From Lachnospiraceae bacterium (GTDB lineage: Bacteria > Bacillota > Clostridia > Lachnospirales > Lachnospiraceae), in assembly GCA_021769135.1 (NCBI GenBank), contig JAETTM010000025.1:1-53489 (forward strand): a stretch of DNA of 53,489 nucleotides, written 5' to 3'. A program made the translations under genes and the position numbers. Positions 1 through 53,489 of the stretch are shown piece by piece. The notes under the pieces were generated by a model that had not been told where the DNA came from, ran no database searches, and saw only the letters and a program-made list of their open reading frames with translations. Within the stretch, counting starts at the first letter, position 1, and each line of letters begins with the position of its first letter.

Positions 1-198
1 ATTGGCACCATGCGCAGATTCCAGCTGGTAGAAGTTTTGGATAAGGAATTGTCAAATGAGGATTCCCGTTTGATTATCTATGATTCCATATTGATGGCCG
101 TCCGTGTGGAGGATATTAAGCAGGCCTATGAGAAGTTAGAAAATTATCGAAAGGGCGGAAAGCAGAATGAAGAAGCTGACGAGGGTGAAATTGATTAA
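1..198 (+). CDS. jetB: JetB-like Wadjet subunit (DUF4194), 3' end only
   Basis: Only the last 65 codons are present; the frame is open from base 1, so the start is off the left edge. In characterised Wadjet systems JetB is a small kleisin-associated subunit that works with JetA and the SMC-like ATPase JetC in recognising circular plasmid DNA. The visible tail is charged and ends with an acidic stretch (NEEADEGEID). The call rests mainly on position: the frame overlaps the start of jetC by 32 nt, which implies translational coupling, and jetD follows. I cannot see enough of the protein to check its fold. Confidence 0.72.
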   Translation: MGTMRRFQLVEVLDKELSNEDSRLIIYDSILMAVRVEDIKQAYEKLENYRKGGKQNEEADEGEID

Positions 199-3100
199 CT
201 GGCACAGATTTGCCAACGCAACGATAGATTTGGAAAATTCTGTCCTTATTTCAGGCGAAAACGGCGCGGGCAAATCCACATTCCTGGATGCTATTCAGTT
301 TGTGGTGACCTGTTCCGCCAACTATTTTAATAAAGCAGCCCATGAGAACGGGAAAAGAAAGCTGACCGGCTATATCCGCTGCAAAACGGGGAAGGAAAAC
401 AGGCCCTATGAGCGGACAGGGGAAATCAGCGCCCATATAGCTTTGGAATTCTATGAAGAGAAGAGGCAGAAATATTTTATTGTGGGGGCGGTAGTTGATT
501 CCGCATCGGAAGGGCAGGAGAAGACAATCCGGTATTTGATGGACGGGGAGCGGCTGTCGGAGGAATTGTTTTTCCAGGGGAAAATCCCCAAATCCATTTC
601 CCAGTTCCGCACTGGCAATGGGAAGAAAATTAAAACATGGTGCACTACGGAGAAGGATGCCAGGCAGATGGTGAAAAACCGCTTCGGCAGGCTGGAAGAT
701 AAGTTTTTCAAATTGATTCCCAAAGCCATGGCGTTCCGTCCTATTGATGATATAAAAGATTTCGTTTATTCCTATGTGCTGGATGAGAAGGAAGTAAATA
801 TCGATATCCTGCGGGAGAACGTGAGAACCTATCAGGAATTGCAATATACTTTGGAAAAAATAAAACTGCGGATGGGAAGGCTGGAAAAAATCGAAGGGTT
901 TTACAGGCAGATAAAGGACGGAACGCAGAAGGATAAGATGTATGAGTATTTTCTCGACCGTATCGAGGCGGATATCCTGGCAGAGGAAATCAAAGGGCTG
1001 GAAGAAAAGATTGCCTATGAAAATTACAGGCTGGAGAGCTGGAATAAAGAAATAACGGCGTCAAAGAAAGAGAAGGAGGAACGGCAGGAAATCAGGGACG
1101 GCCTGTATACGGAACTGGCCAGCGACAAGGATTTTATCGCCAGGGATGAACAAAAGAAAAAGCTGCAAATGCTGGAAGAGAGACAGAAGTATTTACAGCA
1201 GGAAAAGGCTTTGCTGATGGAAAGCGTGGACAGGGCCAAGACGGAGGTCAACCGGCTTTTGAAGGTGCCGGATGTGGACGGATGCATCAGAAAGTATGCT
1301 GTGCAGTTGGAAGAACTGGAAAAATCCGTGCCAATCCATGAACTAAAAGATACGTTACAGAAAGTTATCGCCTACAAAAATCATATGAGCGGTAAAGTCT
1401 ATAAAAGACGGGCGGAGCTGGACATATCGCTGCGGGAACTTACCGGGGAGAAAAAAGAATGGGATATAAAGATTGAGAACCTGATGAAAAAGAAGCTGTC
1501 CTATCCGGAAGAAGTCACAGGGGTCATTGGGGCTATCCGGGAGGAATTCGCCCGGATTGGCAGGAGGCCGGAACCCAGGATTTTATGTGAAATGCTGGAA
1601 ATAACGGATGAATCATGGAGGAATGCGGTAGAAGGCTATTTGAATACCCAGAGGTTTTATATTTTAGTGGAGCCGGATAATTTTGATATTGCCCTGGGTA
1701 CTTATGACAGGCTGCGCAGGGAACGGCGGACTTATGGCGTAGGTTTGATTAATACGCAGAATCTGGAGCAATACGATACTGCGCCGGAAGGCTCACTCGC
1801 TACGGTAGTCACTTCCGGAAATAAATATGCGAAACGGTATATCAACATGGTGCTTGGCAAGGTGACGATGTGCGGCCATTATAGCCAATTAAAGAAATAC
1901 AGGACAGCGATTACAAAGGAATGTATGCGCTATCAGAACCATGTGGCCAGCGCTATAAGGCCGTCTATCTATGAAACTCCCTATATTGGGAAAAATGCAA
2001 TTCGCGTTCAGTTGGAGCAGGCAAAGGCAAAGAGGGAAGAAATCATGGGCAGGCTTTTGGAAAAGCAAAATATTCTGAAAAACCTGGAAGAACTGAGCAA
2101 GCCGCTTTCCACGGATACGGACACGGATATTAAATATCGGGCAGATGTGCTGACAGAACTGAAAAGTGCGGCACAGGAAATCAAGAATTGCAAGGATAAT
2201 ATCGCCACTCTGGAAAAAAATTCGGGAATGATACTAAAACAGATTCAGCTGTCTGAACTGGAAAAAATCATCAGGGAACTGGAAAAGAAGATTTCACAGT
2301 TGGACCGCAAGATAGGGCAGACTGAGGAAAGCATCAGGAATACGGAAGAAAGATTGAAGGAGAAGAATACCGCATTGTTTGGGCAGAAAGCCCTCGCTGC
2401 AAATTTCGCAGCGGAACATGAAAAAGATGTGGTGCTATGGAATACTGATTATGAGAAACAGCTCAAGGATAAGAGCTACGAACAGTTTAAGGATAATTTT
2501 GCCCGCAGAAGAAAGGCGAACCAGACAACGGTAGCAAAATATACGGAATGGATGACAAACAGTATGGTGGAATATAAAACTGCCCATGATTTCGGTGCGG
2601 CGGCTACTTTAGAAGGCTACCCGGATTTTGAGGCGGAATATATTAAACTGAAAAATTCGGAACTTCTGAGTTATGAGGAAAAAGTAGAAAGGGCAAGGCA
2701 GGCGGCGGAAGAAGAATTCAGGGAACAGTTTTTATCCAAACTACAGGAAAATATGAAAAATGCCCAGACGGAATTTAAAGAACTGAACAAGGCGTTAAAG
2801 GACATCCGTTTCAGCAATGAAAAATATGAATTCCTTTTTATGCCCAGTAAAAGGTATCGCCATTATTACGAGATGATTATGGACGATTTTAACGCGGTGC
2901 AGGGGGAGTCCATTTTCAGCGGCCTATTCCATGAAAACCATAAAGAGGTAATCGATGAATTGTTTGAGCGGTTGGCGTTGGACAATGAAAACAGCGCAAA
3001 AGCGTTGGATGAATTTACGGATTACAGAACCTATATGGATTATGACATTCGGATACTCCATAACGATAATAATTATTCGCTATATTCCAAGGTCTGTGAA

Positions 3101-3409
3101 GAAAAAAGCGGCGGCGAGACGCAGACTCCCTTTTATGTGACCGTTGCAGCTTCTTTTGTACAGCTGTATAGAAACGGTATCGGCGGCGAGGCCGTGGGCC
3201 TGGTTATGTTTGATGAGGCTTTTAACAATATGGACGATGAGCGCATAGGCGGCGTGTTGGAGTTTTTGCGGAGGCTGCCTTTGCAGATATTGATTGCGGC
3301 GCCGCCGGACAAGATTCAATATATCAGCCCTTTTGTGGAGGAAACGCTTTTAATTATGACCGATGAAAAAGTAAGTTTTGCGGAGAGGTATTACAATGGC
3401 GCAATATGA
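167..3409 (+). CDS. jetC: JetC, SMC/MukB-like ATPase of a Wadjet anti-plasmid system
   Basis: This is a 1080-residue SMC-type ATPase. The Walker A motif GENGAGKST is at residues 30-38. The ABC signature KSGGETQ is near residue 980 and the Walker B region GLVMFDEAFNNMDD near 1010-1022. Between the two ATPase halves are long charged coiled-coil stretches around a central hinge-like region. In Wadjet complexes JetC is the motor that extrudes plasmid DNA until JetD cleaves it; it acts in the cytoplasm. The start at 167 lies inside the jetB end and has GGGCGG a few bases upstream. Its 3' end overlaps jetD. The unusually short N-terminal lead before Walker A and the neighbours favour JetC over RecN or SbcC. 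Confidence 0.9.
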   Translation: MKKLTRVKLINWHRFANATIDLENSVLISGENGAGKSTFLDAIQFVVTCSANYFNKAAHENGKRKLTGYIRCKTGKENRPYERTGEISAHIALEFYEEKRQKYFIVGAVVDSASEGQEKTIRYLMDGERLSEELFFQGKIPKSISQFRTGNGKKIKTWCTTEKDARQMVKNRFGRLEDKFFKLIPKAMAFRPIDDIKDFVYSYVLDEKEVNIDILRENVRTYQELQYTLEKIKLRMGRLEKIEGFYRQIKDGTQKDKMYEYFLDRIEADILAEEIKGLEEKIAYENYRLESWNKEITASKKEKEERQEIRDGLYTELASDKDFIARDEQKKKLQMLEERQKYLQQEKALLMESVDRAKTEVNRLLKVPDVDGCIRKYAVQLEELEKSVPIHELKDTLQKVIAYKNHMSGKVYKRRAELDISLRELTGEKKEWDIKIENLMKKKLSYPEEVTGVIGAIREEFARIGRRPEPRILCEMLEITDESWRNAVEGYLNTQRFYILVEPDNFDIALGTYDRLRRERRTYGVGLINTQNLEQYDTAPEGSLATVVTSGNKYAKRYINMVLGKVTMCGHYSQLKKYRTAITKECMRYQNHVASAIRPSIYETPYIGKNAIRVQLEQAKAKREEIMGRLLEKQNILKNLEELSKPLSTDTDTDIKYRADVLTELKSAAQEIKNCKDNIATLEKNSGMILKQIQLSELEKIIRELEKKISQLDRKIGQTEESIRNTEERLKEKNTALFGQKALAANFAAEHEKDVVLWNTDYEKQLKDKSYEQFKDNFARRRKANQTTVAKYTEWMTNSMVEYKTAHDFGAAATLEGYPDFEAEYIKLKNSELLSYEEKVERARQAAEEEFREQFLSKLQENMKNAQTEFKELNKALKDIRFSNEKYEFLFMPSKRYRHYYEMIMDDFNAVQGESIFSGLFHENHKEVIDELFERLALDNENSAKALDEFTDYRTYMDYDIRILHNDNNYSLYSKVCEEKSGGETQTPFYVTVAASFVQLYRNGIGGEAVGLVMFDEAFNNMDDERIGGVLEFLRRLPLQILIAAPPDKIQYISPFVEETLLIMTDEKVSFAERYYNGAI

Positions 3410-4634
3410 TAGGGAGATATTAAACCGGCTGCTGGATACCTATGAATCCAGCCTGCTGTTTGCGGGGGAAAACAGAAGGGCTGTCCATATAGAGTTCCGT
3501 TTCACCAAATCGGCAATACCGGCTTATTTTGATGAGAGCTCATCCGAATATGAAAAAATCCATTTTTTTATGGAAGGGTTGGAAGAAAAGGAGTTAATTC
3601 GTATTTGCTGGAAGGGGAAGAAGGAAGGGCATATTATAGCAAAGGTGCGGCTGAATCCGGAAAAGTTGGAAGAGGCGTATGCATATGTGCACCGCGTGCC
3701 TAAAAGGGATATGACATCTTGCCACAAACAGTTGTTAGCGGATTATATTGGACAGAGTGCCACCCCGGTATGCCGGGCTTTTGCAGAATATTTGTTACAG
3801 CGGCTTGGAGAACATAAATCGGTAAAGGAGTTTGTGCAGTTAGAGGATGCGGCTTCCACAAAACGGCTGTTGGACGCGGTGGAAGCCATTGAAAGGAACG
3901 GGGAGCAATTATATATCAGGGAGTTTTCCATACTTCATTTTCAGGATTCTAAGGCTTTTGAGAAAATGGAGGGCAAAATTGCCCACGTATTTCGGAAATT
4001 CAAGGAAAATTGCGAAGGGGCGGCATTGGATGAAATTTTGGCCGAGTACGGCATTTATCGGACGCCAAATTATGTCTATATAAAAGGGAAGATAATTATT
4101 TCGGTAGGAGATGAAAAGATAAATTTGTCTGTATTGAAGCAGGGGCTGGGGATTTCCGGGGAGGATATTGGCAGAATCCGGTTTTGCGGTACGGCAGGGA
4201 TTAAGAAGGTGATGACGATTGAAAATCTGACTACTTATTTCCGCTGGCAGGAAGAGGATGCTCTGCTCATTTATCTGGGGGGATATCACAATGGGATTCG
4301 TCGCCTTCTGCTGCAGGAGATTTATTCCCACTATCCGGAGGCGGAGTATTATCATTTCGGGGATATTGATGCCGGCGGCTTTGAGATTTACCGGGATTTA
4401 TGCGGGAAGACGGGGATTCCGTTTCAAATGTACCGCATGGACTTGAAAACGCTGCAGTTATATGAAGGCTATGGCAGGCCATTAACGGAGAATGACAGAA
4501 AACGGCTGCAGGGGATGCGCAGCTGGAAGGATGTTGGAGAAGTGGTTGATTATATGCTGGAGCATGATGTGAAGCTGGAGCAGGAGTGTGTGAAGGGGGA
4601 AGGCATTCTGTTACCACTGGACAAAAAACGGTAA
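3396..4634 (+). CDS. jetD: JetD, Toprim-type nuclease subunit of Wadjet
   Basis: This 412-residue protein resembles the DUF3322/DUF2220 family. JetD is the topoisomerase-VI-A-like nuclease that cuts the extruded plasmid. The Toprim-like metal-binding motif GDIDAGG is near residue 319, with a further acidic cluster nearby. I chose the ATG at 3396 over an in-frame TTG at 3378 because GGAGAGG lies 8 nt before the ATG. The gene overlaps the jetC 3' end by 14 nt, so jetB, jetC and jetD are all coupled by overlaps. The protein looks full length. A nine-base-pair hairpin follows the stop codon. Confidence 0.9.
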   Translation: MAQYDREILNRLLDTYESSLLFAGENRRAVHIEFRFTKSAIPAYFDESSSEYEKIHFFMEGLEEKELIRICWKGKKEGHIIAKVRLNPEKLEEAYAYVHRVPKRDMTSCHKQLLADYIGQSATPVCRAFAEYLLQRLGEHKSVKEFVQLEDAASTKRLLDAVEAIERNGEQLYIREFSILHFQDSKAFEKMEGKIAHVFRKFKENCEGAALDEILAEYGIYRTPNYVYIKGKIIISVGDEKINLSVLKQGLGISGEDIGRIRFCGTAGIKKVMTIENLTTYFRWQEEDALLIYLGGYHNGIRRLLLQEIYSHYPEAEYYHFGDIDAGGFEIYRDLCGKTGIPFQMYRMDLKTLQLYEGYGRPLTENDRKRLQGMRSWKDVGEVVDYMLEHDVKLEQECVKGEGILLPLDKKR

Positions 4635-4636
4635 TC

Positions 4637-4671
4637 GCATTCCACATCCGTTAACGAGGATAGTGGAATGC
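4637..4671 (+). terminator. Hairpin after jetD, possible bidirectional terminator
   Basis: Perfect arms GCATTCCAC (4637-4645) and GTGGAATGC (4663-4671) continue inward with imperfect TCC/GGA pairing. The hairpin lies between the convergent jetD and antitoxin genes. No strong T-run follows on the plus strand, so termination is plausible but weakly supported. Confidence 0.4.
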
Positions 4672-4689
4672 CAATTTCCGAAAAATCTT

Positions 4690-4914
4690 TCAGGCTTTTG
4701 CCCTAAAATGTGCTCTTACATCCGAGGACGAAAGCCATCCCTTTTCCTCTCCTGTTTTTTTCCCTTTTGCAAGTTCATCCATAAGTTCCAAGGTTGCCCA
4801 TGTTTTTTCATAGTCATGTATATCAATAAGTGCATAGCGTCCACGTCCGTTTTTAGTAAGAAAGACGGGAGAGCCAACAGATACATCGCGAAGTACATCG
4901 CTGTAATTTCGCAA
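4690..4914 (-). CDS. Phd/YefM-type antitoxin, N-terminally shortened, no toxin seen
   Basis: This 74-residue protein matches the body of Phd/YefM antitoxins: RNYSDVLRDV, then PVFLTKNGRGRYALIDIHDYE, then a charged helical tail that in the family wraps the toxin. Family members normally start about nine residues earlier, with a short beta strand. Here an in-frame TAA seven codons upstream blocks any extension, so only the TTG at 4914 can serve as start. AGGAG lies about 9 nt before it, inside the end of the upstream hexosaminidase gene, whose stop is 1 nt away. No RelE, YoeB or Doc partner is adjacent on either side. It may be an orphan autorepressor or a decaying remnant. Confidence 0.75.
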   Translation of the reverse strand: MRNYSDVLRDVSVGSPVFLTKNGRGRYALIDIHDYEKTWATLELMDELAKGKKTGEEKGWLSSSDVRAHFRAKA

Positions 4915-4915
4915 A

Positions 4916-6838
4916 TTATGACAGCTCCTTTAACATCTTTTGATAGAACCGGAGGAGATGGAGCATATGCGCGGAGCTTTTATCAAAACCGCCCCGGCGG
5001 TTGCGGGCCATCCACAGCCGGTAGTGCTCTTCAAGAAGGGAATCCAATTGTTCATAAAGATTCATAAGGTCTTCTTTGAGAAGCTCTTTTTCCTGCCTGT
5101 GCTCGGTCAATGAATAGTAGAGCATGGAGCCGTGGCGTATCATGCGTATTCCGTTTCGCATCTCATCTTTAATGAGCGGGCCGTCCTCACAGTGAGGCCG
5201 AAGGGAGTCAATACGCTTTTCCAAATCGTCCAGATAGCCCCAAAGCCCCTGATAATCCGGCGCGATAACCGGTTCTTTGGGAGGAATATGGTTTGTCCGG
5301 GCGATATTGGCGGACAGTGTGAGAAGCCGCTGTATTTTGCTGTCAAATTCGTCCAGGGAATCAAAAGTGTATTTGCTGGACATAACGGCAAAGCTCAAAG
5401 TGGTATTATAAAGCGGAGCATTCTCATAATGATAATAATTCCCCAGGTCATAGGCCGTCTGATAAGCGGAGCCGCTTTCATCCTTATACAAATATTGGTT
5501 GCAATACCAAAGGGCGGTTCCTTCATCGGCGCCGCTTCCGCTCCATCCATAAAGGCCTGTCAGGCTAAAGGCGGGATAGCTGCAGGAAATATACTGCCAG
5601 TGCCCCAAGTCTCCCCAGTCGGTAGTGATGATGCCTTTTCCGCCGTACCGTACTGCGCAATCCGCCGCATCTTTGATATTTTTCCTCATGTTATCGGAGC
5701 GTCCGGTGATGGAGCCCCAGCTGCTGCTTCCCGGACAGAGGCAATAATCCAGTCCGGTGCGCTGCATCAGCTGGGCGTGGGTTTCAAAATGTGCATCCCC
5801 TTCATATATCCAGTCCAGAAGAATAATATCCTTCGGCAGGGCCTCCACACTGGCCGGGTTTTCCAGAACCTGGTCCCCCCACATCATCATACGCCGGTTT
5901 TTGGATTTACAATAATCGTTAATTTTGCGGGCATAACCCAGATAGAGGGAAGCCTTGCCGGATTCCTGCGCCTCTTTCTGGTTTTTCCCCTGGCCCAGCT
6001 CGAAAGGCTCATCCATATTCACATTCAATAAAGGGGAGGTGAAATTTTCCAGAAGGTCATCCAGCATATCCGTAACAAAAGCCAGACTTTTCGGGTCATT
6101 CACATCCAGCGTCATGGGAGGACGCCAGAACAGATTTTCAAAAATAAAACCATCCTCGCATTCCGCCAGCGGATTGAGCTGGGGAGTAGCCAGCCACTGG
6201 TCCATATGCCCTAAAACATTCTGGTTCGGCACGAGGTCGATGAAACGGCTTTTGGCATATTGATCCAAAGCCCGGAATTCTTCCCCGTTTACAGGAGTGT
6301 CATTGGTGAAAAGGTAGGGATATTTTTTATATTGGTAGCAATAGCCCTCCATATAAAACTGGACATGATTAATTCTCATAGCTGACAGCTTATCCAGAAG
6401 GGCATACATCGTTTCCATAGAAGGGATTTTATTGCGTCCGATATCCAGCATAATCCCTCGCAATTCCAACGCAGGATAATCATCAATTTCCAGAAAAGGA
6501 AGACGCCCTCCGCATTGGTTCCAAAGCTGCTGTAAAGTCTGCAGCCCATAATAAAGCCCAGCGCCGTCTGCCACATCCATAGTGATGCCGGAGCTGCCCA
6601 CAACAAGCCGGTAGCCTTCTTTATGGATATCGCCTTTTTTATTGACATAGAAACGGCATACATCTCCAAAACCATCACCGCCGGTACACAAGCCTTCTAT
6701 GGAAGAAGTGATGGAAAAACCGGCTTGCTGGCACTGGGAAAGAATAGAATCCTCAATGACCGTATCAAACGAAGATACAGGATTCAGAATCCCCTCATGA
6801 ATTTGAACGCTGACAGGTTCAGGATAAAACTTATACAT
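4916..6838 (-). CDS. GH20-like beta-N-acetylhexosaminidase
   Basis: A 640-residue protein with no signal peptide, so probably cytoplasmic. It has an N-terminal hexosaminidase-like domain ending near the sequence ALELRGIMLDIGRNKIPS, which corresponds to the GH20 barrel opening 'RG.MLD..R'. The barrel continues through INHVQFYMEGY and LVPNQNVLGHMDQW. The candidate catalytic pair is Asp-Glu in NVNMDEPFELG, near residue 275. GH20 enzymes remove terminal GlcNAc or GalNAc by substrate-assisted catalysis. I chose the ATG at 6838, which has AGAGGAA just upstream, over an in-frame longer reading to 6958. It is co-directional with the small antitoxin gene and not linked to a transporter. Confidence 0.75.
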   Translation of the reverse strand: MYKFYPEPVSVQIHEGILNPVSSFDTVIEDSILSQCQQAGFSITSSIEGLCTGGDGFGDVCRFYVNKKGDIHKEGYRLVVGSSGITMDVADGAGLYYGLQTLQQLWNQCGGRLPFLEIDDYPALELRGIMLDIGRNKIPSMETMYALLDKLSAMRINHVQFYMEGYCYQYKKYPYLFTNDTPVNGEEFRALDQYAKSRFIDLVPNQNVLGHMDQWLATPQLNPLAECEDGFIFENLFWRPPMTLDVNDPKSLAFVTDMLDDLLENFTSPLLNVNMDEPFELGQGKNQKEAQESGKASLYLGYARKINDYCKSKNRRMMMWGDQVLENPASVEALPKDIILLDWIYEGDAHFETHAQLMQRTGLDYCLCPGSSSWGSITGRSDNMRKNIKDAADCAVRYGGKGIITTDWGDLGHWQYISCSYPAFSLTGLYGWSGSGADEGTALWYCNQYLYKDESGSAYQTAYDLGNYYHYENAPLYNTTLSFAVMSSKYTFDSLDEFDSKIQRLLTLSANIARTNHIPPKEPVIAPDYQGLWGYLDDLEKRIDSLRPHCEDGPLIKDEMRNGIRMIRHGSMLYYSLTEHRQEKELLKEDLMNLYEQLDSLLEEHYRLWMARNRRGGFDKSSAHMLHLLRFYQKMLKELS

Positions 6839-6967
6839 AACATTCCTCTTTTCTGGACGGCAATCTGATATTCCGTATCGAAATCCCTTATACAAATTTC
6901 TAATACGGAACTCTAATCCATCGGTTTCGCCCGCCGTCCCCGGCAAAACCTCCAACAACTCACCTCA

Positions 6968-7032
6968 TATTCCCGCGAGCAACGAGCCAGGCCACTGCCA
7001 AGACCATTTGATATCCTGTTGCTTGCGGCGAG
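6968..7032 (+). repeat. Dispersed structured repeat, copy A (internally deleted)
   Basis: It begins TATTCCCGCGAGCAACGAGCC, as in the copies at 48763 and 52174, and ends GTTGCTTGCGGCGAG like the 48763 copy. The middle is reduced to about 30 nt. The ends form imperfect terminal inverted repeats: CCGCGAGCAAC pairs with GTTGCTTGCGG with one G-T wobble. It lies in the 444-bp gap upstream of the hexosaminidase gene. Confidence 0.7.
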
Positions 7033-7083
7033 ATTTTCGACCTACTTCCACATACAAAATAATAAGTTTGAAAAATACAGAAA

Positions 7084-7108
7084 AACTAACAATTAGTTAT
7101 GTTACATA
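7084..7108. promoter_or_regulatory. Two adjacent short dyads, candidate operator
   Basis: AACTAA-CAA-TTAGTT (7084-7098) is immediately followed by TATGT-T-ACATA (7098-7108). Both are perfect dyads in the divergent gap between the hexosaminidase and DUF4127 genes. No cognate regulator can be named. Apart from these, repeat copy A and the promoter at 7215, I see nothing in this gap. Confidence 0.35.
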
Positions 7109-7214
7109 ATACCACAAAGCCCAAAATAAAACAATAACCAGAGAACAAGTTAAAGTAAATTCCTCATTCAAGCCTTCCTCAACGTATCGCATCAGAAGCC
7201 CATCCAGTTCCCTA

Positions 7215-7243
7215 TTGACGGAAGAAACAGATGGTAATATAAT
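7215..7243 (+). promoter_or_regulatory. Sigma-A type promoter of the DUF4127 gene
   Basis: TTGACG at 7215-7220, a 17-nt spacer and TATAAT at 7238-7243 lie 40 nt upstream of the ATG at 7283. Confidence 0.65.
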
Positions 7244-7282
7244 AATTTAAAATCAAACAAAAAGTATGAAAAGGAGGCAAAT

Positions 7283-8794
7283 ATGAACAAAATAGTTTTT
7301 CTCCCATTGGATGAGCGCCCATGCAATTATCTGTACCCTGAGTATATCGGAAAAATCAGCGGCAGCCATGTGGTCCTGGTTCCCAGAAACCTGATGGGGG
7401 ATTTCAAGCGCCCGGCGGACATCGAAGGGATTTGGGAATGGACCCAAAAAGAAGCCGAGGATGCATCCGTGCTGATTGTTTCCATGGATTTATTTTTATA
7501 TGGCGGAATCGTACCATCCAGGCTGCATCATTTTTCGGAGGAGGAATGTGTGGAAAGGATGGAGCGCTTAAAGCTTTTGAAAGAAAAGAACCCCAGCCTA
7601 AAGATTTACGCTTTTCAGCTCATCACAAGGGCTCCTGCAAGGGATGGAAGCGGGGAAGAGCCCGACTATTATGAGAATTACGGATATCGGATTTTCAGGT
7701 ACGGCGTACTTCGCGATAAAGAAAATCTGCTGCTGATATCGGAAGAGGAACGGGCCGAAAAGGCAAGAATTGAGAAAGAGGTGCCGAAAGAGGCGCTGGA
7801 TGATTTTTTGAACCGGAGAAAGGTGAATTTCAATAACAATAAGCATTCTATCGACCTGCTGGCGGAAGGGGTTCTGGATTTCCTGATTATTCCGTTGGAC
7901 GATTGCAGAGAAAACGGATATGCGCCGGCGGAGCGGAGGATGTTGGCATCCTATGCCAGGAGCAAGGAGCTGTTTTCTAAAGTTTACTTCTATCCTGGGG
8001 CGGACGAAACGGGATGTACCCTCTTGGCGAGGGCGGTGAACGGAACAGGGCCGAAGGCGCCGTCGGTATATGTGGATTATTCTTCCATAAGGGGAAAGTA
8101 CCAGATTCCGTCTTATGAGGACAGAAGCATCGGGGAAACGGTACAGTATCAGCTGCTGGCAGCCGGATGCGGGATTGCGGAGACTTCGGCGGAGGCTGAC
8201 GCGGTGCTGGTGGTAAACCCGCCTACTGCATTCAGCCTGCGATTGGAAAAAGAGCTGGTTACCGATGAGATTTTCCTGGAGAGCGAGAGGAATTTCCATG
8301 CCCTGGTGGAAAGGATGCGCAAATATATAAGCAGGGGGCAGATTTGCGCGGTGGCGGACTGCGCGATTCCCAACATGGCGGACCGGGCATTGATGCAGTT
8401 TTTGTATGAGCAGGATTTGCTGGACAAAATCGACGCATATGCGGGGTGGAATACTTCATCCAATACCCTTGGAACCGTAATCGCACATCTTAGCGCCTGC
8501 CATTCCGTAAAGGGAGGAGAAAAATCTCCCGTGTCCAAAGAATTCCTGTTTTTCCGGTATCTGGAGGACTGGGGTTATATGGGGGAAGTGAGAAGAAAGG
8601 TGACCGAAAGGCTGTCGGAAATCGATCCGCATATCCATGCCCTCAATTTGGGCGATAAGGAACCGGAAGTAAGGAAAATAGTGAAGGAAAAGCTGGAGGA
8701 ATTCCAAAGGCATTATTTTCCGAAGGAAACCTGGAATTTTGATTTGCGCATGCCCTGGAACCGGATGTTTGAAATCGAAATTACAATCGAATAG
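7283..8794 (+). CDS. DUF4127 family protein
   Basis: A 503-residue soluble protein starting MNKIVFLPLDERPCN, the characteristic opening of DUF4127. Further typical features are the GGIVPSRLH segment near residue 73 and the late AYAGWNTSSNTLGT segment. The molecular function of this family is not established to my knowledge. The start is well supported: AAGGAGG lies 7 nt before the ATG and a good promoter precedes it. Its 3' end converges on a DauR-like regulator gene across a shared terminator. It lies between glycosidase genes, which hints at a carbohydrate- or envelope-related role, but this is only contextual. Confidence 0.85.
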   Translation: MNKIVFLPLDERPCNYLYPEYIGKISGSHVVLVPRNLMGDFKRPADIEGIWEWTQKEAEDASVLIVSMDLFLYGGIVPSRLHHFSEEECVERMERLKLLKEKNPSLKIYAFQLITRAPARDGSGEEPDYYENYGYRIFRYGVLRDKENLLLISEEERAEKARIEKEVPKEALDDFLNRRKVNFNNNKHSIDLLAEGVLDFLIIPLDDCRENGYAPAERRMLASYARSKELFSKVYFYPGADETGCTLLARAVNGTGPKAPSVYVDYSSIRGKYQIPSYEDRSIGETVQYQLLAAGCGIAETSAEADAVLVVNPPTAFSLRLEKELVTDEIFLESERNFHALVERMRKYISRGQICAVADCAIPNMADRALMQFLYEQDLLDKIDAYAGWNTSSNTLGTVIAHLSACHSVKGGEKSPVSKEFLFFRYLEDWGYMGEVRRKVTERLSEIDPHIHALNLGDKEPEVRKIVKEKLEEFQRHYFPKETWNFDLRMPWNRMFEIEITIE

Positions 8795-8829
8795 GGAAGA
8801 TTTTTTGCCCTGCTTTCTGTTACTGCCCG

Positions 8830-8877
8830 CCGTACGGCAAAAGAATAGCGTTTCAATGCTATTCTTTTGCCGTACGG
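8830..8877. terminator. Bidirectional intrinsic terminator with perfect 20-bp stem
   Basis: The left arm at 8830-8849 and right arm at 8858-8877 are exact reverse complements around an 8-nt loop. Each arm contains an A4 or T4 run that serves as the T-tract on the opposite reading. It separates the convergent DUF4127 and DauR-like genes. The TAG stop of the latter (8859-8861) lies inside the right arm. Confidence 0.85.
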
Positions 8878-9500
8878 CTGATTTCAAGATAATTATAAAA
8901 TGTAAATTTGCTGATTCCCAGCAGTTCGCAAATATGTTCTCCCGATTTTGTAATCAAAAAAGCTCCTTTTTCGTCGAGGTATTGGATGAAATTTATTTTT
9001 TCCTCTTTGTTCATTTCGGAAACGGGCTTGCCGACTTGCTTCTGGGCCTCTGAAATTAAGTGTTTCAACAAAGAATTGACATCGGAAGCAAAAACTTCTT
9101 CATCCTGCACGGGGGAAAAATGGTTAAACTGTCTGAGAAACCCTTCGAACTGCAAAGTCTCCGTAATATCGTAATTTACGCAGATGGAGCCGATAATGTT
9201 TCCGTCATCGTCCTTCAGGTAAATGGAAGAAGAGCGAAGGATTTTCCCGTTGTTCAGCGTAGTTACATAATTATAGCGGTCCCCGTCCACAACGGAGCCC
9301 CGAAGGACTTCAAGGCCAAGATTGCTGCCGCAGCCGCCAATTTTCCGGTTGGTAATTTCGCCGTTGCGGATATCCACAATCGTACTGTTGTAATCCTTGG
9401 TAAGGTCATGGAGGACAACTTCGCATTTTGCCCCGAAATGATTGGAAATTAAGGTTAGAATCTGCTGCAGTAACGGCAATTCGTCTTGGATAGACTTCAT
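8859..9500 (-). CDS. DauR/YheO-like PAS-HTH transcriptional regulator
   Basis: A 213-residue protein. Residues 1-120 form a YheO-type PAS domain (for example NHFGAKCEVVLHDL and GSICVNYDITETL). The C-terminal 60 residues end with the helix-turn-helix GISKFTFYNYLEI. DauR in Pseudomonas represses D-arginine catabolism, and relatives respond to small amino-acid-like ligands. That is interesting beside an operon carrying two D-amino-acid enzymes, although the target here is unknown. GGAGG lies 8 nt before the ATG at 9500. The stop codon is embedded in the shared terminator. Confidence 0.82.
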   Translation of the reverse strand: MKSIQDELPLLQQILTLISNHFGAKCEVVLHDLTKDYNSTIVDIRNGEITNRKIGGCGSNLGLEVLRGSVVDGDRYNYVTTLNNGKILRSSSIYLKDDDGNIIGSICVNYDITETLQFEGFLRQFNHFSPVQDEEVFASDVNSLLKHLISEAQKQVGKPVSEMNKEEKINFIQYLDEKGAFLITKSGEHICELLGISKFTFYNYLEISRTAKE

Positions 9501-9612
9501 AAATAAACCTCCTTATTGCTTTGGTAACAATGCATTTTATTATATCATTTGAAATTATATAAAACAATATTTAATGGAAAAATATTCCTCTGTCAATATA
9601 ATCAGCTTTTCC

Positions 9613-10656
9613 CTATTTGCCGAGCGTCCGGCAGCTTTCCCCCTCCCAAAGGCTGGAGGAAAAATCGATGGAAATATCCTCGGAGGTTCCCCTTATATTT
9701 TGGAGAAGGGTATCGATTAAAAGCCGCCCTAAGAGATAAGTATCCCGGGCGATTCCCGTAACGCGCGGGATGGAATATTCCCCGGCGGAAAAATGGTCGC
9801 AGCTGGCGATGGAAATATCATAGGGAACGGAAAAACCTTTGTCCCCGAAAGCCCGGATGGCGCCTATGGCCACGTTGTCATTGGCGGCTATAACCGCGGT
9901 GAAAGGGCAGGATTTTTCCATCAGGGAAAGGGCGGCCTGGTAGCCGTCCTGGGAATAATAATCGGTAAGCACGACCAGATCCGGCTGGGAATCCAACCGA
10001 TGCAGATCTAGCAGTTTTTTGTATGCGGCCAGCCTCGTTTCCGTAATCCGCACCCCGGCATTCCCCCCGATAAAGGCGATATTCCTGTGCCCCAGGGAAT
10101 AAAGGTAGTGGAAAAGGGTGGTCACGCCGGAGCCGTTTTCCGGATCTAGAAAGTGGCAGGGGCTTTCCGGTATGGGGTGCCCCATAACGACTACGGGCAG
10201 GCTGTCGCCAAGCCGGTTCAGCGCCTGGAGGTAGGAAGGGGAGGGGGACGCCAAGTCTATCTGCCCGCCCAGAACCAATACCCCGTCCACCCTGTATTGT
10301 ATCAGCTTCTGAAAATATTCCTCTTCTTCGGGCTCCTTCCGGTTCTGCTGGAAGGAAGTGTTATAAAGAAGTATGGTATAGCCGTTTAAGGTGGCTTCCT
10401 TTTGGATTTCCAGGAAAAGGGAATAAAAATAGGGGTTGGAAATATCGGGGATTACGATTCCCAAAGTCATGGTCCGCCCTAAACTTAAGCTTCTGGCATT
10501 GGTGTTAGGGGTAAAATTATATTTGGCAATAACCGCTTCGATTTGCTGCCTCTTTTCATCCGAGACAGTTACGGTGCCGTTGAGGTAACGGGAGACGGTG
10601 GCCATGGATACGTTGCTTTCCTGGGCTATTTGTTTAATCGTTATATTCTCTTTCAT
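9613..10656 (-). CDS. LacI-family transcriptional regulator of the glycan operon
   Basis: A 347-residue LacI/GalR protein. The N-terminal helix-turn-helix (TIKQIAQESNVSMATVSRYL) and the hinge are followed by a periplasmic-binding-protein-like effector domain (LGIVIPDISNPYF; DGVLVLGG). It is transcribed divergently from the ROK/nagB/GH9 operon. The intervening region carries a perfect TGAAAGCGCTTTCA palindrome, a typical LacI-family operator, just downstream of the operon's -10 box, plus a degenerate copy near its own start. It is therefore the likely repressor of the operon and possibly of itself. AAGGTGA precedes the ATG. Confidence 0.9.
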   Translation of the reverse strand: MKENITIKQIAQESNVSMATVSRYLNGTVTVSDEKRQQIEAVIAKYNFTPNTNARSLSLGRTMTLGIVIPDISNPYFYSLFLEIQKEATLNGYTILLYNTSFQQNRKEPEEEEYFQKLIQYRVDGVLVLGGQIDLASPSPSYLQALNRLGDSLPVVVMGHPIPESPCHFLDPENGSGVTTLFHYLYSLGHRNIAFIGGNAGVRITETRLAAYKKLLDLHRLDSQPDLVVLTDYYSQDGYQAALSLMEKSCPFTAVIAANDNVAIGAIRAFGDKGFSVPYDISIASCDHFSAGEYSIPRVTGIARDTYLLGRLLIDTLLQNIRGTSEDISIDFSSSLWEGESCRTLGK

Positions 10657-10715
10657 GGAATCACCTTAAAAATATCTGTTTGTTTCATTATAATATGAAA
10701 AAAATAAAAATGCAA

Positions 10716-10729
10716 TGAAAACGCTTGCA
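10716..10729. promoter_or_regulatory. Degenerate LacI/CcpA-type operator near the lacI start
   Basis: TGAAAACGCTTGCA is a cre-like half-symmetric site, 60 nt upstream of the LacI-family gene. It could serve autoregulation or CcpA. Confidence 0.4.
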
Positions 10730-10793
10730 AAAAAATAAATTTTGTATTTTCGAATAAAACAAAATATAAGTTTTAAAAATTAAATATTTTGGA

Positions 10794-10822
10794 TTGACAT
10801 ATAAATAAAAGTGTGATAATGT
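10794..10822 (+). promoter_or_regulatory. Promoter of the ROK-nagB-GH9 operon
   Basis: TTGACA (10794-10799), a 17-nt spacer and TAATGT (10817-10822); an alternative -10 is GATAAT at 10815-10820. The operator immediately follows. Confidence 0.65.
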
Positions 10823-10826
10823 CATA

Positions 10827-10848
10827 TTTATGAAAGCGCTTTCATAAA
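10827..10848. promoter_or_regulatory. LacI-family operator, 22-bp perfect palindrome
   Basis: The core TGAAAGCGCTTTCA (10831-10844) is extended by TTTA/TAAA on both sides to a perfect 22-bp palindrome. It covers the expected transcription start, consistent with repression by the divergent LacI-family protein. Confidence 0.75.
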
Positions 10849-10869
10849 GGTGTACGGATAAAAGGAGAA

Positions 10870-10980
10870 GATTGAAAATTAAAAATTTTCAATCCCAAGT
10901 TTGTGTCTGCGCGGCATCCACAAACTTGACAAACGCAAATGAATTTGAGCGCAAAAAGCCGCGCAGAAATGGGGTTAAAA
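10870..10980 (+). promoter_or_regulatory. Repeated structured leader element, copy 1 (before the ROK gene)
   Basis: In order it holds a small hairpin GATTGAAAATT/AATTTTCAATC (10870-10894), then the stem CAAGTTTGTG/CACAAACTTG (10896-10905 and 10919-10928) with a 13-nt loop. Next comes a short variable hairpin (10932-10950), then GCCGCGCAGA (10958-10967), an exact complement of the loop bases TCTGCGCGGC (10906-10915). AAATGGGGTTAAAA then leads into the ATG at 10981. The same layout recurs before three other genes. Confidence 0.8.
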
Positions 10981-11943
10981 ATGGAATCATATATCGGTAT
11001 CGACTATGGCGGCACGAAACTTTTGATCGGGGAAGTGGATGGGGAAGGAAGGCTTCTGTCCAGCATGCGTTTTGAGACGGGAAAGAGAAACCAGGGAGAA
11101 ATTGCCGGACACCTGATGGAATGCCTGAAAGCCTATAAAGAAAAAACTTCCTTTGAAGGCCGGGTGCTGGGAGCCGGGGTAGGGATTATAGGAATCAGCG
11201 ATTACAGGGAAGGAATCTGGCGTTCCATGAACCACGAACCTGGGGAAGACATTCCGTTAGCTTCCATGGTCTCGGAAGTTTTAGGCGTTCCGGCGGCCGT
11301 AGATAATGATGTAAGGAGCGCGACGGCGGCGGAACTTTTGTGGGGATGCGGCAAATACAGCAGGGATTTTATCTATCTGAGCGTGGGAACCGGGCTGGCG
11401 GCAGGCATGGTGGTTGACGGCAGGATCATAAGAGGGGCCAACCAAAATGCAGGGGAAATCGGCCATACCACGGTGCGGGGCAGCGGGGATAAAATTTGCC
11501 TGTGCGGAAGGCATGGGTGCGCGGAACTGTCCGCTTCCGGCTCGGGCATTTCCGGAAATGTGAAAGATTGGATGGACGGATATTCCACGGAGCTGGTTTT
11601 GGAAAAAGAAGATAAGCCCGTGGATGCAAGGGAAGTGTTCCTCCTGGCGAGAAAAGGGGATGCTTTATGCAAAAAGGCGGCCGATACGGCGGCAGCGGCG
11701 CTTGCGGAAGTAATCGGGAACCTGGTGCGCACTACCGACCCGGATACGGCGGTGCTTGGCGGCGGCATTATGCAGGACGAATGGTTTTTCCAACAGGTAA
11801 AAGAAAGGCTCCACCCAGTTACGATACGGGGGGTAAAAAACGGCATACGGCTTTCGGAACTGAAGCCGGGGCAGGCAGGAGTGATAGGGGCGGCTGCGGT
11901 AGGGAAGCTGCACCGGGAAAGCATGGGGAATTCGCAAAGATGA
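10981..11943 (+). CDS. ROK-family sugar kinase
   Basis: A 320-residue cytoplasmic kinase. The N-terminal phosphate-binding motif GIDYGGTKLLIGE is at residues 5-17, DNDVRSAT is mid-protein, and the ROK zinc motif CLCGRHGC is near residues 172-180. ROK kinases phosphorylate glucose, N-acetylglucosamine, N-acetylmannosamine, fructose or related sugars. The following NagB-like gene suggests an amino sugar, but the substrate cannot be read from sequence. I chose the ATG at 10981 over an upstream in-frame start. The repeated leader element places the start codon 14 nt after its GCAG block, as in the other copies. It is the first gene of the LacI-controlled operon. Confidence 0.85.
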   Translation: MESYIGIDYGGTKLLIGEVDGEGRLLSSMRFETGKRNQGEIAGHLMECLKAYKEKTSFEGRVLGAGVGIIGISDYREGIWRSMNHEPGEDIPLASMVSEVLGVPAAVDNDVRSATAAELLWGCGKYSRDFIYLSVGTGLAAGMVVDGRIIRGANQNAGEIGHTTVRGSGDKICLCGRHGCAELSASGSGISGNVKDWMDGYSTELVLEKEDKPVDAREVFLLARKGDALCKKAADTAAAALAEVIGNLVRTTDPDTAVLGGGIMQDEWFFQQVKERLHPVTIRGVKNGIRLSELKPGQAGVIGAAAVGKLHRESMGNSQR

Positions 11944-11997
11944 GCAATTTTAACAACGCACAAAGGCTTGGCAAAGCTGAGCGGAAATGGGGAAAGA

Positions 11998-12723
11998 ATG
12001 AAAATAACAGTAATGGAAAATGAAAGAAAATTTGACGAAGCTGCGGCATGGAGAATCATAGGGCAGATGCTGCAAAAACCAAACTCTGTCATCGGGTTTT
12101 CCACAGGGCAGACGACGGGGAATATGCATGCCATCGTCAGCGAGATTTACAGGCTGCATCCCTTTGATACGTCGGAAGTGACGGTTTTCAATGTGGATGA
12201 ACTGGCAGGGCTTCCAAGAAGCTATGAAGGGAGCTGCTATGCCATGATTAAACGGCAGATATGTATTCCTCTGGAAATCCCGGAGGAGCGCTTTATCATG
12301 CCCAGGACGATGGACATCGATTACGGGAAAGAGTGCGCCTGGTTTGAAGAAGAGATAAAGAAAAGAGGGGGAGCGGATCTGCAGATGCTTGGCATCGGGT
12401 GGAACGGGCATATCGGCATCAATCAGCCGGGAACGCCTTTCGGCAGCGATACCCAGCTGTGCCCCATGGACGAACGGTTTGAAGCGAAGGTGAGGAGCGA
12501 AGTGGACGTGCCCGAGTCCTGCGAACTGGGAGGCCTGACTTTGGGGATTAAGACCATTATGCATACGAGGAAAATCGTATTGATTGCAAAAGGAAAACAA
12601 AAGGCGGAGATTATCAAAAAGGCGGTACAGGGGCCGGTGACGGAAGATATCCCGGCCTCGGTCCTTCAGCTTCATCCTAACTGCGAAGTGCTGCTGGACG
12701 CGGATGCGGCATCGCTGCTCTGA
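11998..12723 (+). CDS. nagB: Glucosamine-6-phosphate deaminase-like protein
   Basis: A 241-residue member of the NagB/6-phosphogluconolactonase family. GFSTGQTTG (33-41) binds phosphate, and Asp67 in FNVDEL corresponds to the E. coli general base Asp72. GIGWNGHIGINQPG at 132-145 holds the catalytic His138. Family members convert GlcN-6-P to fructose-6-P and ammonia. At the place of E. coli Glu148, which supports the catalytic histidine during ring opening, this protein has Gln143, and Asp141 is Asn136. The Asn is common in relatives; the Gln is not what I expect, so substrate or activity may differ. GGGGAAAG lies just upstream of the ATG at 11998. An upstream in-frame start at 11968 is less likely. 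Confidence 0.82.
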   Translation: MKITVMENERKFDEAAAWRIIGQMLQKPNSVIGFSTGQTTGNMHAIVSEIYRLHPFDTSEVTVFNVDELAGLPRSYEGSCYAMIKRQICIPLEIPEERFIMPRTMDIDYGKECAWFEEEIKKRGGADLQMLGIGWNGHIGINQPGTPFGSDTQLCPMDERFEAKVRSEVDVPESCELGGLTLGIKTIMHTRKIVLIAKGKQKAEIIKKAVQGPVTEDIPASVLQLHPNCEVLLDADAASLL

Positions 12724-12748
12724 TTGGGGAAGGGTTTGGGTGAATGGG

Positions 12749-15130
12749 ATGAGAAAAGAGTTCAGGGAAGAATTGGTCAAAAGCGGCTGGATACACCGTC
12801 CTCTTCCGGTAAAATGGGAAGACAGCATGGATGCGGAAAGAAAGGGCAGGAAGGTGGCCGCCAGAAGAACGGTGTGGCCGGGGGAGGCCGGAAGGGATTT
12901 TATATGCCCGGAACAGGGGGAGTGCCGGGCTCTTTCCCGCGTGCGCTATGCGAACGGCATCCCAAAAGAAGAGAAATACCTGGAAATGGAAGGGGAATTA
13001 AGGAAGGATTACTGGCCCGAAGGGATGCCTCAGGATGGGGACTGCGCCTATTACGGAAACCTTAGGGCGGTGCTTTGCCTGGAGGGAGAGGACTGGTCGG
13101 GCTACAACCGGCTCCGCTTCCAGGTGCGCCCCGCCTGCAGAGGGCTTCATACGGTCAGTCTGTCCGCATGGGTAAAAAACGAAGGGGCCGAAAAGGTGCC
13201 GGATGCTTTTGGCAGGACGGGCCAGCATATGATGAATCTGGAAAACGACGTATGGAACGACTGTATATGGGAGTTTTCTTCCATGGCAAGGGACTGTATA
13301 TCCCAGTTGGAATTCAGGTATCGGATGAGCGGCAGCGATACGGGGTTTGGCGAAAAGGCTGTTTTTGCAATCAGGAATATTGTTTTGGAAAAGACGGAAG
13401 AAGAGAAGTGCCAGGGCTGGGAGCCGGAAAAGGGGGCTATTTGCCATGATTTTTGCGGATATTTCCCGAAAGAGCCAAAAACGGCGGTTACGGACAGGAC
13501 GGAAGGAAGCTTTTGCGTGGTGGAGGCGGAGACAGGAAAGGCGGTGATGGAGGGGGAAATCAAGACGGCGGAGTTCTCGGGAACCGCTTTCGGAGTCATG
13601 GATTTTTCACCGCTGGAAAAGGAAGGGGGATACCGGCTTAGGATAAATAATCAGGAGACCGGGGAGTTTCAGATTGGAAAAGACTGGGCGGAGGAAATGA
13701 TTTGGAAGGGGATAAATTTCCTGTTCTGCCAAAGGTGCGGGCATCCTGTTCCCGGAAAGCATGGGCGCTGCCATACGGATTGTTATGGGGTGCATGAAGG
13801 GGAGCGGGTATCCTATGGCGGGGGATGGCACGATGCCGGGGATATGTCCCAGCAGACGGTGCAGACCGCTGAAATTACCGAAGCTTTGTTCCGGATAGCA
13901 AGGAGCCATAAAGATAATACGGCATTGTATGAAAGGTGTATGGAAGAGGCATGCTGGGGCCTGTCTTTCCTACTGGGAACGAGGTTTGGAGACGGTTACC
14001 GGGCCACCAGCCTGGGGCTGATACGGTGGACCGATTTGAAGGAGGGGAATCATGACGATGCGTCCAATGTCCGGGTTTTCAACCATGGAATAGACAATTT
14101 CATTTGCGCGTGCGCGGAAGCCGTGGCGGCCGATGCGTTGTGGGAATATGATAGGGAAAGCGGATGGGCGGCCCTGGAAGCTGCAAAGGAAGACTATGGG
14201 TTCGGGATGGAAAGGTTTTTGGAATATGGGTTTGAAATGCCCATTATGTGGGAGCATACCTATGGTTCTTCCTCTTCCCTGTGCTATGCCGTCATAAGCA
14301 AATGCGCAGGCCTGCTGTATGAAGCGACGAAAGAAGAGAAGTACAGGGAGGATTTGTGCCGATGGACCAGGAAGCTTCTGGAATGCCAGGAGACGGAAGG
14401 GCAGTTGGGAGGATTTTTTTACCGGGATGAAACAAAGGAACATATCGTGCATTTTAACCATCAGGCCAGGGAAGGGTATTTTGCTGATAGCCTGATTGGG
14501 GCATGCCGCCTGTGCGGGGAGGAAGAAGGGCGCAGCGCCTTTTTGCGGGGGCTGGAACGGTACGGAGACTATTTTGACGTCTTGATAGGGCATGCCTCCC
14601 CTTACGGGATGATGCCTGCGGGGTTATATAGCAAAAGAGAGGCGGAGCAGGAAGAAGTTTTTGGACGTATGCACTTGCTGTCTGATTACGGGCAATGTAA
14701 GGGAGACTATCTGGAACAGGTGGAAAAGGGGAGAAGGATGGGGGAAGACTTGTATCTGCGGCAATTTCCCGTCTGGTTCTCCTTCAGGGGCAACACCGGC
14801 GTACAGCTGTCCATGACCCAGGCGGCCCTGGGGATTGGGGAATATTTGGAACGGCCTTCCCTGGTCTGGGCGGCTGCGGAGCAGATTCACTGGCTGAACG
14901 GGAAAAACCCTTTTGGGCAGTCGCTGATGACGGGCAATGGGAAGCGATATGACTTTTTTTACGCTGTATTTCCGGGAACATGCGTAGGGCAGATTCCGGT
15001 GGGGGTTCAAACTAAAAAAAATGAAGATTTTCCGTACTGGACGGCTGGAAACCAAGCCACACATAGGGAAGTATGGACAACATGCACTATAAAAATGATG
15101 GATATTTGCGCCGAATTGTTGAAATATTAG
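12749..15130 (+). CDS. GH9-family glycosidase with N-terminal Ig-like domain
   Basis: A 793-residue protein without a signal peptide. The first 300 or so residues are beta-rich and contain an Ig-like CelD_N module (about 240-315). The GH9 alpha-toroid follows. The GH9 motif GGGWHDAGD with its catalytic aspartates is near residue 360. The late motif LNGKNPFGQSLMTGNG and the general-acid Glu in HREVWTT are near 773. GH9 is mostly endoglucanases but also includes exo-beta-glucosaminidases and cello-oligosaccharide enzymes. A cytoplasmic location next to ROK and NagB genes fits an oligosaccharide-processing exo-enzyme, possibly a glucosaminidase. The ATG at 12749 is preferred over upstream codons that overlap nagB. 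Confidence 0.8.
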   Translation: MRKEFREELVKSGWIHRPLPVKWEDSMDAERKGRKVAARRTVWPGEAGRDFICPEQGECRALSRVRYANGIPKEEKYLEMEGELRKDYWPEGMPQDGDCAYYGNLRAVLCLEGEDWSGYNRLRFQVRPACRGLHTVSLSAWVKNEGAEKVPDAFGRTGQHMMNLENDVWNDCIWEFSSMARDCISQLEFRYRMSGSDTGFGEKAVFAIRNIVLEKTEEEKCQGWEPEKGAICHDFCGYFPKEPKTAVTDRTEGSFCVVEAETGKAVMEGEIKTAEFSGTAFGVMDFSPLEKEGGYRLRINNQETGEFQIGKDWAEEMIWKGINFLFCQRCGHPVPGKHGRCHTDCYGVHEGERVSYGGGWHDAGDMSQQTVQTAEITEALFRIARSHKDNTALYERCMEEACWGLSFLLGTRFGDGYRATSLGLIRWTDLKEGNHDDASNVRVFNHGIDNFICACAEAVAADALWEYDRESGWAALEAAKEDYGFGMERFLEYGFEMPIMWEHTYGSSSSLCYAVISKCAGLLYEATKEEKYREDLCRWTRKLLECQETEGQLGGFFYRDETKEHIVHFNHQAREGYFADSLIGACRLCGEEEGRSAFLRGLERYGDYFDVLIGHASPYGMMPAGLYSKREAEQEEVFGRMHLLSDYGQCKGDYLEQVEKGRRMGEDLYLRQFPVWFSFRGNTGVQLSMTQAALGIGEYLERPSLVWAAAEQIHWLNGKNPFGQSLMTGNGKRYDFFYAVFPGTCVGQIPVGVQTKKNEDFPYWTAGNQATHREVWTTCTIKMMDICAELLKY

Positions 15131-15235
15131 AGTAAAATAACGAAAAAGAAGTGCGTAGATAGAAAGAAAAGATAAAAAGTGTGGAACTATTTTACCGGTT
15201 CAAAATTTTTTTTGGGATTATTTTAATAAAAGGGG

Positions 15236-15264
15236 TTGCAATCATACAAAAAGTATGATAATAT
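15236..15264 (+). promoter_or_regulatory. Promoter and dyad upstream of the ABC binding-protein gene
   Basis: TTGCAA at 15236-15241, a 17-nt spacer and TAATAT at 15259-15264. The spacer holds a CATAC-AAAAA-GTATG dyad (15243-15257) that could be an operator. This suggests the transporter can be transcribed separately from the upstream kinase genes. Confidence 0.5.
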
Positions 15265-15325
15265 TGCAAATACAAGAAAGAAATACAGATTAAAACTGAC
15301 AAAAAGTAAGACAAGGAGGAGAAAG

Positions 15326-16705
15326 ATGAAAAGAAAGTTAGTTGCAGGACTTTTGGCAGTAGTTTTAACTTTAGGCACATTGACAGGATGCGGCAGCTCC
15401 GGGAACGCAGGCGGAGAGACAGCTCCGGCAGCCGCTGATGAAAGCACAGATGCCGGAACGGAAGAAGCTGCGGACACCGCAGGGGATACTGCAGAGGCGG
15501 AGAGCAGCTCCGGGGAAAGGGAAAAAGTAGTATTTTGGTATTCCCATACAAATGAAGAAGGGAAAGCCTTCGAAGAGACGATTAAAGCTTTCAACGAGAG
15601 CCAGGACAAATACGAAGTGGAAGGCTTAAGCGTTATGGATAAGCAGAAGATTATCGTGGCATTGGCAGGGAGCGAGGCCCCTGATGTGGTGGAAGTGTCC
15701 AACCAGGATATCATCTCTTATGCGAATTCGGGCCTGGTAGAATCGATCAGCGATATGGCGGCGGCTGACGGATACGACTTAGGCAGCATTTATTCGGCTC
15801 AGGCGCTGGATTCCAATACTCTTGAAGATGTGGTATACGGAGTTCCGTTTGCATCCCAGATTATCCAGATGTTCTATAACAAAGATATTTTGGAAGAAAT
15901 CGGATATTCGGAACCTCCTAAGACCATGGAAGAGCTGTACGAAATGGCGGAAAAAGCTACGGAAGTGGATGCGGACGGAAACATTACCCGTCTCGGATAT
16001 CCTCTGTTCCCGCTGGCAAGCGCAAGGCAGGAACTGATTTATGCATTCGGCGGAAGATGGTGGTCGGAAGACGGACAGACATTGACTCCGGACGATCCGC
16101 TGATTCTGGACAGCCTGAATATGAATATGAAATTCCGCGAGAAATACGGCGTGGAAAAGGTACAGGCCTTTGTGGCTTCCGCAAATACCAACCGTTACAC
16201 GGAAAACGATATGTTCTTTGCAGGGAAACAGCTGTTCCGTTTCGATGGACCGTGGCTGGCTACTATGGCAGCTGACTGGGGCCCGGATGTAAACTACGGC
16301 GTAGCGCTGATACCGGGTACGGAAGCAAATCCTGATTTGCTCGGCTCCAGCCGTTATGAGACAAACAGCCTTGGCATTCCGGTAGTGGCAAACAATAAAG
16401 AAGGCGCATGGGAATTCGCAAAATTCTTTACCAATTCCGAGGCGACAAAGGAAACTCTGATGGCAATCGGAAACCTTCCTACTACTTTGGACCTTTATGA
16501 CGATCCGGACATTCTGGGCATGCCTAACTTTGAAGTGTTCGTAGAAGCCCTGAAGACGGAAAACGGCGTTCAGTATCCGAAGATTGCTGATTTCGCTAAA
16601 TATACATCTTTGATAGAAGAATATCTGGATTATGTATACAACGGCATTAAGACCCCGGAGGAAGCAATGGCCGAGCTGGCTGAGCAGGCAAAGATGCTTC
16701 AGTAA
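15326..16705 (+). CDS. ABC sugar transporter substrate-binding lipoprotein
   Basis: A 459-residue family-1 extracellular solute-binding protein. A signal peptide of 21 residues ends in the lipobox LTGC (Cys22). A low-complexity Ala/Glu/Ser/Thr linker follows to about residue 65, typical of surface-tethered binding proteins in Clostridia. The body begins EKVVFWYSHTNEEGKAFEE, the usual opening of carbohydrate binders of the UgpB/MalE type. I chose the ATG at 15326 because AAGGAGGAG precedes it and it gives a proper signal peptide. The two permease genes follow after an internal terminator. No ATPase gene is present, so a shared MsmK-like ATPase is likely supplied from elsewhere. Confidence 0.92.
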   Translation: MKRKLVAGLLAVVLTLGTLTGCGSSGNAGGETAPAAADESTDAGTEEAADTAGDTAEAESSSGEREKVVFWYSHTNEEGKAFEETIKAFNESQDKYEVEGLSVMDKQKIIVALAGSEAPDVVEVSNQDIISYANSGLVESISDMAAADGYDLGSIYSAQALDSNTLEDVVYGVPFASQIIQMFYNKDILEEIGYSEPPKTMEELYEMAEKATEVDADGNITRLGYPLFPLASARQELIYAFGGRWWSEDGQTLTPDDPLILDSLNMNMKFREKYGVEKVQAFVASANTNRYTENDMFFAGKQLFRFDGPWLATMAADWGPDVNYGVALIPGTEANPDLLGSSRYETNSLGIPVVANNKEGAWEFAKFFTNSEATKETLMAIGNLPTTLDLYDDPDILGMPNFEVFVEALKTENGVQYPKIADFAKYTSLIEEYLDYVYNGIKTPEEAMAELAEQAKMLQ

Positions 16706-16790
16706 ACATAATAAGAAGCGAGCGTTAAGAAAGATTTAAGTGCAGAAATCTTAGTATAAATACTTACGGTAATTGGTAACTTGTTATGCG

Positions 16791-16839
16791 GAGTATATAT
16801 TATGAGGTTACTGAATGCCTCATAATATATACTCTTTTT
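16791..16839 (+). terminator. Strong intrinsic terminator between binding protein and permeases
   Basis: The 17-bp perfect arms at 16791-16807 and 16818-16834 surround a 10-nt loop, followed by TTTTT. It lies between co-directional genes of one transporter, so it probably acts as a partial terminator that lowers permease mRNA relative to the binding protein. Confidence 0.88.
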
Positions 16840-16857
16840 AACGTCAGGAGGTTTTAG

Positions 16858-17802
16858 ATGAATAAAAAAGTAGGGCAAAAAAAGAAGCAATATAGCCGCC
16901 GGGATAACATAAACGGTTTTCTGTTTGCGCTGCCCTGGATTATCGGTTTCACATGCTTTAGCATTATTCCGTTGCTCACATCCTTCTATTACAGCTTTAC
17001 GGAATTTAACCCGGTAAAAGATCCTGTGTGGGTAGGGCTTGATAATTTCAAGTATATTTTTAAGGATCCGCTTGTTTTTAAGAGCTTAAGGAATACTTTA
17101 TTTATGGCTTTTGTATCCACGCCTGTAAACCTTTTTATCGCGTTGCTGTTGGCATCGTTGCTTAACAGGAGCTTTAAGGGAAGGGGCGTGGCCAGGACTA
17201 TCTTCTTTATGCCGTCCATCATTCCTATGATTGCCGCAACCATGGTATGGATTTGGATGTTCGACCCCACTTATGGTTATATCAACAGGGTATTGGGGAT
17301 GTTCGGCATTACCGGCCCGTCATGGCTGATGAATCCGGCTTATACGAAATGGGCGCTGGTGCTGATGGGAACATGGTGTACGGGAACTACTATGCTGATT
17401 TGCCTGGCCGCCTTGCAGGATGTGCCCAAAAGCTATTACGAGGCGGCGGAAATCGACGGGGCAGGCACGGTGCAGAGGTTTTTCAAGATTACCCTTCCCT
17501 GTGTGGCGCCGGTGCTCGTTTATCAGGCGATTCTCAATATTATCAACGCTTTCCAGTATTTCACCCAGGTATACGTTATTATCAATGCCAGCAGCGGCGC
17601 AGGATCCAGCAATGCGGGGGGCGGTCCGGCAAACTCCATTTTGATGTATCCCCTGTACTTGTTTAATACCGCTTTCTCCTTTATGAAGATGGGAAGGGCT
17701 TCCGCAATGGCATGGATTCTGTTTGTTGTGATTAGCGTTATGACCTTCATTATGATTAAAGTTACGAGGAAGGTTTCGGAAAATGGAGCAGGAGATGAGT
17801 AG
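16858..17802 (+). CDS. ABC sugar transporter permease (UgpA/MalF-like)
   Basis: A 314-residue integral membrane protein with six predicted hydrophobic segments, beginning around residues 20-45 (FLFALPWIIGFTCFSIIPLL). The ATPase-contact loop YYEAAEIDGAGTVQRFFKITLP is near residue 195. It would form the inner-membrane channel with the next gene and accept sugar from the upstream lipoprotein. AGGAGG lies 9 nt before the ATG. It is separated from the binding-protein gene by a strong terminator, so its expression depends on read-through. Confidence 0.92.
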   Translation: MNKKVGQKKKQYSRRDNINGFLFALPWIIGFTCFSIIPLLTSFYYSFTEFNPVKDPVWVGLDNFKYIFKDPLVFKSLRNTLFMAFVSTPVNLFIALLLASLLNRSFKGRGVARTIFFMPSIIPMIAATMVWIWMFDPTYGYINRVLGMFGITGPSWLMNPAYTKWALVLMGTWCTGTTMLICLAALQDVPKSYYEAAEIDGAGTVQRFFKITLPCVAPVLVYQAILNIINAFQYFTQVYVIINASSGAGSSNAGGGPANSILMYPLYLFNTAFSFMKMGRASAMAWILFVVISVMTFIMIKVTRKVSENGAGDE

Positions 17803-17890
17803 CAGCTGCGAAATGCAATGCAATACATGGGAGCATGTATGGGAGCATGCATGAAATATGGCAGATTATAGAAAGGGCATGGTATTTAGT

Positions 17891-18736
17891 ATGAAAAAAT
17901 CCAGTGGATACTATAAAAAGAATATAAAGAAAATTCCAGTGACAGTCCTGATGCTCGTCTTATGCGTAATCTTTTTGTCTCCGTTTCTTGTTATGCTGAC
18001 GACTTCTTTAAAGACGAACGCAGACGCATTTCAGCTGCCTGTCAAACTGTGGCCGAGAAAGGTAGTTTGGAGCAATTACCCGGAAGCGATGGAACAGATA
18101 CCGTTCCTGCTGTATTTTAGGAATACGATTATCATCACCGTCTTTTCCGTGGCGGGGCAGCTTCTGTCCACTCCTTTGATTGCCTATTCCCTGGCAAAAA
18201 TCAAATGGCGGGGCGCAACGTTGATTTCCAGCCTTATTATGGGAACAATGATGATTCCGTACACAGTAACGATGATTCCATTATACCGGATATGGAATAA
18301 TCTGGGGCTGACCAATACATATTTGCCTCTCATTATTCCTATGTTCTGCGGAAGCCCGTTTTACATTATCATTATGCGCCAGTTCTTTACCGGGCTGCCG
18401 AATTCCCTGATGGAAGCGGCGAAAATCGACGGGGCCAGCGAATTCAGGCGTTATATCAGCCTCGCCCTGCCTCTGTCCAAACCGGCCCTTACGACGGTAG
18501 GAATCCAATCCTTTATCGCCGCATGGTCCGACTATCTGGCACCGTTGATTTATATCAACAAGACGGAAAAGCTTACGTTGTCCTTAGGGCTCCAGCAGTT
18601 CCTGGGAACCTTTTCCACGGACTGGACCCATTTGATGGCGGCGGCGACGTTGTTTGTAATACCGGTTATTATTTTCTTCCTGATTTTCCAGAAAAACTTT
18701 GTGGAAGGAATTTCCACTTCGGGCTTAAAGGCATAA
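17891..18736 (+). CDS. ABC sugar transporter permease (UgpE/MalG-like)
   Basis: A 281-residue second permease of the carbohydrate ABC transporter. The first membrane helix is VTVLMLVLCVIFLSPFLVML, and the EAA loop LMEAAKIDGASEFRRY is near residue 177. The C-terminus FVEGISTSGLKA is the family's conserved end. I chose the ATG at 17891 (MKKSSGYYKKN); an in-frame ATG at 17858 would add 11 residues and cannot be excluded. It pairs with the preceding permease gene. The same C-terminal signature recurs as a detached fragment near 48960. Confidence 0.9.
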   Translation: MKKSSGYYKKNIKKIPVTVLMLVLCVIFLSPFLVMLTTSLKTNADAFQLPVKLWPRKVVWSNYPEAMEQIPFLLYFRNTIIITVFSVAGQLLSTPLIAYSLAKIKWRGATLISSLIMGTMMIPYTVTMIPLYRIWNNLGLTNTYLPLIIPMFCGSPFYIIIMRQFFTGLPNSLMEAAKIDGASEFRRYISLALPLSKPALTTVGIQSFIAAWSDYLAPLIYINKTEKLTLSLGLQQFLGTFSTDWTHLMAAATLFVIPVIIFFLIFQKNFVEGISTSGLKA

Positions 18737-18841
18737 CGCGCGGCGGAAAATGCCTTGAAAACTATTTGAGGTTTGGCGCATTGCGGAAATTTGCGCTATG
18801 CGCTAAGGTCTCCGGACTTTGAAAGGAGCACGGTTAAAAGC

Positions 18842-21316
18842 ATGAAAAACAGAATCGATTTAAACGGAATATGGGATTTGGATTTCCCGGGCATGGAAAA
18901 GACCGTGAAAGCCCATGTGCCGGGCAGCGTCCTGGCGGAGATGCTGGAAAACGGCATGGCGCAGGACCCTTACTGGCGCACCAACGAGTATCAGGTAAGG
19001 GAGCTGTTCCGGGAGGATTACAGCTACAGACGCAGCTTTGAGATTCCGAAGGAAGCCCTGGAAGCGGATGAGCTCTGCCTGGTATTTGAGGGAATTGATA
19101 CCATAGGGGATATTTATTTGAACGGGGAACTGTTGGGGAAGACAAAGGATATGCACAGGATCTGGCGGTTCGATTTAAAAGGCCGGGCGCAGGAAAAAAA
19201 TGACCTGAAGGTTTATCTGCACGCCCCCATACAATATATAGAGGAAAAACAGGAAGGCAGCGATATCACTTATTCGTCCACCGGTTCCATGCTGGGAAAC
19301 GGGGCGCTGCGGAAAGCCCATTACATGTTCGGATGGGATTGGGGTCCCCAGCTGCCGGATGCGGGAATCTGGAGGAACGTATATGTGGAGTATGCCAAAG
19401 GGGCCAAGCTGGAGGATGTGTATATTCGCCAGCACCATAAAGGATGTTCCGTTGCCTTGGAAGTGGAGTGCCCGGTCCGCATTTTCGGGAAAGGGGATGC
19501 GGAAGTGACGGTACGGGTGACAGCGCCTGACGGAAAGGCGGAGGAACGTTCGGTACAGGGAAGGGATGACAGTAAGGTATTTGTGGAAATCGAAGAGCCC
19601 GCCCTGTGGTGGCCAAACGGATACGGGGAGCAGCCCCTGTATACGGTGGAAGTATTGCTGAAAATGGATGGCCGTATTCTGGAAAGCGAAGAATACCGGA
19701 TTGGCCTTAGAACCGTCACCGTGAGCACGAAGGAGGACCAGTGGGGGAATGAATTTGCCTTTGTGGTAAACGGGCAGAAGATTTTTGCCATGGGGGCAAA
19801 CTATATTCCGGAGGACAATATATTGCCCAGGCTGTCGAAGGAGAGGAGCGAACGCCTGATTAGGGATTGCGCGGCGGCGAACTTTAACTGCATCCGCATC
19901 TGGGGCGGCGGCTATTATCCGGAGGATTATCTGTACGAAGCCTGTGACAGATACGGCATCCTTGTATGGCAGGATTTGATGTTCGCCTGCAACGTGTACG
20001 AACTGGATGATGAGTTCGAGGAAAATATTCTGGCGGAAACAAGGGATAACGTAAAACGGCTTCGCCATCATGCCTGCATGGCCCTCTGGTGCGGCAATAA
20101 TGAAATGGAGTGGCTGTGGGATGGGGGAGGCCGCCTGAAAGGGCACCATCCCAGATATAAAGGGGATTATATTAAAATATTCGAGATGCTCCTGCCAAGG
20201 GAAGTGAAGAAATATGACGACCAGACCTTTTACTGGCTCTCTTCTCCCTCTTCCGGGGGAAGCTTCGATAACCCCAACGATTGGAACAGGGGGGATAACC
20301 ATTATTGGGATGTTTGGCACGCCAACAAGCCGTTCACGGAATACAGGGCTTTCCATTTCCGCTTCTGCTCCGAGTTCGGTTTCCAGTCTTTCCCTCATAG
20401 AAAAACACTGGAAAGCTTCAGCCTTGAAGAAGACAGGAATATTTTCAGCGAGGTGATGGAATCCCACCAGAAAAACGGGCAGGCCAATACGAAAATCTTT
20501 TCCTATATTTCGGCATATTATAAGTATCCGAAGGATTTGGAGAATATCGCTTATATTTCCCAGATTCTCCAGTTAAAGGCCATTCAGTACGGCGTGGAAC
20601 ATTGGAGAAGGAACTGGGGAAGGTGCATGGGCTCCATTTACTGGCAGTTAAATGACTGCTGGCCGGTAGCGTCCTGGGCCAGCATTGATTATTACGGCCG
20701 GTGGAAGGCGCTTCACTACGGGGCGAAACGCTTCTATGGCAGATATGTTGCCAGCGCCTGCGAGGAAGAGGAATTCAGTACAAAAGTGACCTACCATGTA
20801 TTAAACGAATCCTTCCAGGAAAGGGATGCCGTCCTGGAGATTGCCCTTCTGGACAGGGATTTTGGCGCGCTGTACCGGGAGGAAAGGCCGGTGCACTCCG
20901 AAGCCTTCGAGATGAAAGGGGTATGGGAAGTGGACTTTGGGGAATGGATAGACGGCGAAGAGCAAAAGAAAAAAGTATTTGCCAGATACCGTCTCCTGGA
21001 AAAGGGAATATGCGTCAGCACGGGCGTGACCATGTTTGTAAAGCCGAAATATTTCCAGTACCGGCTGCCTGCCTATGAGGTAAAGGTGGAGGAAGAAGAA
21101 AGTTGTTTTGCGATTTCCGTAAAGGCGGATACCTTCGCAAATTATGTGGAGCTGTATCTGGAAGAGGAAGACTGCGTATTCAGCGACAATTTCTTTGATA
21201 TTACGGATGAGGAAGGCGTCGTCGTTACCATACCGAAGGAAGAATTTTCCGGCTCTGTGACGGCGGAGGATATAGCTGCCGGATTACGGATAAAGAGCGT
21301 GGCGGAGAGCTTTTAA
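18842..21316 (+). CDS. GH2 beta-mannosidase
   Basis: An 824-residue cytoplasmic GH2 enzyme. The N-terminal sugar-binding domain (IDLNGIWDLDF) precedes the beta-mannosidase hallmark YMFGWDWGPQLPDAGIWR. An Ig-like domain and a TIM barrel follow. The acid/base Glu is in WCGNNEMEW near residue 421 and the nucleophile Glu in FCSEFGFQSFP near 510. It removes terminal beta-linked mannose, as in beta-mannan oligosaccharides or the N-glycan core. Some GH2 relatives are exo-glucosaminidases, but the WDWGP motif favours mannosidase. The ATG at 18842 is chosen because AAAGGAG lies upstream, though with a long spacer. It follows the permease genes in the same direction. Confidence 0.88.
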   Translation: MKNRIDLNGIWDLDFPGMEKTVKAHVPGSVLAEMLENGMAQDPYWRTNEYQVRELFREDYSYRRSFEIPKEALEADELCLVFEGIDTIGDIYLNGELLGKTKDMHRIWRFDLKGRAQEKNDLKVYLHAPIQYIEEKQEGSDITYSSTGSMLGNGALRKAHYMFGWDWGPQLPDAGIWRNVYVEYAKGAKLEDVYIRQHHKGCSVALEVECPVRIFGKGDAEVTVRVTAPDGKAEERSVQGRDDSKVFVEIEEPALWWPNGYGEQPLYTVEVLLKMDGRILESEEYRIGLRTVTVSTKEDQWGNEFAFVVNGQKIFAMGANYIPEDNILPRLSKERSERLIRDCAAANFNCIRIWGGGYYPEDYLYEACDRYGILVWQDLMFACNVYELDDEFEENILAETRDNVKRLRHHACMALWCGNNEMEWLWDGGGRLKGHHPRYKGDYIKIFEMLLPREVKKYDDQTFYWLSSPSSGGSFDNPNDWNRGDNHYWDVWHANKPFTEYRAFHFRFCSEFGFQSFPHRKTLESFSLEEDRNIFSEVMESHQKNGQANTKIFSYISAYYKYPKDLENIAYISQILQLKAIQYGVEHWRRNWGRCMGSIYWQLNDCWPVASWASIDYYGRWKALHYGAKRFYGRYVASACEEEEFSTKVTYHVLNESFQERDAVLEIALLDRDFGALYREERPVHSEAFEMKGVWEVDFGEWIDGEEQKKKVFARYRLLEKGICVSTGVTMFVKPKYFQYRLPAYEVKVEEEESCFAISVKADTFANYVELYLEEEDCVFSDNFFDITDEEGVVVTIPKEEFSGSVTAEDIAAGLRIKSVAESF

Positions 21317-21337
21317 AGTAAAGGAAGGGGGCGTAGT

Positions 21338-22453
21338 ATGAAAACGGAATGGATGGAACAGTTGGAAACTCCATGTATCGTAATCGATATGGAGAAGGCG
21401 AAAGAGAATATTGTACAGATGCAGCAGGAGACGGAAAGGTGGGGATGCAGGTTAAGGCCCCATATTAAGACCCATAAGATGCCCATGTTTGCCAGGATGC
21501 AGATAGCGGCGGGAGCATCGGGGATTACTTGCGCTAAAATCTCGGAAGCGGAGGTGATGGCGGAAGGCGGGCTGGACGATATTTTCCTGGCTTACCCGCA
21601 AGTGGGGGAAGTGAAGATTAAAAGGGCTCTGGCTTTAGCGAGGAAGGTGAAAAGGCTGATTCTGGCGGTGGACAGCATGGAATGCGCCCTCCCTTTGAAT
21701 GAGGCGGCCAAGGCAGCAGGCCTGTGTGTGGAAGTGCGCATGGAAGTGGATACCGGGGCAAAAAGGACCGGGGTGATCAGGGAAAAGGCTGTCTGGCTGG
21801 CAAAGGAGCTGGCTAAGCTGTCCAACTTGAACCTGACGGGGATATATACCTTTAAGAGCCTGGTTTATAAGGATGAGCCCACCCAGGATAAAGTGATTGC
21901 GGGAAAAGAGGAAGGGGAACTGATGGAGCAGGTTGCCGGAGATATTCGGGCCGCAGGCATCGAGCTGAGGGATATCAGCGCGGGCTCCACGCCTACCGGC
22001 ATCGAGGTGGCGAAAACAGGAAAAGTGACGGAAATCAGGCCGGGAACCTATATTTTTAAGGATTATATGCTGTGCAAGGAAGGGGCGGCCGTTTTCGATG
22101 AGATTGCGGTGCGCTATTATGCTACGGTTGTCAGCGTTCCCTGCAAGGAATATGCGGTGATTGACGGGGGAACGAAAACATTCCCCATGGATATTCTTCT
22201 GGATACGGAGCCTTATCATTATCCGGGCTATGCTTTGGTTGAGGGAAACGAGGACTTGCAGCTTAGGAGAATGAACGAGGAACATGGAATCCTTACCAGC
22301 AAAAAAGGGGATACCGGATTAAAAGTAGGGGATAAAGTGGTCCTCGTTCCCATCCATGTATGTACGGCAATCAATATGCAGAATACCGTATACGTGGACT
22401 ATGGGGATTATCTGGAAAAGGAAACGGTAAAAGCAAGAGGAATGCTGGTATAA
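21338..22453 (+). CDS. D-serine dehydratase / D-threonine aldolase-like PLP enzyme
   Basis: A 371-residue fold-type III (alanine racemase-like) PLP enzyme with the C-terminal metal-binding DSD domain. The PLP lysine is expected at Lys44 in RPHIKTHK. The metal-site motif is HVC, His340 and Cys342. As I recall the family, eukaryotic-type D-serine dehydratases use a His-x-Cys zinc pair while D-threonine aldolases use His-x-Asp, so this one leans toward D-serine dehydratase. That reaction gives pyruvate and ammonia through 2-aminoacrylate. The gene directly precedes a D-aminoacylase and a RidA-family gene, a coherent set. AAGGAAGGGGG lies before the ATG. Confidence 0.8.
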   Translation: MKTEWMEQLETPCIVIDMEKAKENIVQMQQETERWGCRLRPHIKTHKMPMFARMQIAAGASGITCAKISEAEVMAEGGLDDIFLAYPQVGEVKIKRALALARKVKRLILAVDSMECALPLNEAAKAAGLCVEVRMEVDTGAKRTGVIREKAVWLAKELAKLSNLNLTGIYTFKSLVYKDEPTQDKVIAGKEEGELMEQVAGDIRAAGIELRDISAGSTPTGIEVAKTGKVTEIRPGTYIFKDYMLCKEGAAVFDEIAVRYYATVVSVPCKEYAVIDGGTKTFPMDILLDTEPYHYPGYALVEGNEDLQLRRMNEEHGILTSKKGDTGLKVGDKVVLVPIHVCTAINMQNTVYVDYGDYLEKETVKARGMLV

Positions 22454-22474
22454 AAGGGTGGAAATGAGGTGGCC

Positions 22475-24091
22475 ATGAGATATATAATTCATAATGGAAA
22501 CATTTGCGACGGCTCGGGAAAGGCTTCCTACCTAGGAGATATTCTGATAGAAGAGGGAAAAATAAAGGAGATTGTTCCCAGGACCGGGAAGCCGGAAGGG
22601 CTTGGCAGGGAATTGGACGGGATGCATATCGAGGCGGAAGGGAAGACGGTAACGCCCGGTTTTATCGACACGCACCGGCATTGCGATTTGGCGGCGCTGT
22701 GTGATGAGGATTTCGGAACTTTGGAACTTGCCCAGGGGCTTACCGGCGTGGCCGGAGGAAACTGCGGTTTGGGGATATTCCCCTATACGCCGGAATACGG
22801 AAAACAGATGGCCGATTTTGTGGAGCCCTGCCTTGGGGTTTCCCCTCAGGATTTGCAGGTTGGGAGCTATAGCCGTTACATAGAGCTGTTAAAAGGAAAA
22901 GAGCTGCCCCTTCATGTGGGATGCTATCAGGGAATCGGCGCGGTGAAAGCGGCGGTGAAGGGCTATGGGAAAAGCCCCTTTACGGCCATGGAGATGGAAA
23001 GGGCCAAAGGCTATATCAAAGAGGCTATGGAGGCGGGATGCATCGGGGTTACTACAGGCATTATGTATCAGCCCGAATGCTATACTTCCAGAGATGAGAT
23101 GAAGGAGCTTTTAAAAGCGGCGGCCCCTTACGGGCGTCCTTTAGCCAGCCATATCCGGGGGGAGGGGGATAACCTGGTCTCATCCGTGGAAGAAATCACA
23201 GGAATCTGCGAAGAGGCGCAAATCCCGTTAAATATCAGCCATTTCAAAGCTACCGGGATAAAGAACTGGGGGAGGAATATTCACCAGGCCATTGAAATTA
23301 TTGAAAAGGCCCGGGGAAGAGGACAGGATGTGACGGTGGATTTCTATCCCTACTGCGGCGGCTCCACCACTTTGGTAAGCCTGATTCCGCCGGATATGGT
23401 GGAAGAGGACATGAACCTTACTTTCCGTAAGATGGAAACCCGGGAGGGGAAGGAAAAGCTGCGGCGCTCCATCTACAGCGAGCACAAGGGCTGGGATAAT
23501 ATGGTCACCGCTATAGGCTGGGAGCGGATTGTGATTAGCTCCGTTATATCGGAGGAAAACATGGAGCTGACAGGGTTGAATTTCCTGGAAGCGGCGAAGA
23601 AAAGAAACTGTGAAGAGCCAGCTTATCTCATGGCGAAGCTGTTGGCGGAGGAAGATGGAAAAGTGGGGATTATCCTCCTTAGCATGTCTCAGGAGGATGT
23701 GGATACGGTGGCAAAGCTTCCTTATTCTATGGTGATTTCGGACGCTTTGTACGGTGTCAGCGATTGCCCCCATCCGAGACTGTACGGGGCTTTCCCCAGA
23801 TTCCTTCAGGATTATGTGGTAAAACGGGGCATATTTACCCTGGAAGAGGCGGTGCGGAAGATGACCTCCATGCCTGCGAAACGGCTGAACTTGGAGGGCA
23901 GGGGATTGATAAAAGAAGGCTTTTATGCAGATTTGAATATCTTTTCCCTGGAAGAGTTCAAGGACTATGCGGTATATGAAAATTCCAGGCAGTTAAGCGC
24001 AGGGCTGTCCTACGTATTCGTTGACGGCCGGATAGCGATGAAGGATAATAAAAGGCAAGAGGGGATAAAAGCGGAATTGCTGCATCGGTAG
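22475..24091 (+). CDS. N-acyl-D-amino-acid deacylase (D-aminoacylase)
   Basis: A 538-residue amidohydrolase-superfamily enzyme. Metal-ligand motif DTHRHCD is at 65-71, with the characteristic metal-bridging Cys97 in GGNCGLG. The D-aminoacylase hallmarks GVTTGIMYQPECYTSRDE and SHIRGEGD / ISHFKATG follow. The enzyme hydrolyses N-acyl-D-amino acids to the free D-amino acid. No signal peptide is visible. The product could feed the D-serine dehydratase-like enzyme upstream. NagA is also in this superfamily but lacks these motifs. I chose the ATG at 22475; a GTG at 22469 is the alternative, with GAGGTGG overlapping it. Confidence 0.87.
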   Translation: MRYIIHNGNICDGSGKASYLGDILIEEGKIKEIVPRTGKPEGLGRELDGMHIEAEGKTVTPGFIDTHRHCDLAALCDEDFGTLELAQGLTGVAGGNCGLGIFPYTPEYGKQMADFVEPCLGVSPQDLQVGSYSRYIELLKGKELPLHVGCYQGIGAVKAAVKGYGKSPFTAMEMERAKGYIKEAMEAGCIGVTTGIMYQPECYTSRDEMKELLKAAAPYGRPLASHIRGEGDNLVSSVEEITGICEEAQIPLNISHFKATGIKNWGRNIHQAIEIIEKARGRGQDVTVDFYPYCGGSTTLVSLIPPDMVEEDMNLTFRKMETREGKEKLRRSIYSEHKGWDNMVTAIGWERIVISSVISEENMELTGLNFLEAAKKRNCEEPAYLMAKLLAEEDGKVGIILLSMSQEDVDTVAKLPYSMVISDALYGVSDCPHPRLYGAFPRFLQDYVVKRGIFTLEEAVRKMTSMPAKRLNLEGRGLIKEGFYADLNIFSLEEFKDYAVYENSRQLSAGLSYVFVDGRIAMKDNKRQEGIKAELLHR

Positions 24092-24129
24092 CAAGAAGCG
24101 GATAGGAAAATGGAAGGAGAGTAAAAATT

Positions 24130-24594
24130 ATGAGAGACGTATATGAAATTATGAAGGAGTTAAACATCAAATTGCCGGAGGCACCGGCGAAAGGAGGGCT
24201 TTACAGCCCGGCAAAACGGTTCGGGGAGAATCTGGTGTATATTTCAGGCTGCGGCCCGATTATCGATAAACCGTACAAAGGCGTATTAGGCCGGGAATAT
24301 GACAGGGAAGAAGGCCTGGAAATTGCCAGAAATGCCATGCTGAACGTGCTGGCCGTGTTAGAGAGGGAAATCGGCGATTTGAATAAAGTAAAACAGCCGG
24401 TGAAGATTCTTACATTTATAGCCAGCGACAACAGCTTTGAAGAGCAGCCCTATGTGGCCAACGGCGGCTCCCAGCTTTTAGCGGATTTGTTCGGCGCTGA
24501 AAATGTGCCCAGCCGTTCGGCTATCGGCGTAAATGTGCTTCCGGGCGGGATTCCCCTGGAGACGGAGGCAATTTTTGAACTAAAAGAAGATTAG
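24130..24594 (+). CDS. RidA/YjgF-family protein (Atu1372-like branch)
   Basis: A 154-residue member of the RidA superfamily, recognisable from APAKGGLYSPAKRFGENLVYISGCGP and the late ENVPSRSAIGVNVLPGGIP. Its length and loop pattern suit the longer Atu1372-type branch rather than archetypal RidA. RidA hydrolyses reactive enamine/imine intermediates such as 2-aminoacrylate, which PLP serine dehydratases release. That fits its position after a D-serine dehydratase-like gene. Whether this branch keeps that activity is not certain. GGAAGGAG lies 10 nt before the ATG. Confidence 0.87.
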   Translation: MRDVYEIMKELNIKLPEAPAKGGLYSPAKRFGENLVYISGCGPIIDKPYKGVLGREYDREEGLEIARNAMLNVLAVLEREIGDLNKVKQPVKILTFIASDNSFEEQPYVANGGSQLLADLFGAENVPSRSAIGVNVLPGGIPLETEAIFELKED

Positions 24595-24619
24595 TAAGAG
24601 AGAAAGGCAAGGCATTGAC

Positions 24620-26767
24620 GTGGAAGAAAGATTTAGAGATGAGCGCCTTAGCGATGAGGAAAGAGTGGAAGACCTGGTGGGGAGGATGACCCTGGAGGAA
24701 AAGGCCTCCCAGCTAAAGCATAACGCACCGGCGGTGAAACGGCTGGGGATTCCCTATTACAACTGGTGGAACGAAGCCCTCCATGGAGTGGCCAGGGCCG
24801 GGGCGGCTACGGTGTTTCCCCAGCCCATTGGCCTGGCGGCTTCCTTTGATGACGAATTCCTGGAAGAAATAGGAGGCGTCATCGCGACGGAAGGAAGGGC
24901 GAAATATAATGAGCAGGTGAGGAAGGGAGACAGGGGCCTGTACAAGGGCCTTACCTTCTGGTCGCCCAATATTAATCTTTTCAGAGACCCCAGATGGGGG
25001 CGGGGGCATGAAACCTACGGGGAAGACCCCTACCTCACATCCAGGATGGGGGTGGCATTTATCAAAGGCCTGCAGGGAAAAGGAAAGAGGCTGAAATCGG
25101 CGGCCTGCGTAAAGCATTTCGCAGCCCATTCCGGGCCGGAGAAGGGCCGCCATTCCTTTGACAGTATAGTGAGCAAAAAGGATTTGGCGGAAAGTTATTT
25201 TCCGGCCTTCGAGGCGTGTGTCAGGGAGGCGAAGGTGGAAGGCGTGATGGGAGGCTACAACTGTATTAACGGGGAGCCGGCCTGCGGGAGCTACCATCTT
25301 ATTCAGGAAATCCTCAGGGATAAGTGGGGGTTTGAAGGATATTATGTATCGGACTGCGGCGCAATTAAGGATTTCCACAAAAACCATATGATTACAAAGG
25401 ATGAGGAAGAGTCGGCGGCTTTGGCATTGAAAAGCGGCTGTGATTTAAACTGCGGGGCGGTATACCTTTACGTGCTGTCGGCCTATGAGAGGGGCCTTTT
25501 GAGCGAAGAGGATATCGATAAAGCGGTGAAACATGTGATGACAACAAGGATGCGCCTGGGAATGTTCGATGCCGAGACGGAATATGATTCCATTCCTTAT
25601 GAAGAAAACGATACGCCGAAGCATCATATGTCAGCGTTAAAAGCGGCGGAAGAGAGCATGGTTTTGCTGAAAAATGACGGGATTTTGCCGCTTAAAAAGG
25701 AAAAACTTAAGGCGGTGGCGGTGATAGGCCCCAATGGAGACAGCCGTGAAATCCTGAAAGGGAATTATAACGGAACTTCTACGGAACATTATACGATTCT
25801 GGATGGAATCCGGAGAGAGGTGGGAGATTCAGTCAGGGTTTATTATTCGGAAGGATGCCATCTGTATAGGGAGAACGTGGAGGCTCTGGCAGAGGCGGAC
25901 GATCGTATTTCGGAGGCGGTTTCCATGGCCCAGCGCAGCGATGTGGTGTTCCTGTGCCTGGGGCTGGATGCCAGGCTGGAAGGCGAGGAAGGGGATGCCA
26001 ATAACAGCTATGCAGGAGCGGACAAAATAGACCTGGAATTCCCGGATTCGCAAAAGAGGCTGATGGAAGCAGTATGCAATACGGGAAAACCGGTGGTATT
26101 TTTAATCAGCACGGGAAGCGCCATGAACTTATCCTATGCAAAGGAGCATGGAAGCGCCATACTCCAAACATGGTATCCGGGCCAGATGGGCGGTATTGCG
26201 GCGGCCAATCTGCTGTTCGGGAAAGCGGTGCCTTCAGGGAAGCTCCCGGTGACCTTTTATCATTCCGCAAAGGAACTGCCCGACTTTGAGGACTACAGCA
26301 TGAAGAACCGGACGTACCGGTATATGGAAAGCAGGGCGCAGTACCCCTTCGGATATGGGTTAAGCTATGGAACGTTCGAATACAGCCGCCTGAAAGCGGA
26401 GACGGGAACGTGGGATAAGAAAGACAGGATAAAAGTAACGGTACAGGTGACCAATACTTCTTCCTATGACTGCGATGAAATTGCACAGATTTACATAAAG
26501 CTGACGGGCAGCGAACTGGCCGTTCCAAATGCCAGCCTGACCCAGTTCAAGAGGGTTTCTTTGAAAGCGGGGGAGACAAAAGAGCTTTGTTTCGAGGTGA
26601 AAACGAGCTGCTTTCAGGTGGTGGACCAGGAAGGGAACAGGCAGTGGGAGGAAACGGATACTGTGCTGTATGCGGGGGGAAGCCAGCCGGATGAGGTGAG
26701 CGTTTCCCTGACCGGAAAGAAACCTGTAGAAATAAGAATTAAGGCGGAGGATAGGTTTGCAGGATGA
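24620..26767 (+). CDS. GH3 family beta-glycosidase with C-terminal Fn3-like domain
   Basis: A 715-residue cytoplasmic GH3 enzyme. The N-terminal barrel contains LTFWSPNINLFRDPRWGRGHETYGEDP and the nucleophile Asp245 in YVSDCGAI. A second alpha/beta sandwich domain follows, and a fibronectin-III-like domain occupies the last 100 or so residues. The pattern resembles beta-glucosidase/beta-xylosidase branches of GH3. Some GH3 enzymes act on GlcNAc, but the KH(F/L)xxHSG-type NagZ histidine motif is not obvious. The start is GTG at 24620, where the family's usual N-terminus begins. Its stop overlaps the MATE gene start by 4 nt (ATGA), showing coupling. Confidence 0.88.
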   Translation: MEERFRDERLSDEERVEDLVGRMTLEEKASQLKHNAPAVKRLGIPYYNWWNEALHGVARAGAATVFPQPIGLAASFDDEFLEEIGGVIATEGRAKYNEQVRKGDRGLYKGLTFWSPNINLFRDPRWGRGHETYGEDPYLTSRMGVAFIKGLQGKGKRLKSAACVKHFAAHSGPEKGRHSFDSIVSKKDLAESYFPAFEACVREAKVEGVMGGYNCINGEPACGSYHLIQEILRDKWGFEGYYVSDCGAIKDFHKNHMITKDEEESAALALKSGCDLNCGAVYLYVLSAYERGLLSEEDIDKAVKHVMTTRMRLGMFDAETEYDSIPYEENDTPKHHMSALKAAEESMVLLKNDGILPLKKEKLKAVAVIGPNGDSREILKGNYNGTSTEHYTILDGIRREVGDSVRVYYSEGCHLYRENVEALAEADDRISEAVSMAQRSDVVFLCLGLDARLEGEEGDANNSYAGADKIDLEFPDSQKRLMEAVCNTGKPVVFLISTGSAMNLSYAKEHGSAILQTWYPGQMGGIAAANLLFGKAVPSGKLPVTFYHSAKELPDFEDYSMKNRTYRYMESRAQYPFGYGLSYGTFEYSRLKAETGTWDKKDRIKVTVQVTNTSSYDCDEIAQIYIKLTGSELAVPNASLTQFKRVSLKAGETKELCFEVKTSCFQVVDQEGNRQWEETDTVLYAGGSQPDEVSVSLTGKKPVEIRIKAEDRFAG

Positions 26768-28125
26768 CAGAAGAACCTGAAATAGGTACGAAAAAGTATC
26801 TTTTCTCAAACAAAGACCTGGTAAAGTTGATTCTTCCGCTGATTGCGGATCAGTTCCTGCAGGCGTTGGTAGGGCTTGCGGACTCGGTTATGATTGCCAG
26901 TGTGGGGGAGGCGGCCGTTTCGGGCGTCTCCCTGGTGGATACGCTGATGTTTCTAGTAATCAGCATTTTCTCGGCGGTGGCTACGGGCGGGGCGGTGATT
27001 GCGGGCCAGTATCTGGGAAAAAATAACGAAGAAATGGCCTGCAAGGCGGCCAATGAGCTGCTGAGTTTTATTTTAAAGGCATCCTTGACAGTGACGGTTC
27101 TGGCATATTTGGGGAGAAACCTGATGATAAGGACGATTTTCGGGAATATAGAGCAGGATGTGATGTACAACTGTAAGGTTTATATGATAATTGTATTTGC
27201 ATCGATTCCCATGATTGCCCTGTATAATGCAGGCACATCCCTTTACCGCGCCATGGGGGATTCCGCCCTTGCAATGAAAATATCACTGCTTATGAATGGG
27301 GTGAATATAGGGGGGAATGCCCTGCTGATATATGGGCTCCACAGGGGGATTGAAGGGGCGGCGATTCCCACAGTCCTTTCCAGGGGGCTGGCCTGCGGGC
27401 TGATTCTCTTTTATCTGGACCGGCCGGGGAACAGGATTCATATTTACCATCCTTTTTCCTTGAAAACCCAGTGGATGCTTTTGAAAAAAATCCTGTATCT
27501 GGGAGTGCCTAACGGATTGGAGAACAGCATGTTCCAGCTGGGGAAAATCCTAGTGCTCAGCGTGGTTTCCAGCTTTGGAACAGCATCCATTGCGGCCAAT
27601 GCGGTGGCCAATAATATCGCCTCCTTCGCCATCCTTCCGGGGCTGGCCATGGGGTTTGCCATGCTTCCGGTAGCCGCCCAGTGTGTAGGGGCGGGGGATT
27701 TTGACCTGGTCTCCTATTATACGAAGAAGCTTATGAAGGCGGTTTACATTTGCCTGTTGATATCCAATGCGATAGTGGTGCTGCTTTTGCCCGTTATCAT
27801 CCGGGCTTACGGGCTGTCAGAAGAGGCTGGGGGCTATACTTACCGGATTCTGATTTTTTACTGCGGCTGCGTGGTGACTATCTGGCCGCCGTCCTTCTTC
27901 CTGCCCAATACCCTCAGGGCGGCCGCGGACGTAAAGTTTACGATGATTCTTTCGGTTATCTCCATGTGGATATTCCGCATCGGATGCAGCGTGGTATTTG
28001 CCGTGCATTTGAATATGGGAGTGTTCGGGATATGGGTAGCTATGGGGGTGGACTGGCTGTTTCGGGGAATCTGCTTTACGGTCCGGTATAAAAGGGGGAA
28101 GTGGAAGCATATGTCTGTGGTGTAG
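26764..28125 (+). CDS. MATE family multidrug/solute exporter, operon-linked
   Basis: A 453-residue membrane protein with twelve predicted helices and the MATE layout, starting LVKLILPLIADQFLQALVGLADSVM and including AVATGGAVIAGQYLGK. MATE proteins export cationic or other small molecules using sodium or proton gradients. The ATG overlaps the GH3 stop (ATGA), so it belongs to the glycan operon's end. Its role there could be export of an inhibitory aglycone or metabolite, but the substrate is unknown. A terminator follows at 28275. Confidence 0.9.
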   Translation: MTEEPEIGTKKYLFSNKDLVKLILPLIADQFLQALVGLADSVMIASVGEAAVSGVSLVDTLMFLVISIFSAVATGGAVIAGQYLGKNNEEMACKAANELLSFILKASLTVTVLAYLGRNLMIRTIFGNIEQDVMYNCKVYMIIVFASIPMIALYNAGTSLYRAMGDSALAMKISLLMNGVNIGGNALLIYGLHRGIEGAAIPTVLSRGLACGLILFYLDRPGNRIHIYHPFSLKTQWMLLKKILYLGVPNGLENSMFQLGKILVLSVVSSFGTASIAANAVANNIASFAILPGLAMGFAMLPVAAQCVGAGDFDLVSYYTKKLMKAVYICLLISNAIVVLLLPVIIRAYGLSEEAGGYTYRILIFYCGCVVTIWPPSFFLPNTLRAAADVKFTMILSVISMWIFRIGCSVVFAVHLNMGVFGIWVAMGVDWLFRGICFTVRYKRGKWKHMSVV

Positions 28126-28198
28126 CAAAAGTGTTCTCGCTTCGGAGGAAATGCAGGAACAAACAAAGGCTGAAACGGCATCGCAGACAGACTAAGAA

Positions 28199-28267
28199 AT
28201 GCTTCTGAAACTGCTTGCCAATCCAGAGATGGCGGCGTTGTTGAAAACATTAGCGAAAAATTTGTAA
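28199..28267 (+). other. Small ORF in mobile-element debris (22 codons)
   Basis: An open frame MLLKLLANPEMAALLKTLAKNL starts 4 nt after the stop of another tiny frame, 28151-28195 (MQEQTKAETASQTD), and ends just before a terminator. It looks like the C-terminal tail of a lost gene rather than an independent gene. I do not recognise it. The rest of 28126-28700 contains a few other broken frames, for example MCEYCKSGQ near 28503, typical of element debris. Confidence 0.3.
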
Positions 28268-28274
28268 GGCTTAG

Positions 28275-28302
28275 AAAGGCAATCTTTTTATAGGTTGCCT
28301 TT
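28275..28302 (+). terminator. Intrinsic terminator after the glycan operon
   Basis: AAAGGCAATC and GGTTGCCTTT form a 10-bp stem with one wobble and an 8-nt loop. The right arm ends in TTTTA, supplying a modest T-run. Confidence 0.6.
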
Positions 28303-28711
28303 TATTGACTGATTTTTCAGCGAATCAAATTGAAAAAATAAGTCTTTCCTTTAGACAAAAGGTTACAAATACCAATCTTTCTGGAAAGAGATTTTTTCAA
28401 CCCTTTTTTACTGGTGAAAGTAGTTATGTTCCTTGCATTTCTGGAAAAATTTGTTGATATATGTTACACTAAGATTGAAATTAATTAAAATCTGATGGAG
28501 GAATGTGTGAATACTGTAAAAGCGGACAATAAGCGTACATAAAATTTGGTATTCCGATTTGGAATTTACTCTTAGTTTTGAGGTTCCAATCTGGCACTTC
28601 AAAATAGAAAGGACGATAAAGATGGCTGATACATAACAAACAGCCCTGACAAAGGCGAATAATGATACCCCCAAAATAAGCATTGAATCAGCAGAGACCG
28701 ATATAAAAACC

Positions 28712-29179
28712 ATGATATATGTTATCCGTAACCAGCAGGTCATGATAGACAGTGATTTAGCGATGCTGTATCAAGTAGAAACAAAGCGATTAAATGAAGC
28801 GGCAAAACGTAATATCTCAAGATTTCCAGAAAGATTCCGATTTCAACTGACGAAAGAGGAATATGAAAACTTGAAGTCGCAATTTGCGACTTCAAGTTTG
28901 AAGGATGATAATGGATATGGTGGGCGTAGGAAACTGCCATTTGTTTTTACAGAACAAGGAATCGCAATGCTTTCTGCTGTTTTGCGTAGTGATGTTGCTA
29001 TCCGAGTAAGCATTAGAATTATGGACACTTTTGTGGAAATGCGGAAATATATGGCAAATACATCTTTGCTGTATGAGCGGTTAAATGCAATGGAGGTTCG
29101 CCAGATAAATTACCAAACGGAAACTGTAGGCATCATCAAGGACATCTTGCAAAGATTGGAACTGGAAACGGAGAAATAA
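28712..29179 (+). CDS. ORF6N-domain DNA-binding protein, probably 5'-damaged
   Basis: A 155-residue product matching the ORF6N (phage antirepressor-type) domain: IRNQQVMIDSDLAMLYQVETKRLNEAAKRN, then LPFVFTEQGIAMLSAVL, then a C-terminal coiled-coil tail. The apparent native start is the ATG at 28622, with AAGGACG upstream; its frame runs into this domain but meets TAA at 28634 after four codons. The ATG at 28712 keeps nearly all of the domain but has no ribosome binding site. It is therefore either a pseudogene or translated poorly. A perfect palindrome lies inside the coding region. The region is visibly AT-richer than the glycan operon, consistent with transfer. Confidence 0.75.
   Translation: MIYVIRNQQVMIDSDLAMLYQVETKRLNEAAKRNISRFPERFRFQLTKEEYENLKSQFATSSLKDDNGYGGRRKLPFVFTEQGIAMLSAVLRSDVAIRVSIRIMDTFVEMRKYMANTSLLYERLNAMEVRQINYQTETVGIIKDILQRLELETEK
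28870..28896. repeat. Perfect 27-bp palindrome inside the ORF6N gene
   Basis: CTTGAAGTCGCAA and TTGCGACTTCAAG are exact inverted arms around one T. A degenerate version of the same core (AGGTCACAA-T-TTGCGACCT) follows the gene at 29191-29209. Confidence 0.75.
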
Positions 29180-29190
29180 GAAGTTCTTTG

Positions 29191-29209
29191 AGGTCACAAT
29201 TTGCGACCT
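29191..29209. repeat. Second copy of the GTCGCAATTTGCGAC palindrome, downstream of ORF6N
   Basis: AGGTCACAA/TTGCGACCT has 8 of 9 pairs and begins 12 nt after the ORF6N stop. It shares the core of the intragenic palindrome at 28870. The rest of 29210-29500 has only broken frames. Confidence 0.5.
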
Positions 29210-29501
29210 TAGAAAAATGTAAACAGCTTAAACTATTTTGGGATTCGTTGTGAAATGCAGGTATCAATCGGGAAAGGTTTTACAGCGTAGTATTTTTCTA
29301 AATTCAATTCCCTTGCTAATCGCCTGCTAAAAGGAACATCTAAAACGCCTTAAAACTAGCAGCCACAGGTCGGTACAAGATAACATTCTGAATCAGCGAC
29401 AGGCAAGGAAATAGAGGGATTAGATAACACTAAGAGAGAGCTGCCTGCTGGCAAATGGTTCTACTCCTAAGGACCTGCTGATTTACCCGCCGTCAGCACT
29501 T

Positions 29502-29747
29502 TTGGAAGAGGAGGATGAAGAGGATGCTGGAACAGAGAAAACTCATGAAAGTATGAGAAACCTGTCCGGCATGCCGTTGACATACGGGATGCGCAGAAAA
29601 ATTGCGCCGAACGGTATCTTTGAAGTGGCGGAGAACCGTTACAGCATCCGGGATGAAAAGTATACCGGAACAATGGTACAGCTTAAGACAAAGCTGGATT
29701 CGGTGATACCCATAAGGCCACGGTTATCCATACAGAACCAAAAATGA
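29502..29747 (+). other. Unrecognised ORF, likely remnant of a mobile-element gene
   Basis: An 81-codon frame starting at a TTG without a ribosome binding site; the frame is open upstream to about 29424 with no better start. It contains an acidic EEEDEEDAGTE stretch, then NLSGMPLTYGMRRKIAPNGIF and a basic end. I do not recognise the family. The acidic linker and lack of start signals suggest the C-terminal piece of a larger protein of an integrated element that once occupied 28.1-29.8 kb. Confidence 0.3.
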
Positions 29748-29817
29748 GTGGAAGGGTCAGGGGATATTTGTTAGAATGAGGAAAGACGGCAAACCGGCGG
29801 GGAAGTAGGGGAAGAAT

Positions 29818-30678
29818 ATGGAATGGGATGAAAAGCTGCAGGCAATTATTGATTACGTGGAAAATCATTTGCAGCGGAAAGAAGAAGATATCGATAAAGA
29901 GGAAGTGGCGAAAATCGCGGAATGCTCTTTCGGGTTTTTCCAAAAAGTGTTTTCATACATGAACGGCATTAGTTTTGCCGAATATGTCCGCTCCCGGAAA
30001 TTGACCTTGGCGGGATATGATTTGAAAAGCACTGACTTAAAAGTAGTCGATATAAGCTATAAATATGGCTATGATTCCCCGACCTCTTTTTCGAAGGCGT
30101 TTCAGATTTTTCATGGGATATCTCCCAAAGAAGCGAGGAGCCGGGATGGGGTTTTAAAAGTAGTTCCGAAAATGCAGATAAGGGAGCGGCAGAAGTATTC
30201 ATGGAGATTGGAGCAGAAAGAGGGCTTCCGGCTGGTGGGAAAGAGCATTACGGTGTCCTGTGAGCATAATATGCACTTTCGGAAGATACCGGAATTCTGG
30301 GATGAATGCCAGCGCAATGGCATATATGCGAAGCTGGTTTCCATGGATTCAGGAACCCCCAGGGGCTTGTTTGGCCTGTTTGGGGATTATGATGAACGGC
30401 TAAATGAAATGGAATATTCCATTATGGCGATATCGGAAGAAAAATTGCCCCAGGGCTTTAACGAAATATATATTCCAGAGGCCACATGGGCGGTTTTCGA
30501 CTGCAGGGGGGCTGTGCCCTGGGCAATACAAAAGGGGTGGCAGTACCTTCATGAAGAATGGCTGGTCAAATACCCGTTCCGGCATGGGGAATGTCCGGAA
30601 ATAGAATGGTACAGCGGCCAAAACGCATATGACAGCCAGTATTTGAGCCAGATATGGATACCGGTTATAGAAGAATGA
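29818..30678 (+). CDS. AraC-family regulator with GyrI-like effector domain
   Basis: A 286-residue protein. The N-terminal double helix-turn-helix of the AraC type (residues 8-105: DKEEVAKIAECSFGFFQKVF and YKYGYDSPTSFSKAFQ) is followed by a GyrI-like small-molecule-binding domain (about 125-286). This N-HTH layout is that of Rob/SoxS-like multidrug-responsive activators such as those binding hydrophobic ligands. AGGGGAAG lies before the ATG. A partial copy of the repeated leader element begins at its stop codon and leads directly into the ASCH gene, so the two may be cotranscribed. Confidence 0.88.
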   Translation: MEWDEKLQAIIDYVENHLQRKEEDIDKEEVAKIAECSFGFFQKVFSYMNGISFAEYVRSRKLTLAGYDLKSTDLKVVDISYKYGYDSPTSFSKAFQIFHGISPKEARSRDGVLKVVPKMQIRERQKYSWRLEQKEGFRLVGKSITVSCEHNMHFRKIPEFWDECQRNGIYAKLVSMDSGTPRGLFGLFGDYDERLNEMEYSIMAISEEKLPQGFNEIYIPEATWAVFDCRGAVPWAIQKGWQYLHEEWLVKYPFRHGECPEIEWYSGQNAYDSQYLSQIWIPVIEE

Positions 30679-30679
30679 A

Positions 30680-30745
30680 AACTTGACTATGCGAAAAGCT
30701 TCGGCAAAGCCGAACCACAAAAGCCGCGCAGAAAAGGGGGTAAAA
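30680..30745 (+). promoter_or_regulatory. Repeated leader element, copy 3 (3' half only)
   Basis: It keeps AACTTGAC (30680-30687), a local hairpin TTCGGC-AAA-GCCGAA (30700-30714) and the 3' module GCCGCGCAGA (30723-30732), with AAAAGGGGGTAAAA before the ATG at 30746. The 10-bp stem and its loop are missing. Distance from GCAG to the ATG is 14 nt, as in the complete copies. Confidence 0.65.
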
Positions 30746-31210
30746 ATGGTACACTTAGTTTATTGCGATAATGTGGGGAAAAAGGGAGAAAAGGTATTGG
30801 ATAAAATTTTGGCCGGCGAAAAAACGATGGTAGTTCGGGGGGCTGCGGGGCGGAAGATTCCCCACAGCAGAGTTTTTGAAAACGAAGAATTATATTTTAT
30901 GGAAAAGGGAAGCGCTGAAATTACCGCACGGGCAAAAGTGAAGCATGTGGATAATTATGTGAAATTATCGGATGAGGAAATTTCCAAAGTGCTGGAGGAC
31001 AACCAGGGGAAATTAAGCCTGACGGACAAGCAAAAAATCCGGTGGCACAAAAAATGCCTTTGCCTGGTGGAATTCTGCGACGTGGAACGGATAGCCCCTC
31101 TTGCATTTGAACATCAGGGAAATATGGACGATTGGCTTATTCTGGAAAAAATCGAAGATGTGGTTGTGGGAACAAGCATTCCTTATAATTATGAAAAGTC
31201 AAAATTTTAA
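30746..31210 (+). CDS. ASCH/PUA-like domain protein
   Basis: A 154-residue soluble protein. The N-terminal half (GEKTMVVRGAAGRKIPHSRVFENEELYFMEKGSAEITARAKV) has the ASCH/EVE/PUA-like layout, in which a small beta-barrel binds RNA or modified nucleotides. No catalytic function can be assigned. I chose the ATG at 30746 over an in-frame upstream start at 30683, because the leader element fixes the start 14 nt after its GCAG block. It follows the AraC/GyrI-like regulator. A strong terminator lies 30 nt downstream. Confidence 0.7.
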   Translation: MVHLVYCDNVGKKGEKVLDKILAGEKTMVVRGAAGRKIPHSRVFENEELYFMEKGSAEITARAKVKHVDNYVKLSDEEISKVLEDNQGKLSLTDKQKIRWHKKCLCLVEFCDVERIAPLAFEHQGNMDDWLILEKIEDVVVGTSIPYNYEKSKF

Positions 31211-31239
31211 AGGGGAATTTCTGTAATGGATATTGGGGG

Positions 31240-31267
31240 CGTCGGCCTAAAAGGCCGACGTCTTTTT
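31240..31267 (+). terminator. Intrinsic terminator after the ASCH gene
   Basis: CGTCGGCC-TAAAA-GGCCGACG (31240-31260) is followed by TCTTTTT. Confidence 0.85.
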
Positions 31268-31333
31268 GAATGCATAAAAACGGCTCCGGGCCGCGGTGGA
31301 ATAGGAATAAATATTAAAAAATTTTTTATAAGA

Positions 31334-31445
31334 TGGTATAATTTCATTTCTTAAATGGTATATGAGAAGAAATCGACAAAATAAATGAAAAAACATAAGT
31401 GGTATAGTATAATAGAATAAAAAGCAAAAATTGGTATAGTATAAT
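31334..31445 (+). promoter_or_regulatory. Four TGGTATA half-sites, candidate GntR operators
   Basis: TGGTATA occurs at 31334, 31356, 31400 and 31432; the last two are extended to the identical TGGTATAGTATAAT. They lie upstream of the deglycase promoter and near two GntR/UTRA regulator genes, whose family often binds TGGT(A/C)TA-type half-sites. The rest of the 31268-31575 gap is AT-rich with only the promoter at 31491. Confidence 0.5.
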
Positions 31446-31490
31446 TGGGATATATCTAATTATAATGCTGATTTAAATGAAAAAAACATA

Positions 31491-31519
31491 TTGACAATTG
31501 TTGAAAATGCATATATATT
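31491..31519 (+). promoter_or_regulatory. Promoter of the FrlB-like deglycase gene
   Basis: TTGACA (31491-31496), an exact 17-nt spacer and TATATT (31514-31519) lie 57 nt before the ATG. Confidence 0.7.
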
Positions 31520-31575
31520 TAAGGTGTTCGAACACAAAACCAATAAACCAATTTTATTTAGAGGAGGATTCCCAA

Positions 31576-32586
31576 ATGATTAAATTTGATGAAGCGGCAT
31601 ACAGGAATGATTTAACAAACCAGATTGCATTGATTGAAAAGGGAGCTGCGTATGCGGAAGAAATTACCAGGCAGGGGTATAGCAATATATTCTTTGTTGC
31701 GGTGGGCGGAACAATGGCGATGATGCTCCACTTTGCGGAAATTGCGAAGCAGAAGACGAAGATTCCGGTTTATGTACAGCATGCAGGCGAATTGGTACTT
31801 ACGGGCCATAGCCAGCTGACAAAGGATTCCCTGGTAATTATGGGTTCGAAATCGGGCGACACGAAGGAGACGGTTGCGGCTGCAAAATGGTGTAAGGAAC
31901 AGGGCATCAGGATTGCATCCATGGTGATTGACAAAGAATCCCCTTTGGGAAAATTAAGCGATTATTATTTGCCGTTGGTAGTATTCAAGGGTGTGGAGTA
32001 TGAATATCTGTCCATGTTCGGCTTGTTCTACGGCTTGCTAAAATGCAATGGTGATTTTGACGAATATGATAAATTCATGGAACAGCTGAAGAAGCTGCCG
32101 GATACTCTTGTGGAAGCGCAGACCAAATTTGATGTCATTGCATCCCAAATCGCGAAAAAATACTACAACAGAGATTATATGATGTGGGTAGGTGGCGGAG
32201 AACTTTGGGGGGAAGTCTATCTGTTCTCTATGTGTGTGCTGGAAGAGATGCAGTGGCTGAAAACGAAATCAGTGACAAGCGCAGAATTTTTCCACGGAAC
32301 ATTGGAACTTGTAGAAAAGAATACCTGCGTATTTCTGGTAAAAGGAACAGGTCCATGCAGAAAGCTGGATGAAAGGGCGCAGAAGTTCCTGGAAACATAT
32401 ACGGATGATTTGGTTGTAATTGATGTTATGGATTATATGATCCCAGGGTTGGATGAGAAGTTCATGCCGATGGTTGCGCCGATTATAAGCACAGCATTGT
32501 TAATCGGCAGGCTTGGAAAGCATTTTGAAGCAAATACGGGGCATGATTTGGACATCCGCCGTTACTATAGGCAGTTCGAATACTAA
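31576..32586 (+). CDS. frlB: SIS-domain deglycase, FrlB/GfrF-like
   Basis: A 336-residue sugar isomerase (SIS) domain protein. FVAVGGTMAMM near residue 43 and MGSKSGDTKETV near 94 are the two SIS phosphosugar-binding turns. SAEFFHGTLELVE near 237 matches the FrlB-type catalytic region, and the end RRYYRQFEY resembles FrlB. FrlB-like enzymes split fructoselysine-6-phosphate (an Amadori product) into glucose-6-phosphate and lysine. The mannose-family PTS and second SIS enzyme nearby match the Salmonella gfr arrangement. GAGGAGG precedes the ATG at 31576. Its stop overlaps the stop of the convergent GntR gene. Confidence 0.78.
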   Translation: MIKFDEAAYRNDLTNQIALIEKGAAYAEEITRQGYSNIFFVAVGGTMAMMLHFAEIAKQKTKIPVYVQHAGELVLTGHSQLTKDSLVIMGSKSGDTKETVAAAKWCKEQGIRIASMVIDKESPLGKLSDYYLPLVVFKGVEYEYLSMFGLFYGLLKCNGDFDEYDKFMEQLKKLPDTLVEAQTKFDVIASQIAKKYYNRDYMMWVGGGELWGEVYLFSMCVLEEMQWLKTKSVTSAEFFHGTLELVEKNTCVFLVKGTGPCRKLDERAQKFLETYTDDLVVIDVMDYMIPGLDEKFMPMVAPIISTALLIGRLGKHFEANTGHDLDIRRYYRQFEY

Positions 32587-33308
32587 ATTTGAAGCAAGCT
32601 ATTTACCCCGAAATAGTCCATACGCTTTAAGGTACGGCAGTATTCGATAACCTGATGGTCTTCCGTGGATGTGATTACATTGAAATAAAAAAGTGGGCTG
32701 CCTTTTTCAAGACCCAAATGCTGCGAAGTATCGGAATCGGCATAGGTCATACCAAGGGAATAGCTGGTTCGCTGGGGATGGATATGGTATTGGTCGGACA
32801 ATACTTCAAATAAAGATGGATATTCCCTGTCAAAGTCGAATTGTTCCAGTTTGGGACAGAGTGATTCGGCAATGTGTGTGGTTTCCAGCATTGCCGGATT
32901 GGAATCTATAAAACGAAGCCTCTTTAATATATAGATGGAAGAACCCGCAGGTATGTTCAGCTTTTGGCAGACATAGGGGGTTCCGGCAGTACGGTACATA
33001 TTTATGACCCTACTGGAACTTCGATAACCATTTGTGGTACAGTAAGAATGAAACGAAAAATTGACTCCTGTATTGGTCCGTAACTTTGGGGGTGCAACAT
33101 ATGTTCCGCTGCCTTTTAAGCTATAGAGCACATGCTCGTTTTCCAGCCTTTTCACGGCTTCGCGGAAGGTGATGCGGTTTACGCCTAATATTTCGGAGAA
33201 TTTACGTTCGGAAGGCAGGCGGTCATGGGGAGATAGTTGATTCTTGATGATATAATTTTCAATTTCTTCTGCGGCATAGTCGGCAGTAAGGTGCAGGAAA
33301 GAATTCAT
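32583..33308 (-). CDS. GntR-family (HutC/UTRA) regulator 1
   Basis: A 241-residue protein. The GntR winged helix (residues 10-72: LPSERKFSEILGVNRITFREAVKRLENEHVL) is followed by a UTRA effector domain (about 90-235). UTRA regulators sense phosphosugars or related metabolites. I chose the ATG at 33308, with AAGGAG 6 nt upstream. It is the second gene of a two-regulator operon, 10 nt after regulator 2, and ends tail-to-tail with the deglycase gene with a 4-nt overlap. Its likely targets are the deglycase and PTS promoters. Confidence 0.88.
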   Translation of the reverse strand: MNSFLHLTADYAAEEIENYIIKNQLSPHDRLPSERKFSEILGVNRITFREAVKRLENEHVLYSLKGSGTYVAPPKLRTNTGVNFSFHSYCTTNGYRSSSRVINMYRTAGTPYVCQKLNIPAGSSIYILKRLRFIDSNPAMLETTHIAESLCPKLEQFDFDREYPSLFEVLSDQYHIHPQRTSYSLGMTYADSDTSQHLGLEKGSPLFYFNVITSTEDHQVIEYCRTLKRMDYFGVNSLLQI

Positions 33309-33318
33309 ATATGCTCCT

Positions 33319-34017
33319 TTAGGATATTTTAAATACATATTTTTCGGCAACGGAATAAGACAGCGTATATTCGATGGCGCGTTCATTTATATCATAAATT
33401 GTGGATTTGCGCATGAAAGCGCTTGTGCCTTCCGGAATATCGAGGAGGGTAGATTGGGGCTGGCTTACCAATACCAAATCCAATGTTTGATGGCTGTAAC
33501 TTAATGTAATCTCGTTGTCTTTCAGGCAGCGGTAGAGGGAAGCCTGTGAAAAATCATAATCAGCAATGTTTGGCACATAGCTTAAGGGGAGATAGGTGTA
33601 CTCAATCGTGTAAGGGGTATCGTCCCCAAGACGTTGGCGAAACAGCTGATAAACCGGGGCATGTTCGTCGATATGGAATATTTTCCCGTACTTATAGCCC
33701 GCTTCTCGTATTCCGGTGTAAAAAACGTTGGTGGAAGGATGCAGCCCATTGTCTTCCAGATATTTCCTGGTGGATGTAATTGCGTTGGACGCATGAAGCC
33801 TGGGGAGCGAAACAAAAGTTCCTTTCCCTTGTCTCCGGTAAAGGAGCCCTTCGTTGACGAGTATGTCCGTTGCCTTCCGGACGGTCATGCGGCTGACCAG
33901 ATAAAGGTCTGCCAGCGTGCGTTCAGGCGGAATTGGCTGACCGTAGGCATATACTCCGTTTTCGATACTGCTGCGGATAATATCATAAATATATTTTGCA
34001 GAATGATTCTGATTCAT
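33319..34017 (-). CDS. GntR-family (HutC/UTRA) regulator 2
   Basis: A 232-residue paralogue of the next gene. Residues 1-70 hold the winged helix (IPPERTLADLYLVSRMTVRKATDILVNEGLL), followed by a UTRA domain ending YTLSYSVAEKYVF. AGGAGG lies 8 nt before the ATG at 34017. It is divergent from the PTS IIA gene and is the first gene of the regulator pair. Two tandem but diverged UTRA regulators suggest that two effectors, or a heteromeric repressor, control the locus. Confidence 0.88.
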   Translation of the reverse strand: MNQNHSAKYIYDIIRSSIENGVYAYGQPIPPERTLADLYLVSRMTVRKATDILVNEGLLYRRQGKGTFVSLPRLHASNAITSTRKYLEDNGLHPSTNVFYTGIREAGYKYGKIFHIDEHAPVYQLFRQRLGDDTPYTIEYTYLPLSYVPNIADYDFSQASLYRCLKDNEITLSYSHQTLDLVLVSQPQSTLLDIPEGTSAFMRKSTIYDINERAIEYTLSYSVAEKYVFKIS

Positions 34018-34087
34018 AATGCGCCTCCTGAAATATAGTTTCATTATATTAGCTGTAAAACATTTATTCAAGGAAGAAAGGAGGAAA

Positions 34088-34183
34088 GATTGAAAATTGA
34101 TAATTTTCAATCCGGAGTTTGTGTCCGCATGGCATCCATAAACTCCATGGCACACGAAAAGCCGTGCAGAAATGAGGGTAAAT
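34088..34183 (+). promoter_or_regulatory. Repeated leader element, copy 2 (before PTS IIA)
   Basis: Hairpin GATTGAAAATT/AATTTTCAATC (34088-34112), then stem GGAGTTTGTG/CATAAACTCC (34114-34123 and 34137-34146) with a 13-nt loop. Loop bases TCCGCATGGC (34124-34133) pair with GCCGTGCAGA (34161-34170). AAATGAGGGTAAAT leads to the ATG. Compared with copy 1, several paired positions changed on both sides. Confidence 0.8.
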
Positions 34184-34609
34184 ATGGTTAAAATGTTATT
34201 GGCATCCCATGGGAACCTTGCTTCCGGAATGCTTTCCTCCCTGGAATTGATTTTGGGGAAGCAGGAACATACGGGAATCCTCTGTGCCTATGTGGATGGG
34301 GAAGATGATGTGGCTCCCAGAGTAAAAGATTTCATGGAAAAAATGAGGCCGGAAGAAAGCTGGATTGTCTGCACGGATTTGTTTGGGGGAAGCATCAATA
34401 ATGAATTCATGAAGTATCTGGACAGGCCCAATATGCGGCTGGTCAGCGGCATGAGCCTTCCGATGGTCATTGCGGCGGCATCGGCGATGGATTCTGCCAA
34501 GAGCGCTTTGGAGGTAGAACAGGAAATAAAAGCAGCTGTTTCGGATATGGTGCATTTTTGCAGCGATATTGAATTGAACAGCCAACAGGGAGAAGACGAG
34601 GAATTTTAG
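34184..34609 (+). CDS. PTS mannose-family IIA component
   Basis: A 141-residue EIIA-Man domain protein. The phosphorylated histidine is expected at His9 in LLASHGNLASGM. DLFGGSINN and the later MVIAAA segment match the family. It accepts phosphate from HPr and passes it to IIB in the cytoplasm. It heads a IIA-IIB-IIC-IID operon that probably imports and 6-phosphorylates an Amadori compound, given the flanking SIS deglycases. The ATG at 34184 sits exactly 14 nt after the GCAG block of the leader element. Confidence 0.92.
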   Translation: MVKMLLASHGNLASGMLSSLELILGKQEHTGILCAYVDGEDDVAPRVKDFMEKMRPEESWIVCTDLFGGSINNEFMKYLDRPNMRLVSGMSLPMVIAAASAMDSAKSALEVEQEIKAAVSDMVHFCSDIELNSQQGEDEEF

Positions 34610-34622
34610 GAAGGAGAAGGTA

Positions 34623-35093
34623 ATGATTGTTAATGTAAGAGTAGACCACCGTTTACTGCATGGGCAAGTTGCAATGGCATGGAATCAAGTGCTTGGAAGC
34701 GACTGTATTCTAATCGCAAATGACAGCGTACCTGGGGATGAAGTAAGGAAAGCAGGGATTAAGCTTGCAAAACCCCAAAATACCAAGCTGGTTATCAAAA
34801 ATTTGGAAGATTCCGTAAAAGCGCTTAAATTGGGCGTTACGGATAAGTACCATCTGTTTATTGTTGTGGAATCCGTATCCGACGTATATTTATTGGCAAA
34901 GGAGACGGGAATGATTAAAAAAATCACATTGGGCGGTGTAAAGTCAAGGGAGAACACAGTTCAAGTTTCAAAGGCAGTTTTTGTTACAGAAGAAGAAAAG
35001 GCTATGCTGAAAGAATTGATTGCATCCGGGATAGAAGTGGAAATCAGGCAAGTGCCAAGCGATACAAAAATCATGGCCAAAGATTTGATTTAG
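34623..35093 (+). CDS. PTS mannose-family IIB component
   Basis: A 156-residue EIIB-Man protein. The phosphorylated histidine is expected at His13 in VDHRLLHGQVA, the family's hallmark N-terminus. ITLGGVKSRENT and AVFVTEEEKAML are also typical. It transfers phosphate to the incoming sugar at the membrane complex. GGAAGGAGAAGG lies before the ATG, 14 nt after the IIA gene. Confidence 0.93.
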   Translation: MIVNVRVDHRLLHGQVAMAWNQVLGSDCILIANDSVPGDEVRKAGIKLAKPQNTKLVIKNLEDSVKALKLGVTDKYHLFIVVESVSDVYLLAKETGMIKKITLGGVKSRENTVQVSKAVFVTEEEKAMLKELIASGIEVEIRQVPSDTKIMAKDLI

Positions 35094-35099
35094 GGCACT

Positions 35100-35117
35100 T
35101 GCGGAACTGAATAGGAG
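35100..35117 (+). repeat. Short leader motif TGCGGAACTGAATAGGAG before IIC
   Basis: This motif contains the IIC ribosome binding site. It recurs almost identically (TGCGGAACTGGAATAGGAG) directly upstream of kduD at 51142 and once more at 51114. Confidence 0.55.
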
Positions 35118-35126
35118 GGAAAAAAT

Positions 35127-35897
35127 ATGTTACAGGCTGTTTTGCTGGGATTGGTGGCAATGATTGGAAATGCCACATTTTTGACAGGCACCAGTCTTCT
35201 GGACCGTCCGATTGTCATGTGTACGCTGACAGGATTGGTTATGGGAGATATAAAGTCAGGGATAATTATTGGGGCAATGATGGAACTCGCTTTTATAGGG
35301 GCGTTTTCCGTAGGCGGTGCGCTTCCGCCGGAAATGATTTCGGGAGGTATTTTAGGTGCTGCGCTTACTTTGGCATCGGGAAATTCGCCGGAAGTGGCTT
35401 TGACAATTGGCATTCCCATTGCATCGTTAGCATTGGTATTAAAAAATGCATGCAAGATTTTCATTTTGCCTTATTTTGTGCATAGGGCGGACCAATACGC
35501 AAAGGAAGGAAATGGGAAAGGTGTGTCCAGGATGCATATGTTAGGAGGGCTGCTTTATTTTAATCTGCCCCTTGGCTTGTTCGTGGGTACAGCCTACTAC
35601 CTTGGAAACTCGGTGATGTCAACGGTGCTGAACGCAATACCTGCTTTTGTTCAGAATGGCCTTACCATTGCGACGGGGTTAATGCCTGCTCTTGGTTTTG
35701 CAATATTGGCAAGCATGATTGTGAATAAGAAAAATGTAGTTTTTTTATTCCTGGGATTCCTGTTGGCAGTTTATTTGAATATACCGGTTACGGGAATTGC
35801 CCTGTTAGGGGTGGTGACCGCATTGATTATTGTAGGGATTCAACCAACACAAATGTCCACAGCATTGGCGGGAGGTGACGAAGATGATGACTTCTGA
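35127..35897 (+). CDS. PTS mannose-family IIC component
   Basis: A 256-residue membrane permease of the EIIC-Man type. It has multiple hydrophobic segments and typical stretches such as RPIVMCTLTGLVMGDIKSGIIIGA and GGALPPEMISGG. With IID it forms the translocation channel. AGGAGGG lies 10 nt before the ATG. Its 3' end overlaps the IID start by 14 nt. Confidence 0.93.
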   Translation: MLQAVLLGLVAMIGNATFLTGTSLLDRPIVMCTLTGLVMGDIKSGIIIGAMMELAFIGAFSVGGALPPEMISGGILGAALTLASGNSPEVALTIGIPIASLALVLKNACKIFILPYFVHRADQYAKEGNGKGVSRMHMLGGLLYFNLPLGLFVGTAYYLGNSVMSTVLNAIPAFVQNGLTIATGLMPALGFAILASMIVNKKNVVFLFLGFLLAVYLNIPVTGIALLGVVTALIIVGIQPTQMSTALAGGDEDDDF

Positions 35898-36711
35898 GAC
35901 AAAAGTTTTAGGAAAAAAAGATTTAATGAAAGTATTTTGGCGCTCCTTTACAATGGAGTGGACCTGGAATTATGAAAGGCAGGCAAATCTTGGATATGGT
36001 TTTGCCATGGTGCCTATTCTGGAAAAACTTTATAAGGACAAGCCGGAAGAGAAAGCGGAAGCTTTGCAGAGGCATTTGGAGTTTTTCAATACAACGCCTC
36101 ATGTATCCACTTTGATATTGGGAATAAGCAGTGCAATGGAAGAGCAAAATTCTACCCGGGAGGATTTCGATACATCATCCATCAATAATGTCAAGGTAGG
36201 GCTTATGGGGCCTTTGGCAGGAATTGGCGATTCCCTGCTGTGGGGAACGCTTAGGATTATTGCTACCGGTATAGGAACTTCTTTGGCATTACAGGGAAAT
36301 GTGCTCGGGCCAATTTTATTTTTTTTGATTTTCAACATCCCTCATATTATCCTTCGCTATATTTGTATGATGGGAGGATATAAGCTGGGTGCCGGTTTCC
36401 TGACAAAAATGCAGCAGGGCGGCCTCATGGATAAGGTTACATACGGGGCGGCGATTGTGGGGCTTATGTCCATCGGTGCGATGATAGCGACTATGGTTAC
36501 GGTGAACATACCGTTAAGCTATGGGAGCGGGGATAATGCAATTGTCATCGGGGATATTTTAAACGGGATTATTCCGGGGATTATCCCCCTGCTGTTTACC
36601 GGCTTTATTTACTGGCTTGTTACGAAGAAGAAAATGAGGACTACAGCGGCGTTGCTCCTGATTCTTGTAATTGGGATTGTCGGGAGCATGACAGGAATTT
36701 TGGGAGTATAG
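35884..36711 (+). CDS. PTS mannose-family IID component
   Basis: A 275-residue EIID-Man protein. The N-terminal cytoplasmic part contains SFTMEWTWNYERQANLGYGFAM; NTTPHVSTLILGIS and LMGPLAGIGDSLLWGT follow, all hallmarks of IID. I chose the ATG at 35884 with GGAGGTG 6 nt upstream, not the GTG at 35875 that overlaps that site. It completes the four-protein transporter and precedes the second SIS gene by 15 nt. Confidence 0.93.
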   Translation: MMTSETKVLGKKDLMKVFWRSFTMEWTWNYERQANLGYGFAMVPILEKLYKDKPEEKAEALQRHLEFFNTTPHVSTLILGISSAMEEQNSTREDFDTSSINNVKVGLMGPLAGIGDSLLWGTLRIIATGIGTSLALQGNVLGPILFFLIFNIPHIILRYICMMGGYKLGAGFLTKMQQGGLMDKVTYGAAIVGLMSIGAMIATMVTVNIPLSYGSGDNAIVIGDILNGIIPGIIPLLFTGFIYWLVTKKKMRTTAALLLILVIGIVGSMTGILGV

Positions 36712-36726
36712 AAGGGCTGGTTTGGT

Positions 36727-37839
36727 ATGGATAAAAAAACAATGCTGGATTATGTGTCAGAGACTGCCGCAATGATGCGGGAAAATATAGGGAACAGTAG
36801 GAAATTGACGGCAGAATTGACCAGTGAATATTTAGATGGCGATTATAAGAATATCTGGATAGTCGCTTCGGGCTCATCCCATAACGGGGCAGCATGCGCA
36901 AAGCTATTTATTCAACATTGCCTGGGATGCCAGGTAAAACTGATTACTCCCTTTCAGTTTGTTCATGCTGAGCATGATGTACCGGACTGTGATATGGTAA
37001 TAGCCATATCGCAGTCTGGATACAGTAAAAATACCATGGAAGCCTTGCGGGTCATCCGTTCCATAGGGCGTAAGGCAATCGCTTTGACTGGGGATTTGAA
37101 AAGCGATATAAAGAAGGATGCGGATTTGCTGATAGATTTTGGCGTAGGGGTGGAAACGGTGGGGTATGTGACGAAGGGTGTAAATGCGCTGGCTTTGTTT
37201 TTAATGCTCTTTTCATTGGAAACGGCAAGGGAAAAACATTTTCTGGATAAGCAGGGATATGAAAATCTCCGGAAGGAATTGGAGAAAGTTCCTGCAATCC
37301 ATCAGCGGGTCAGGGAAGCCTTTTTACCCTTTTTTCAAAAAAATATAAAAGCCTTTACTTCCATGCAGATTGCATATGTATGCGCATGCGGTGCGAATAT
37401 TGGCACGGCTATGGAAGGAGCGCTGAAAATTGGGGAAACGGTCCAGATACCGGGAATCTGCTATGAATTGGAAGAATACATACACGGACCTAACCTGCAG
37501 CTTACCCCTAACTATACAGTTTTTTTCATTGACGGGGGGTGTGCGTCGGAACGGGTTTATGAAATTTTTGACTGTACGAAGATTGTTACGGATAGAGCGA
37601 TGCTTATTACGAACAAGAAAAAATATGAAGGGGAAGGCGTTTTTTGCGTTCCATTTGAGCTGCAGGAAGATTTGACGCCGCTCTGTTTCCTTCCGTTTTT
37701 CCAGATGGTCTCCTATGAGGTGACGCAGCGGCTTCACCGGTGGGAAAAGCACCCACTCCAGCTTGTAATGAAAGAAATAGTGGCGGCAAAGAGTGTAAAC
37801 TATGATAAAAGCCCGCTGCGAATTGATATGCCCGGCTGA
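36727..37839 (+). CDS. SIS-domain phosphosugar enzyme, GfrE-like deglycase candidate
   Basis: A 370-residue protein with tandem SIS domains like the GlmS isomerase half. IVASGSSHNGAACAKLF is near 40 and AISQSGYSKNTMEAL near 97, and the catalytic-region PGICYELEEYIHGPNLQL near 250. It lacks the glutamine amidotransferase domain, so it is not GlmS. In the Salmonella gfr operon two SIS enzymes, GfrE and GfrF, cleave 6-phospho-glucoselysine and 6-phospho-fructoselysine. By position this would be the GfrE counterpart, although the substrate is inferred only from context. Its ribosome binding site (GAAGGG) is weak. Confidence 0.75.
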   Translation: MDKKTMLDYVSETAAMMRENIGNSRKLTAELTSEYLDGDYKNIWIVASGSSHNGAACAKLFIQHCLGCQVKLITPFQFVHAEHDVPDCDMVIAISQSGYSKNTMEALRVIRSIGRKAIALTGDLKSDIKKDADLLIDFGVGVETVGYVTKGVNALALFLMLFSLETAREKHFLDKQGYENLRKELEKVPAIHQRVREAFLPFFQKNIKAFTSMQIAYVCACGANIGTAMEGALKIGETVQIPGICYELEEYIHGPNLQLTPNYTVFFIDGGCASERVYEIFDCTKIVTDRAMLITNKKKYEGEGVFCVPFELQEDLTPLCFLPFFQMVSYEVTQRLHRWEKHPLQLVMKEIVAAKSVNYDKSPLRIDMPG

Positions 37840-37855
37840 AAGGAGTATGGTTGAC

Positions 37856-38725
37856 GTGAATCGTAAAGTGGAAGAATGCAGGAAATTATTTTTGGCAGTG
37901 CTGGGAACTTTATTCTTTGCAGGCGGCATGAATTTATTTATTGTTTCGGCGAACTTATACAGCGGTGGGTTTCTGGGAATCGGGCAGTTAGTGCGAACCT
38001 TGCTGGTGGATTTATTGGGGTTTCCGGTGAAAGGGATTGATATTGCGGGTATTGTATTTTATATGATTAATGTTCCTATATTTTTCATAGCATGGAGGGA
38101 ATTGGGGAAAAAGTTTTTTGCGGTAACGATTATCTGCGTTACCATGCAGACAATTTTTTTGACTTTTATTCCCACAGGTGTCCAGATTCTCGGGGATGAG
38201 CCATTGGCTTCGGCATTAATCGGAGGGATAATCTGCGGATATGGCGTGGGGCTTACCCTAAGGGAGGGCGGCTCTGGCGGCGGGCAGGATGTGCTGGGAC
38301 TGTACATGATGAAAAAAAAGAATTCTTTCAGCGTGGGGAAGCTGGCCCTTTTAATTAATGTCATCGTATATATGGGTTGCGCTTTGCTATATGATTTGAG
38401 AATAGTAATATATTCTCTTGTGTATGTTGCGGTTTCTTCTTATGTTACAGACCGGGTGCATCTACAGAACGTGAATGTGGAGGTTATGGTTATAACGAAA
38501 GCGAAAGAGGAAATTGAAGAGATTATTAAAAAATATAACCGTTCTGCCACTGTTATGAAGGGCGAAGGCAGCTATTCCCATGATAGCGTGGATGTAATAT
38601 ATTCCGCACTGTCAAAACAGGAAGCCAGGTCGCTGGAGCATGAGATTTCGGAAAAAAAGCTGGAGGCGTTTATGGTTTTTAAGGACGTGAACCATATTTA
38701 TGGGAAGTATGATAAGCATTTATAA
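37856..38725 (+). CDS. YitT family membrane protein (DUF161-DUF2179)
   Basis: A 289-residue protein. About five hydrophobic segments of the DUF161 type (GGMNLFIVSANLYSGGFLGIGQL; REGGSGGGQDVLG) are followed by a cytoplasmic DUF2179 domain (about 215-285: VMVITKAKEEIEEIIKKYNR). The role of this family is not established; membrane transport has been suggested. I chose the GTG at 37856: AGGAG lies 10 nt upstream, while the ATG at 37847 is only 1 nt from it. The gene follows the SIS gene closely and converges on a MATE gene. Confidence 0.87.
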   Translation: MNRKVEECRKLFLAVLGTLFFAGGMNLFIVSANLYSGGFLGIGQLVRTLLVDLLGFPVKGIDIAGIVFYMINVPIFFIAWRELGKKFFAVTIICVTMQTIFLTFIPTGVQILGDEPLASALIGGIICGYGVGLTLREGGSGGGQDVLGLYMMKKKNSFSVGKLALLINVIVYMGCALLYDLRIVIYSLVYVAVSSYVTDRVHLQNVNVEVMVITKAKEEIEEIIKKYNRSATVMKGEGSYSHDSVDVIYSALSKQEARSLEHEISEKKLEAFMVFKDVNHIYGKYDKHL

Positions 38726-38740
38726 AAGGCTGCGGCGGAA

Positions 38741-40069
38741 TCACCGTACGGATAAAAGGAAGCATGTGGATAAAGATACCCAGAATATAGCCGCTTCCGC
38801 TGCGGGAACCGCCAGCCACATCCCGGCTATTCCCCAGAATTTCGGCAGGATGAGCAAAAATATCAATAGCAATGCAAAAGAGCGGAGAAAAGTAATCATG
38901 CCTGAATAGTGCCCTTTTCCATATGCCGTAAGGCGGATTGCCGCGAAAATATTAAAGCCTGAAAATAAGAAACTGATACCGTATAAACGCATTCCGGACA
39001 ACGATAGTTTAAAAACGATGCTGGTTTTTTCGGCAAAAAAGGTGATGGCAAATGGGGCACAAAAATAAGTTAACCCATAAATAACCAGAGGCGCTATGGC
39101 AAAGAAGCGGCAAGAATATTGTTCCAGCTTATGGCAAATTTCTTTTTTGCCGTTGCCCAGCGCATAACTGAGCAGCGGCGAGATTCCCATGGAATATCCG
39201 AAATAGACGCCGATAAACAGAAATTGGAGGTACATAATGATAGAAACTGCCGCAATGCCGTTTTCCCCGGAAAGGGTTAAGGCTGTCCTGTTGAAAACAA
39301 TAGTGGTAACCGCAACGGCCAATTGGTCAATGCATTCCGAAAGCCCGTTGACCATACAGCGCAGTCCCAGCGAAAGGCGCAAATGATTTATCGTAAAACG
39401 AAGATTCTTACGGTATACTGCAAAATAGAAGATGCCGATGGCACAGGACAAAGCCAGCCCAAGCACGGTGGCCAGTCCGGCTCCTAATATTCCCATATGG
39501 AAATGTGCGACAAAAATCTGATCCAACAAAATATTCAGAATCCCGCCGGAAAATGCCGTGGCAAAACTCCATTTTGGAGAACCGTCCACCCGTATAAAAT
39601 AAGTGAACAATTCTTTCCCAATTGCTGCGGGAGATGCCAAAAGCCACAGAAAACCATATATTCTGCAATTTTGCATAGTAATAGGAGTAGCCCCCAGGAA
39701 TGTCAAAACCGGCGTAAAATTGCATAAGATAAGGATGGAGAATATGCACCCCATAAAAATAGAACTGACCATGCTGGCTGAAAAGGAATGGCCGGCCTTT
39801 TTTGTGTTCCCGGCTCCAATGTCAATGGCTGCAATGGCGCTTCCGCCCGTTGCAAAAGCTAATGCGATGCCTGTCAGTATATTTACCAGGGGATATACTG
39901 TGTTGATGGCTGCCAGGGCATTCGTACTTACATAACGGGACACATACGCGCCGTCAATTATAGTGTACAGTGTGTTGAACAGCGATGTCAGATAAGTAGG
40001 GATGATAAACTTTAAAACTCTGCGAAACTTGATTTCTTCCATATTTTGAAACATTGTTTTGATTTCCAT
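38741..40069 (-). CDS. MATE family exporter under MerR-type control
   Basis: A 442-residue membrane protein with twelve predicted helices and MATE features (YTIIDGAYVSRYVSTNALAAINTVYPLVN; ATGGSAIAAIDIGAG). It resembles the MepA-like branch of drug exporters. The start is one of two adjacent ATGs; I chose 40069 because it lies 14 nt after the GCAG of the leader element, as in the other copies. The promoter at 40205-40235 has the 19-bp spacer and dyad typical of MerR activation, and the divergent gene encodes a MerR regulator. Confidence 0.9.
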   Translation of the reverse strand: MEIKTMFQNMEEIKFRRVLKFIIPTYLTSLFNTLYTIIDGAYVSRYVSTNALAAINTVYPLVNILTGIALAFATGGSAIAAIDIGAGNTKKAGHSFSASMVSSIFMGCIFSILILCNFTPVLTFLGATPITMQNCRIYGFLWLLASPAAIGKELFTYFIRVDGSPKWSFATAFSGGILNILLDQIFVAHFHMGILGAGLATVLGLALSCAIGIFYFAVYRKNLRFTINHLRLSLGLRCMVNGLSECIDQLAVAVTTIVFNRTALTLSGENGIAAVSIIMYLQFLFIGVYFGYSMGISPLLSYALGNGKKEICHKLEQYSCRFFAIAPLVIYGLTYFCAPFAITFFAEKTSIVFKLSLSGMRLYGISFLFSGFNIFAAIRLTAYGKGHYSGMITFLRSFALLLIFLLILPKFWGIAGMWLAVPAAEAAIFWVSLSTCFLLSVR

Positions 40070-40138
40070 CATTTACCTCATTTCTGCGCGGCCTTTTGCG
40101 CATGTCAAGTTTGTGGATGCCGCGCAGACACAAACTTG
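40070..40138 (-). promoter_or_regulatory. Repeated leader element, copy 4 (before the MATE gene)
   Basis: Read on the minus strand: stem CAAGTTTGTG/CACAAACTTG (plus-strand 40106-40115 and 40129-40138) with a 13-nt loop. Loop bases TCTGCGCGGC pair exactly with GCCGCGCAGA (plus-strand 40083-40092). AAATGAGGTAAATG then leads to the ATG. It lies in the MATE mRNA leader downstream of the MerR-type promoter. Confidence 0.8.
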
Positions 40139-40204
40139 CAGAGGAAAGATTTGAAAAAACTTTCACTCTTTTCTCCATTTCTATGTTATTCTCTACGCAA
40201 AATC

Positions 40205-40235
40205 ATTATAAAGTTTCAAGTTGCTTGAAGGTCAA
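40205..40235 (-). promoter_or_regulatory. MerR-activated promoter of the MATE gene, 19-bp spacer
   Basis: On the minus strand, TTGACC (40235-40230), a 19-nt spacer and TATAAT (40210-40205). The spacer holds the perfect dyad TTCAAG-CAA-CTTGAA. A long spacer with a central dyad is the signature of promoters untwisted by MerR-family activators. Confidence 0.85.
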
Positions 40236-40271
40236 GGGGGAATTTGATACAATAATAAAAAGGAGAGGGCG

Positions 40272-41024
40272 ATGGAACAGATATTTAATATCGGGAAAAT
40301 TGCAGATTTTTTTCAAATACCTACTGCTACACTTCGTTATTGGGAAGAAGTAGGATTGGTAAAACCGGCCAAAAATAAGGAAAATGATTATCGGGAGTAT
40401 TCCATTGACGATTTGATGACAATTTCGGATATCCTGTTTTATAAAAATCTCGGACTCCCATTAAAACAAATTAAATCAATGGAACAGACGGATGTTTCCT
40501 ATCATGAACAACTGCTGGAAAATAAGCGGGCTGATTTAGAGAATCAAAAAGCGGAAATAGATAAAAGGATTCAACGGCTGCAGTATCATTTATCCGCAAT
40601 CGATACGCTTCATGAATTTGAAGAAAACCCGTTCCAGCTTACAGATATCGATACGGAGTATATTGTACCATTTGAGCTTATTGAAATTGATAAATTGAAA
40701 CAGTATATTGAAAATCCATACTTGTATTCCCGCGTGCAGCATTCTGATAAAATAAGCGAGGAACACCGCGGTTTGGCAATACTTCGGAATCAAGGATGCC
40801 CGATACCGGAAGGGCAGATTTTGTGGAAAAAGACAGGAACGCAATATGTTGCCTGCCTTTTGAAAGAAGAAATTACGGATGGATTTCCTAATAATCTTCC
40901 GCAGCTTTTAAAAAAGGTGCAGTCGGAATATCATACAGGGTACATAATCAGCCGTTTCCTTTTATGTGCACAGGAGGGCGGAAAGCTTTATGACTTTTAT
41001 AAAACATATATTGAAATCTTGTAA
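40272..41024 (+). CDS. MerR-family transcriptional regulator
   Basis: A 250-residue protein. The N-terminal MerR winged helix (FNIGKIADFFQIPTATLRYWEEVGLV, residues 5-30) is followed by the long dimerisation helix (about 75-115) and a C-terminal effector-binding domain. It lacks metal-binding cysteines of the mercury/copper type, so a multidrug or small-molecule ligand is likely. AGGAGAGG precedes the ATG at 40272. It is divergent from the MATE exporter, whose promoter carries a matching dyad, so it is the probable activator of that exporter. Confidence 0.92.
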   Translation: MEQIFNIGKIADFFQIPTATLRYWEEVGLVKPAKNKENDYREYSIDDLMTISDILFYKNLGLPLKQIKSMEQTDVSYHEQLLENKRADLENQKAEIDKRIQRLQYHLSAIDTLHEFEENPFQLTDIDTEYIVPFELIEIDKLKQYIENPYLYSRVQHSDKISEEHRGLAILRNQGCPIPEGQILWKKTGTQYVACLLKEEITDGFPNNLPQLLKKVQSEYHTGYIISRFLLCAQEGGKLYDFYKTYIEIL

Positions 41025-41082
41025 TTTATATTCTCCCTTTTCGGAATGGTGTGCCTTTGAAGCACAGGCTTATAAATATACA

Positions 41083-41111
41083 TTGTAAGTTGCATGCCGA
41101 TATTTTATACT
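41083..41111 (+). promoter_or_regulatory. Promoter of the CAT-like gene
   Basis: TTGTAA (41083-41088), a 17-nt spacer and TATACT (41106-41111). Confidence 0.6.
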
Positions 41112-41152
41112 TAAATATATAAATTCAGGTTAGCAGAGGAGGGCAGTGGCTT

Positions 41153-41779
41153 ATGCGGAAACTAGAGATAGACAAGTGGGAACGCAAAGAAATATTTGAT
41201 TTTATGTCAGCTCTTTCCGACCCATTTTACACAGTATGCTTTAATATTGATGTAACCAATCTTTATGAATATACTCATAAGAAAAAGCTATCCTTTTATT
41301 ATGCCCTTGTTTATTTGGCCACTCAATCTATAAATGAAGTGCCTGCATTCCTGAATGAACTTATAGATAGTGAAATAGTTGTTTTAGACAGAAGAAGTCC
41401 CAGCTTCTGCGATATTCGCAAAGGAAGTGAAGCTTTTTACATTGTAAATATGTTATTAGGAAACGATATGGATGACTTTTGTAAAAAGGCAAAAGAGGTA
41501 AGTCTTTCGCAAACATCTTTTTTCCCAAAAGATAAACCGGAAAATGAGGCATGGATTTATTTTTCGTGCATTCCATGGATGGATATTACCTGTATAACAA
41601 ATGAAAGGGATTTTAACCCAGATGACACGGTTCCCCGCATAAGTTGGGGGAAATATGTATCTTGTAATGGCAGAAAGAAGCTTAATATGTCTTTAGAGGT
41701 AAATCATAGATTTATAGATGGATTTCATATCGGGCTATTTGAAAGCTATTTAACGGAAAAAATATCTTTGCTTGAATAG
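41153..41779 (+). CDS. Chloramphenicol acetyltransferase-like protein (CatA family)
   Basis: A 208-residue protein of the trimeric CAT fold: WERKEIFDFMSALSDPFYTVCFNIDVTNL at the N-terminus and VNHRFIDGFHIGLF near 183-197. The catalytic motif HHxxxDG is here NHxxxDG: the first His is Asn184, while the second His (185), normally the general base, and Asp189 are kept. Authentic resistance CATs have both histidines, so O-acetylation of another substrate, or weak activity, is possible. GAGGAGG lies before the ATG. It follows the MerR gene with its own promoter, in an AT-richer patch. Confidence 0.82.
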   Translation: MRKLEIDKWERKEIFDFMSALSDPFYTVCFNIDVTNLYEYTHKKKLSFYYALVYLATQSINEVPAFLNELIDSEIVVLDRRSPSFCDIRKGSEAFYIVNMLLGNDMDDFCKKAKEVSLSQTSFFPKDKPENEAWIYFSCIPWMDITCITNERDFNPDDTVPRISWGKYVSCNGRKKLNMSLEVNHRFIDGFHIGLFESYLTEKISLLE

Positions 41780-41884
41780 ATTTCAGCCGGAAGCTTTGCA
41801 CCGCCGCCGGATACAGGCTATGCGCATATAATGCGATAAGGCGCGGTGAGAAATATCGTGGCATAAATGAAGGGGAGCGGATAC

Positions 41885-43435
41885 ATGTCAGGAAGAAAAC
41901 ATATATTATTATCAGCCATAATTGGGATAAGCATGATACATCTGGCAGGCTGTGGAAGCGAATCCGACCCTGCGGGAAATCTGACAGGAAACATCGCCGC
42001 AGCCGATATGGAGAGTGCGGAAAGCGATATGCCAGAGACGGAGGCAGGTACTGCCATGTTATCGGCGGAAAAGCAGGATGAGACGGAAAGCCAGGATGGG
42101 GCGAAAAGCCAGGATGAGACGGAAAGCCAGGATGGGGCGGAAAGCCAAGGCGAGACAGAAACCCAAGATAGGACAGAAGAACAAGGGCAGGAAGAATCCG
42201 AACCCGAAACGGATGAAAGGCCCAAAGAGGCTCCTCATCTGCCCGCCACAGGCAGGGAACTGAAAGATTTCGTGCCGGAGGGCTGGAAGATTCTGGATAG
42301 CATCGAGCTGGATTTTAACCAGGACAAAATCCCCGATTATGTAGGCGTATTGGAAGCAGTCCTGATGGATGCGGACGGCTACCGGATGTATCCGGATTAT
42401 CCTCGGATTCTCTTTGCTATAGCCAGCGATGGCGGGGATGGATACTTACTGGATTTTCAGGATATCAATCTGATACGAACGAGGGATGAAGGCGGCGTTT
42501 TTGGAGACCCCTATGAGCCGCTGACGGCGGAGGGAACATCTTTTACAACGCATGCCTATGGGGGCAGCGCATGGAGATGGTCGGAGGACAATACGTACGC
42601 CTACCGTGAGGGTACCTGGTGGCTGGCCTCATCGGAGGAAACTTATGGATACGGCGATTATACAACATCCTATAGTAAGGATGACTGGGAAAGCGGCGTG
42701 GGAATCAGGAAAGAGAGAAGTTCTGAATTCAGCGATATGGAGGAAAACTGGGAACCGGAAGGCGATGAATATGATGTGGTATACGAGCTGGCTTTGGACG
42801 AGCCGCTGACGTTGGAGCAGGCGGGAAAACGCTGGTGGCTTGCGCCGGAGCGGGTGACGGATTGGGAAGTGGAAAAAATTGAATATGCAAAGGGCGTGGA
42901 GCTTTCGGAGAATATGGTAAAGCTTCCGGATGAGGCATATCTGGCTTACTGCGATGAAGATTGTGTACTTTATACGTTCAATTCCAACCCGGATTCCGAT
43001 AAGGCCTCCTATTGCCTTGCTATGTATTGCTGGCAGGACAGGGTATTATCCGTACTGGCAAAAGAAGAGTCGGAAATCGATTATCCGACGCTCTATAAAG
43101 GAAAAATCTATTATTCCAGCGATATCGTGGAGAAGGTGCCATACAGCATGGCGCAGGATGGAACAGAGCGGGTAACGGAAGAAGATACTGTTGGAGTGAA
43201 GCTTAATAGAATGAATCTGGACGGCACCGGGAAAGAAACAGTTTTCGAATACTGTTATCAGGAAAATGCCGGGGAAATCGTGAAAGGCAGCTTTCCCTTC
43301 TTGTCTCTAATCTATGAAATCAGCGGGGATGAGATTTTCGCGGAGGTGTATATAGGAGATGAACCCCATCCGTTTTACAGGATGAAGACCGATGGCAGCG
43401 GGCAAAAGAAGATAGGGCAGATGCCGAAGGGATAA
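41885..43435 (+). CDS. Lipoprotein with hexapeptide-repeat linker and DUF5050-like tail
   Basis: A 516-residue predicted lipoprotein. The signal peptide ends in LAGC (Cys23). Residues about 60-110 are an acidic low-complexity linker of imperfect hexapeptides such as ESQDGA and ESQDET. A globular region follows, and the last 130 residues contain DUF5050-like repeats (GKIYYSS, LNRMNLDGTGKE, FYRMKTDGSGQKK), often seen in cell-surface beta-propeller proteins. The function is unknown; it probably sits on the outer face of the membrane. I chose the ATG at 41885, with GGGGAG 8 nt upstream, rather than the ATG at 41867. Confidence 0.78.
   Translation: MSGRKHILLSAIIGISMIHLAGCGSESDPAGNLTGNIAAADMESAESDMPETEAGTAMLSAEKQDETESQDGAKSQDETESQDGAESQGETETQDRTEEQGQEESEPETDERPKEAPHLPATGRELKDFVPEGWKILDSIELDFNQDKIPDYVGVLEAVLMDADGYRMYPDYPRILFAIASDGGDGYLLDFQDINLIRTRDEGGVFGDPYEPLTAEGTSFTTHAYGGSAWRWSEDNTYAYREGTWWLASSEETYGYGDYTTSYSKDDWESGVGIRKERSSEFSDMEENWEPEGDEYDVVYELALDEPLTLEQAGKRWWLAPERVTDWEVEKIEYAKGVELSENMVKLPDEAYLAYCDEDCVLYTFNSNPDSDKASYCLAMYCWQDRVLSVLAKEESEIDYPTLYKGKIYYSSDIVEKVPYSMAQDGTERVTEEDTVGVKLNRMNLDGTGKETVFEYCYQENAGEIVKGSFPFLSLIYEISGDEIFAEVYIGDEPHPFYRMKTDGSGQKKIGQMPKG
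42067..42192 (+). repeat. Seven imperfect 18-bp tandem repeats in the lipoprotein gene
   Basis: The consensus is GGAAAGCCAGGATGRGRC. Units 2 and 4 are identical, and the last two units are degenerate. Being multiples of three, the repeats add or remove hexapeptides without shifting frame. Confidence 0.85.
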
Positions 43436-43524
43436 AATTTATGGAGCCGGTGCTGCTCGAAAAAAAGGCTGCCCACCGGGGGATGGAGCGGATGAATTGG
43501 CTGCCATTCTCGAAATGTCATCTC

Positions 43525-44337
43525 TTATGCGGTATATATTTTGTGTAAAAAATTATCTATATTCTTTTTATGAGTATTCAATGAATCGATATTTGTGGAA
43601 ATCATATCAAAAAAGCATTGCCAATAGTTATCATATCCGCCCCAATTATCGCTTTGAAATGAAAAATTAAGCAGACGGAGATACTTATCAACTTCATCAC
43701 ACACTTCTGCTCCCAAATCCAATGAGTATTCAGCTATGATATTGTATAAAATAAGCTGCTTGTCATGATAGCTATAAATATATTTTAAATTATCCTCGTA
43801 CAAGTTCCAATGGGAATCTATCTCATCAGCTAAATCATAGCCATCAAAACTTTCTTTAAAATTATGGCTCCATAACTCATAAGCATATTGCAATATGACA
43901 TGTAAATTTTCCAATGCCTTTTTTATTTCTCTACATGCAATATTTTTTCTGCTTTCGGATTTGTTTTCTGTTTTCAACAAATTATCCGTTTGATTGATAA
44001 TACAGCGTTGATTATATTCAGCCATATATTTCCATGTTTTCAATAACTCAACAGGATATAGTTTTTCATCATTATCTATCATTTTTGCACAGGATTCACA
44101 TAGCCAGATACCATTACTTATATCTTTCCGTTGTTCTGATGTTAAATCAGGGTCATATCGCGGACCTCCTTGGGAAGCTGCCGTTATATGTGCCGCCTGG
44201 CCTATGGATATTCCTTTATGCATATCGCTATGCGGCCCTTGCGTTTCACGCATGCAATTTGGATTGGAGCATTTTCCGCCTACCCGCTTACATAATATAT
44301 TTTTTGTTTGCTGTGTAAAGTCATCCCTGTCATTCAT
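43525..44337 (-). CDS. HNH-motif protein, orphan
   Basis: A 270-residue protein. The N-terminal HNH-type zinc module comprises Cys23 and Cys28 (CSNPNC), His50 in GQAAHITAA and Asn75, with Cys80 and Cys83 (GIWLCESCAKMID). The remaining residues (about 110-270) form an alpha-helical domain I do not recognise. Proteins with this HNH type (HITAAS.GGPRYD) are often found singly or beside ATPases in phage-defence contexts. No partner gene is adjacent here. The gene is AT-richer than its neighbours, suggesting transfer. Its start has only a weak AGGG-type ribosome binding site. Nuclease activity is inferred from the motif only. Confidence 0.75.
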   Translation of the reverse strand: MNDRDDFTQQTKNILCKRVGGKCSNPNCMRETQGPHSDMHKGISIGQAAHITAASQGGPRYDPDLTSEQRKDISNGIWLCESCAKMIDNDEKLYPVELLKTWKYMAEYNQRCIINQTDNLLKTENKSESRKNIACREIKKALENLHVILQYAYELWSHNFKESFDGYDLADEIDSHWNLYEDNLKYIYSYHDKQLILYNIIAEYSLDLGAEVCDEVDKYLRLLNFSFQSDNWGGYDNYWQCFFDMISTNIDSLNTHKKNIDNFLHKIYTA

Positions 44338-44492
44338 AACTAATTTCCCTAAAATAATCTGCTGCCGTTTCTAAGTTCCATTATGCCTAATCTATTTTAT
44401 CCTTTCCCATATAAAAGAAATCATCAGGGATTGCGTCTGGTGAAATGGAAGAAAAGGATGTTGGTATTTGGATTGTGCCCTTTTCCATAAAA

Positions 44493-46316
44493 TTATGAAA
44501 TATGAATTACTATTTCCGGCTTGGAAGCGGTCACCAGGATTCTGTATATTTCATGCTCCCAGGCTGTTTTCAGCCGGGCATCAGAAATGGGGATTTCTTC
44601 TATAACGGGTAGTTTTCCGCCTGCAAGCCGCATCGTTCCCAGAGAACCTATGGAAAAAACTAATTCGTCAGAAGACTCTGTGCAAACCGGTTTTTCATAA
44701 GTCATAAAGCTTAAAACAACGGTATTTTCCTGGGAAGCAAAGCTGTCCATGATGCGAATTCCCTTCCCTTTTACCAAAGAAGCCGTTCTCTTGTAACAGG
44801 AAAGCCCACACACAGGCGGATAAGCCGTGGCAATGTCCATACTGATCTCACAGACCGTATCCGAAAACTGGCAGCATACATCTTTGGCATGATATGTGGC
44901 CCCGTCTTTCTGCATGTAACCATTAATGGTGGGCAGATTATGGTAAGCGGACTGCATGGTCCAAATCTCATACCGCTCCGGAGAAAAGGTTTTTTTCGTA
45001 TAACTTTCCACACCGACATCGATGAAAAGGGGCTTTCCGTTTTTATAAACTGTAAAGCTGCCGGTATCGTTGTGATTGTGGCTGTCTGCGTTATCGCCGG
45101 CTTTTACGGCGAGAAGAAGGTGGCCGTCTCTGGCAATAAAAAGTCCGGTGCTTGGATAATACATATCGGGGTAAGCGATTGTGGCCGGTTTGCCCGGGAA
45201 GGCCGCCTTGATATCTTTAGCAGCAAAACCGTTCTGAAGCCTGTAATAGAGGTTATTTTCATGCGGCAGCGTAAGGGAATCCGGCATACCGGCTTTATAA
45301 TCAGCCGCAGCAAACGAAGCCATATCCATGTTTTCTGTTCTTTTTGCAAAAAGAAATTCCCGGACACCGGCCCGCCCGGCAATGGGAGAGCAGTCGGCAA
45401 AATTTACATAGTATTTATCCCCCACATGTACATTCAGAATATAAGAGGCTATATTTTTGATTTTATCCTCCTGATATAAATGATAAAAAGCGTCAGAAGA
45501 TACGTTATTTAATATCTCTATAGTGTTAAACAGACATAGTCCTGCATGGCGGTAGTAAGAAGCGCCTTCGTCACAGCAACCGTCATGTCCATAGCCTTCC
45601 AGAAAATAATCGGCGCTCTGGCATGCTTTCAGGAAAACATTGCGCCGGAGTGTTTCATCGGTGTCTGTCAGGAAAGCGGCATGAAGTATATTCTGGGTAC
45701 ACCAGATCGTCCAGTTGTTGGTCGATTCCCCGTTACCGCCCATCCACCAGAAATGGCGGTTTTGGTACGGCGTAAAGATTCTGGTGGAAAGTTCCTGCAT
45801 AATACGCTTTGTGATAAAAGGGCTTACCTGTTCCAACACATTTTTTAAAAGGTAATATGTACAGCTAAGAACAGAACCGGTTTCACAGGCAAACAGATCC
45901 AGGATAGGATTTTCCGTATCGGGAAGAGGAAGCTGGGGCGTGTCGCGGATATAAGAATTGTGGGCGGGAAGCTGCCAGGCGCTTTCGTCACAGATAGCAT
46001 AAATCCCGTTGACAATGTCATCTACAAAACGACCTTTGTTTTCAACACATTCGGCAAGAACAAGCGCACCAAGCGCCTGGCGTTTGGAGAATAACTTGTC
46101 CTCGTAGCGGACGCGGTTTCCGGTTCTTGTAAAATCCTGATAATCTGTAGCTGACAGATAAGGATAAGAAAAGTGCAGATAGCGTTCACCAAGTTTTATT
46201 GTTTCCCGTTTCCAGTCCTCGTCCAAAGCTTCCCACGCTTTTCTGTCATTGTTCGAAGGATAGAGGGAAAAAGGAAAGAAAGAAGACTGATAGACGGTGG
46301 CGGTTTCAAAAAACAT
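44493..46316 (-). CDS. Heparinase II/III-family polysaccharide lyase-like protein
   Basis: A 607-residue protein with no signal peptide. An N-terminal alpha-toroid (about 60-370; HFWWMGGNGESTNNWTIW) is followed by the heparinase II/III beta-sandwich (ADSHNHNDTGSFTVYKNGKPLFIDVG near 415-440, QSAYHNLPTINGY next). The His and Tyr residues in these stretches are the expected catalytic set for beta-elimination of uronate-containing chains. It would yield unsaturated uronates, matching KduI/KduD downstream. AGGAGG lies before the ATG at 46316. It is divergent from the DUF2264 gene. Confidence 0.85.
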   Translation of the reverse strand: MFFETATVYQSSFFPFSLYPSNNDRKAWEALDEDWKRETIKLGERYLHFSYPYLSATDYQDFTRTGNRVRYEDKLFSKRQALGALVLAECVENKGRFVDDIVNGIYAICDESAWQLPAHNSYIRDTPQLPLPDTENPILDLFACETGSVLSCTYYLLKNVLEQVSPFITKRIMQELSTRIFTPYQNRHFWWMGGNGESTNNWTIWCTQNILHAAFLTDTDETLRRNVFLKACQSADYFLEGYGHDGCCDEGASYYRHAGLCLFNTIEILNNVSSDAFYHLYQEDKIKNIASYILNVHVGDKYYVNFADCSPIAGRAGVREFLFAKRTENMDMASFAAADYKAGMPDSLTLPHENNLYYRLQNGFAAKDIKAAFPGKPATIAYPDMYYPSTGLFIARDGHLLLAVKAGDNADSHNHNDTGSFTVYKNGKPLFIDVGVESYTKKTFSPERYEIWTMQSAYHNLPTINGYMQKDGATYHAKDVCCQFSDTVCEISMDIATAYPPVCGLSCYKRTASLVKGKGIRIMDSFASQENTVVLSFMTYEKPVCTESSDELVFSIGSLGTMRLAGGKLPVIEEIPISDARLKTAWEHEIYRILVTASKPEIVIHIS

Positions 46317-46582
46317 AAGCGTTTCCTCCTGTATGAATTAACGAAGCCCTTTTTACATTAGTATATAAGAGCAGTAATACAATGTAAATATCAAATATTA
46401 TTCACATATATATTAGTCATGTGTTCAAAATCCCCCCCAAAAAAAAATTTAAAAATTATCCTATGTGTGGAAAAATTAACAAAAAGAATCTAAAAAATTC
46501 AGCATTTTCACAATGACTCTTCTGTTCCATTTATCCAGAAAACTGAACTGTTACAAGAAAACAGTTGGAATAGAAGGATTTG

Positions 46583-46611
46583 TTGACATATTTAACTAAT
46601 TAGCATATACT
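46583..46611 (+). promoter_or_regulatory. Promoter of the DUF2264 gene
   Basis: TTGACA (46583-46588), an exact 17-nt spacer and TATACT (46606-46611). The rest of the 46317-46666 gap is AT-rich, including a C7-A9 homopolymer run near 46432, with no other feature seen. Confidence 0.75.
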
Positions 46612-46666
46612 TGCTATATACCAAGGAAAATAATAAATATAACAAGATGTTAAAAACGGGGGTTTT

Positions 46667-48541
46667 ATGAAAATATTTTTGAAAAGCAGACGTGACGCGG
46701 TGGAATTGTTTCTAAATACAATCCGGCCTTTGAAACCATTTTACAGTAAGCATCACGCTTTTTTGCATGTAGGAAACAGCGGTGTGCATTATGGGGAAAA
46801 ATCGGCCAGGATGGAAGGTTTTGCCAGAATTCTATGGGGGCTTGGTCCGCTGTGGTCTGCAGATAATACCGGACTACCCGATGAATTGCAAAAAGAAATC
46901 GGGGAATGGCTCGATTTGTATAAGGATGGGCTTGTTCATGGAACAACGCCGGAAGATGAAGAGTACTGGGCTGATATTTTTGATTATGACCAGAAAATGG
47001 TTGAAGTAGCTGCTATCGTATTTTCCATTGCCATCAATCAGCAGTCTTTATGGAGAGATTTCTCCGATACGGAAAGGGATCGTCTTTATCGCTGGCTGAA
47101 TCAGATCAATGATTATGATATGCCGAAGAACAACTGGCGCTATTTCCGTATTCTTACCAATATGACATTCCGCCTGCTGGGGCTTCAATGGAATGAAGAG
47201 CGGATGAAAGAAGACTTTGATCTGATTGAAAGTTTTTACATAGGATATGGCTGGTATTTTGACGGGCAGCCTACCCAGATTGATTATTATGTGGCTTTTG
47301 CGATTCATTATTACGGACTGATTTATGCAAAGCTGATGGAAGAAATAGATCCGGAAAAATGCCGGGTACTAAAAGAACGCAGCACACTGTTTTTTCCTGA
47401 TTTTGTTTATTGGTTTGCTAATAATGGGGAAGAGATTCCGTTTGGCAGAAGCCTGACTTACAGATATGCGCATAGCAGTCCTTTTGCTGCTATGGCTTAT
47501 GCGGAACTTGATGTGGATTATGGCGTACTGAAAAATCTTGTGCTTCGGAATCTGGAAAGCTGGATGAAGAGGCCGATTTTTGATAACTCAGGTGTATTGT
47601 CCATTGGTTATGGATATCCGAATATTTTCATGAGTGAAAACTATAACGGATGCGGTTCTCCTTACTGGTGCAATAAAGTATTTTTGATTTTGGGATTGAA
47701 CGAGGATCATCCGTTTTGGACAGCGAAGGAAAAAGAATATCCATATGAAAGCCGGAAACTCTTAAAGCATGCCAGGATGCTGGTTACCCATGATGAAAAT
47801 AATCATGTATTGGCTTATGTGACAGGGCAGCGCTGTGCAGCAGAACTCGGGCAGGATTTGCCGAAGTATGAGAAATTTGTATATTCCAATCAGTTTGGAG
47901 TCAGTGTTTCGAGAGGTACGACGCTTCAGCAGGGGGCATTTGATAATGTGCTTGCTTTTTCCTGGGAAGGGGAAGACCGCTACTGTATGCGGAATGGATT
48001 TACGGCATACGATATTGACGAGAAATGTCTGTCAGTCAGCTATAGCCCGATGAATGGGGTGAAGGTAAAAAGTATGATTGTGCCTTACCGGAACTGGCAT
48101 GTGAGGATTCACTCGATTGAAAATGAAGAAGCAATAGAAATTGCGGACGGCGGTTTTTCCATTCCTCAGGAAAGATGTTATCAGCTGACACCGGGGCGGG
48201 AGACCGGGCGGTTTAAACCAGAAGATGTACATAAGCGGGGAAATACGTTGATGGCAGATTTCCCATGGGGCAGCAGTGTTATCGTAAGTGAAACTGGACA
48301 GGACGTGGAACTTGTTATTCCGTTTTCCAATACGAATCTGTTTTATAATCTGACAGTAATACCTACGGTACAGGCGCATTTAAAACCGGGAAAACATGTG
48401 ATTGTAACCAGTGCTGTGGCAGATTTCCATAAAAGTGGTGAAGAGCTGCTTGCGCAAAAGCCGAAAGTGGAAATTGCGGAGCGGGAAGTAGTGGTTACGG
48501 GCGAAAGCGGAGAAATCAGAATAAATCTGGATGACAGGTAA
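46667..48541 (+). CDS. DUF2264 family protein, probable uronate-active glycosidase
   Basis: A 624-residue cytoplasmic protein. The first 370 or so residues are an alpha-toroid (SARMEGFARILWGLGPLW; NNWRYFRILTNM; YGWYFDGQPTQIDYYVAFAIHYY) matching DUF2264. A beta-rich C-terminal part follows. Some DUF2264 proteins have, as I recall, been classed in CAZy as GH154 beta-glucuronidases; that would fit the neighbouring lyase, GH88 remnant and KduI/KduD, but I cannot verify it here. GGGGG lies 6 nt before the ATG. The GH88 remnant starts about 25 nt after its stop. Confidence 0.8.
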   Translation: MKIFLKSRRDAVELFLNTIRPLKPFYSKHHAFLHVGNSGVHYGEKSARMEGFARILWGLGPLWSADNTGLPDELQKEIGEWLDLYKDGLVHGTTPEDEEYWADIFDYDQKMVEVAAIVFSIAINQQSLWRDFSDTERDRLYRWLNQINDYDMPKNNWRYFRILTNMTFRLLGLQWNEERMKEDFDLIESFYIGYGWYFDGQPTQIDYYVAFAIHYYGLIYAKLMEEIDPEKCRVLKERSTLFFPDFVYWFANNGEEIPFGRSLTYRYAHSSPFAAMAYAELDVDYGVLKNLVLRNLESWMKRPIFDNSGVLSIGYGYPNIFMSENYNGCGSPYWCNKVFLILGLNEDHPFWTAKEKEYPYESRKLLKHARMLVTHDENNHVLAYVTGQRCAAELGQDLPKYEKFVYSNQFGVSVSRGTTLQQGAFDNVLAFSWEGEDRYCMRNGFTAYDIDEKCLSVSYSPMNGVKVKSMIVPYRNWHVRIHSIENEEAIEIADGGFSIPQERCYQLTPGRETGRFKPEDVHKRGNTLMADFPWGSSVIVSETGQDVELVIPFSNTNLFYNLTVIPTVQAHLKPGKHVIVTSAVADFHKSGEELLAQKPKVEIAEREVVVTGESGEIRINLDDR

Positions 48542-48561
48542 CAGTAAGCAGGAAGTGGTAA

Positions 48562-48762
48562 ATGGAATCTGACAGAACAGGATAAAGTATGGGTTGAACA
48601 GACTATAGAAAAAATAAAGGGGAAGATGTATGCGGTAACGGAAAGAAATAAAGATAAGATTCCGTATACGACAAAGGATGGTGTTTTTGATGACCGTTCC
48701 TCTTCGGATGAAATTAATTGGTGGATCAATGGTTTTTGGGGCGGTATTATGCGGCAGTTCTT
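48562..48762 (+). pseudogene. GH88 (unsaturated glucuronyl hydrolase) 5' remnant
   Basis: The reading frame from about 48560 gives WNLTEQDKVWVEQTIEKIKG, then IPYTTKDGVFDDRSSSDEINWWINGFWGGIM, which matches the N-terminus of GH88 enzymes. It stops matching exactly where the dispersed repeat begins. The likely native start, ATG at 48562 with AGGAAG upstream, is out of frame by one base (ATGG before AATCTG), so a frameshift has also occurred. An internal ATG at 48626 opens a 113-codon frame through the repeat. The catalytic barrel is absent, so the gene cannot be functional. Confidence 0.75.
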
Positions 48763-48884
48763 TATTCCCGCGAGCAATGAGCCAAGTGCCGTGCTTGCAC
48801 GAGCATTTGGCGAATGCCGCGAGGGTCAATACCCCACTGCTCTGCAGCGCTGCAAATTTGATGCCCCGTTGCTTGCAGCGGGGT
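48763..48884 (+). repeat. Dispersed structured repeat, copy B, at a deletion junction
   Basis: It starts TATTCCCGCGAGCAATGAGCC and contains a hairpin CGTGC-TT-GCACG flanked by GCCAAGT/ATTTGGC pairing, then a second CCGCGAG, a GGGT/ACCC hairpin, and the final stem CCCCGTTGC-TT-GCAGCGGGG. It lies between a GH88 5' fragment and an ABC-permease 3' fragment. Confidence 0.8.
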
Positions 48885-48967
48885 TGTTGACTCCGGTATT
48901 TGTCTTGTTTGTATTTCTGCAAAGATATTTCGTGGAAGGGGTTGCAACTTCTGGATTGAAGGGATAA
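48885..48967 (+). pseudogene. ABC sugar permease 3' remnant
   Basis: LTPVFVLFVFLQRYFVEGVATSGLKG is the conserved last helix and C-terminus of MalG/UgpE-type permeases; compare FVEGISTSGLKA in the intact permease ending at 18736. Only about 26 codons remain, directly after repeat copy B, and the frame continues from the GH88 remnant through the repeat. It shows that this locus once encoded its own ABC transporter. Confidence 0.75.
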
Positions 48968-48994
48968 GGACTATCCGAGCAAACGACATAAAGA

Positions 48995-49028
48995 GGGGCT
49001 ACGCAAAGTAATTTGCGTAGCCCCTTTT
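48995..49028 (+). terminator. Intrinsic terminator after the permease remnant
   Basis: GGGGCTACGCAAA-GTAA-TTTGCGTAGCCCC, a perfect 13-bp stem, followed by TTTT. It also separates the convergent AraC-family gene. Confidence 0.88.
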
Positions 49029-49053
49029 GCGTACAAAGGTATAAATAAGAAGA

Positions 49054-49911
49054 TTAACTGATGCTGCATTTGGCATATTTTTTGGGGGAAATTCCCACCG
49101 CTTTGGTAAATGATTTGAAAAAATTGCTGTAGTCGGTAAAACCGCTTTTCTCATAGGCATCCATGACGCTGAAGCCTTCGCTCAACAGGGATTTGGCAAT
49201 GCTGATTCTGCGTGCGGTAATATATTTATTGATGGTGGTTCCGGTGGCTGCTTTGAAAATCCGGCAGATGTAGGACTCGCTTAAATAAAATTCTCCTGCA
49301 AGTTGGGCTAATGTGATGGGAAAGGAGATGTTCTGATTGATATAGCTAAGGATATCATCTACCTGGTGGTTGTAAACACAGTCTTCGGACAGCTTAGGCA
49401 AATGGCTGGTTTTAGCCAGCCCGTTGAGTAGGGCCAGCAGTTCCATAAAGGCAGTTTGTTCATAAATATCGTGTCCATAGCCGTTTGCCCCTGTAATTTT
49501 ACTGATATAGTACAAAAAACGTCTTTGCTGTTCTTTGGCAAGAGAAATTTTATGGGAAAAATAATCAGGCCTGTGTGAAAAGCAGGCATCAAGGTTTGTT
49601 TCTTTGAGGGAAAGCTGTTGGGGATATTCAGGATGAATGGATATGACGATGCGCTCATGGGTCGTTTTATCCGCCTGTGTAATCTTATGGCTTTCATATT
49701 GATTGATGATAAACAGGTCGCCGGGTTCAATGGTATAGAGCTTATTGTCAATCAAAAACTGCTTTCCGCCGGATATGGAATAATAGATTTCATAGCAGTT
49801 ATGGATATGCATATCCATTGTTTTCTCTTCTTTATATAAATGTGCAATAGAAAAAGTTCGGGTTGCAATGCATTGCTCAATAGATTGCTGGCAGGAATAT
49901 AATTCGTTCAT
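49054..49911 (-). CDS. AraC-family regulator with cupin domain, uronate locus
   Basis: A 285-residue protein. The N-terminal cupin-like sensing domain (HIHNCYEIYYSISGGKQFLIDNKLY) is followed by the C-terminal AraC DNA-binding domain (about 185-285: ITLAQLAGEFYLSESYICRIFKAATG and SGFTDYSNFFKSFTKAVGISPKKY). It lies between the lyase/DUF2264 genes and kduI/kduD, divergent from kduI, and is the likely activator of this uronate locus. AAGGA lies upstream of the ATG at 49911. Confidence 0.9.
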   Translation of the reverse strand: MNELYSCQQSIEQCIATRTFSIAHLYKEEKTMDMHIHNCYEIYYSISGGKQFLIDNKLYTIEPGDLFIINQYESHKITQADKTTHERIVISIHPEYPQQLSLKETNLDACFSHRPDYFSHKISLAKEQQRRFLYYISKITGANGYGHDIYEQTAFMELLALLNGLAKTSHLPKLSEDCVYNHQVDDILSYINQNISFPITLAQLAGEFYLSESYICRIFKAATGTTINKYITARRISIAKSLLSEGFSVMDAYEKSGFTDYSNFFKSFTKAVGISPKKYAKCSIS

Positions 49912-50100
49912 GGAGGAGTCCTTTCCTTTTATGTATGATGGGGAAAATACCGTTCGCTTTAACTATTTTTTATTATAAATGAAAAGTTCAGGATATGCAA
50001 TATTTATAGAAATATTTGAAAAGACATAGATAATTTATATATGTATAATAGTGGATAACAGAGAAGCGAATAGTTTGAAAAAAGAAAGGATGGGTGAAAA

Positions 50101-50961
50101 ATGGAATTGAGAACAGCAGCTTCGCCAAGGGATATGAAACATTATACAACAGAGAGGCTGAGAGAGGAATTTTTGATTCAGAATTTGTTTCAGCCTGGCG
50201 AAATCAAACTGGTATACAGCCATGTGGACAGGATTATTACAGGTGCGGCAGTTCCTATGGCGCCGCTTGCGCTTACTGCAGGAGAGAACCTCCGTGCAGA
50301 GTATTTTCTGCAAAGAAGAGAGATGGGGGTTATCAACATTGGCGGTAAAGGGGCTATTATGGTCGATGGAAAGAAATATGAAGTAGGATACAAGGAAGGT
50401 ATGTACATCGGTATGGGAGCCCGGGAAATAGTATTTTACAGCGCGGATGAAAAGGAGCCTGCTAAATTCTATATCAACAGTACGCCGGCCCATAAGACAT
50501 ATCCTACCGTTTTGATTAAGCCTGAGGGAACGCCCGAAGAAGGAGTGGTTATTGTCAAAGAAGAGAATAAGGTGGAGCTGGGCTCTCTTGAGGATGCAAA
50601 CCACAGAGTTATTTGCAAATATATTCTTCCGGGGCAGGTGGAGAGCTGCCAGCTCGTAATGGGGATGACCGGACTTAAACCGGGGAGCGTGTGGAACACA
50701 ATGCCCTGCCATACCCATGACAGACGTATGGAGGTGTATCTCTATTTTGAAATGCCGGAGGATGCCATTGTAATGCATTATATGGGAGAACCCAACGAGA
50801 CCAGGCATATTGTCATGAGAAATGAGGAGGCTGTTATTTCCCCAAGCTGGTCCATCCATGCAGGCTGCGGCACCAGGGCATACACATTTATATGGGGGAT
50901 GGCCGGAGAAAATCAGGCTTTTGATGACATGGATAATGTTGGAATGAAAGATTTGAGATAA
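50101..50961 (+). CDS. kduI: 5-dehydro-4-deoxy-D-glucuronate isomerase
   Basis: A 286-residue cupin-type isomerase. The zinc-site motif MPCHTHDRRMEVYLYF (near 198-213) supplies two His and a Glu, and SWSIHAGCGT the third His. It converts 5-keto-4-deoxyuronate, formed from unsaturated uronates released by lyases and GH88/GH105 enzymes, into 3-deoxy-D-glycero-2,5-hexodiulosonate. KduD, the next enzyme, is encoded downstream. AAAGGATGGG lies before the ATG. Length and motifs match the family. Confidence 0.95.
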   Translation: MELRTAASPRDMKHYTTERLREEFLIQNLFQPGEIKLVYSHVDRIITGAAVPMAPLALTAGENLRAEYFLQRREMGVINIGGKGAIMVDGKKYEVGYKEGMYIGMGAREIVFYSADEKEPAKFYINSTPAHKTYPTVLIKPEGTPEEGVVIVKEENKVELGSLEDANHRVICKYILPGQVESCQLVMGMTGLKPGSVWNTMPCHTHDRRMEVYLYFEMPEDAIVMHYMGEPNETRHIVMRNEEAVISPSWSIHAGCGTRAYTFIWGMAGENQAFDDMDNVGMKDLR

Positions 50962-51040
50962 GGGCTTATGATAGGCTGCTTAGGAAGCGGGCCTTAGTAG
51001 GTAAAGAATAAAAAAAACAGCATATGCCCGGACAGTGCCC

Positions 51041-51079
51041 CAAATAATTTACGGACGCAAAGAGGCCGGAAATTATTTG
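51041..51079 (+). other. Stem-loop between kduI and kduD
   Basis: CAAATAATTTACGG (51041-51054) and CCGGAAATTATTTG (51066-51079) pair at 13 of 14 positions around an 11-nt loop. No T-run follows, so it could be an mRNA-stabilising or processing hairpin in the 208-bp kduI-kduD gap. Confidence 0.55.
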
Positions 51080-51108
51080 CAAAAGAAAAAGAAAAGGGGT
51101 ACTGGGAG

Positions 51109-51160
51109 GGCATATGCGGAACTGGAATAAAAAAACAGCATATGCGGAACTGGAATAGGA
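51109..51160 (+). repeat. Duplicated leader motif GCATATGCGGAACTGGAATA before kduD
   Basis: Two copies (51110-51129 and 51138-51157) are separated by AAAAAAACA; a third partial copy, AAAAAACAGCATATGC, is at 51012. The last copy carries the kduD ribosome binding site AGGAG. A near-identical motif precedes the PTS IIC gene at 35100. Confidence 0.65.
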
Positions 51161-51169
51161 GAAAAGAGT

Positions 51170-51976
51170 ATGAGTGATTTTATGAGAAAGTTTTCACTGG
51201 AAGGAAAAGTAGCGCTGATAACAGGGGCTTCATATGGAATAGGGTTTGCTATTGCAACGGCTTACGCCAAGGCTGGGGCAGTAATCGTCTTTAACGATAT
51301 CAAACAGGAACTGGTGGACAAGGGGCTGGCAGCTTACGAAGAACAGGGGATTAAGGCTCATGGCTATGTGTGCGATGTGACGAACGAAGAACAGGTACAG
51401 AGCATGGTAGAAACCATAGAGAAAGAAGTAGGGGTTATCGATATTCTTGTAAATAATGCAGGCATTATCAAACGGATTCCCATGTGCGATATGACGGCGG
51501 AACAGTTCCGCCAGGTCATTGATGTGGATTTGAATGCTCCCTTTATCGTGTCTAAGGCGGTTATTCCCAGCATGATTAAAAAAGGGCATGGAAAGATTAT
51601 CAATATTTGCTCGATGATGAGTGAACTGGGGCGGGAGACAGTTTCAGCCTATGCGGCGGCTAAAGGCGGCCTTAAGATGCTGACAAGAAATATTGCATCA
51701 GAATACGGCGAATATAATATTCAGTGCAATGGCATCGGACCAGGATATATTGCAACGCCTCAGACAGCGCCGCTTCGGGAGGTTCAGCCGGACGGCTCCA
51801 GACATCCTTTCGATCAGTTTATTATTGCCAAGACTCCTGCAGCCCGCTGGGGTGAGACGGAAGATTTGCAGGGGCCGGCAGTATTCCTGGCATCTGATGC
51901 ATCCGATTTTGTGAATGGGCATGTGCTTTATGTGGATGGTGGTATTCTGGCATATATTGGAAAACAGCCTCAGTAA
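51170..51976 (+). CDS. kduD: 2-dehydro-3-deoxy-D-gluconate 5-dehydrogenase
   Basis: A 268-residue classical short-chain dehydrogenase. The nucleotide-binding motif TGASYGIG is at about 19-26 and NNAG near 97, with active-site Ser and YAAAK (Tyr/Lys) near 150-170. KduD reduces the KduI product to 2-keto-3-deoxygluconate, which then enters the KDG kinase/aldolase steps (genes not in this window). The kduI-kduD order supports the specific call over other SDRs such as gluconate 5-dehydrogenase. AGGAG lies 9 nt before the ATG, inside the duplicated leader motif. Confidence 0.9.
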   Translation: MSDFMRKFSLEGKVALITGASYGIGFAIATAYAKAGAVIVFNDIKQELVDKGLAAYEEQGIKAHGYVCDVTNEEQVQSMVETIEKEVGVIDILVNNAGIIKRIPMCDMTAEQFRQVIDVDLNAPFIVSKAVIPSMIKKGHGKIINICSMMSELGRETVSAYAAAKGGLKMLTRNIASEYGEYNIQCNGIGPGYIATPQTAPLREVQPDGSRHPFDQFIIAKTPAARWGETEDLQGPAVFLASDASDFVNGHVLYVDGGILAYIGKQPQ

Positions 51977-52018
51977 CAGGGCAGGCAGATATAAAATAAA
52001 TGTGCAAAGCAGGTTGGA

Positions 52019-52049
52019 AAGGCGGGGGAGGAGTAGCGGCCCCTGCCTT
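52019..52049 (+). other. GC-rich hairpin after kduD
   Basis: AAGGCGGGGG and CCCCTGCCTT pair over 10 bp with one wobble. There is no T-run, so termination is uncertain. The surrounding 51977-52173 stretch holds only weak short frames. Confidence 0.4.
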
Positions 52050-52173
52050 AAAGCATACGATTCCCAGGGATTTTAATCCGGCATCAAGGAAAGAAGTGGA
52101 TGCCTTTGAAGGAAGAAGATACCCTGCGGAGTAAAAAGTATCTGGAAAGGGCAGAACTTTTTGGAAGACAGTT

Positions 52174-52289
52174 TATTCCCGCGAGCAATGAGCCAAGTAG
52201 ACGCGCTTGTGCGTATATTTGGCGAATGCCGCGAGGGTCAAATACCCCGCCCCTTGGGGCGTTTCAAGCTTGATGCCCCGCTGCTTGGA
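52174..52289 (+). repeat. Dispersed structured repeat, copy C
   Basis: It shares TATTCCCGCGAGCAATGAGCC and ATTTGGCGAATGCCGCGAGG with copy B but differs in both hairpins. ACGCGC-TT-GTGCGT replaces CGTGC-TT-GCACG, and GCCCC-TT-GGGGC occupies the second variable segment. Pairing is kept while the sequence changes. The right end departs from copy B after GCTTG. It lies immediately upstream of the F5/8-like gene. Confidence 0.8.
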
Positions 52290-52318
52290 TTCAGGTTGAC
52301 GATGCACTGGGGGCAGCC

Positions 52319-52945
52319 TTGTGCTATTTAACAGACAACTTTTCCTATGAAATCCCTTTTGGAGAAAAAAGAATATCCTATTCTCCAAAAGTATTTTATG
52401 GAAACAGACACTATTTATATGCAAGATGTGCAGGAAAAGAGGAAATATCCATATACAGAAATCTTGCGTTGAATGTATGCGATCAGCATGGAGACACTCA
52501 TTGCTACCCTCATGCCTGGGCCAATGTGGAAACAAGGGGAGAATCTGTTTTTGCTGCCCGTAATGCCATTGACGGGGTCTGCGAAAACCGTTCCCACGGC
52601 GAGTGGCCATATGAGTCCTGGGGCATCAATATGCAGGACGATGCATACATGACGGTAGAATTTGGGAGAGAAGTAGAAATTGACAAAATACTGCTGTATA
52701 CCAGAGCCGATTTCCCCCATGATAATTGGTGGAGGCAGGTGACGCTTACCTTTTCAGACGGAACCAGTCTGGAATGGGAACTGGAAAAGAGCACATTGCC
52801 CCATACGCTGACTTTTCCGCCGAAAAGAGTTACATGGGTAAGGCTGGAAAAACTGATAAAGGCAGATGACCCGTCCCCGTTCCCGGCTTTGAGCCAGATT
52901 GAAATATATGGAAAAGATATACTTAAGGATGCTATGTTTGCATAA
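52319..52945 (+). CDS. F5/8 (discoidin)-like carbohydrate-binding protein, N-terminus uncertain
   Basis: About 208 residues, beta-rich, without a signal peptide. YSPKVFYGNRHYLYARCAGKEEISIYRNLALN is followed by a discoidin-like sandwich (ANVETRGESVFAARNAIDG; WPYESWGINMQDDAYMTVEFGREVEIDKILLYTRADFPHDNWW). I know this as a recurrent small family near uronate and acidic-glycan genes in Lachnospiraceae; its precise role is unknown. The only visible start is a TTG at 52319 with a weak GGGGG upstream, and the frame is open upstream to the edge of repeat copy C. The 5' end was probably altered when the repeat arrived. Hairpin and terminator follow. Confidence 0.7.
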   Translation: MCYLTDNFSYEIPFGEKRISYSPKVFYGNRHYLYARCAGKEEISIYRNLALNVCDQHGDTHCYPHAWANVETRGESVFAARNAIDGVCENRSHGEWPYESWGINMQDDAYMTVEFGREVEIDKILLYTRADFPHDNWWRQVTLTFSDGTSLEWELEKSTLPHTLTFPPKRVTWVRLEKLIKADDPSPFPALSQIEIYGKDILKDAMFA

Positions 52946-52962
52946 TGTTATCAAAAGAGTTG

Positions 52963-52988
52963 ATGGCAACAGTAAAAAGTGTTGCCAT
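52963..52988 (+). terminator. Hairpin after the F5/8-like gene
   Basis: ATGGCAACA-GTAAAAAG-TGTTGCCAT is a perfect 9-bp stem without a T-run, 17 nt after the stop. The stronger terminator is at 53033. Confidence 0.45.
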
Positions 52989-53032
52989 AAGTGAAAAGTA
53001 TCAATTATCAAAGTGATAGATACACAGTTGTA

Positions 53033-53078
53033 GAGCCGATAGCGCACAAGTTTCAAATTGTGCTTATCGGCTCTTTCT
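53033..53078 (+). terminator. Intrinsic terminator closing the uronate locus
   Basis: GAGCCGATA-GC-GCACAA pairs with TTGTGC-TT-ATCGGCTC around an 8-nt loop and is followed by TTTCTTTT. The remaining 53079-53283 stretch shows no further clear structure apart from the UbiD ribosome binding site. Confidence 0.85.
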
Positions 53079-53283
53079 TTTGAAAATGATTATTACCTAA
53101 GTACTAAAATTTATAATATATTTTCCATAAAGATTAAGCCTGGCTTATAGGGCAGGGGAGCTATAGTTGGCAAACAGAAATTAATTCCAGTTATGACTTA
53201 ATAGAGAAGAAAAACGAATTGTCTCATATATAGGGATATTTTTATAATGAAATAAAATGAAATGAAGTAAGGGAGGAAAGGAC

Positions 53284-53489
53284 TATGCACCATAAGGTAA
53301 GAGATTTACGAAGTGCTTTGGAATTATTGGAGAACATCCCTGGGCAGCTTATAGAAACGGATGTAGAAGTGGAGCCGATGGCGGAATTGGCTGGGGTATA
53401 TCGTTATATCGGTGCAGGTGGAACTTGTATGCGTCCGACAAAAGAGGGGCCGGCTATGATATTTAACCATGTAAAAGGACATCCAGATG
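53284..53489 (+). CDS. UbiD-family decarboxylase, 5' end only
   Basis: The first 68 codons of a gene cut by the right edge. RDLRSALELLENIPGQLIETD and then YRYIGAGGTCMRPTKEGPAMIF match the N-terminus of UbiD-like (prenylated-FMN dependent) decarboxylases. These act on aromatic or alpha,beta-unsaturated acids. GGGAGGAAAGG lies just before the ATG at 53284. A UbiX partner is not visible in the window. It follows a terminator, so it probably belongs to a different transcription unit from the uronate genes. Confidence 0.85.

Follow-up and report, generated by a model that had tools for sequence, protein, structure and literature searches.

What is the structured sequence that recurs in front of four unrelated genes on this Lachnospiraceae contig, and what does it do there? 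We looked at a stretch of 53,489 nucleotides, called here the window, which contains three full copies of a folded leader of about 100 bases and one 5'-truncated copy. A check of the sequence located all four where the first-pass annotation had put them, and each ends at a start codon, the ATGs being at 10981, 30746 and 34184 on the plus strand and at 40069 on the minus strand. In the minus-strand copy, an in-frame ATG is also present at 40072. Copy 1, a full leader including the ATG of a ROK kinase gene, lies at 10867-10983 on the plus strand (E=3.6e-24). The other full copies precede a PTS EIIA-man gene (34085-34186, plus strand, its ATG included, E=4.4e-20) and a MATE family gene (40067-40167, minus strand, E=4.4e-20). 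The labels ROK, EIIA-man and MatE were borne out by Pfam; the ASCH label given to the gene at 30746 was not, no Pfam match being found at E<=1e-6.

The leader folds as an H-type pseudoknot made of a 10-bp stem, S1, and a 7-bp helix, S2, in which the loop of S1 pairs with a 3' block. L1 has 3 nt (UCN), L2 about 3 nt, and L3 is A-rich, with a median of 13 nt and a minimum of 6 by a simple length measure, and carries an extra hairpin in some copies. The pseudoknot is preceded by an optional 5' hairpin, P1, which the first-pass annotation did not have; it is clear in the 10870 and 34088 copies; the minus-strand copy has a second type of P1, here imperfect. At the 3' end come AGAAAU, an SD-like GRGG, a spacer usually of 6 nt and the start codon, and S2 ends 6 nt before the SD. 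In copy 1, P1 was placed at 10870-10894 (plus strand, as are all parts that follow) from sequence and fold, and P2, the S1 hairpin, at 10896-10928 from sequence, fold and covariation, with arms at 10896-10905 and 10919-10928 and a 13-nt loop. Covariation defines the S2 5' strand GCGCGGC within this loop (10909-10915) and its partner GCCGCGC (10958-10964). The copy's own SD-like end is GGGG at 10971-10974, by sequence and spacing, with the ATG following at 10981. In the 34088 copy, sequence and covariation place P2 at 34114-34146 and the S2 strands at 34127-34133 and 34161-34167; nested folding alone prefers other pairings in this region. The truncated copy (30680-30745, plus strand, E=2.9e-4) keeps the L3 hairpin, the S2 3' strand and the SD and is devoid of P2.

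In place of R-scape, covariation was judged by comparing pair counts with shuffles and with slid controls. Over 109 rows (107 distinct), 93.6% of the cells were paired and 175 double changes were counted versus 48 in shuffled alignments, a number reached in none of 500 shuffles. S1 and S2 each covaried strongly when split by helix. S2, which was left out of the alignment model, was paired in 97.3% overall and in 95.3% in the 35 weakest copies. The 10-bp stem with its 13-nt loop is real, and so are the change of the stem end from CA/TG to GG/CC and that of a loop pair from G-C to A-T. Of the ten loop bases that had been proposed to pair with the block, seven form the covarying helix; the first three (UCN) do not covary (80.5% paired versus 80.9% after shuffling), and the third of these pairs is a C-A mismatch in the 34088 copy. 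The first-pass annotation had left the choice between a pseudoknot and two mutually exclusive pairings. The pseudoknot is favoured, since the 7-bp helix, the 3-nt L1 and the A-rich L3 fit H-type geometry. Judged from sequence, S1 and S2 with feasible loops point to an H-type pseudoknot, and the conserved fold with compensatory changes before start codons marks the element as a cis-acting structured 5' leader. Compensation was also seen at the same locus between species, with 14 double changes versus 5.7 simulated (17 elements, 7 loci, three species), which is significant. When pfk and galE of genome G002 and a sigma-factor pair were dropped, which look like younger replacements, 1 double change versus 0.14 was left (reached in 692 of 5000, not significant), with 8 losses versus 9.25. 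Same-locus compensation is therefore not our main evidence, since it is significant only with possibly replaced elements kept in.

To define how far the leader extends, we used a covariance-model search. The four copies of the window stood, and the feature turned out to be far larger, with 83 copies in the own genome at E<=3.2e-4 and 118 matches at E<=0.1. They cluster at gene starts: 80 of the 83 run up to the start of an ORF of 50 codons or more. Of the remaining three, one is the leading copy of a tandem pair, and the other two stand before an ATG with ORFs of 29 and 12 codons. Among 143 filtered copies from many genomes, the distance from block to ATG was 12-14 nt in 129 and exactly 13 in 105. 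The tagged genes are unrelated (DhaK, SigF/SigG family, PTS, ackA, thrS, metK, pyrG, eno, PPi-PFK, galE, murI, scpB and RNase R) and have no single pathway in common, with core enzymes (eno, metK, pyrG, ackA) among them. The element was found mostly in one family: when one genome per genus of Lachnospiraceae was searched, 48 of 299 had matches (family assigned by record titles), and class-wide sampling gave 5 of 391 genomes. Three genomes of the genus carry about 80-130 copies each, and within this same genus the number spans from 129 to none; copies numbered 100 in G001, 53 in G009, 31 in G012, 9 in G005, 8 in G003 and 0 in G010. One IMG/VR contig carries a copy, located before an ORF that resembles a cation P-type ATPase by eye. 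This contig is therefore probably host DNA, and the link to phages is weak.

The first-pass annotation had proposed a mobile or duplicated 5' UTR cassette, and this is supported by empty orthologous sites, read by eye, at several loci, which show that copies entered downstream of an SD already present and upstream of the start codon. Orthologous sites of the truncated copy are empty in G012 and G003. Upstream of the 34088 copy, a former SD, GGAGG, lies at 34080-34084 on the plus strand, and the empty orthologue in G002 reads AAGAAAGGAGAAAAAATGG. A probable former SD, GGAG, is likewise left upstream of copy 1 (10864-10867, plus strand). An SD-like motif was common in the 14 nt preceding the element (55 of 78 copies); each of five windows taken farther upstream had it in 5-12 of 78. 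Since a copy that enters between SD and start codon ends in a new SD, usually 6 nt before the ATG, the element takes over the ribosome binding of the gene. In the tandems L022 and L033, one copy is flanked by the SD end of another copy and by the start codon. At eno of G001, the older element has a young full copy upstream of it, at the abandoned SD and not before a start codon. Such a position is easier to reconcile with a landing site than with selection for function. A perfect 10-bp repeat was noticed at both ends at L022, and a near repeat at eno of G001. A further candidate, L254, was rejected as a clean tandem: an older degenerate copy lies some 40 nt upstream, with no clear junction.

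We infer that a copying machinery serves the spread of the leader. No target site duplication, the mark expected of a MITE of DDE transposons, was found in 75 copies (self 4.60, cross 4.53; reached in 627 of 2000 permutations). Mobility of the HUH/REP type with GGAG as target, an idea that drew on the SD being GGAG and the element end GAGG, was rejected as the number of Y1 transposases does not track that of copies: none in G001, G012, G005 and G003 and nine in G010, which has 0 copies. These are draft genomes, and a partner may also have been lost. RVT_1 counts, from drafts as well, were 0 in G009 (83% complete) and G012, 1 in G000, 6 in G022, 3 in G001 and 2 in G002, with no clear link to copy number.

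Then, the leader was compared with known systems. As in the first-pass annotation, which named no family, Rfam 15 gave 0 matches at the gathering score in the whole window; below it, weak unrelated matches were seen, with E up to 5 for copy 1 and up to 1 for five loci. No such element was met in the titles and abstract openings of the open-access literature surveyed. The way the leader has been copied in before start codons suggests a mobile translational control element outside any known family. Pseudoknot leaders bound by ribosomal proteins, such as S15 and S4, regulate their own operon. Like them, the leader has a knot at the ribosome-binding site by which the 30S subunit could be trapped or blocked; unlike them, it fronts many unrelated genes. 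With translational H-type riboswitches of the preQ1-I type it shares a small knot adjoining the SD and an A-rich 3' strand (PMC11625349), whereas it disperses, has no Rfam match and stands before unrelated genes in about 80-130 copies in three genomes. BOX, RUP and SPRITE of pneumococcus are small interspersed repeats interpreted as parasitic; the terminal inverted repeats of BOX and RUP resemble those of resident IS elements (PMC3049150). In common with the leader, these three are high-copy, short and strongly base-paired, burst in one lineage and are transcribed in the 5' regions of some operons (PMC3049150). The leader itself is nearly fixed before start codons (placement figures being from the leader only), covaries strongly and has no target duplication that we could find.

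These data fit best, at about even odds as read from the sequences, with a dispersing RNA leader that works at the step of translation initiation and probably answers a shared signal. Folded S2, ending 6 nt before the SD, would hinder 30S binding; since the SD itself is unpaired in the structural model, occlusion would come from proximity only. The knot would be stabilised or opened by a small molecule, a protein or a trans RNA, so that translation of all tagged genes would be set together, and the leader would have spread by a copying process that lands at the SD and the A-rich spacer, with selection acting afterwards. Such a switch and its signal we infer; no trans partner was found in this analysis. 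The main rival is a small interspersed repeat of the BOX, REP or MITE kind, purely parasitic and carrying an SD, tolerated only where it supplies its own and with a fold that serves mobility rather than regulation. This has perhaps one chance in three or a little less: the eno tandem of G001, where a young copy occupies the SD that an older element had put out of use, led us to weigh it higher and the translational leader lower, and the single-lineage bursts, the near-identical and 5'-truncated copies, the unrelated genes and the tandems are all in its favour. However, no terminal inverted repeats were noticed by eye in the copies read, no target duplication was detected and Y1 transposase counts did not follow copy number. 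A parasite that seeks GGAG and is purged from genes should moreover occupy non-SD GGAG between genes (a crude count for the window gave 29 of 52 such sites), yet nearly all own-genome copies are at starts, and S2 is still paired in the weakest copies.

An mRNA stabiliser, in which the knot blocks 5'-3' exonuclease and lengthens half-life so that selection favours copies before many unrelated genes, is improbable: unrelated targets, many of core metabolism, a compact knot directly before the SD and an optional P1 agree with it, but alone it leaves the tight spacing to the ATG unexplained. More improbable still is a multiplied metabolite riboswitch of a known class (preQ1, SAM-II and similar). 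The general plan, a small pseudoknot beside the SD, is the same (PMC11625349), but the targets are not one pathway, nothing reached the Rfam gathering score, and the weak matches seen for copy 1 and the five loci include no riboswitch family. A leader peptide or attenuator, with the old SD driving a short ORF through the element, was rejected as very improbable: P1 types ATTG and AGTG do place TTG or GTG a few bases after the old SD, but L3 length takes all values modulo 3 (79, 42 and 22 of 143), so that no frame is kept.

The usual view is that regulons expand as point mutations lead toward protein-binding sites. In this case, many genes have apparently received a structured RNA, already complete, at their translation start, and the reading frame has stayed intact. 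Returning to the translational leader, we put forward tentatively that a self-spreading RNA switch may build a regulon, placing some hundred unrelated and partly essential genes of one bacterium under one post-transcriptional signal, possibly via RNA copies acting in trans by loop-to-block pairing. There is also a hint of an insertion process that targets the SD-to-start-codon interval, and the leader would be a natural part usable in front of any gene. Its gain and loss are visible between congeneric species, and the spread of RNA regulation through a genome becomes testable in this gut-dwelling family.

We re-read the sequence of the window, and the three full copies of the leader (10870-10980, 34088 and, on the minus strand, 40070-40138) and the 5'-truncated copy at 30680 were found where the first-pass annotation had placed them. 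The full copies contain the described 10-bp hairpin with its 13-nt loop (P2) and consist, from 5' to 3', of another hairpin (P1, which is imperfect on the minus strand), P2 itself, a linker, a block whose bases complement those of the P2 loop, a Shine-Dalgarno (SD)-like GRGG and the start codon. A blastn search with copy 1 as query yielded 44 matches in G000, the genome of the window (4.43 Mb, 152 contigs), and numerous ones in congeners. With R1, a covariance model built from 45 sequences with P2 as its sole helix, 118 matches were detected in G000 at E<=0.1, and the 83 with E<=3.2e-4 make up our catalogue. The placement of the leader before start codons extends to this catalogue, 80 of the 83 copies having an ORF of at least 50 codons that starts no more than 3 nt from the model end, a count slightly biased toward such copies since the SD and the ATG are columns of R1. 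Even without a start codon, strong copies (80-120 bits) would still be detected. The three exceptions are the first copy of a tandem pair (L033) and two copies followed by an ATG with an ORF of 29 codons (L024) or 12 codons (L039). A separate pattern scan of the loci gave 190 candidates. The 143 in which AA[TC]G follows the block were retained; the other 47 comprise some chance matches along with some genuine variants. Among the 143, the distance from the block to the following ATG is 12-14 nt in 129 copies and exactly 13 nt in 105. Just after the knot, a conserved AAATG (10969-10983 in the window) is often in frame with the gene and lies 12 nt 5' of its true ATG; the frame is open from it in 72 of the 190 raw candidates, and automatic annotation of tagged genes may call the start four codons too early. 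At L123 (minus strand, near 98) we saw another repeat, containing GTGTCCGCGAAGCGGACAT and ATCTCTGCCATGTTATAGCGC, that seems to bear no relation to the leader.

Compensatory base changes had been noted in the few copies of the window. In a MAFFT alignment of 45 sequences that was not fitted to the structure, P2 and the loop-block helix were paired in 97.1% of cells, and 9 pairs were changed on both sides (0 of 500 shuffles). The changes were found again in a larger alignment (109 rows, 107 distinct, many genera) made on R1, thus with P2 and without the loop-block helix: 93.6% of cells were paired, with double changes in 175 cells versus 48 in shuffles, and slid controls reached 51% pairing at most. 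P2 by itself was 95.1% paired. The 10-bp loop-block helix first proposed stood for its seven inner pairs, which were 97.3% paired with 74 double changes (shuffled mean 22.6, maximum 32), but not for its three outer pairs, which showed no double change and 80.5% pairing versus 80.9% when shuffled. All six standard pair types occur in one column pair of this helix (S2), and its 7 bp were still 95.3% paired in the 35 weakest copies. Since the inner pairs covary and the outer ones do not, comparative evidence assigns to S2 7 bp with a 3-nt L1 loop (UCN), as a true H-type pseudoknot needs, and not 10 bp without L1. The L3 loop has a median of 13 nt and carries in some copies an extra hairpin of unrelated sequence; unpaired positions that keep their base even in the diverged half are, among others, the UCN cytosine, the L3 A-run and the AGAAA preceding the SD. 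Of the two hairpins, pseudoknot-free folding predicted both for the 10870 copy, P1 alone for the 34088 copy and P2 alone for the minus-strand copy; it gave P2 for a copy from another genus (L099) but not for the pyrG copy, and the truncated copy showed no notable structure. Folding z-scores of the tested copies ranged from -2.76 to +0.11, so that stability alone is not the argument for structure.

The suggestion of a mobile or duplicated cassette is borne out by orthologous sites lacking the element at several loci, with the old SD-like motif kept upstream of the inserted copy. At the PTS EIIA-man gene (34184), the window reads AAGAAAGGAGGAAAG, followed by the element and GAGGGTAAATATGG, and G002 reads AAGAAAGGAGAAAAAATGG at the corresponding place. 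The truncated copy before the gene at 30746 is absent from the G012 and G003 orthologues, and further empty orthologues were identified by eye for the AraC-type regulator gene (G001 and G002), the ABC permease and Fe-ADH genes (both G001) and PPi-PFK (G009). Six housekeeping genes were each compared across 12 to 14 congeners: G000, G001 and G002 carry the element at eno, pfk and galE, G000 and G002 at metK (compared without G001 metK) and at pyrG (a pyrG-like gene of G001 is without it), and G000 at pncB, where G023 has a consensus-like copy and G002 an apparent 3' remnant; no element was seen at these genes in the remaining congeners compared. Among 78 P1-bearing copies, 55 have an SD-like motif within 14 nt 5' of the element (GGAG or GAGG in 48), versus 5-12 in each of five control windows further upstream (GGAG or GAGG in 3-5). 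The unit starts with AAG before P1 in 67 of the 78, ends with GAGG, GGGG or GGAG in 73, and is spaced 6 nt from the ATG in 64. In each of two tandems (L022 and L033), the interval from the SD end of one copy to the start codon is occupied by a second, consensus-like copy; of the first, L022 has the 3' end only. At eno of G001 (L380), a young full copy flanked by GAGGTAAAG, which precedes it, and GGGGTAAAAG sits upstream of the older element (upstream 300 nt), at the abandoned SD; an SD-like motif together with an A-rich spacer thus describes the landing site better than the start codon itself does. No general target duplication was found among the copies examined, and neither Y1 transposase nor RVT_1 counts track copy number across genomes. 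Orthologous copies in G001 (L044) and G000 (L011) differ in the L3 hairpin, that of G001 resembling another G001 copy (L002), by either concerted evolution or re-insertion.

Of 81 downstream proteins, 33 distinct ones were scanned, and the products are unrelated, many with core functions. The best matches, for proteins cut at 330 residues and with several scores below the curated cut-off, were DhaK, ROK kinase, a SigF/SigG-family sigma factor, HAD hydrolase, PTS subunits, Fe-ADH, ABC permease, an AraC-type regulator, metK, pyrG, eno, PPi-PFK, nicotinate phosphoribosyltransferase, galE, murI, scpB, thrS, ackA, araA, Rid family, HisZ, upp, TatD, a TrhP-like protein, galactosamine-6-phosphate isomerase, malic enzyme and RNase R. 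By eye, from the first residues, genes behind copies in other genera resemble dnaK, secG, pheS, rnc and glycyl-tRNA synthetase. A perfect palindrome, ATGAAAGCGCTTTCAT (10830-10845), which resembles a catabolite-response (cre) site, lies 5' of copy 1 ahead of the ROK kinase gene (10981).

Copy number differs widely among 16 genomes of the genus (E<=1e-4): 129 in G002, 100 in G001, 76 in G000, 53 in G009, 50 in G022, 43 in G023, 31 in G012, 9 in G005, 8 in G003, 2 in G004 and none in six. With a broader model, R2 (109 sequences), searched at E<=0.01 in eight genomes of the genus, we obtained 23 matches in G003, 7 in G004, 2 in G008 (best 1.0e-6), one weak match apiece in G021, G006, G007 and G011, and none in G010, indicating that several congeners are nearly without the element and that the background is about one weak match per genome. 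In a family sample of one genome per genus, 28 of 299 genomes had matches by R1 (E<=1e-6) and 48 of 299 by R2 (E<=1e-5), copy numbers there being lower bounds since 12 candidates were scored per genome; 27 of the 28 loci from the R1 sample have an ORF of 50 codons or more behind the element. In a class sample, 5 of 391 genomes had matches, four belonging to the window's family. This family would be Lachnospiraceae, judging from record titles in an exact-pattern scan of GTDB genomes: at least 107 stretches were detected, and most of the matches listed carry that name (strains 28-4, 10-1, 526-35 and IMSAGC_002); Parablautia intestinalis, P. muri, C-53 and MAGs are listed as well. A copy in G019, from another family of the order (L008:1464-1555), precedes an ORF whose product is 60% identical to that behind a G000 copy (C84:2050), by either horizontal transfer or parallel gain. 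Another lies on an IMG/VR contig (L114:7802-7870), in front of an ORF starting at 7868 (cation P-type ATPase by eye), and is probably host DNA beside a prophage.

The first pass had not recognised the leader as a named riboswitch family, and Rfam 15 gave no match in the window at gathering scores and, at permissive thresholds, weak unrelated ones only (TD-2, mir-10 and BTnc005 for copy 1; caiA, mir-1684 and drum for five loci). No paper describing such an element was among those listed in searches of the open-access literature. BOX repeats (PMC3049150) and preQ1 pseudoknots (PMC11625349) are among the nearest known counterparts. Each part alone, the knot leader or the dispersed repeat, is of a known kind; we call the element new because it unites three features: a fold absent from Rfam, a very large number of copies in front of unrelated genes, and insertion into the SD-start interval.

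Two results weigh against a control function. As the G001 eno tandem demonstrates, a copy can insert at a place that is not directly followed by a start codon. Same-locus compensation across three species gave 14 double changes versus 5.7 expected and 11 losses versus 24.6, but its significance is lost when the pfk and galE copies of G002 and the sigma-factor pair, which look like younger replacements, are excluded. What the covariation documents is thus a structure maintained over the history of the family, not yet selection after each insertion, and we therefore give a parasite model of the element's spread a low but appreciable probability. In a crude census of GGAG in the window, 403 were coding, 23 at SDs and 29 elsewhere in intergenic DNA; with 29 non-SD intergenic sites against 23 SDs, a target sequence combined with purging from genes fails to predict the near-total placement at starts. 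The covarying knot ends 6 nt before the SD, insertion occurred between SD and start at several loci, and the element has gone through lineage bursts and turnover. In the control reading, which we favor, the folding state of the knot would govern access of the 30S subunit, and a shared factor or ligand may set this state.
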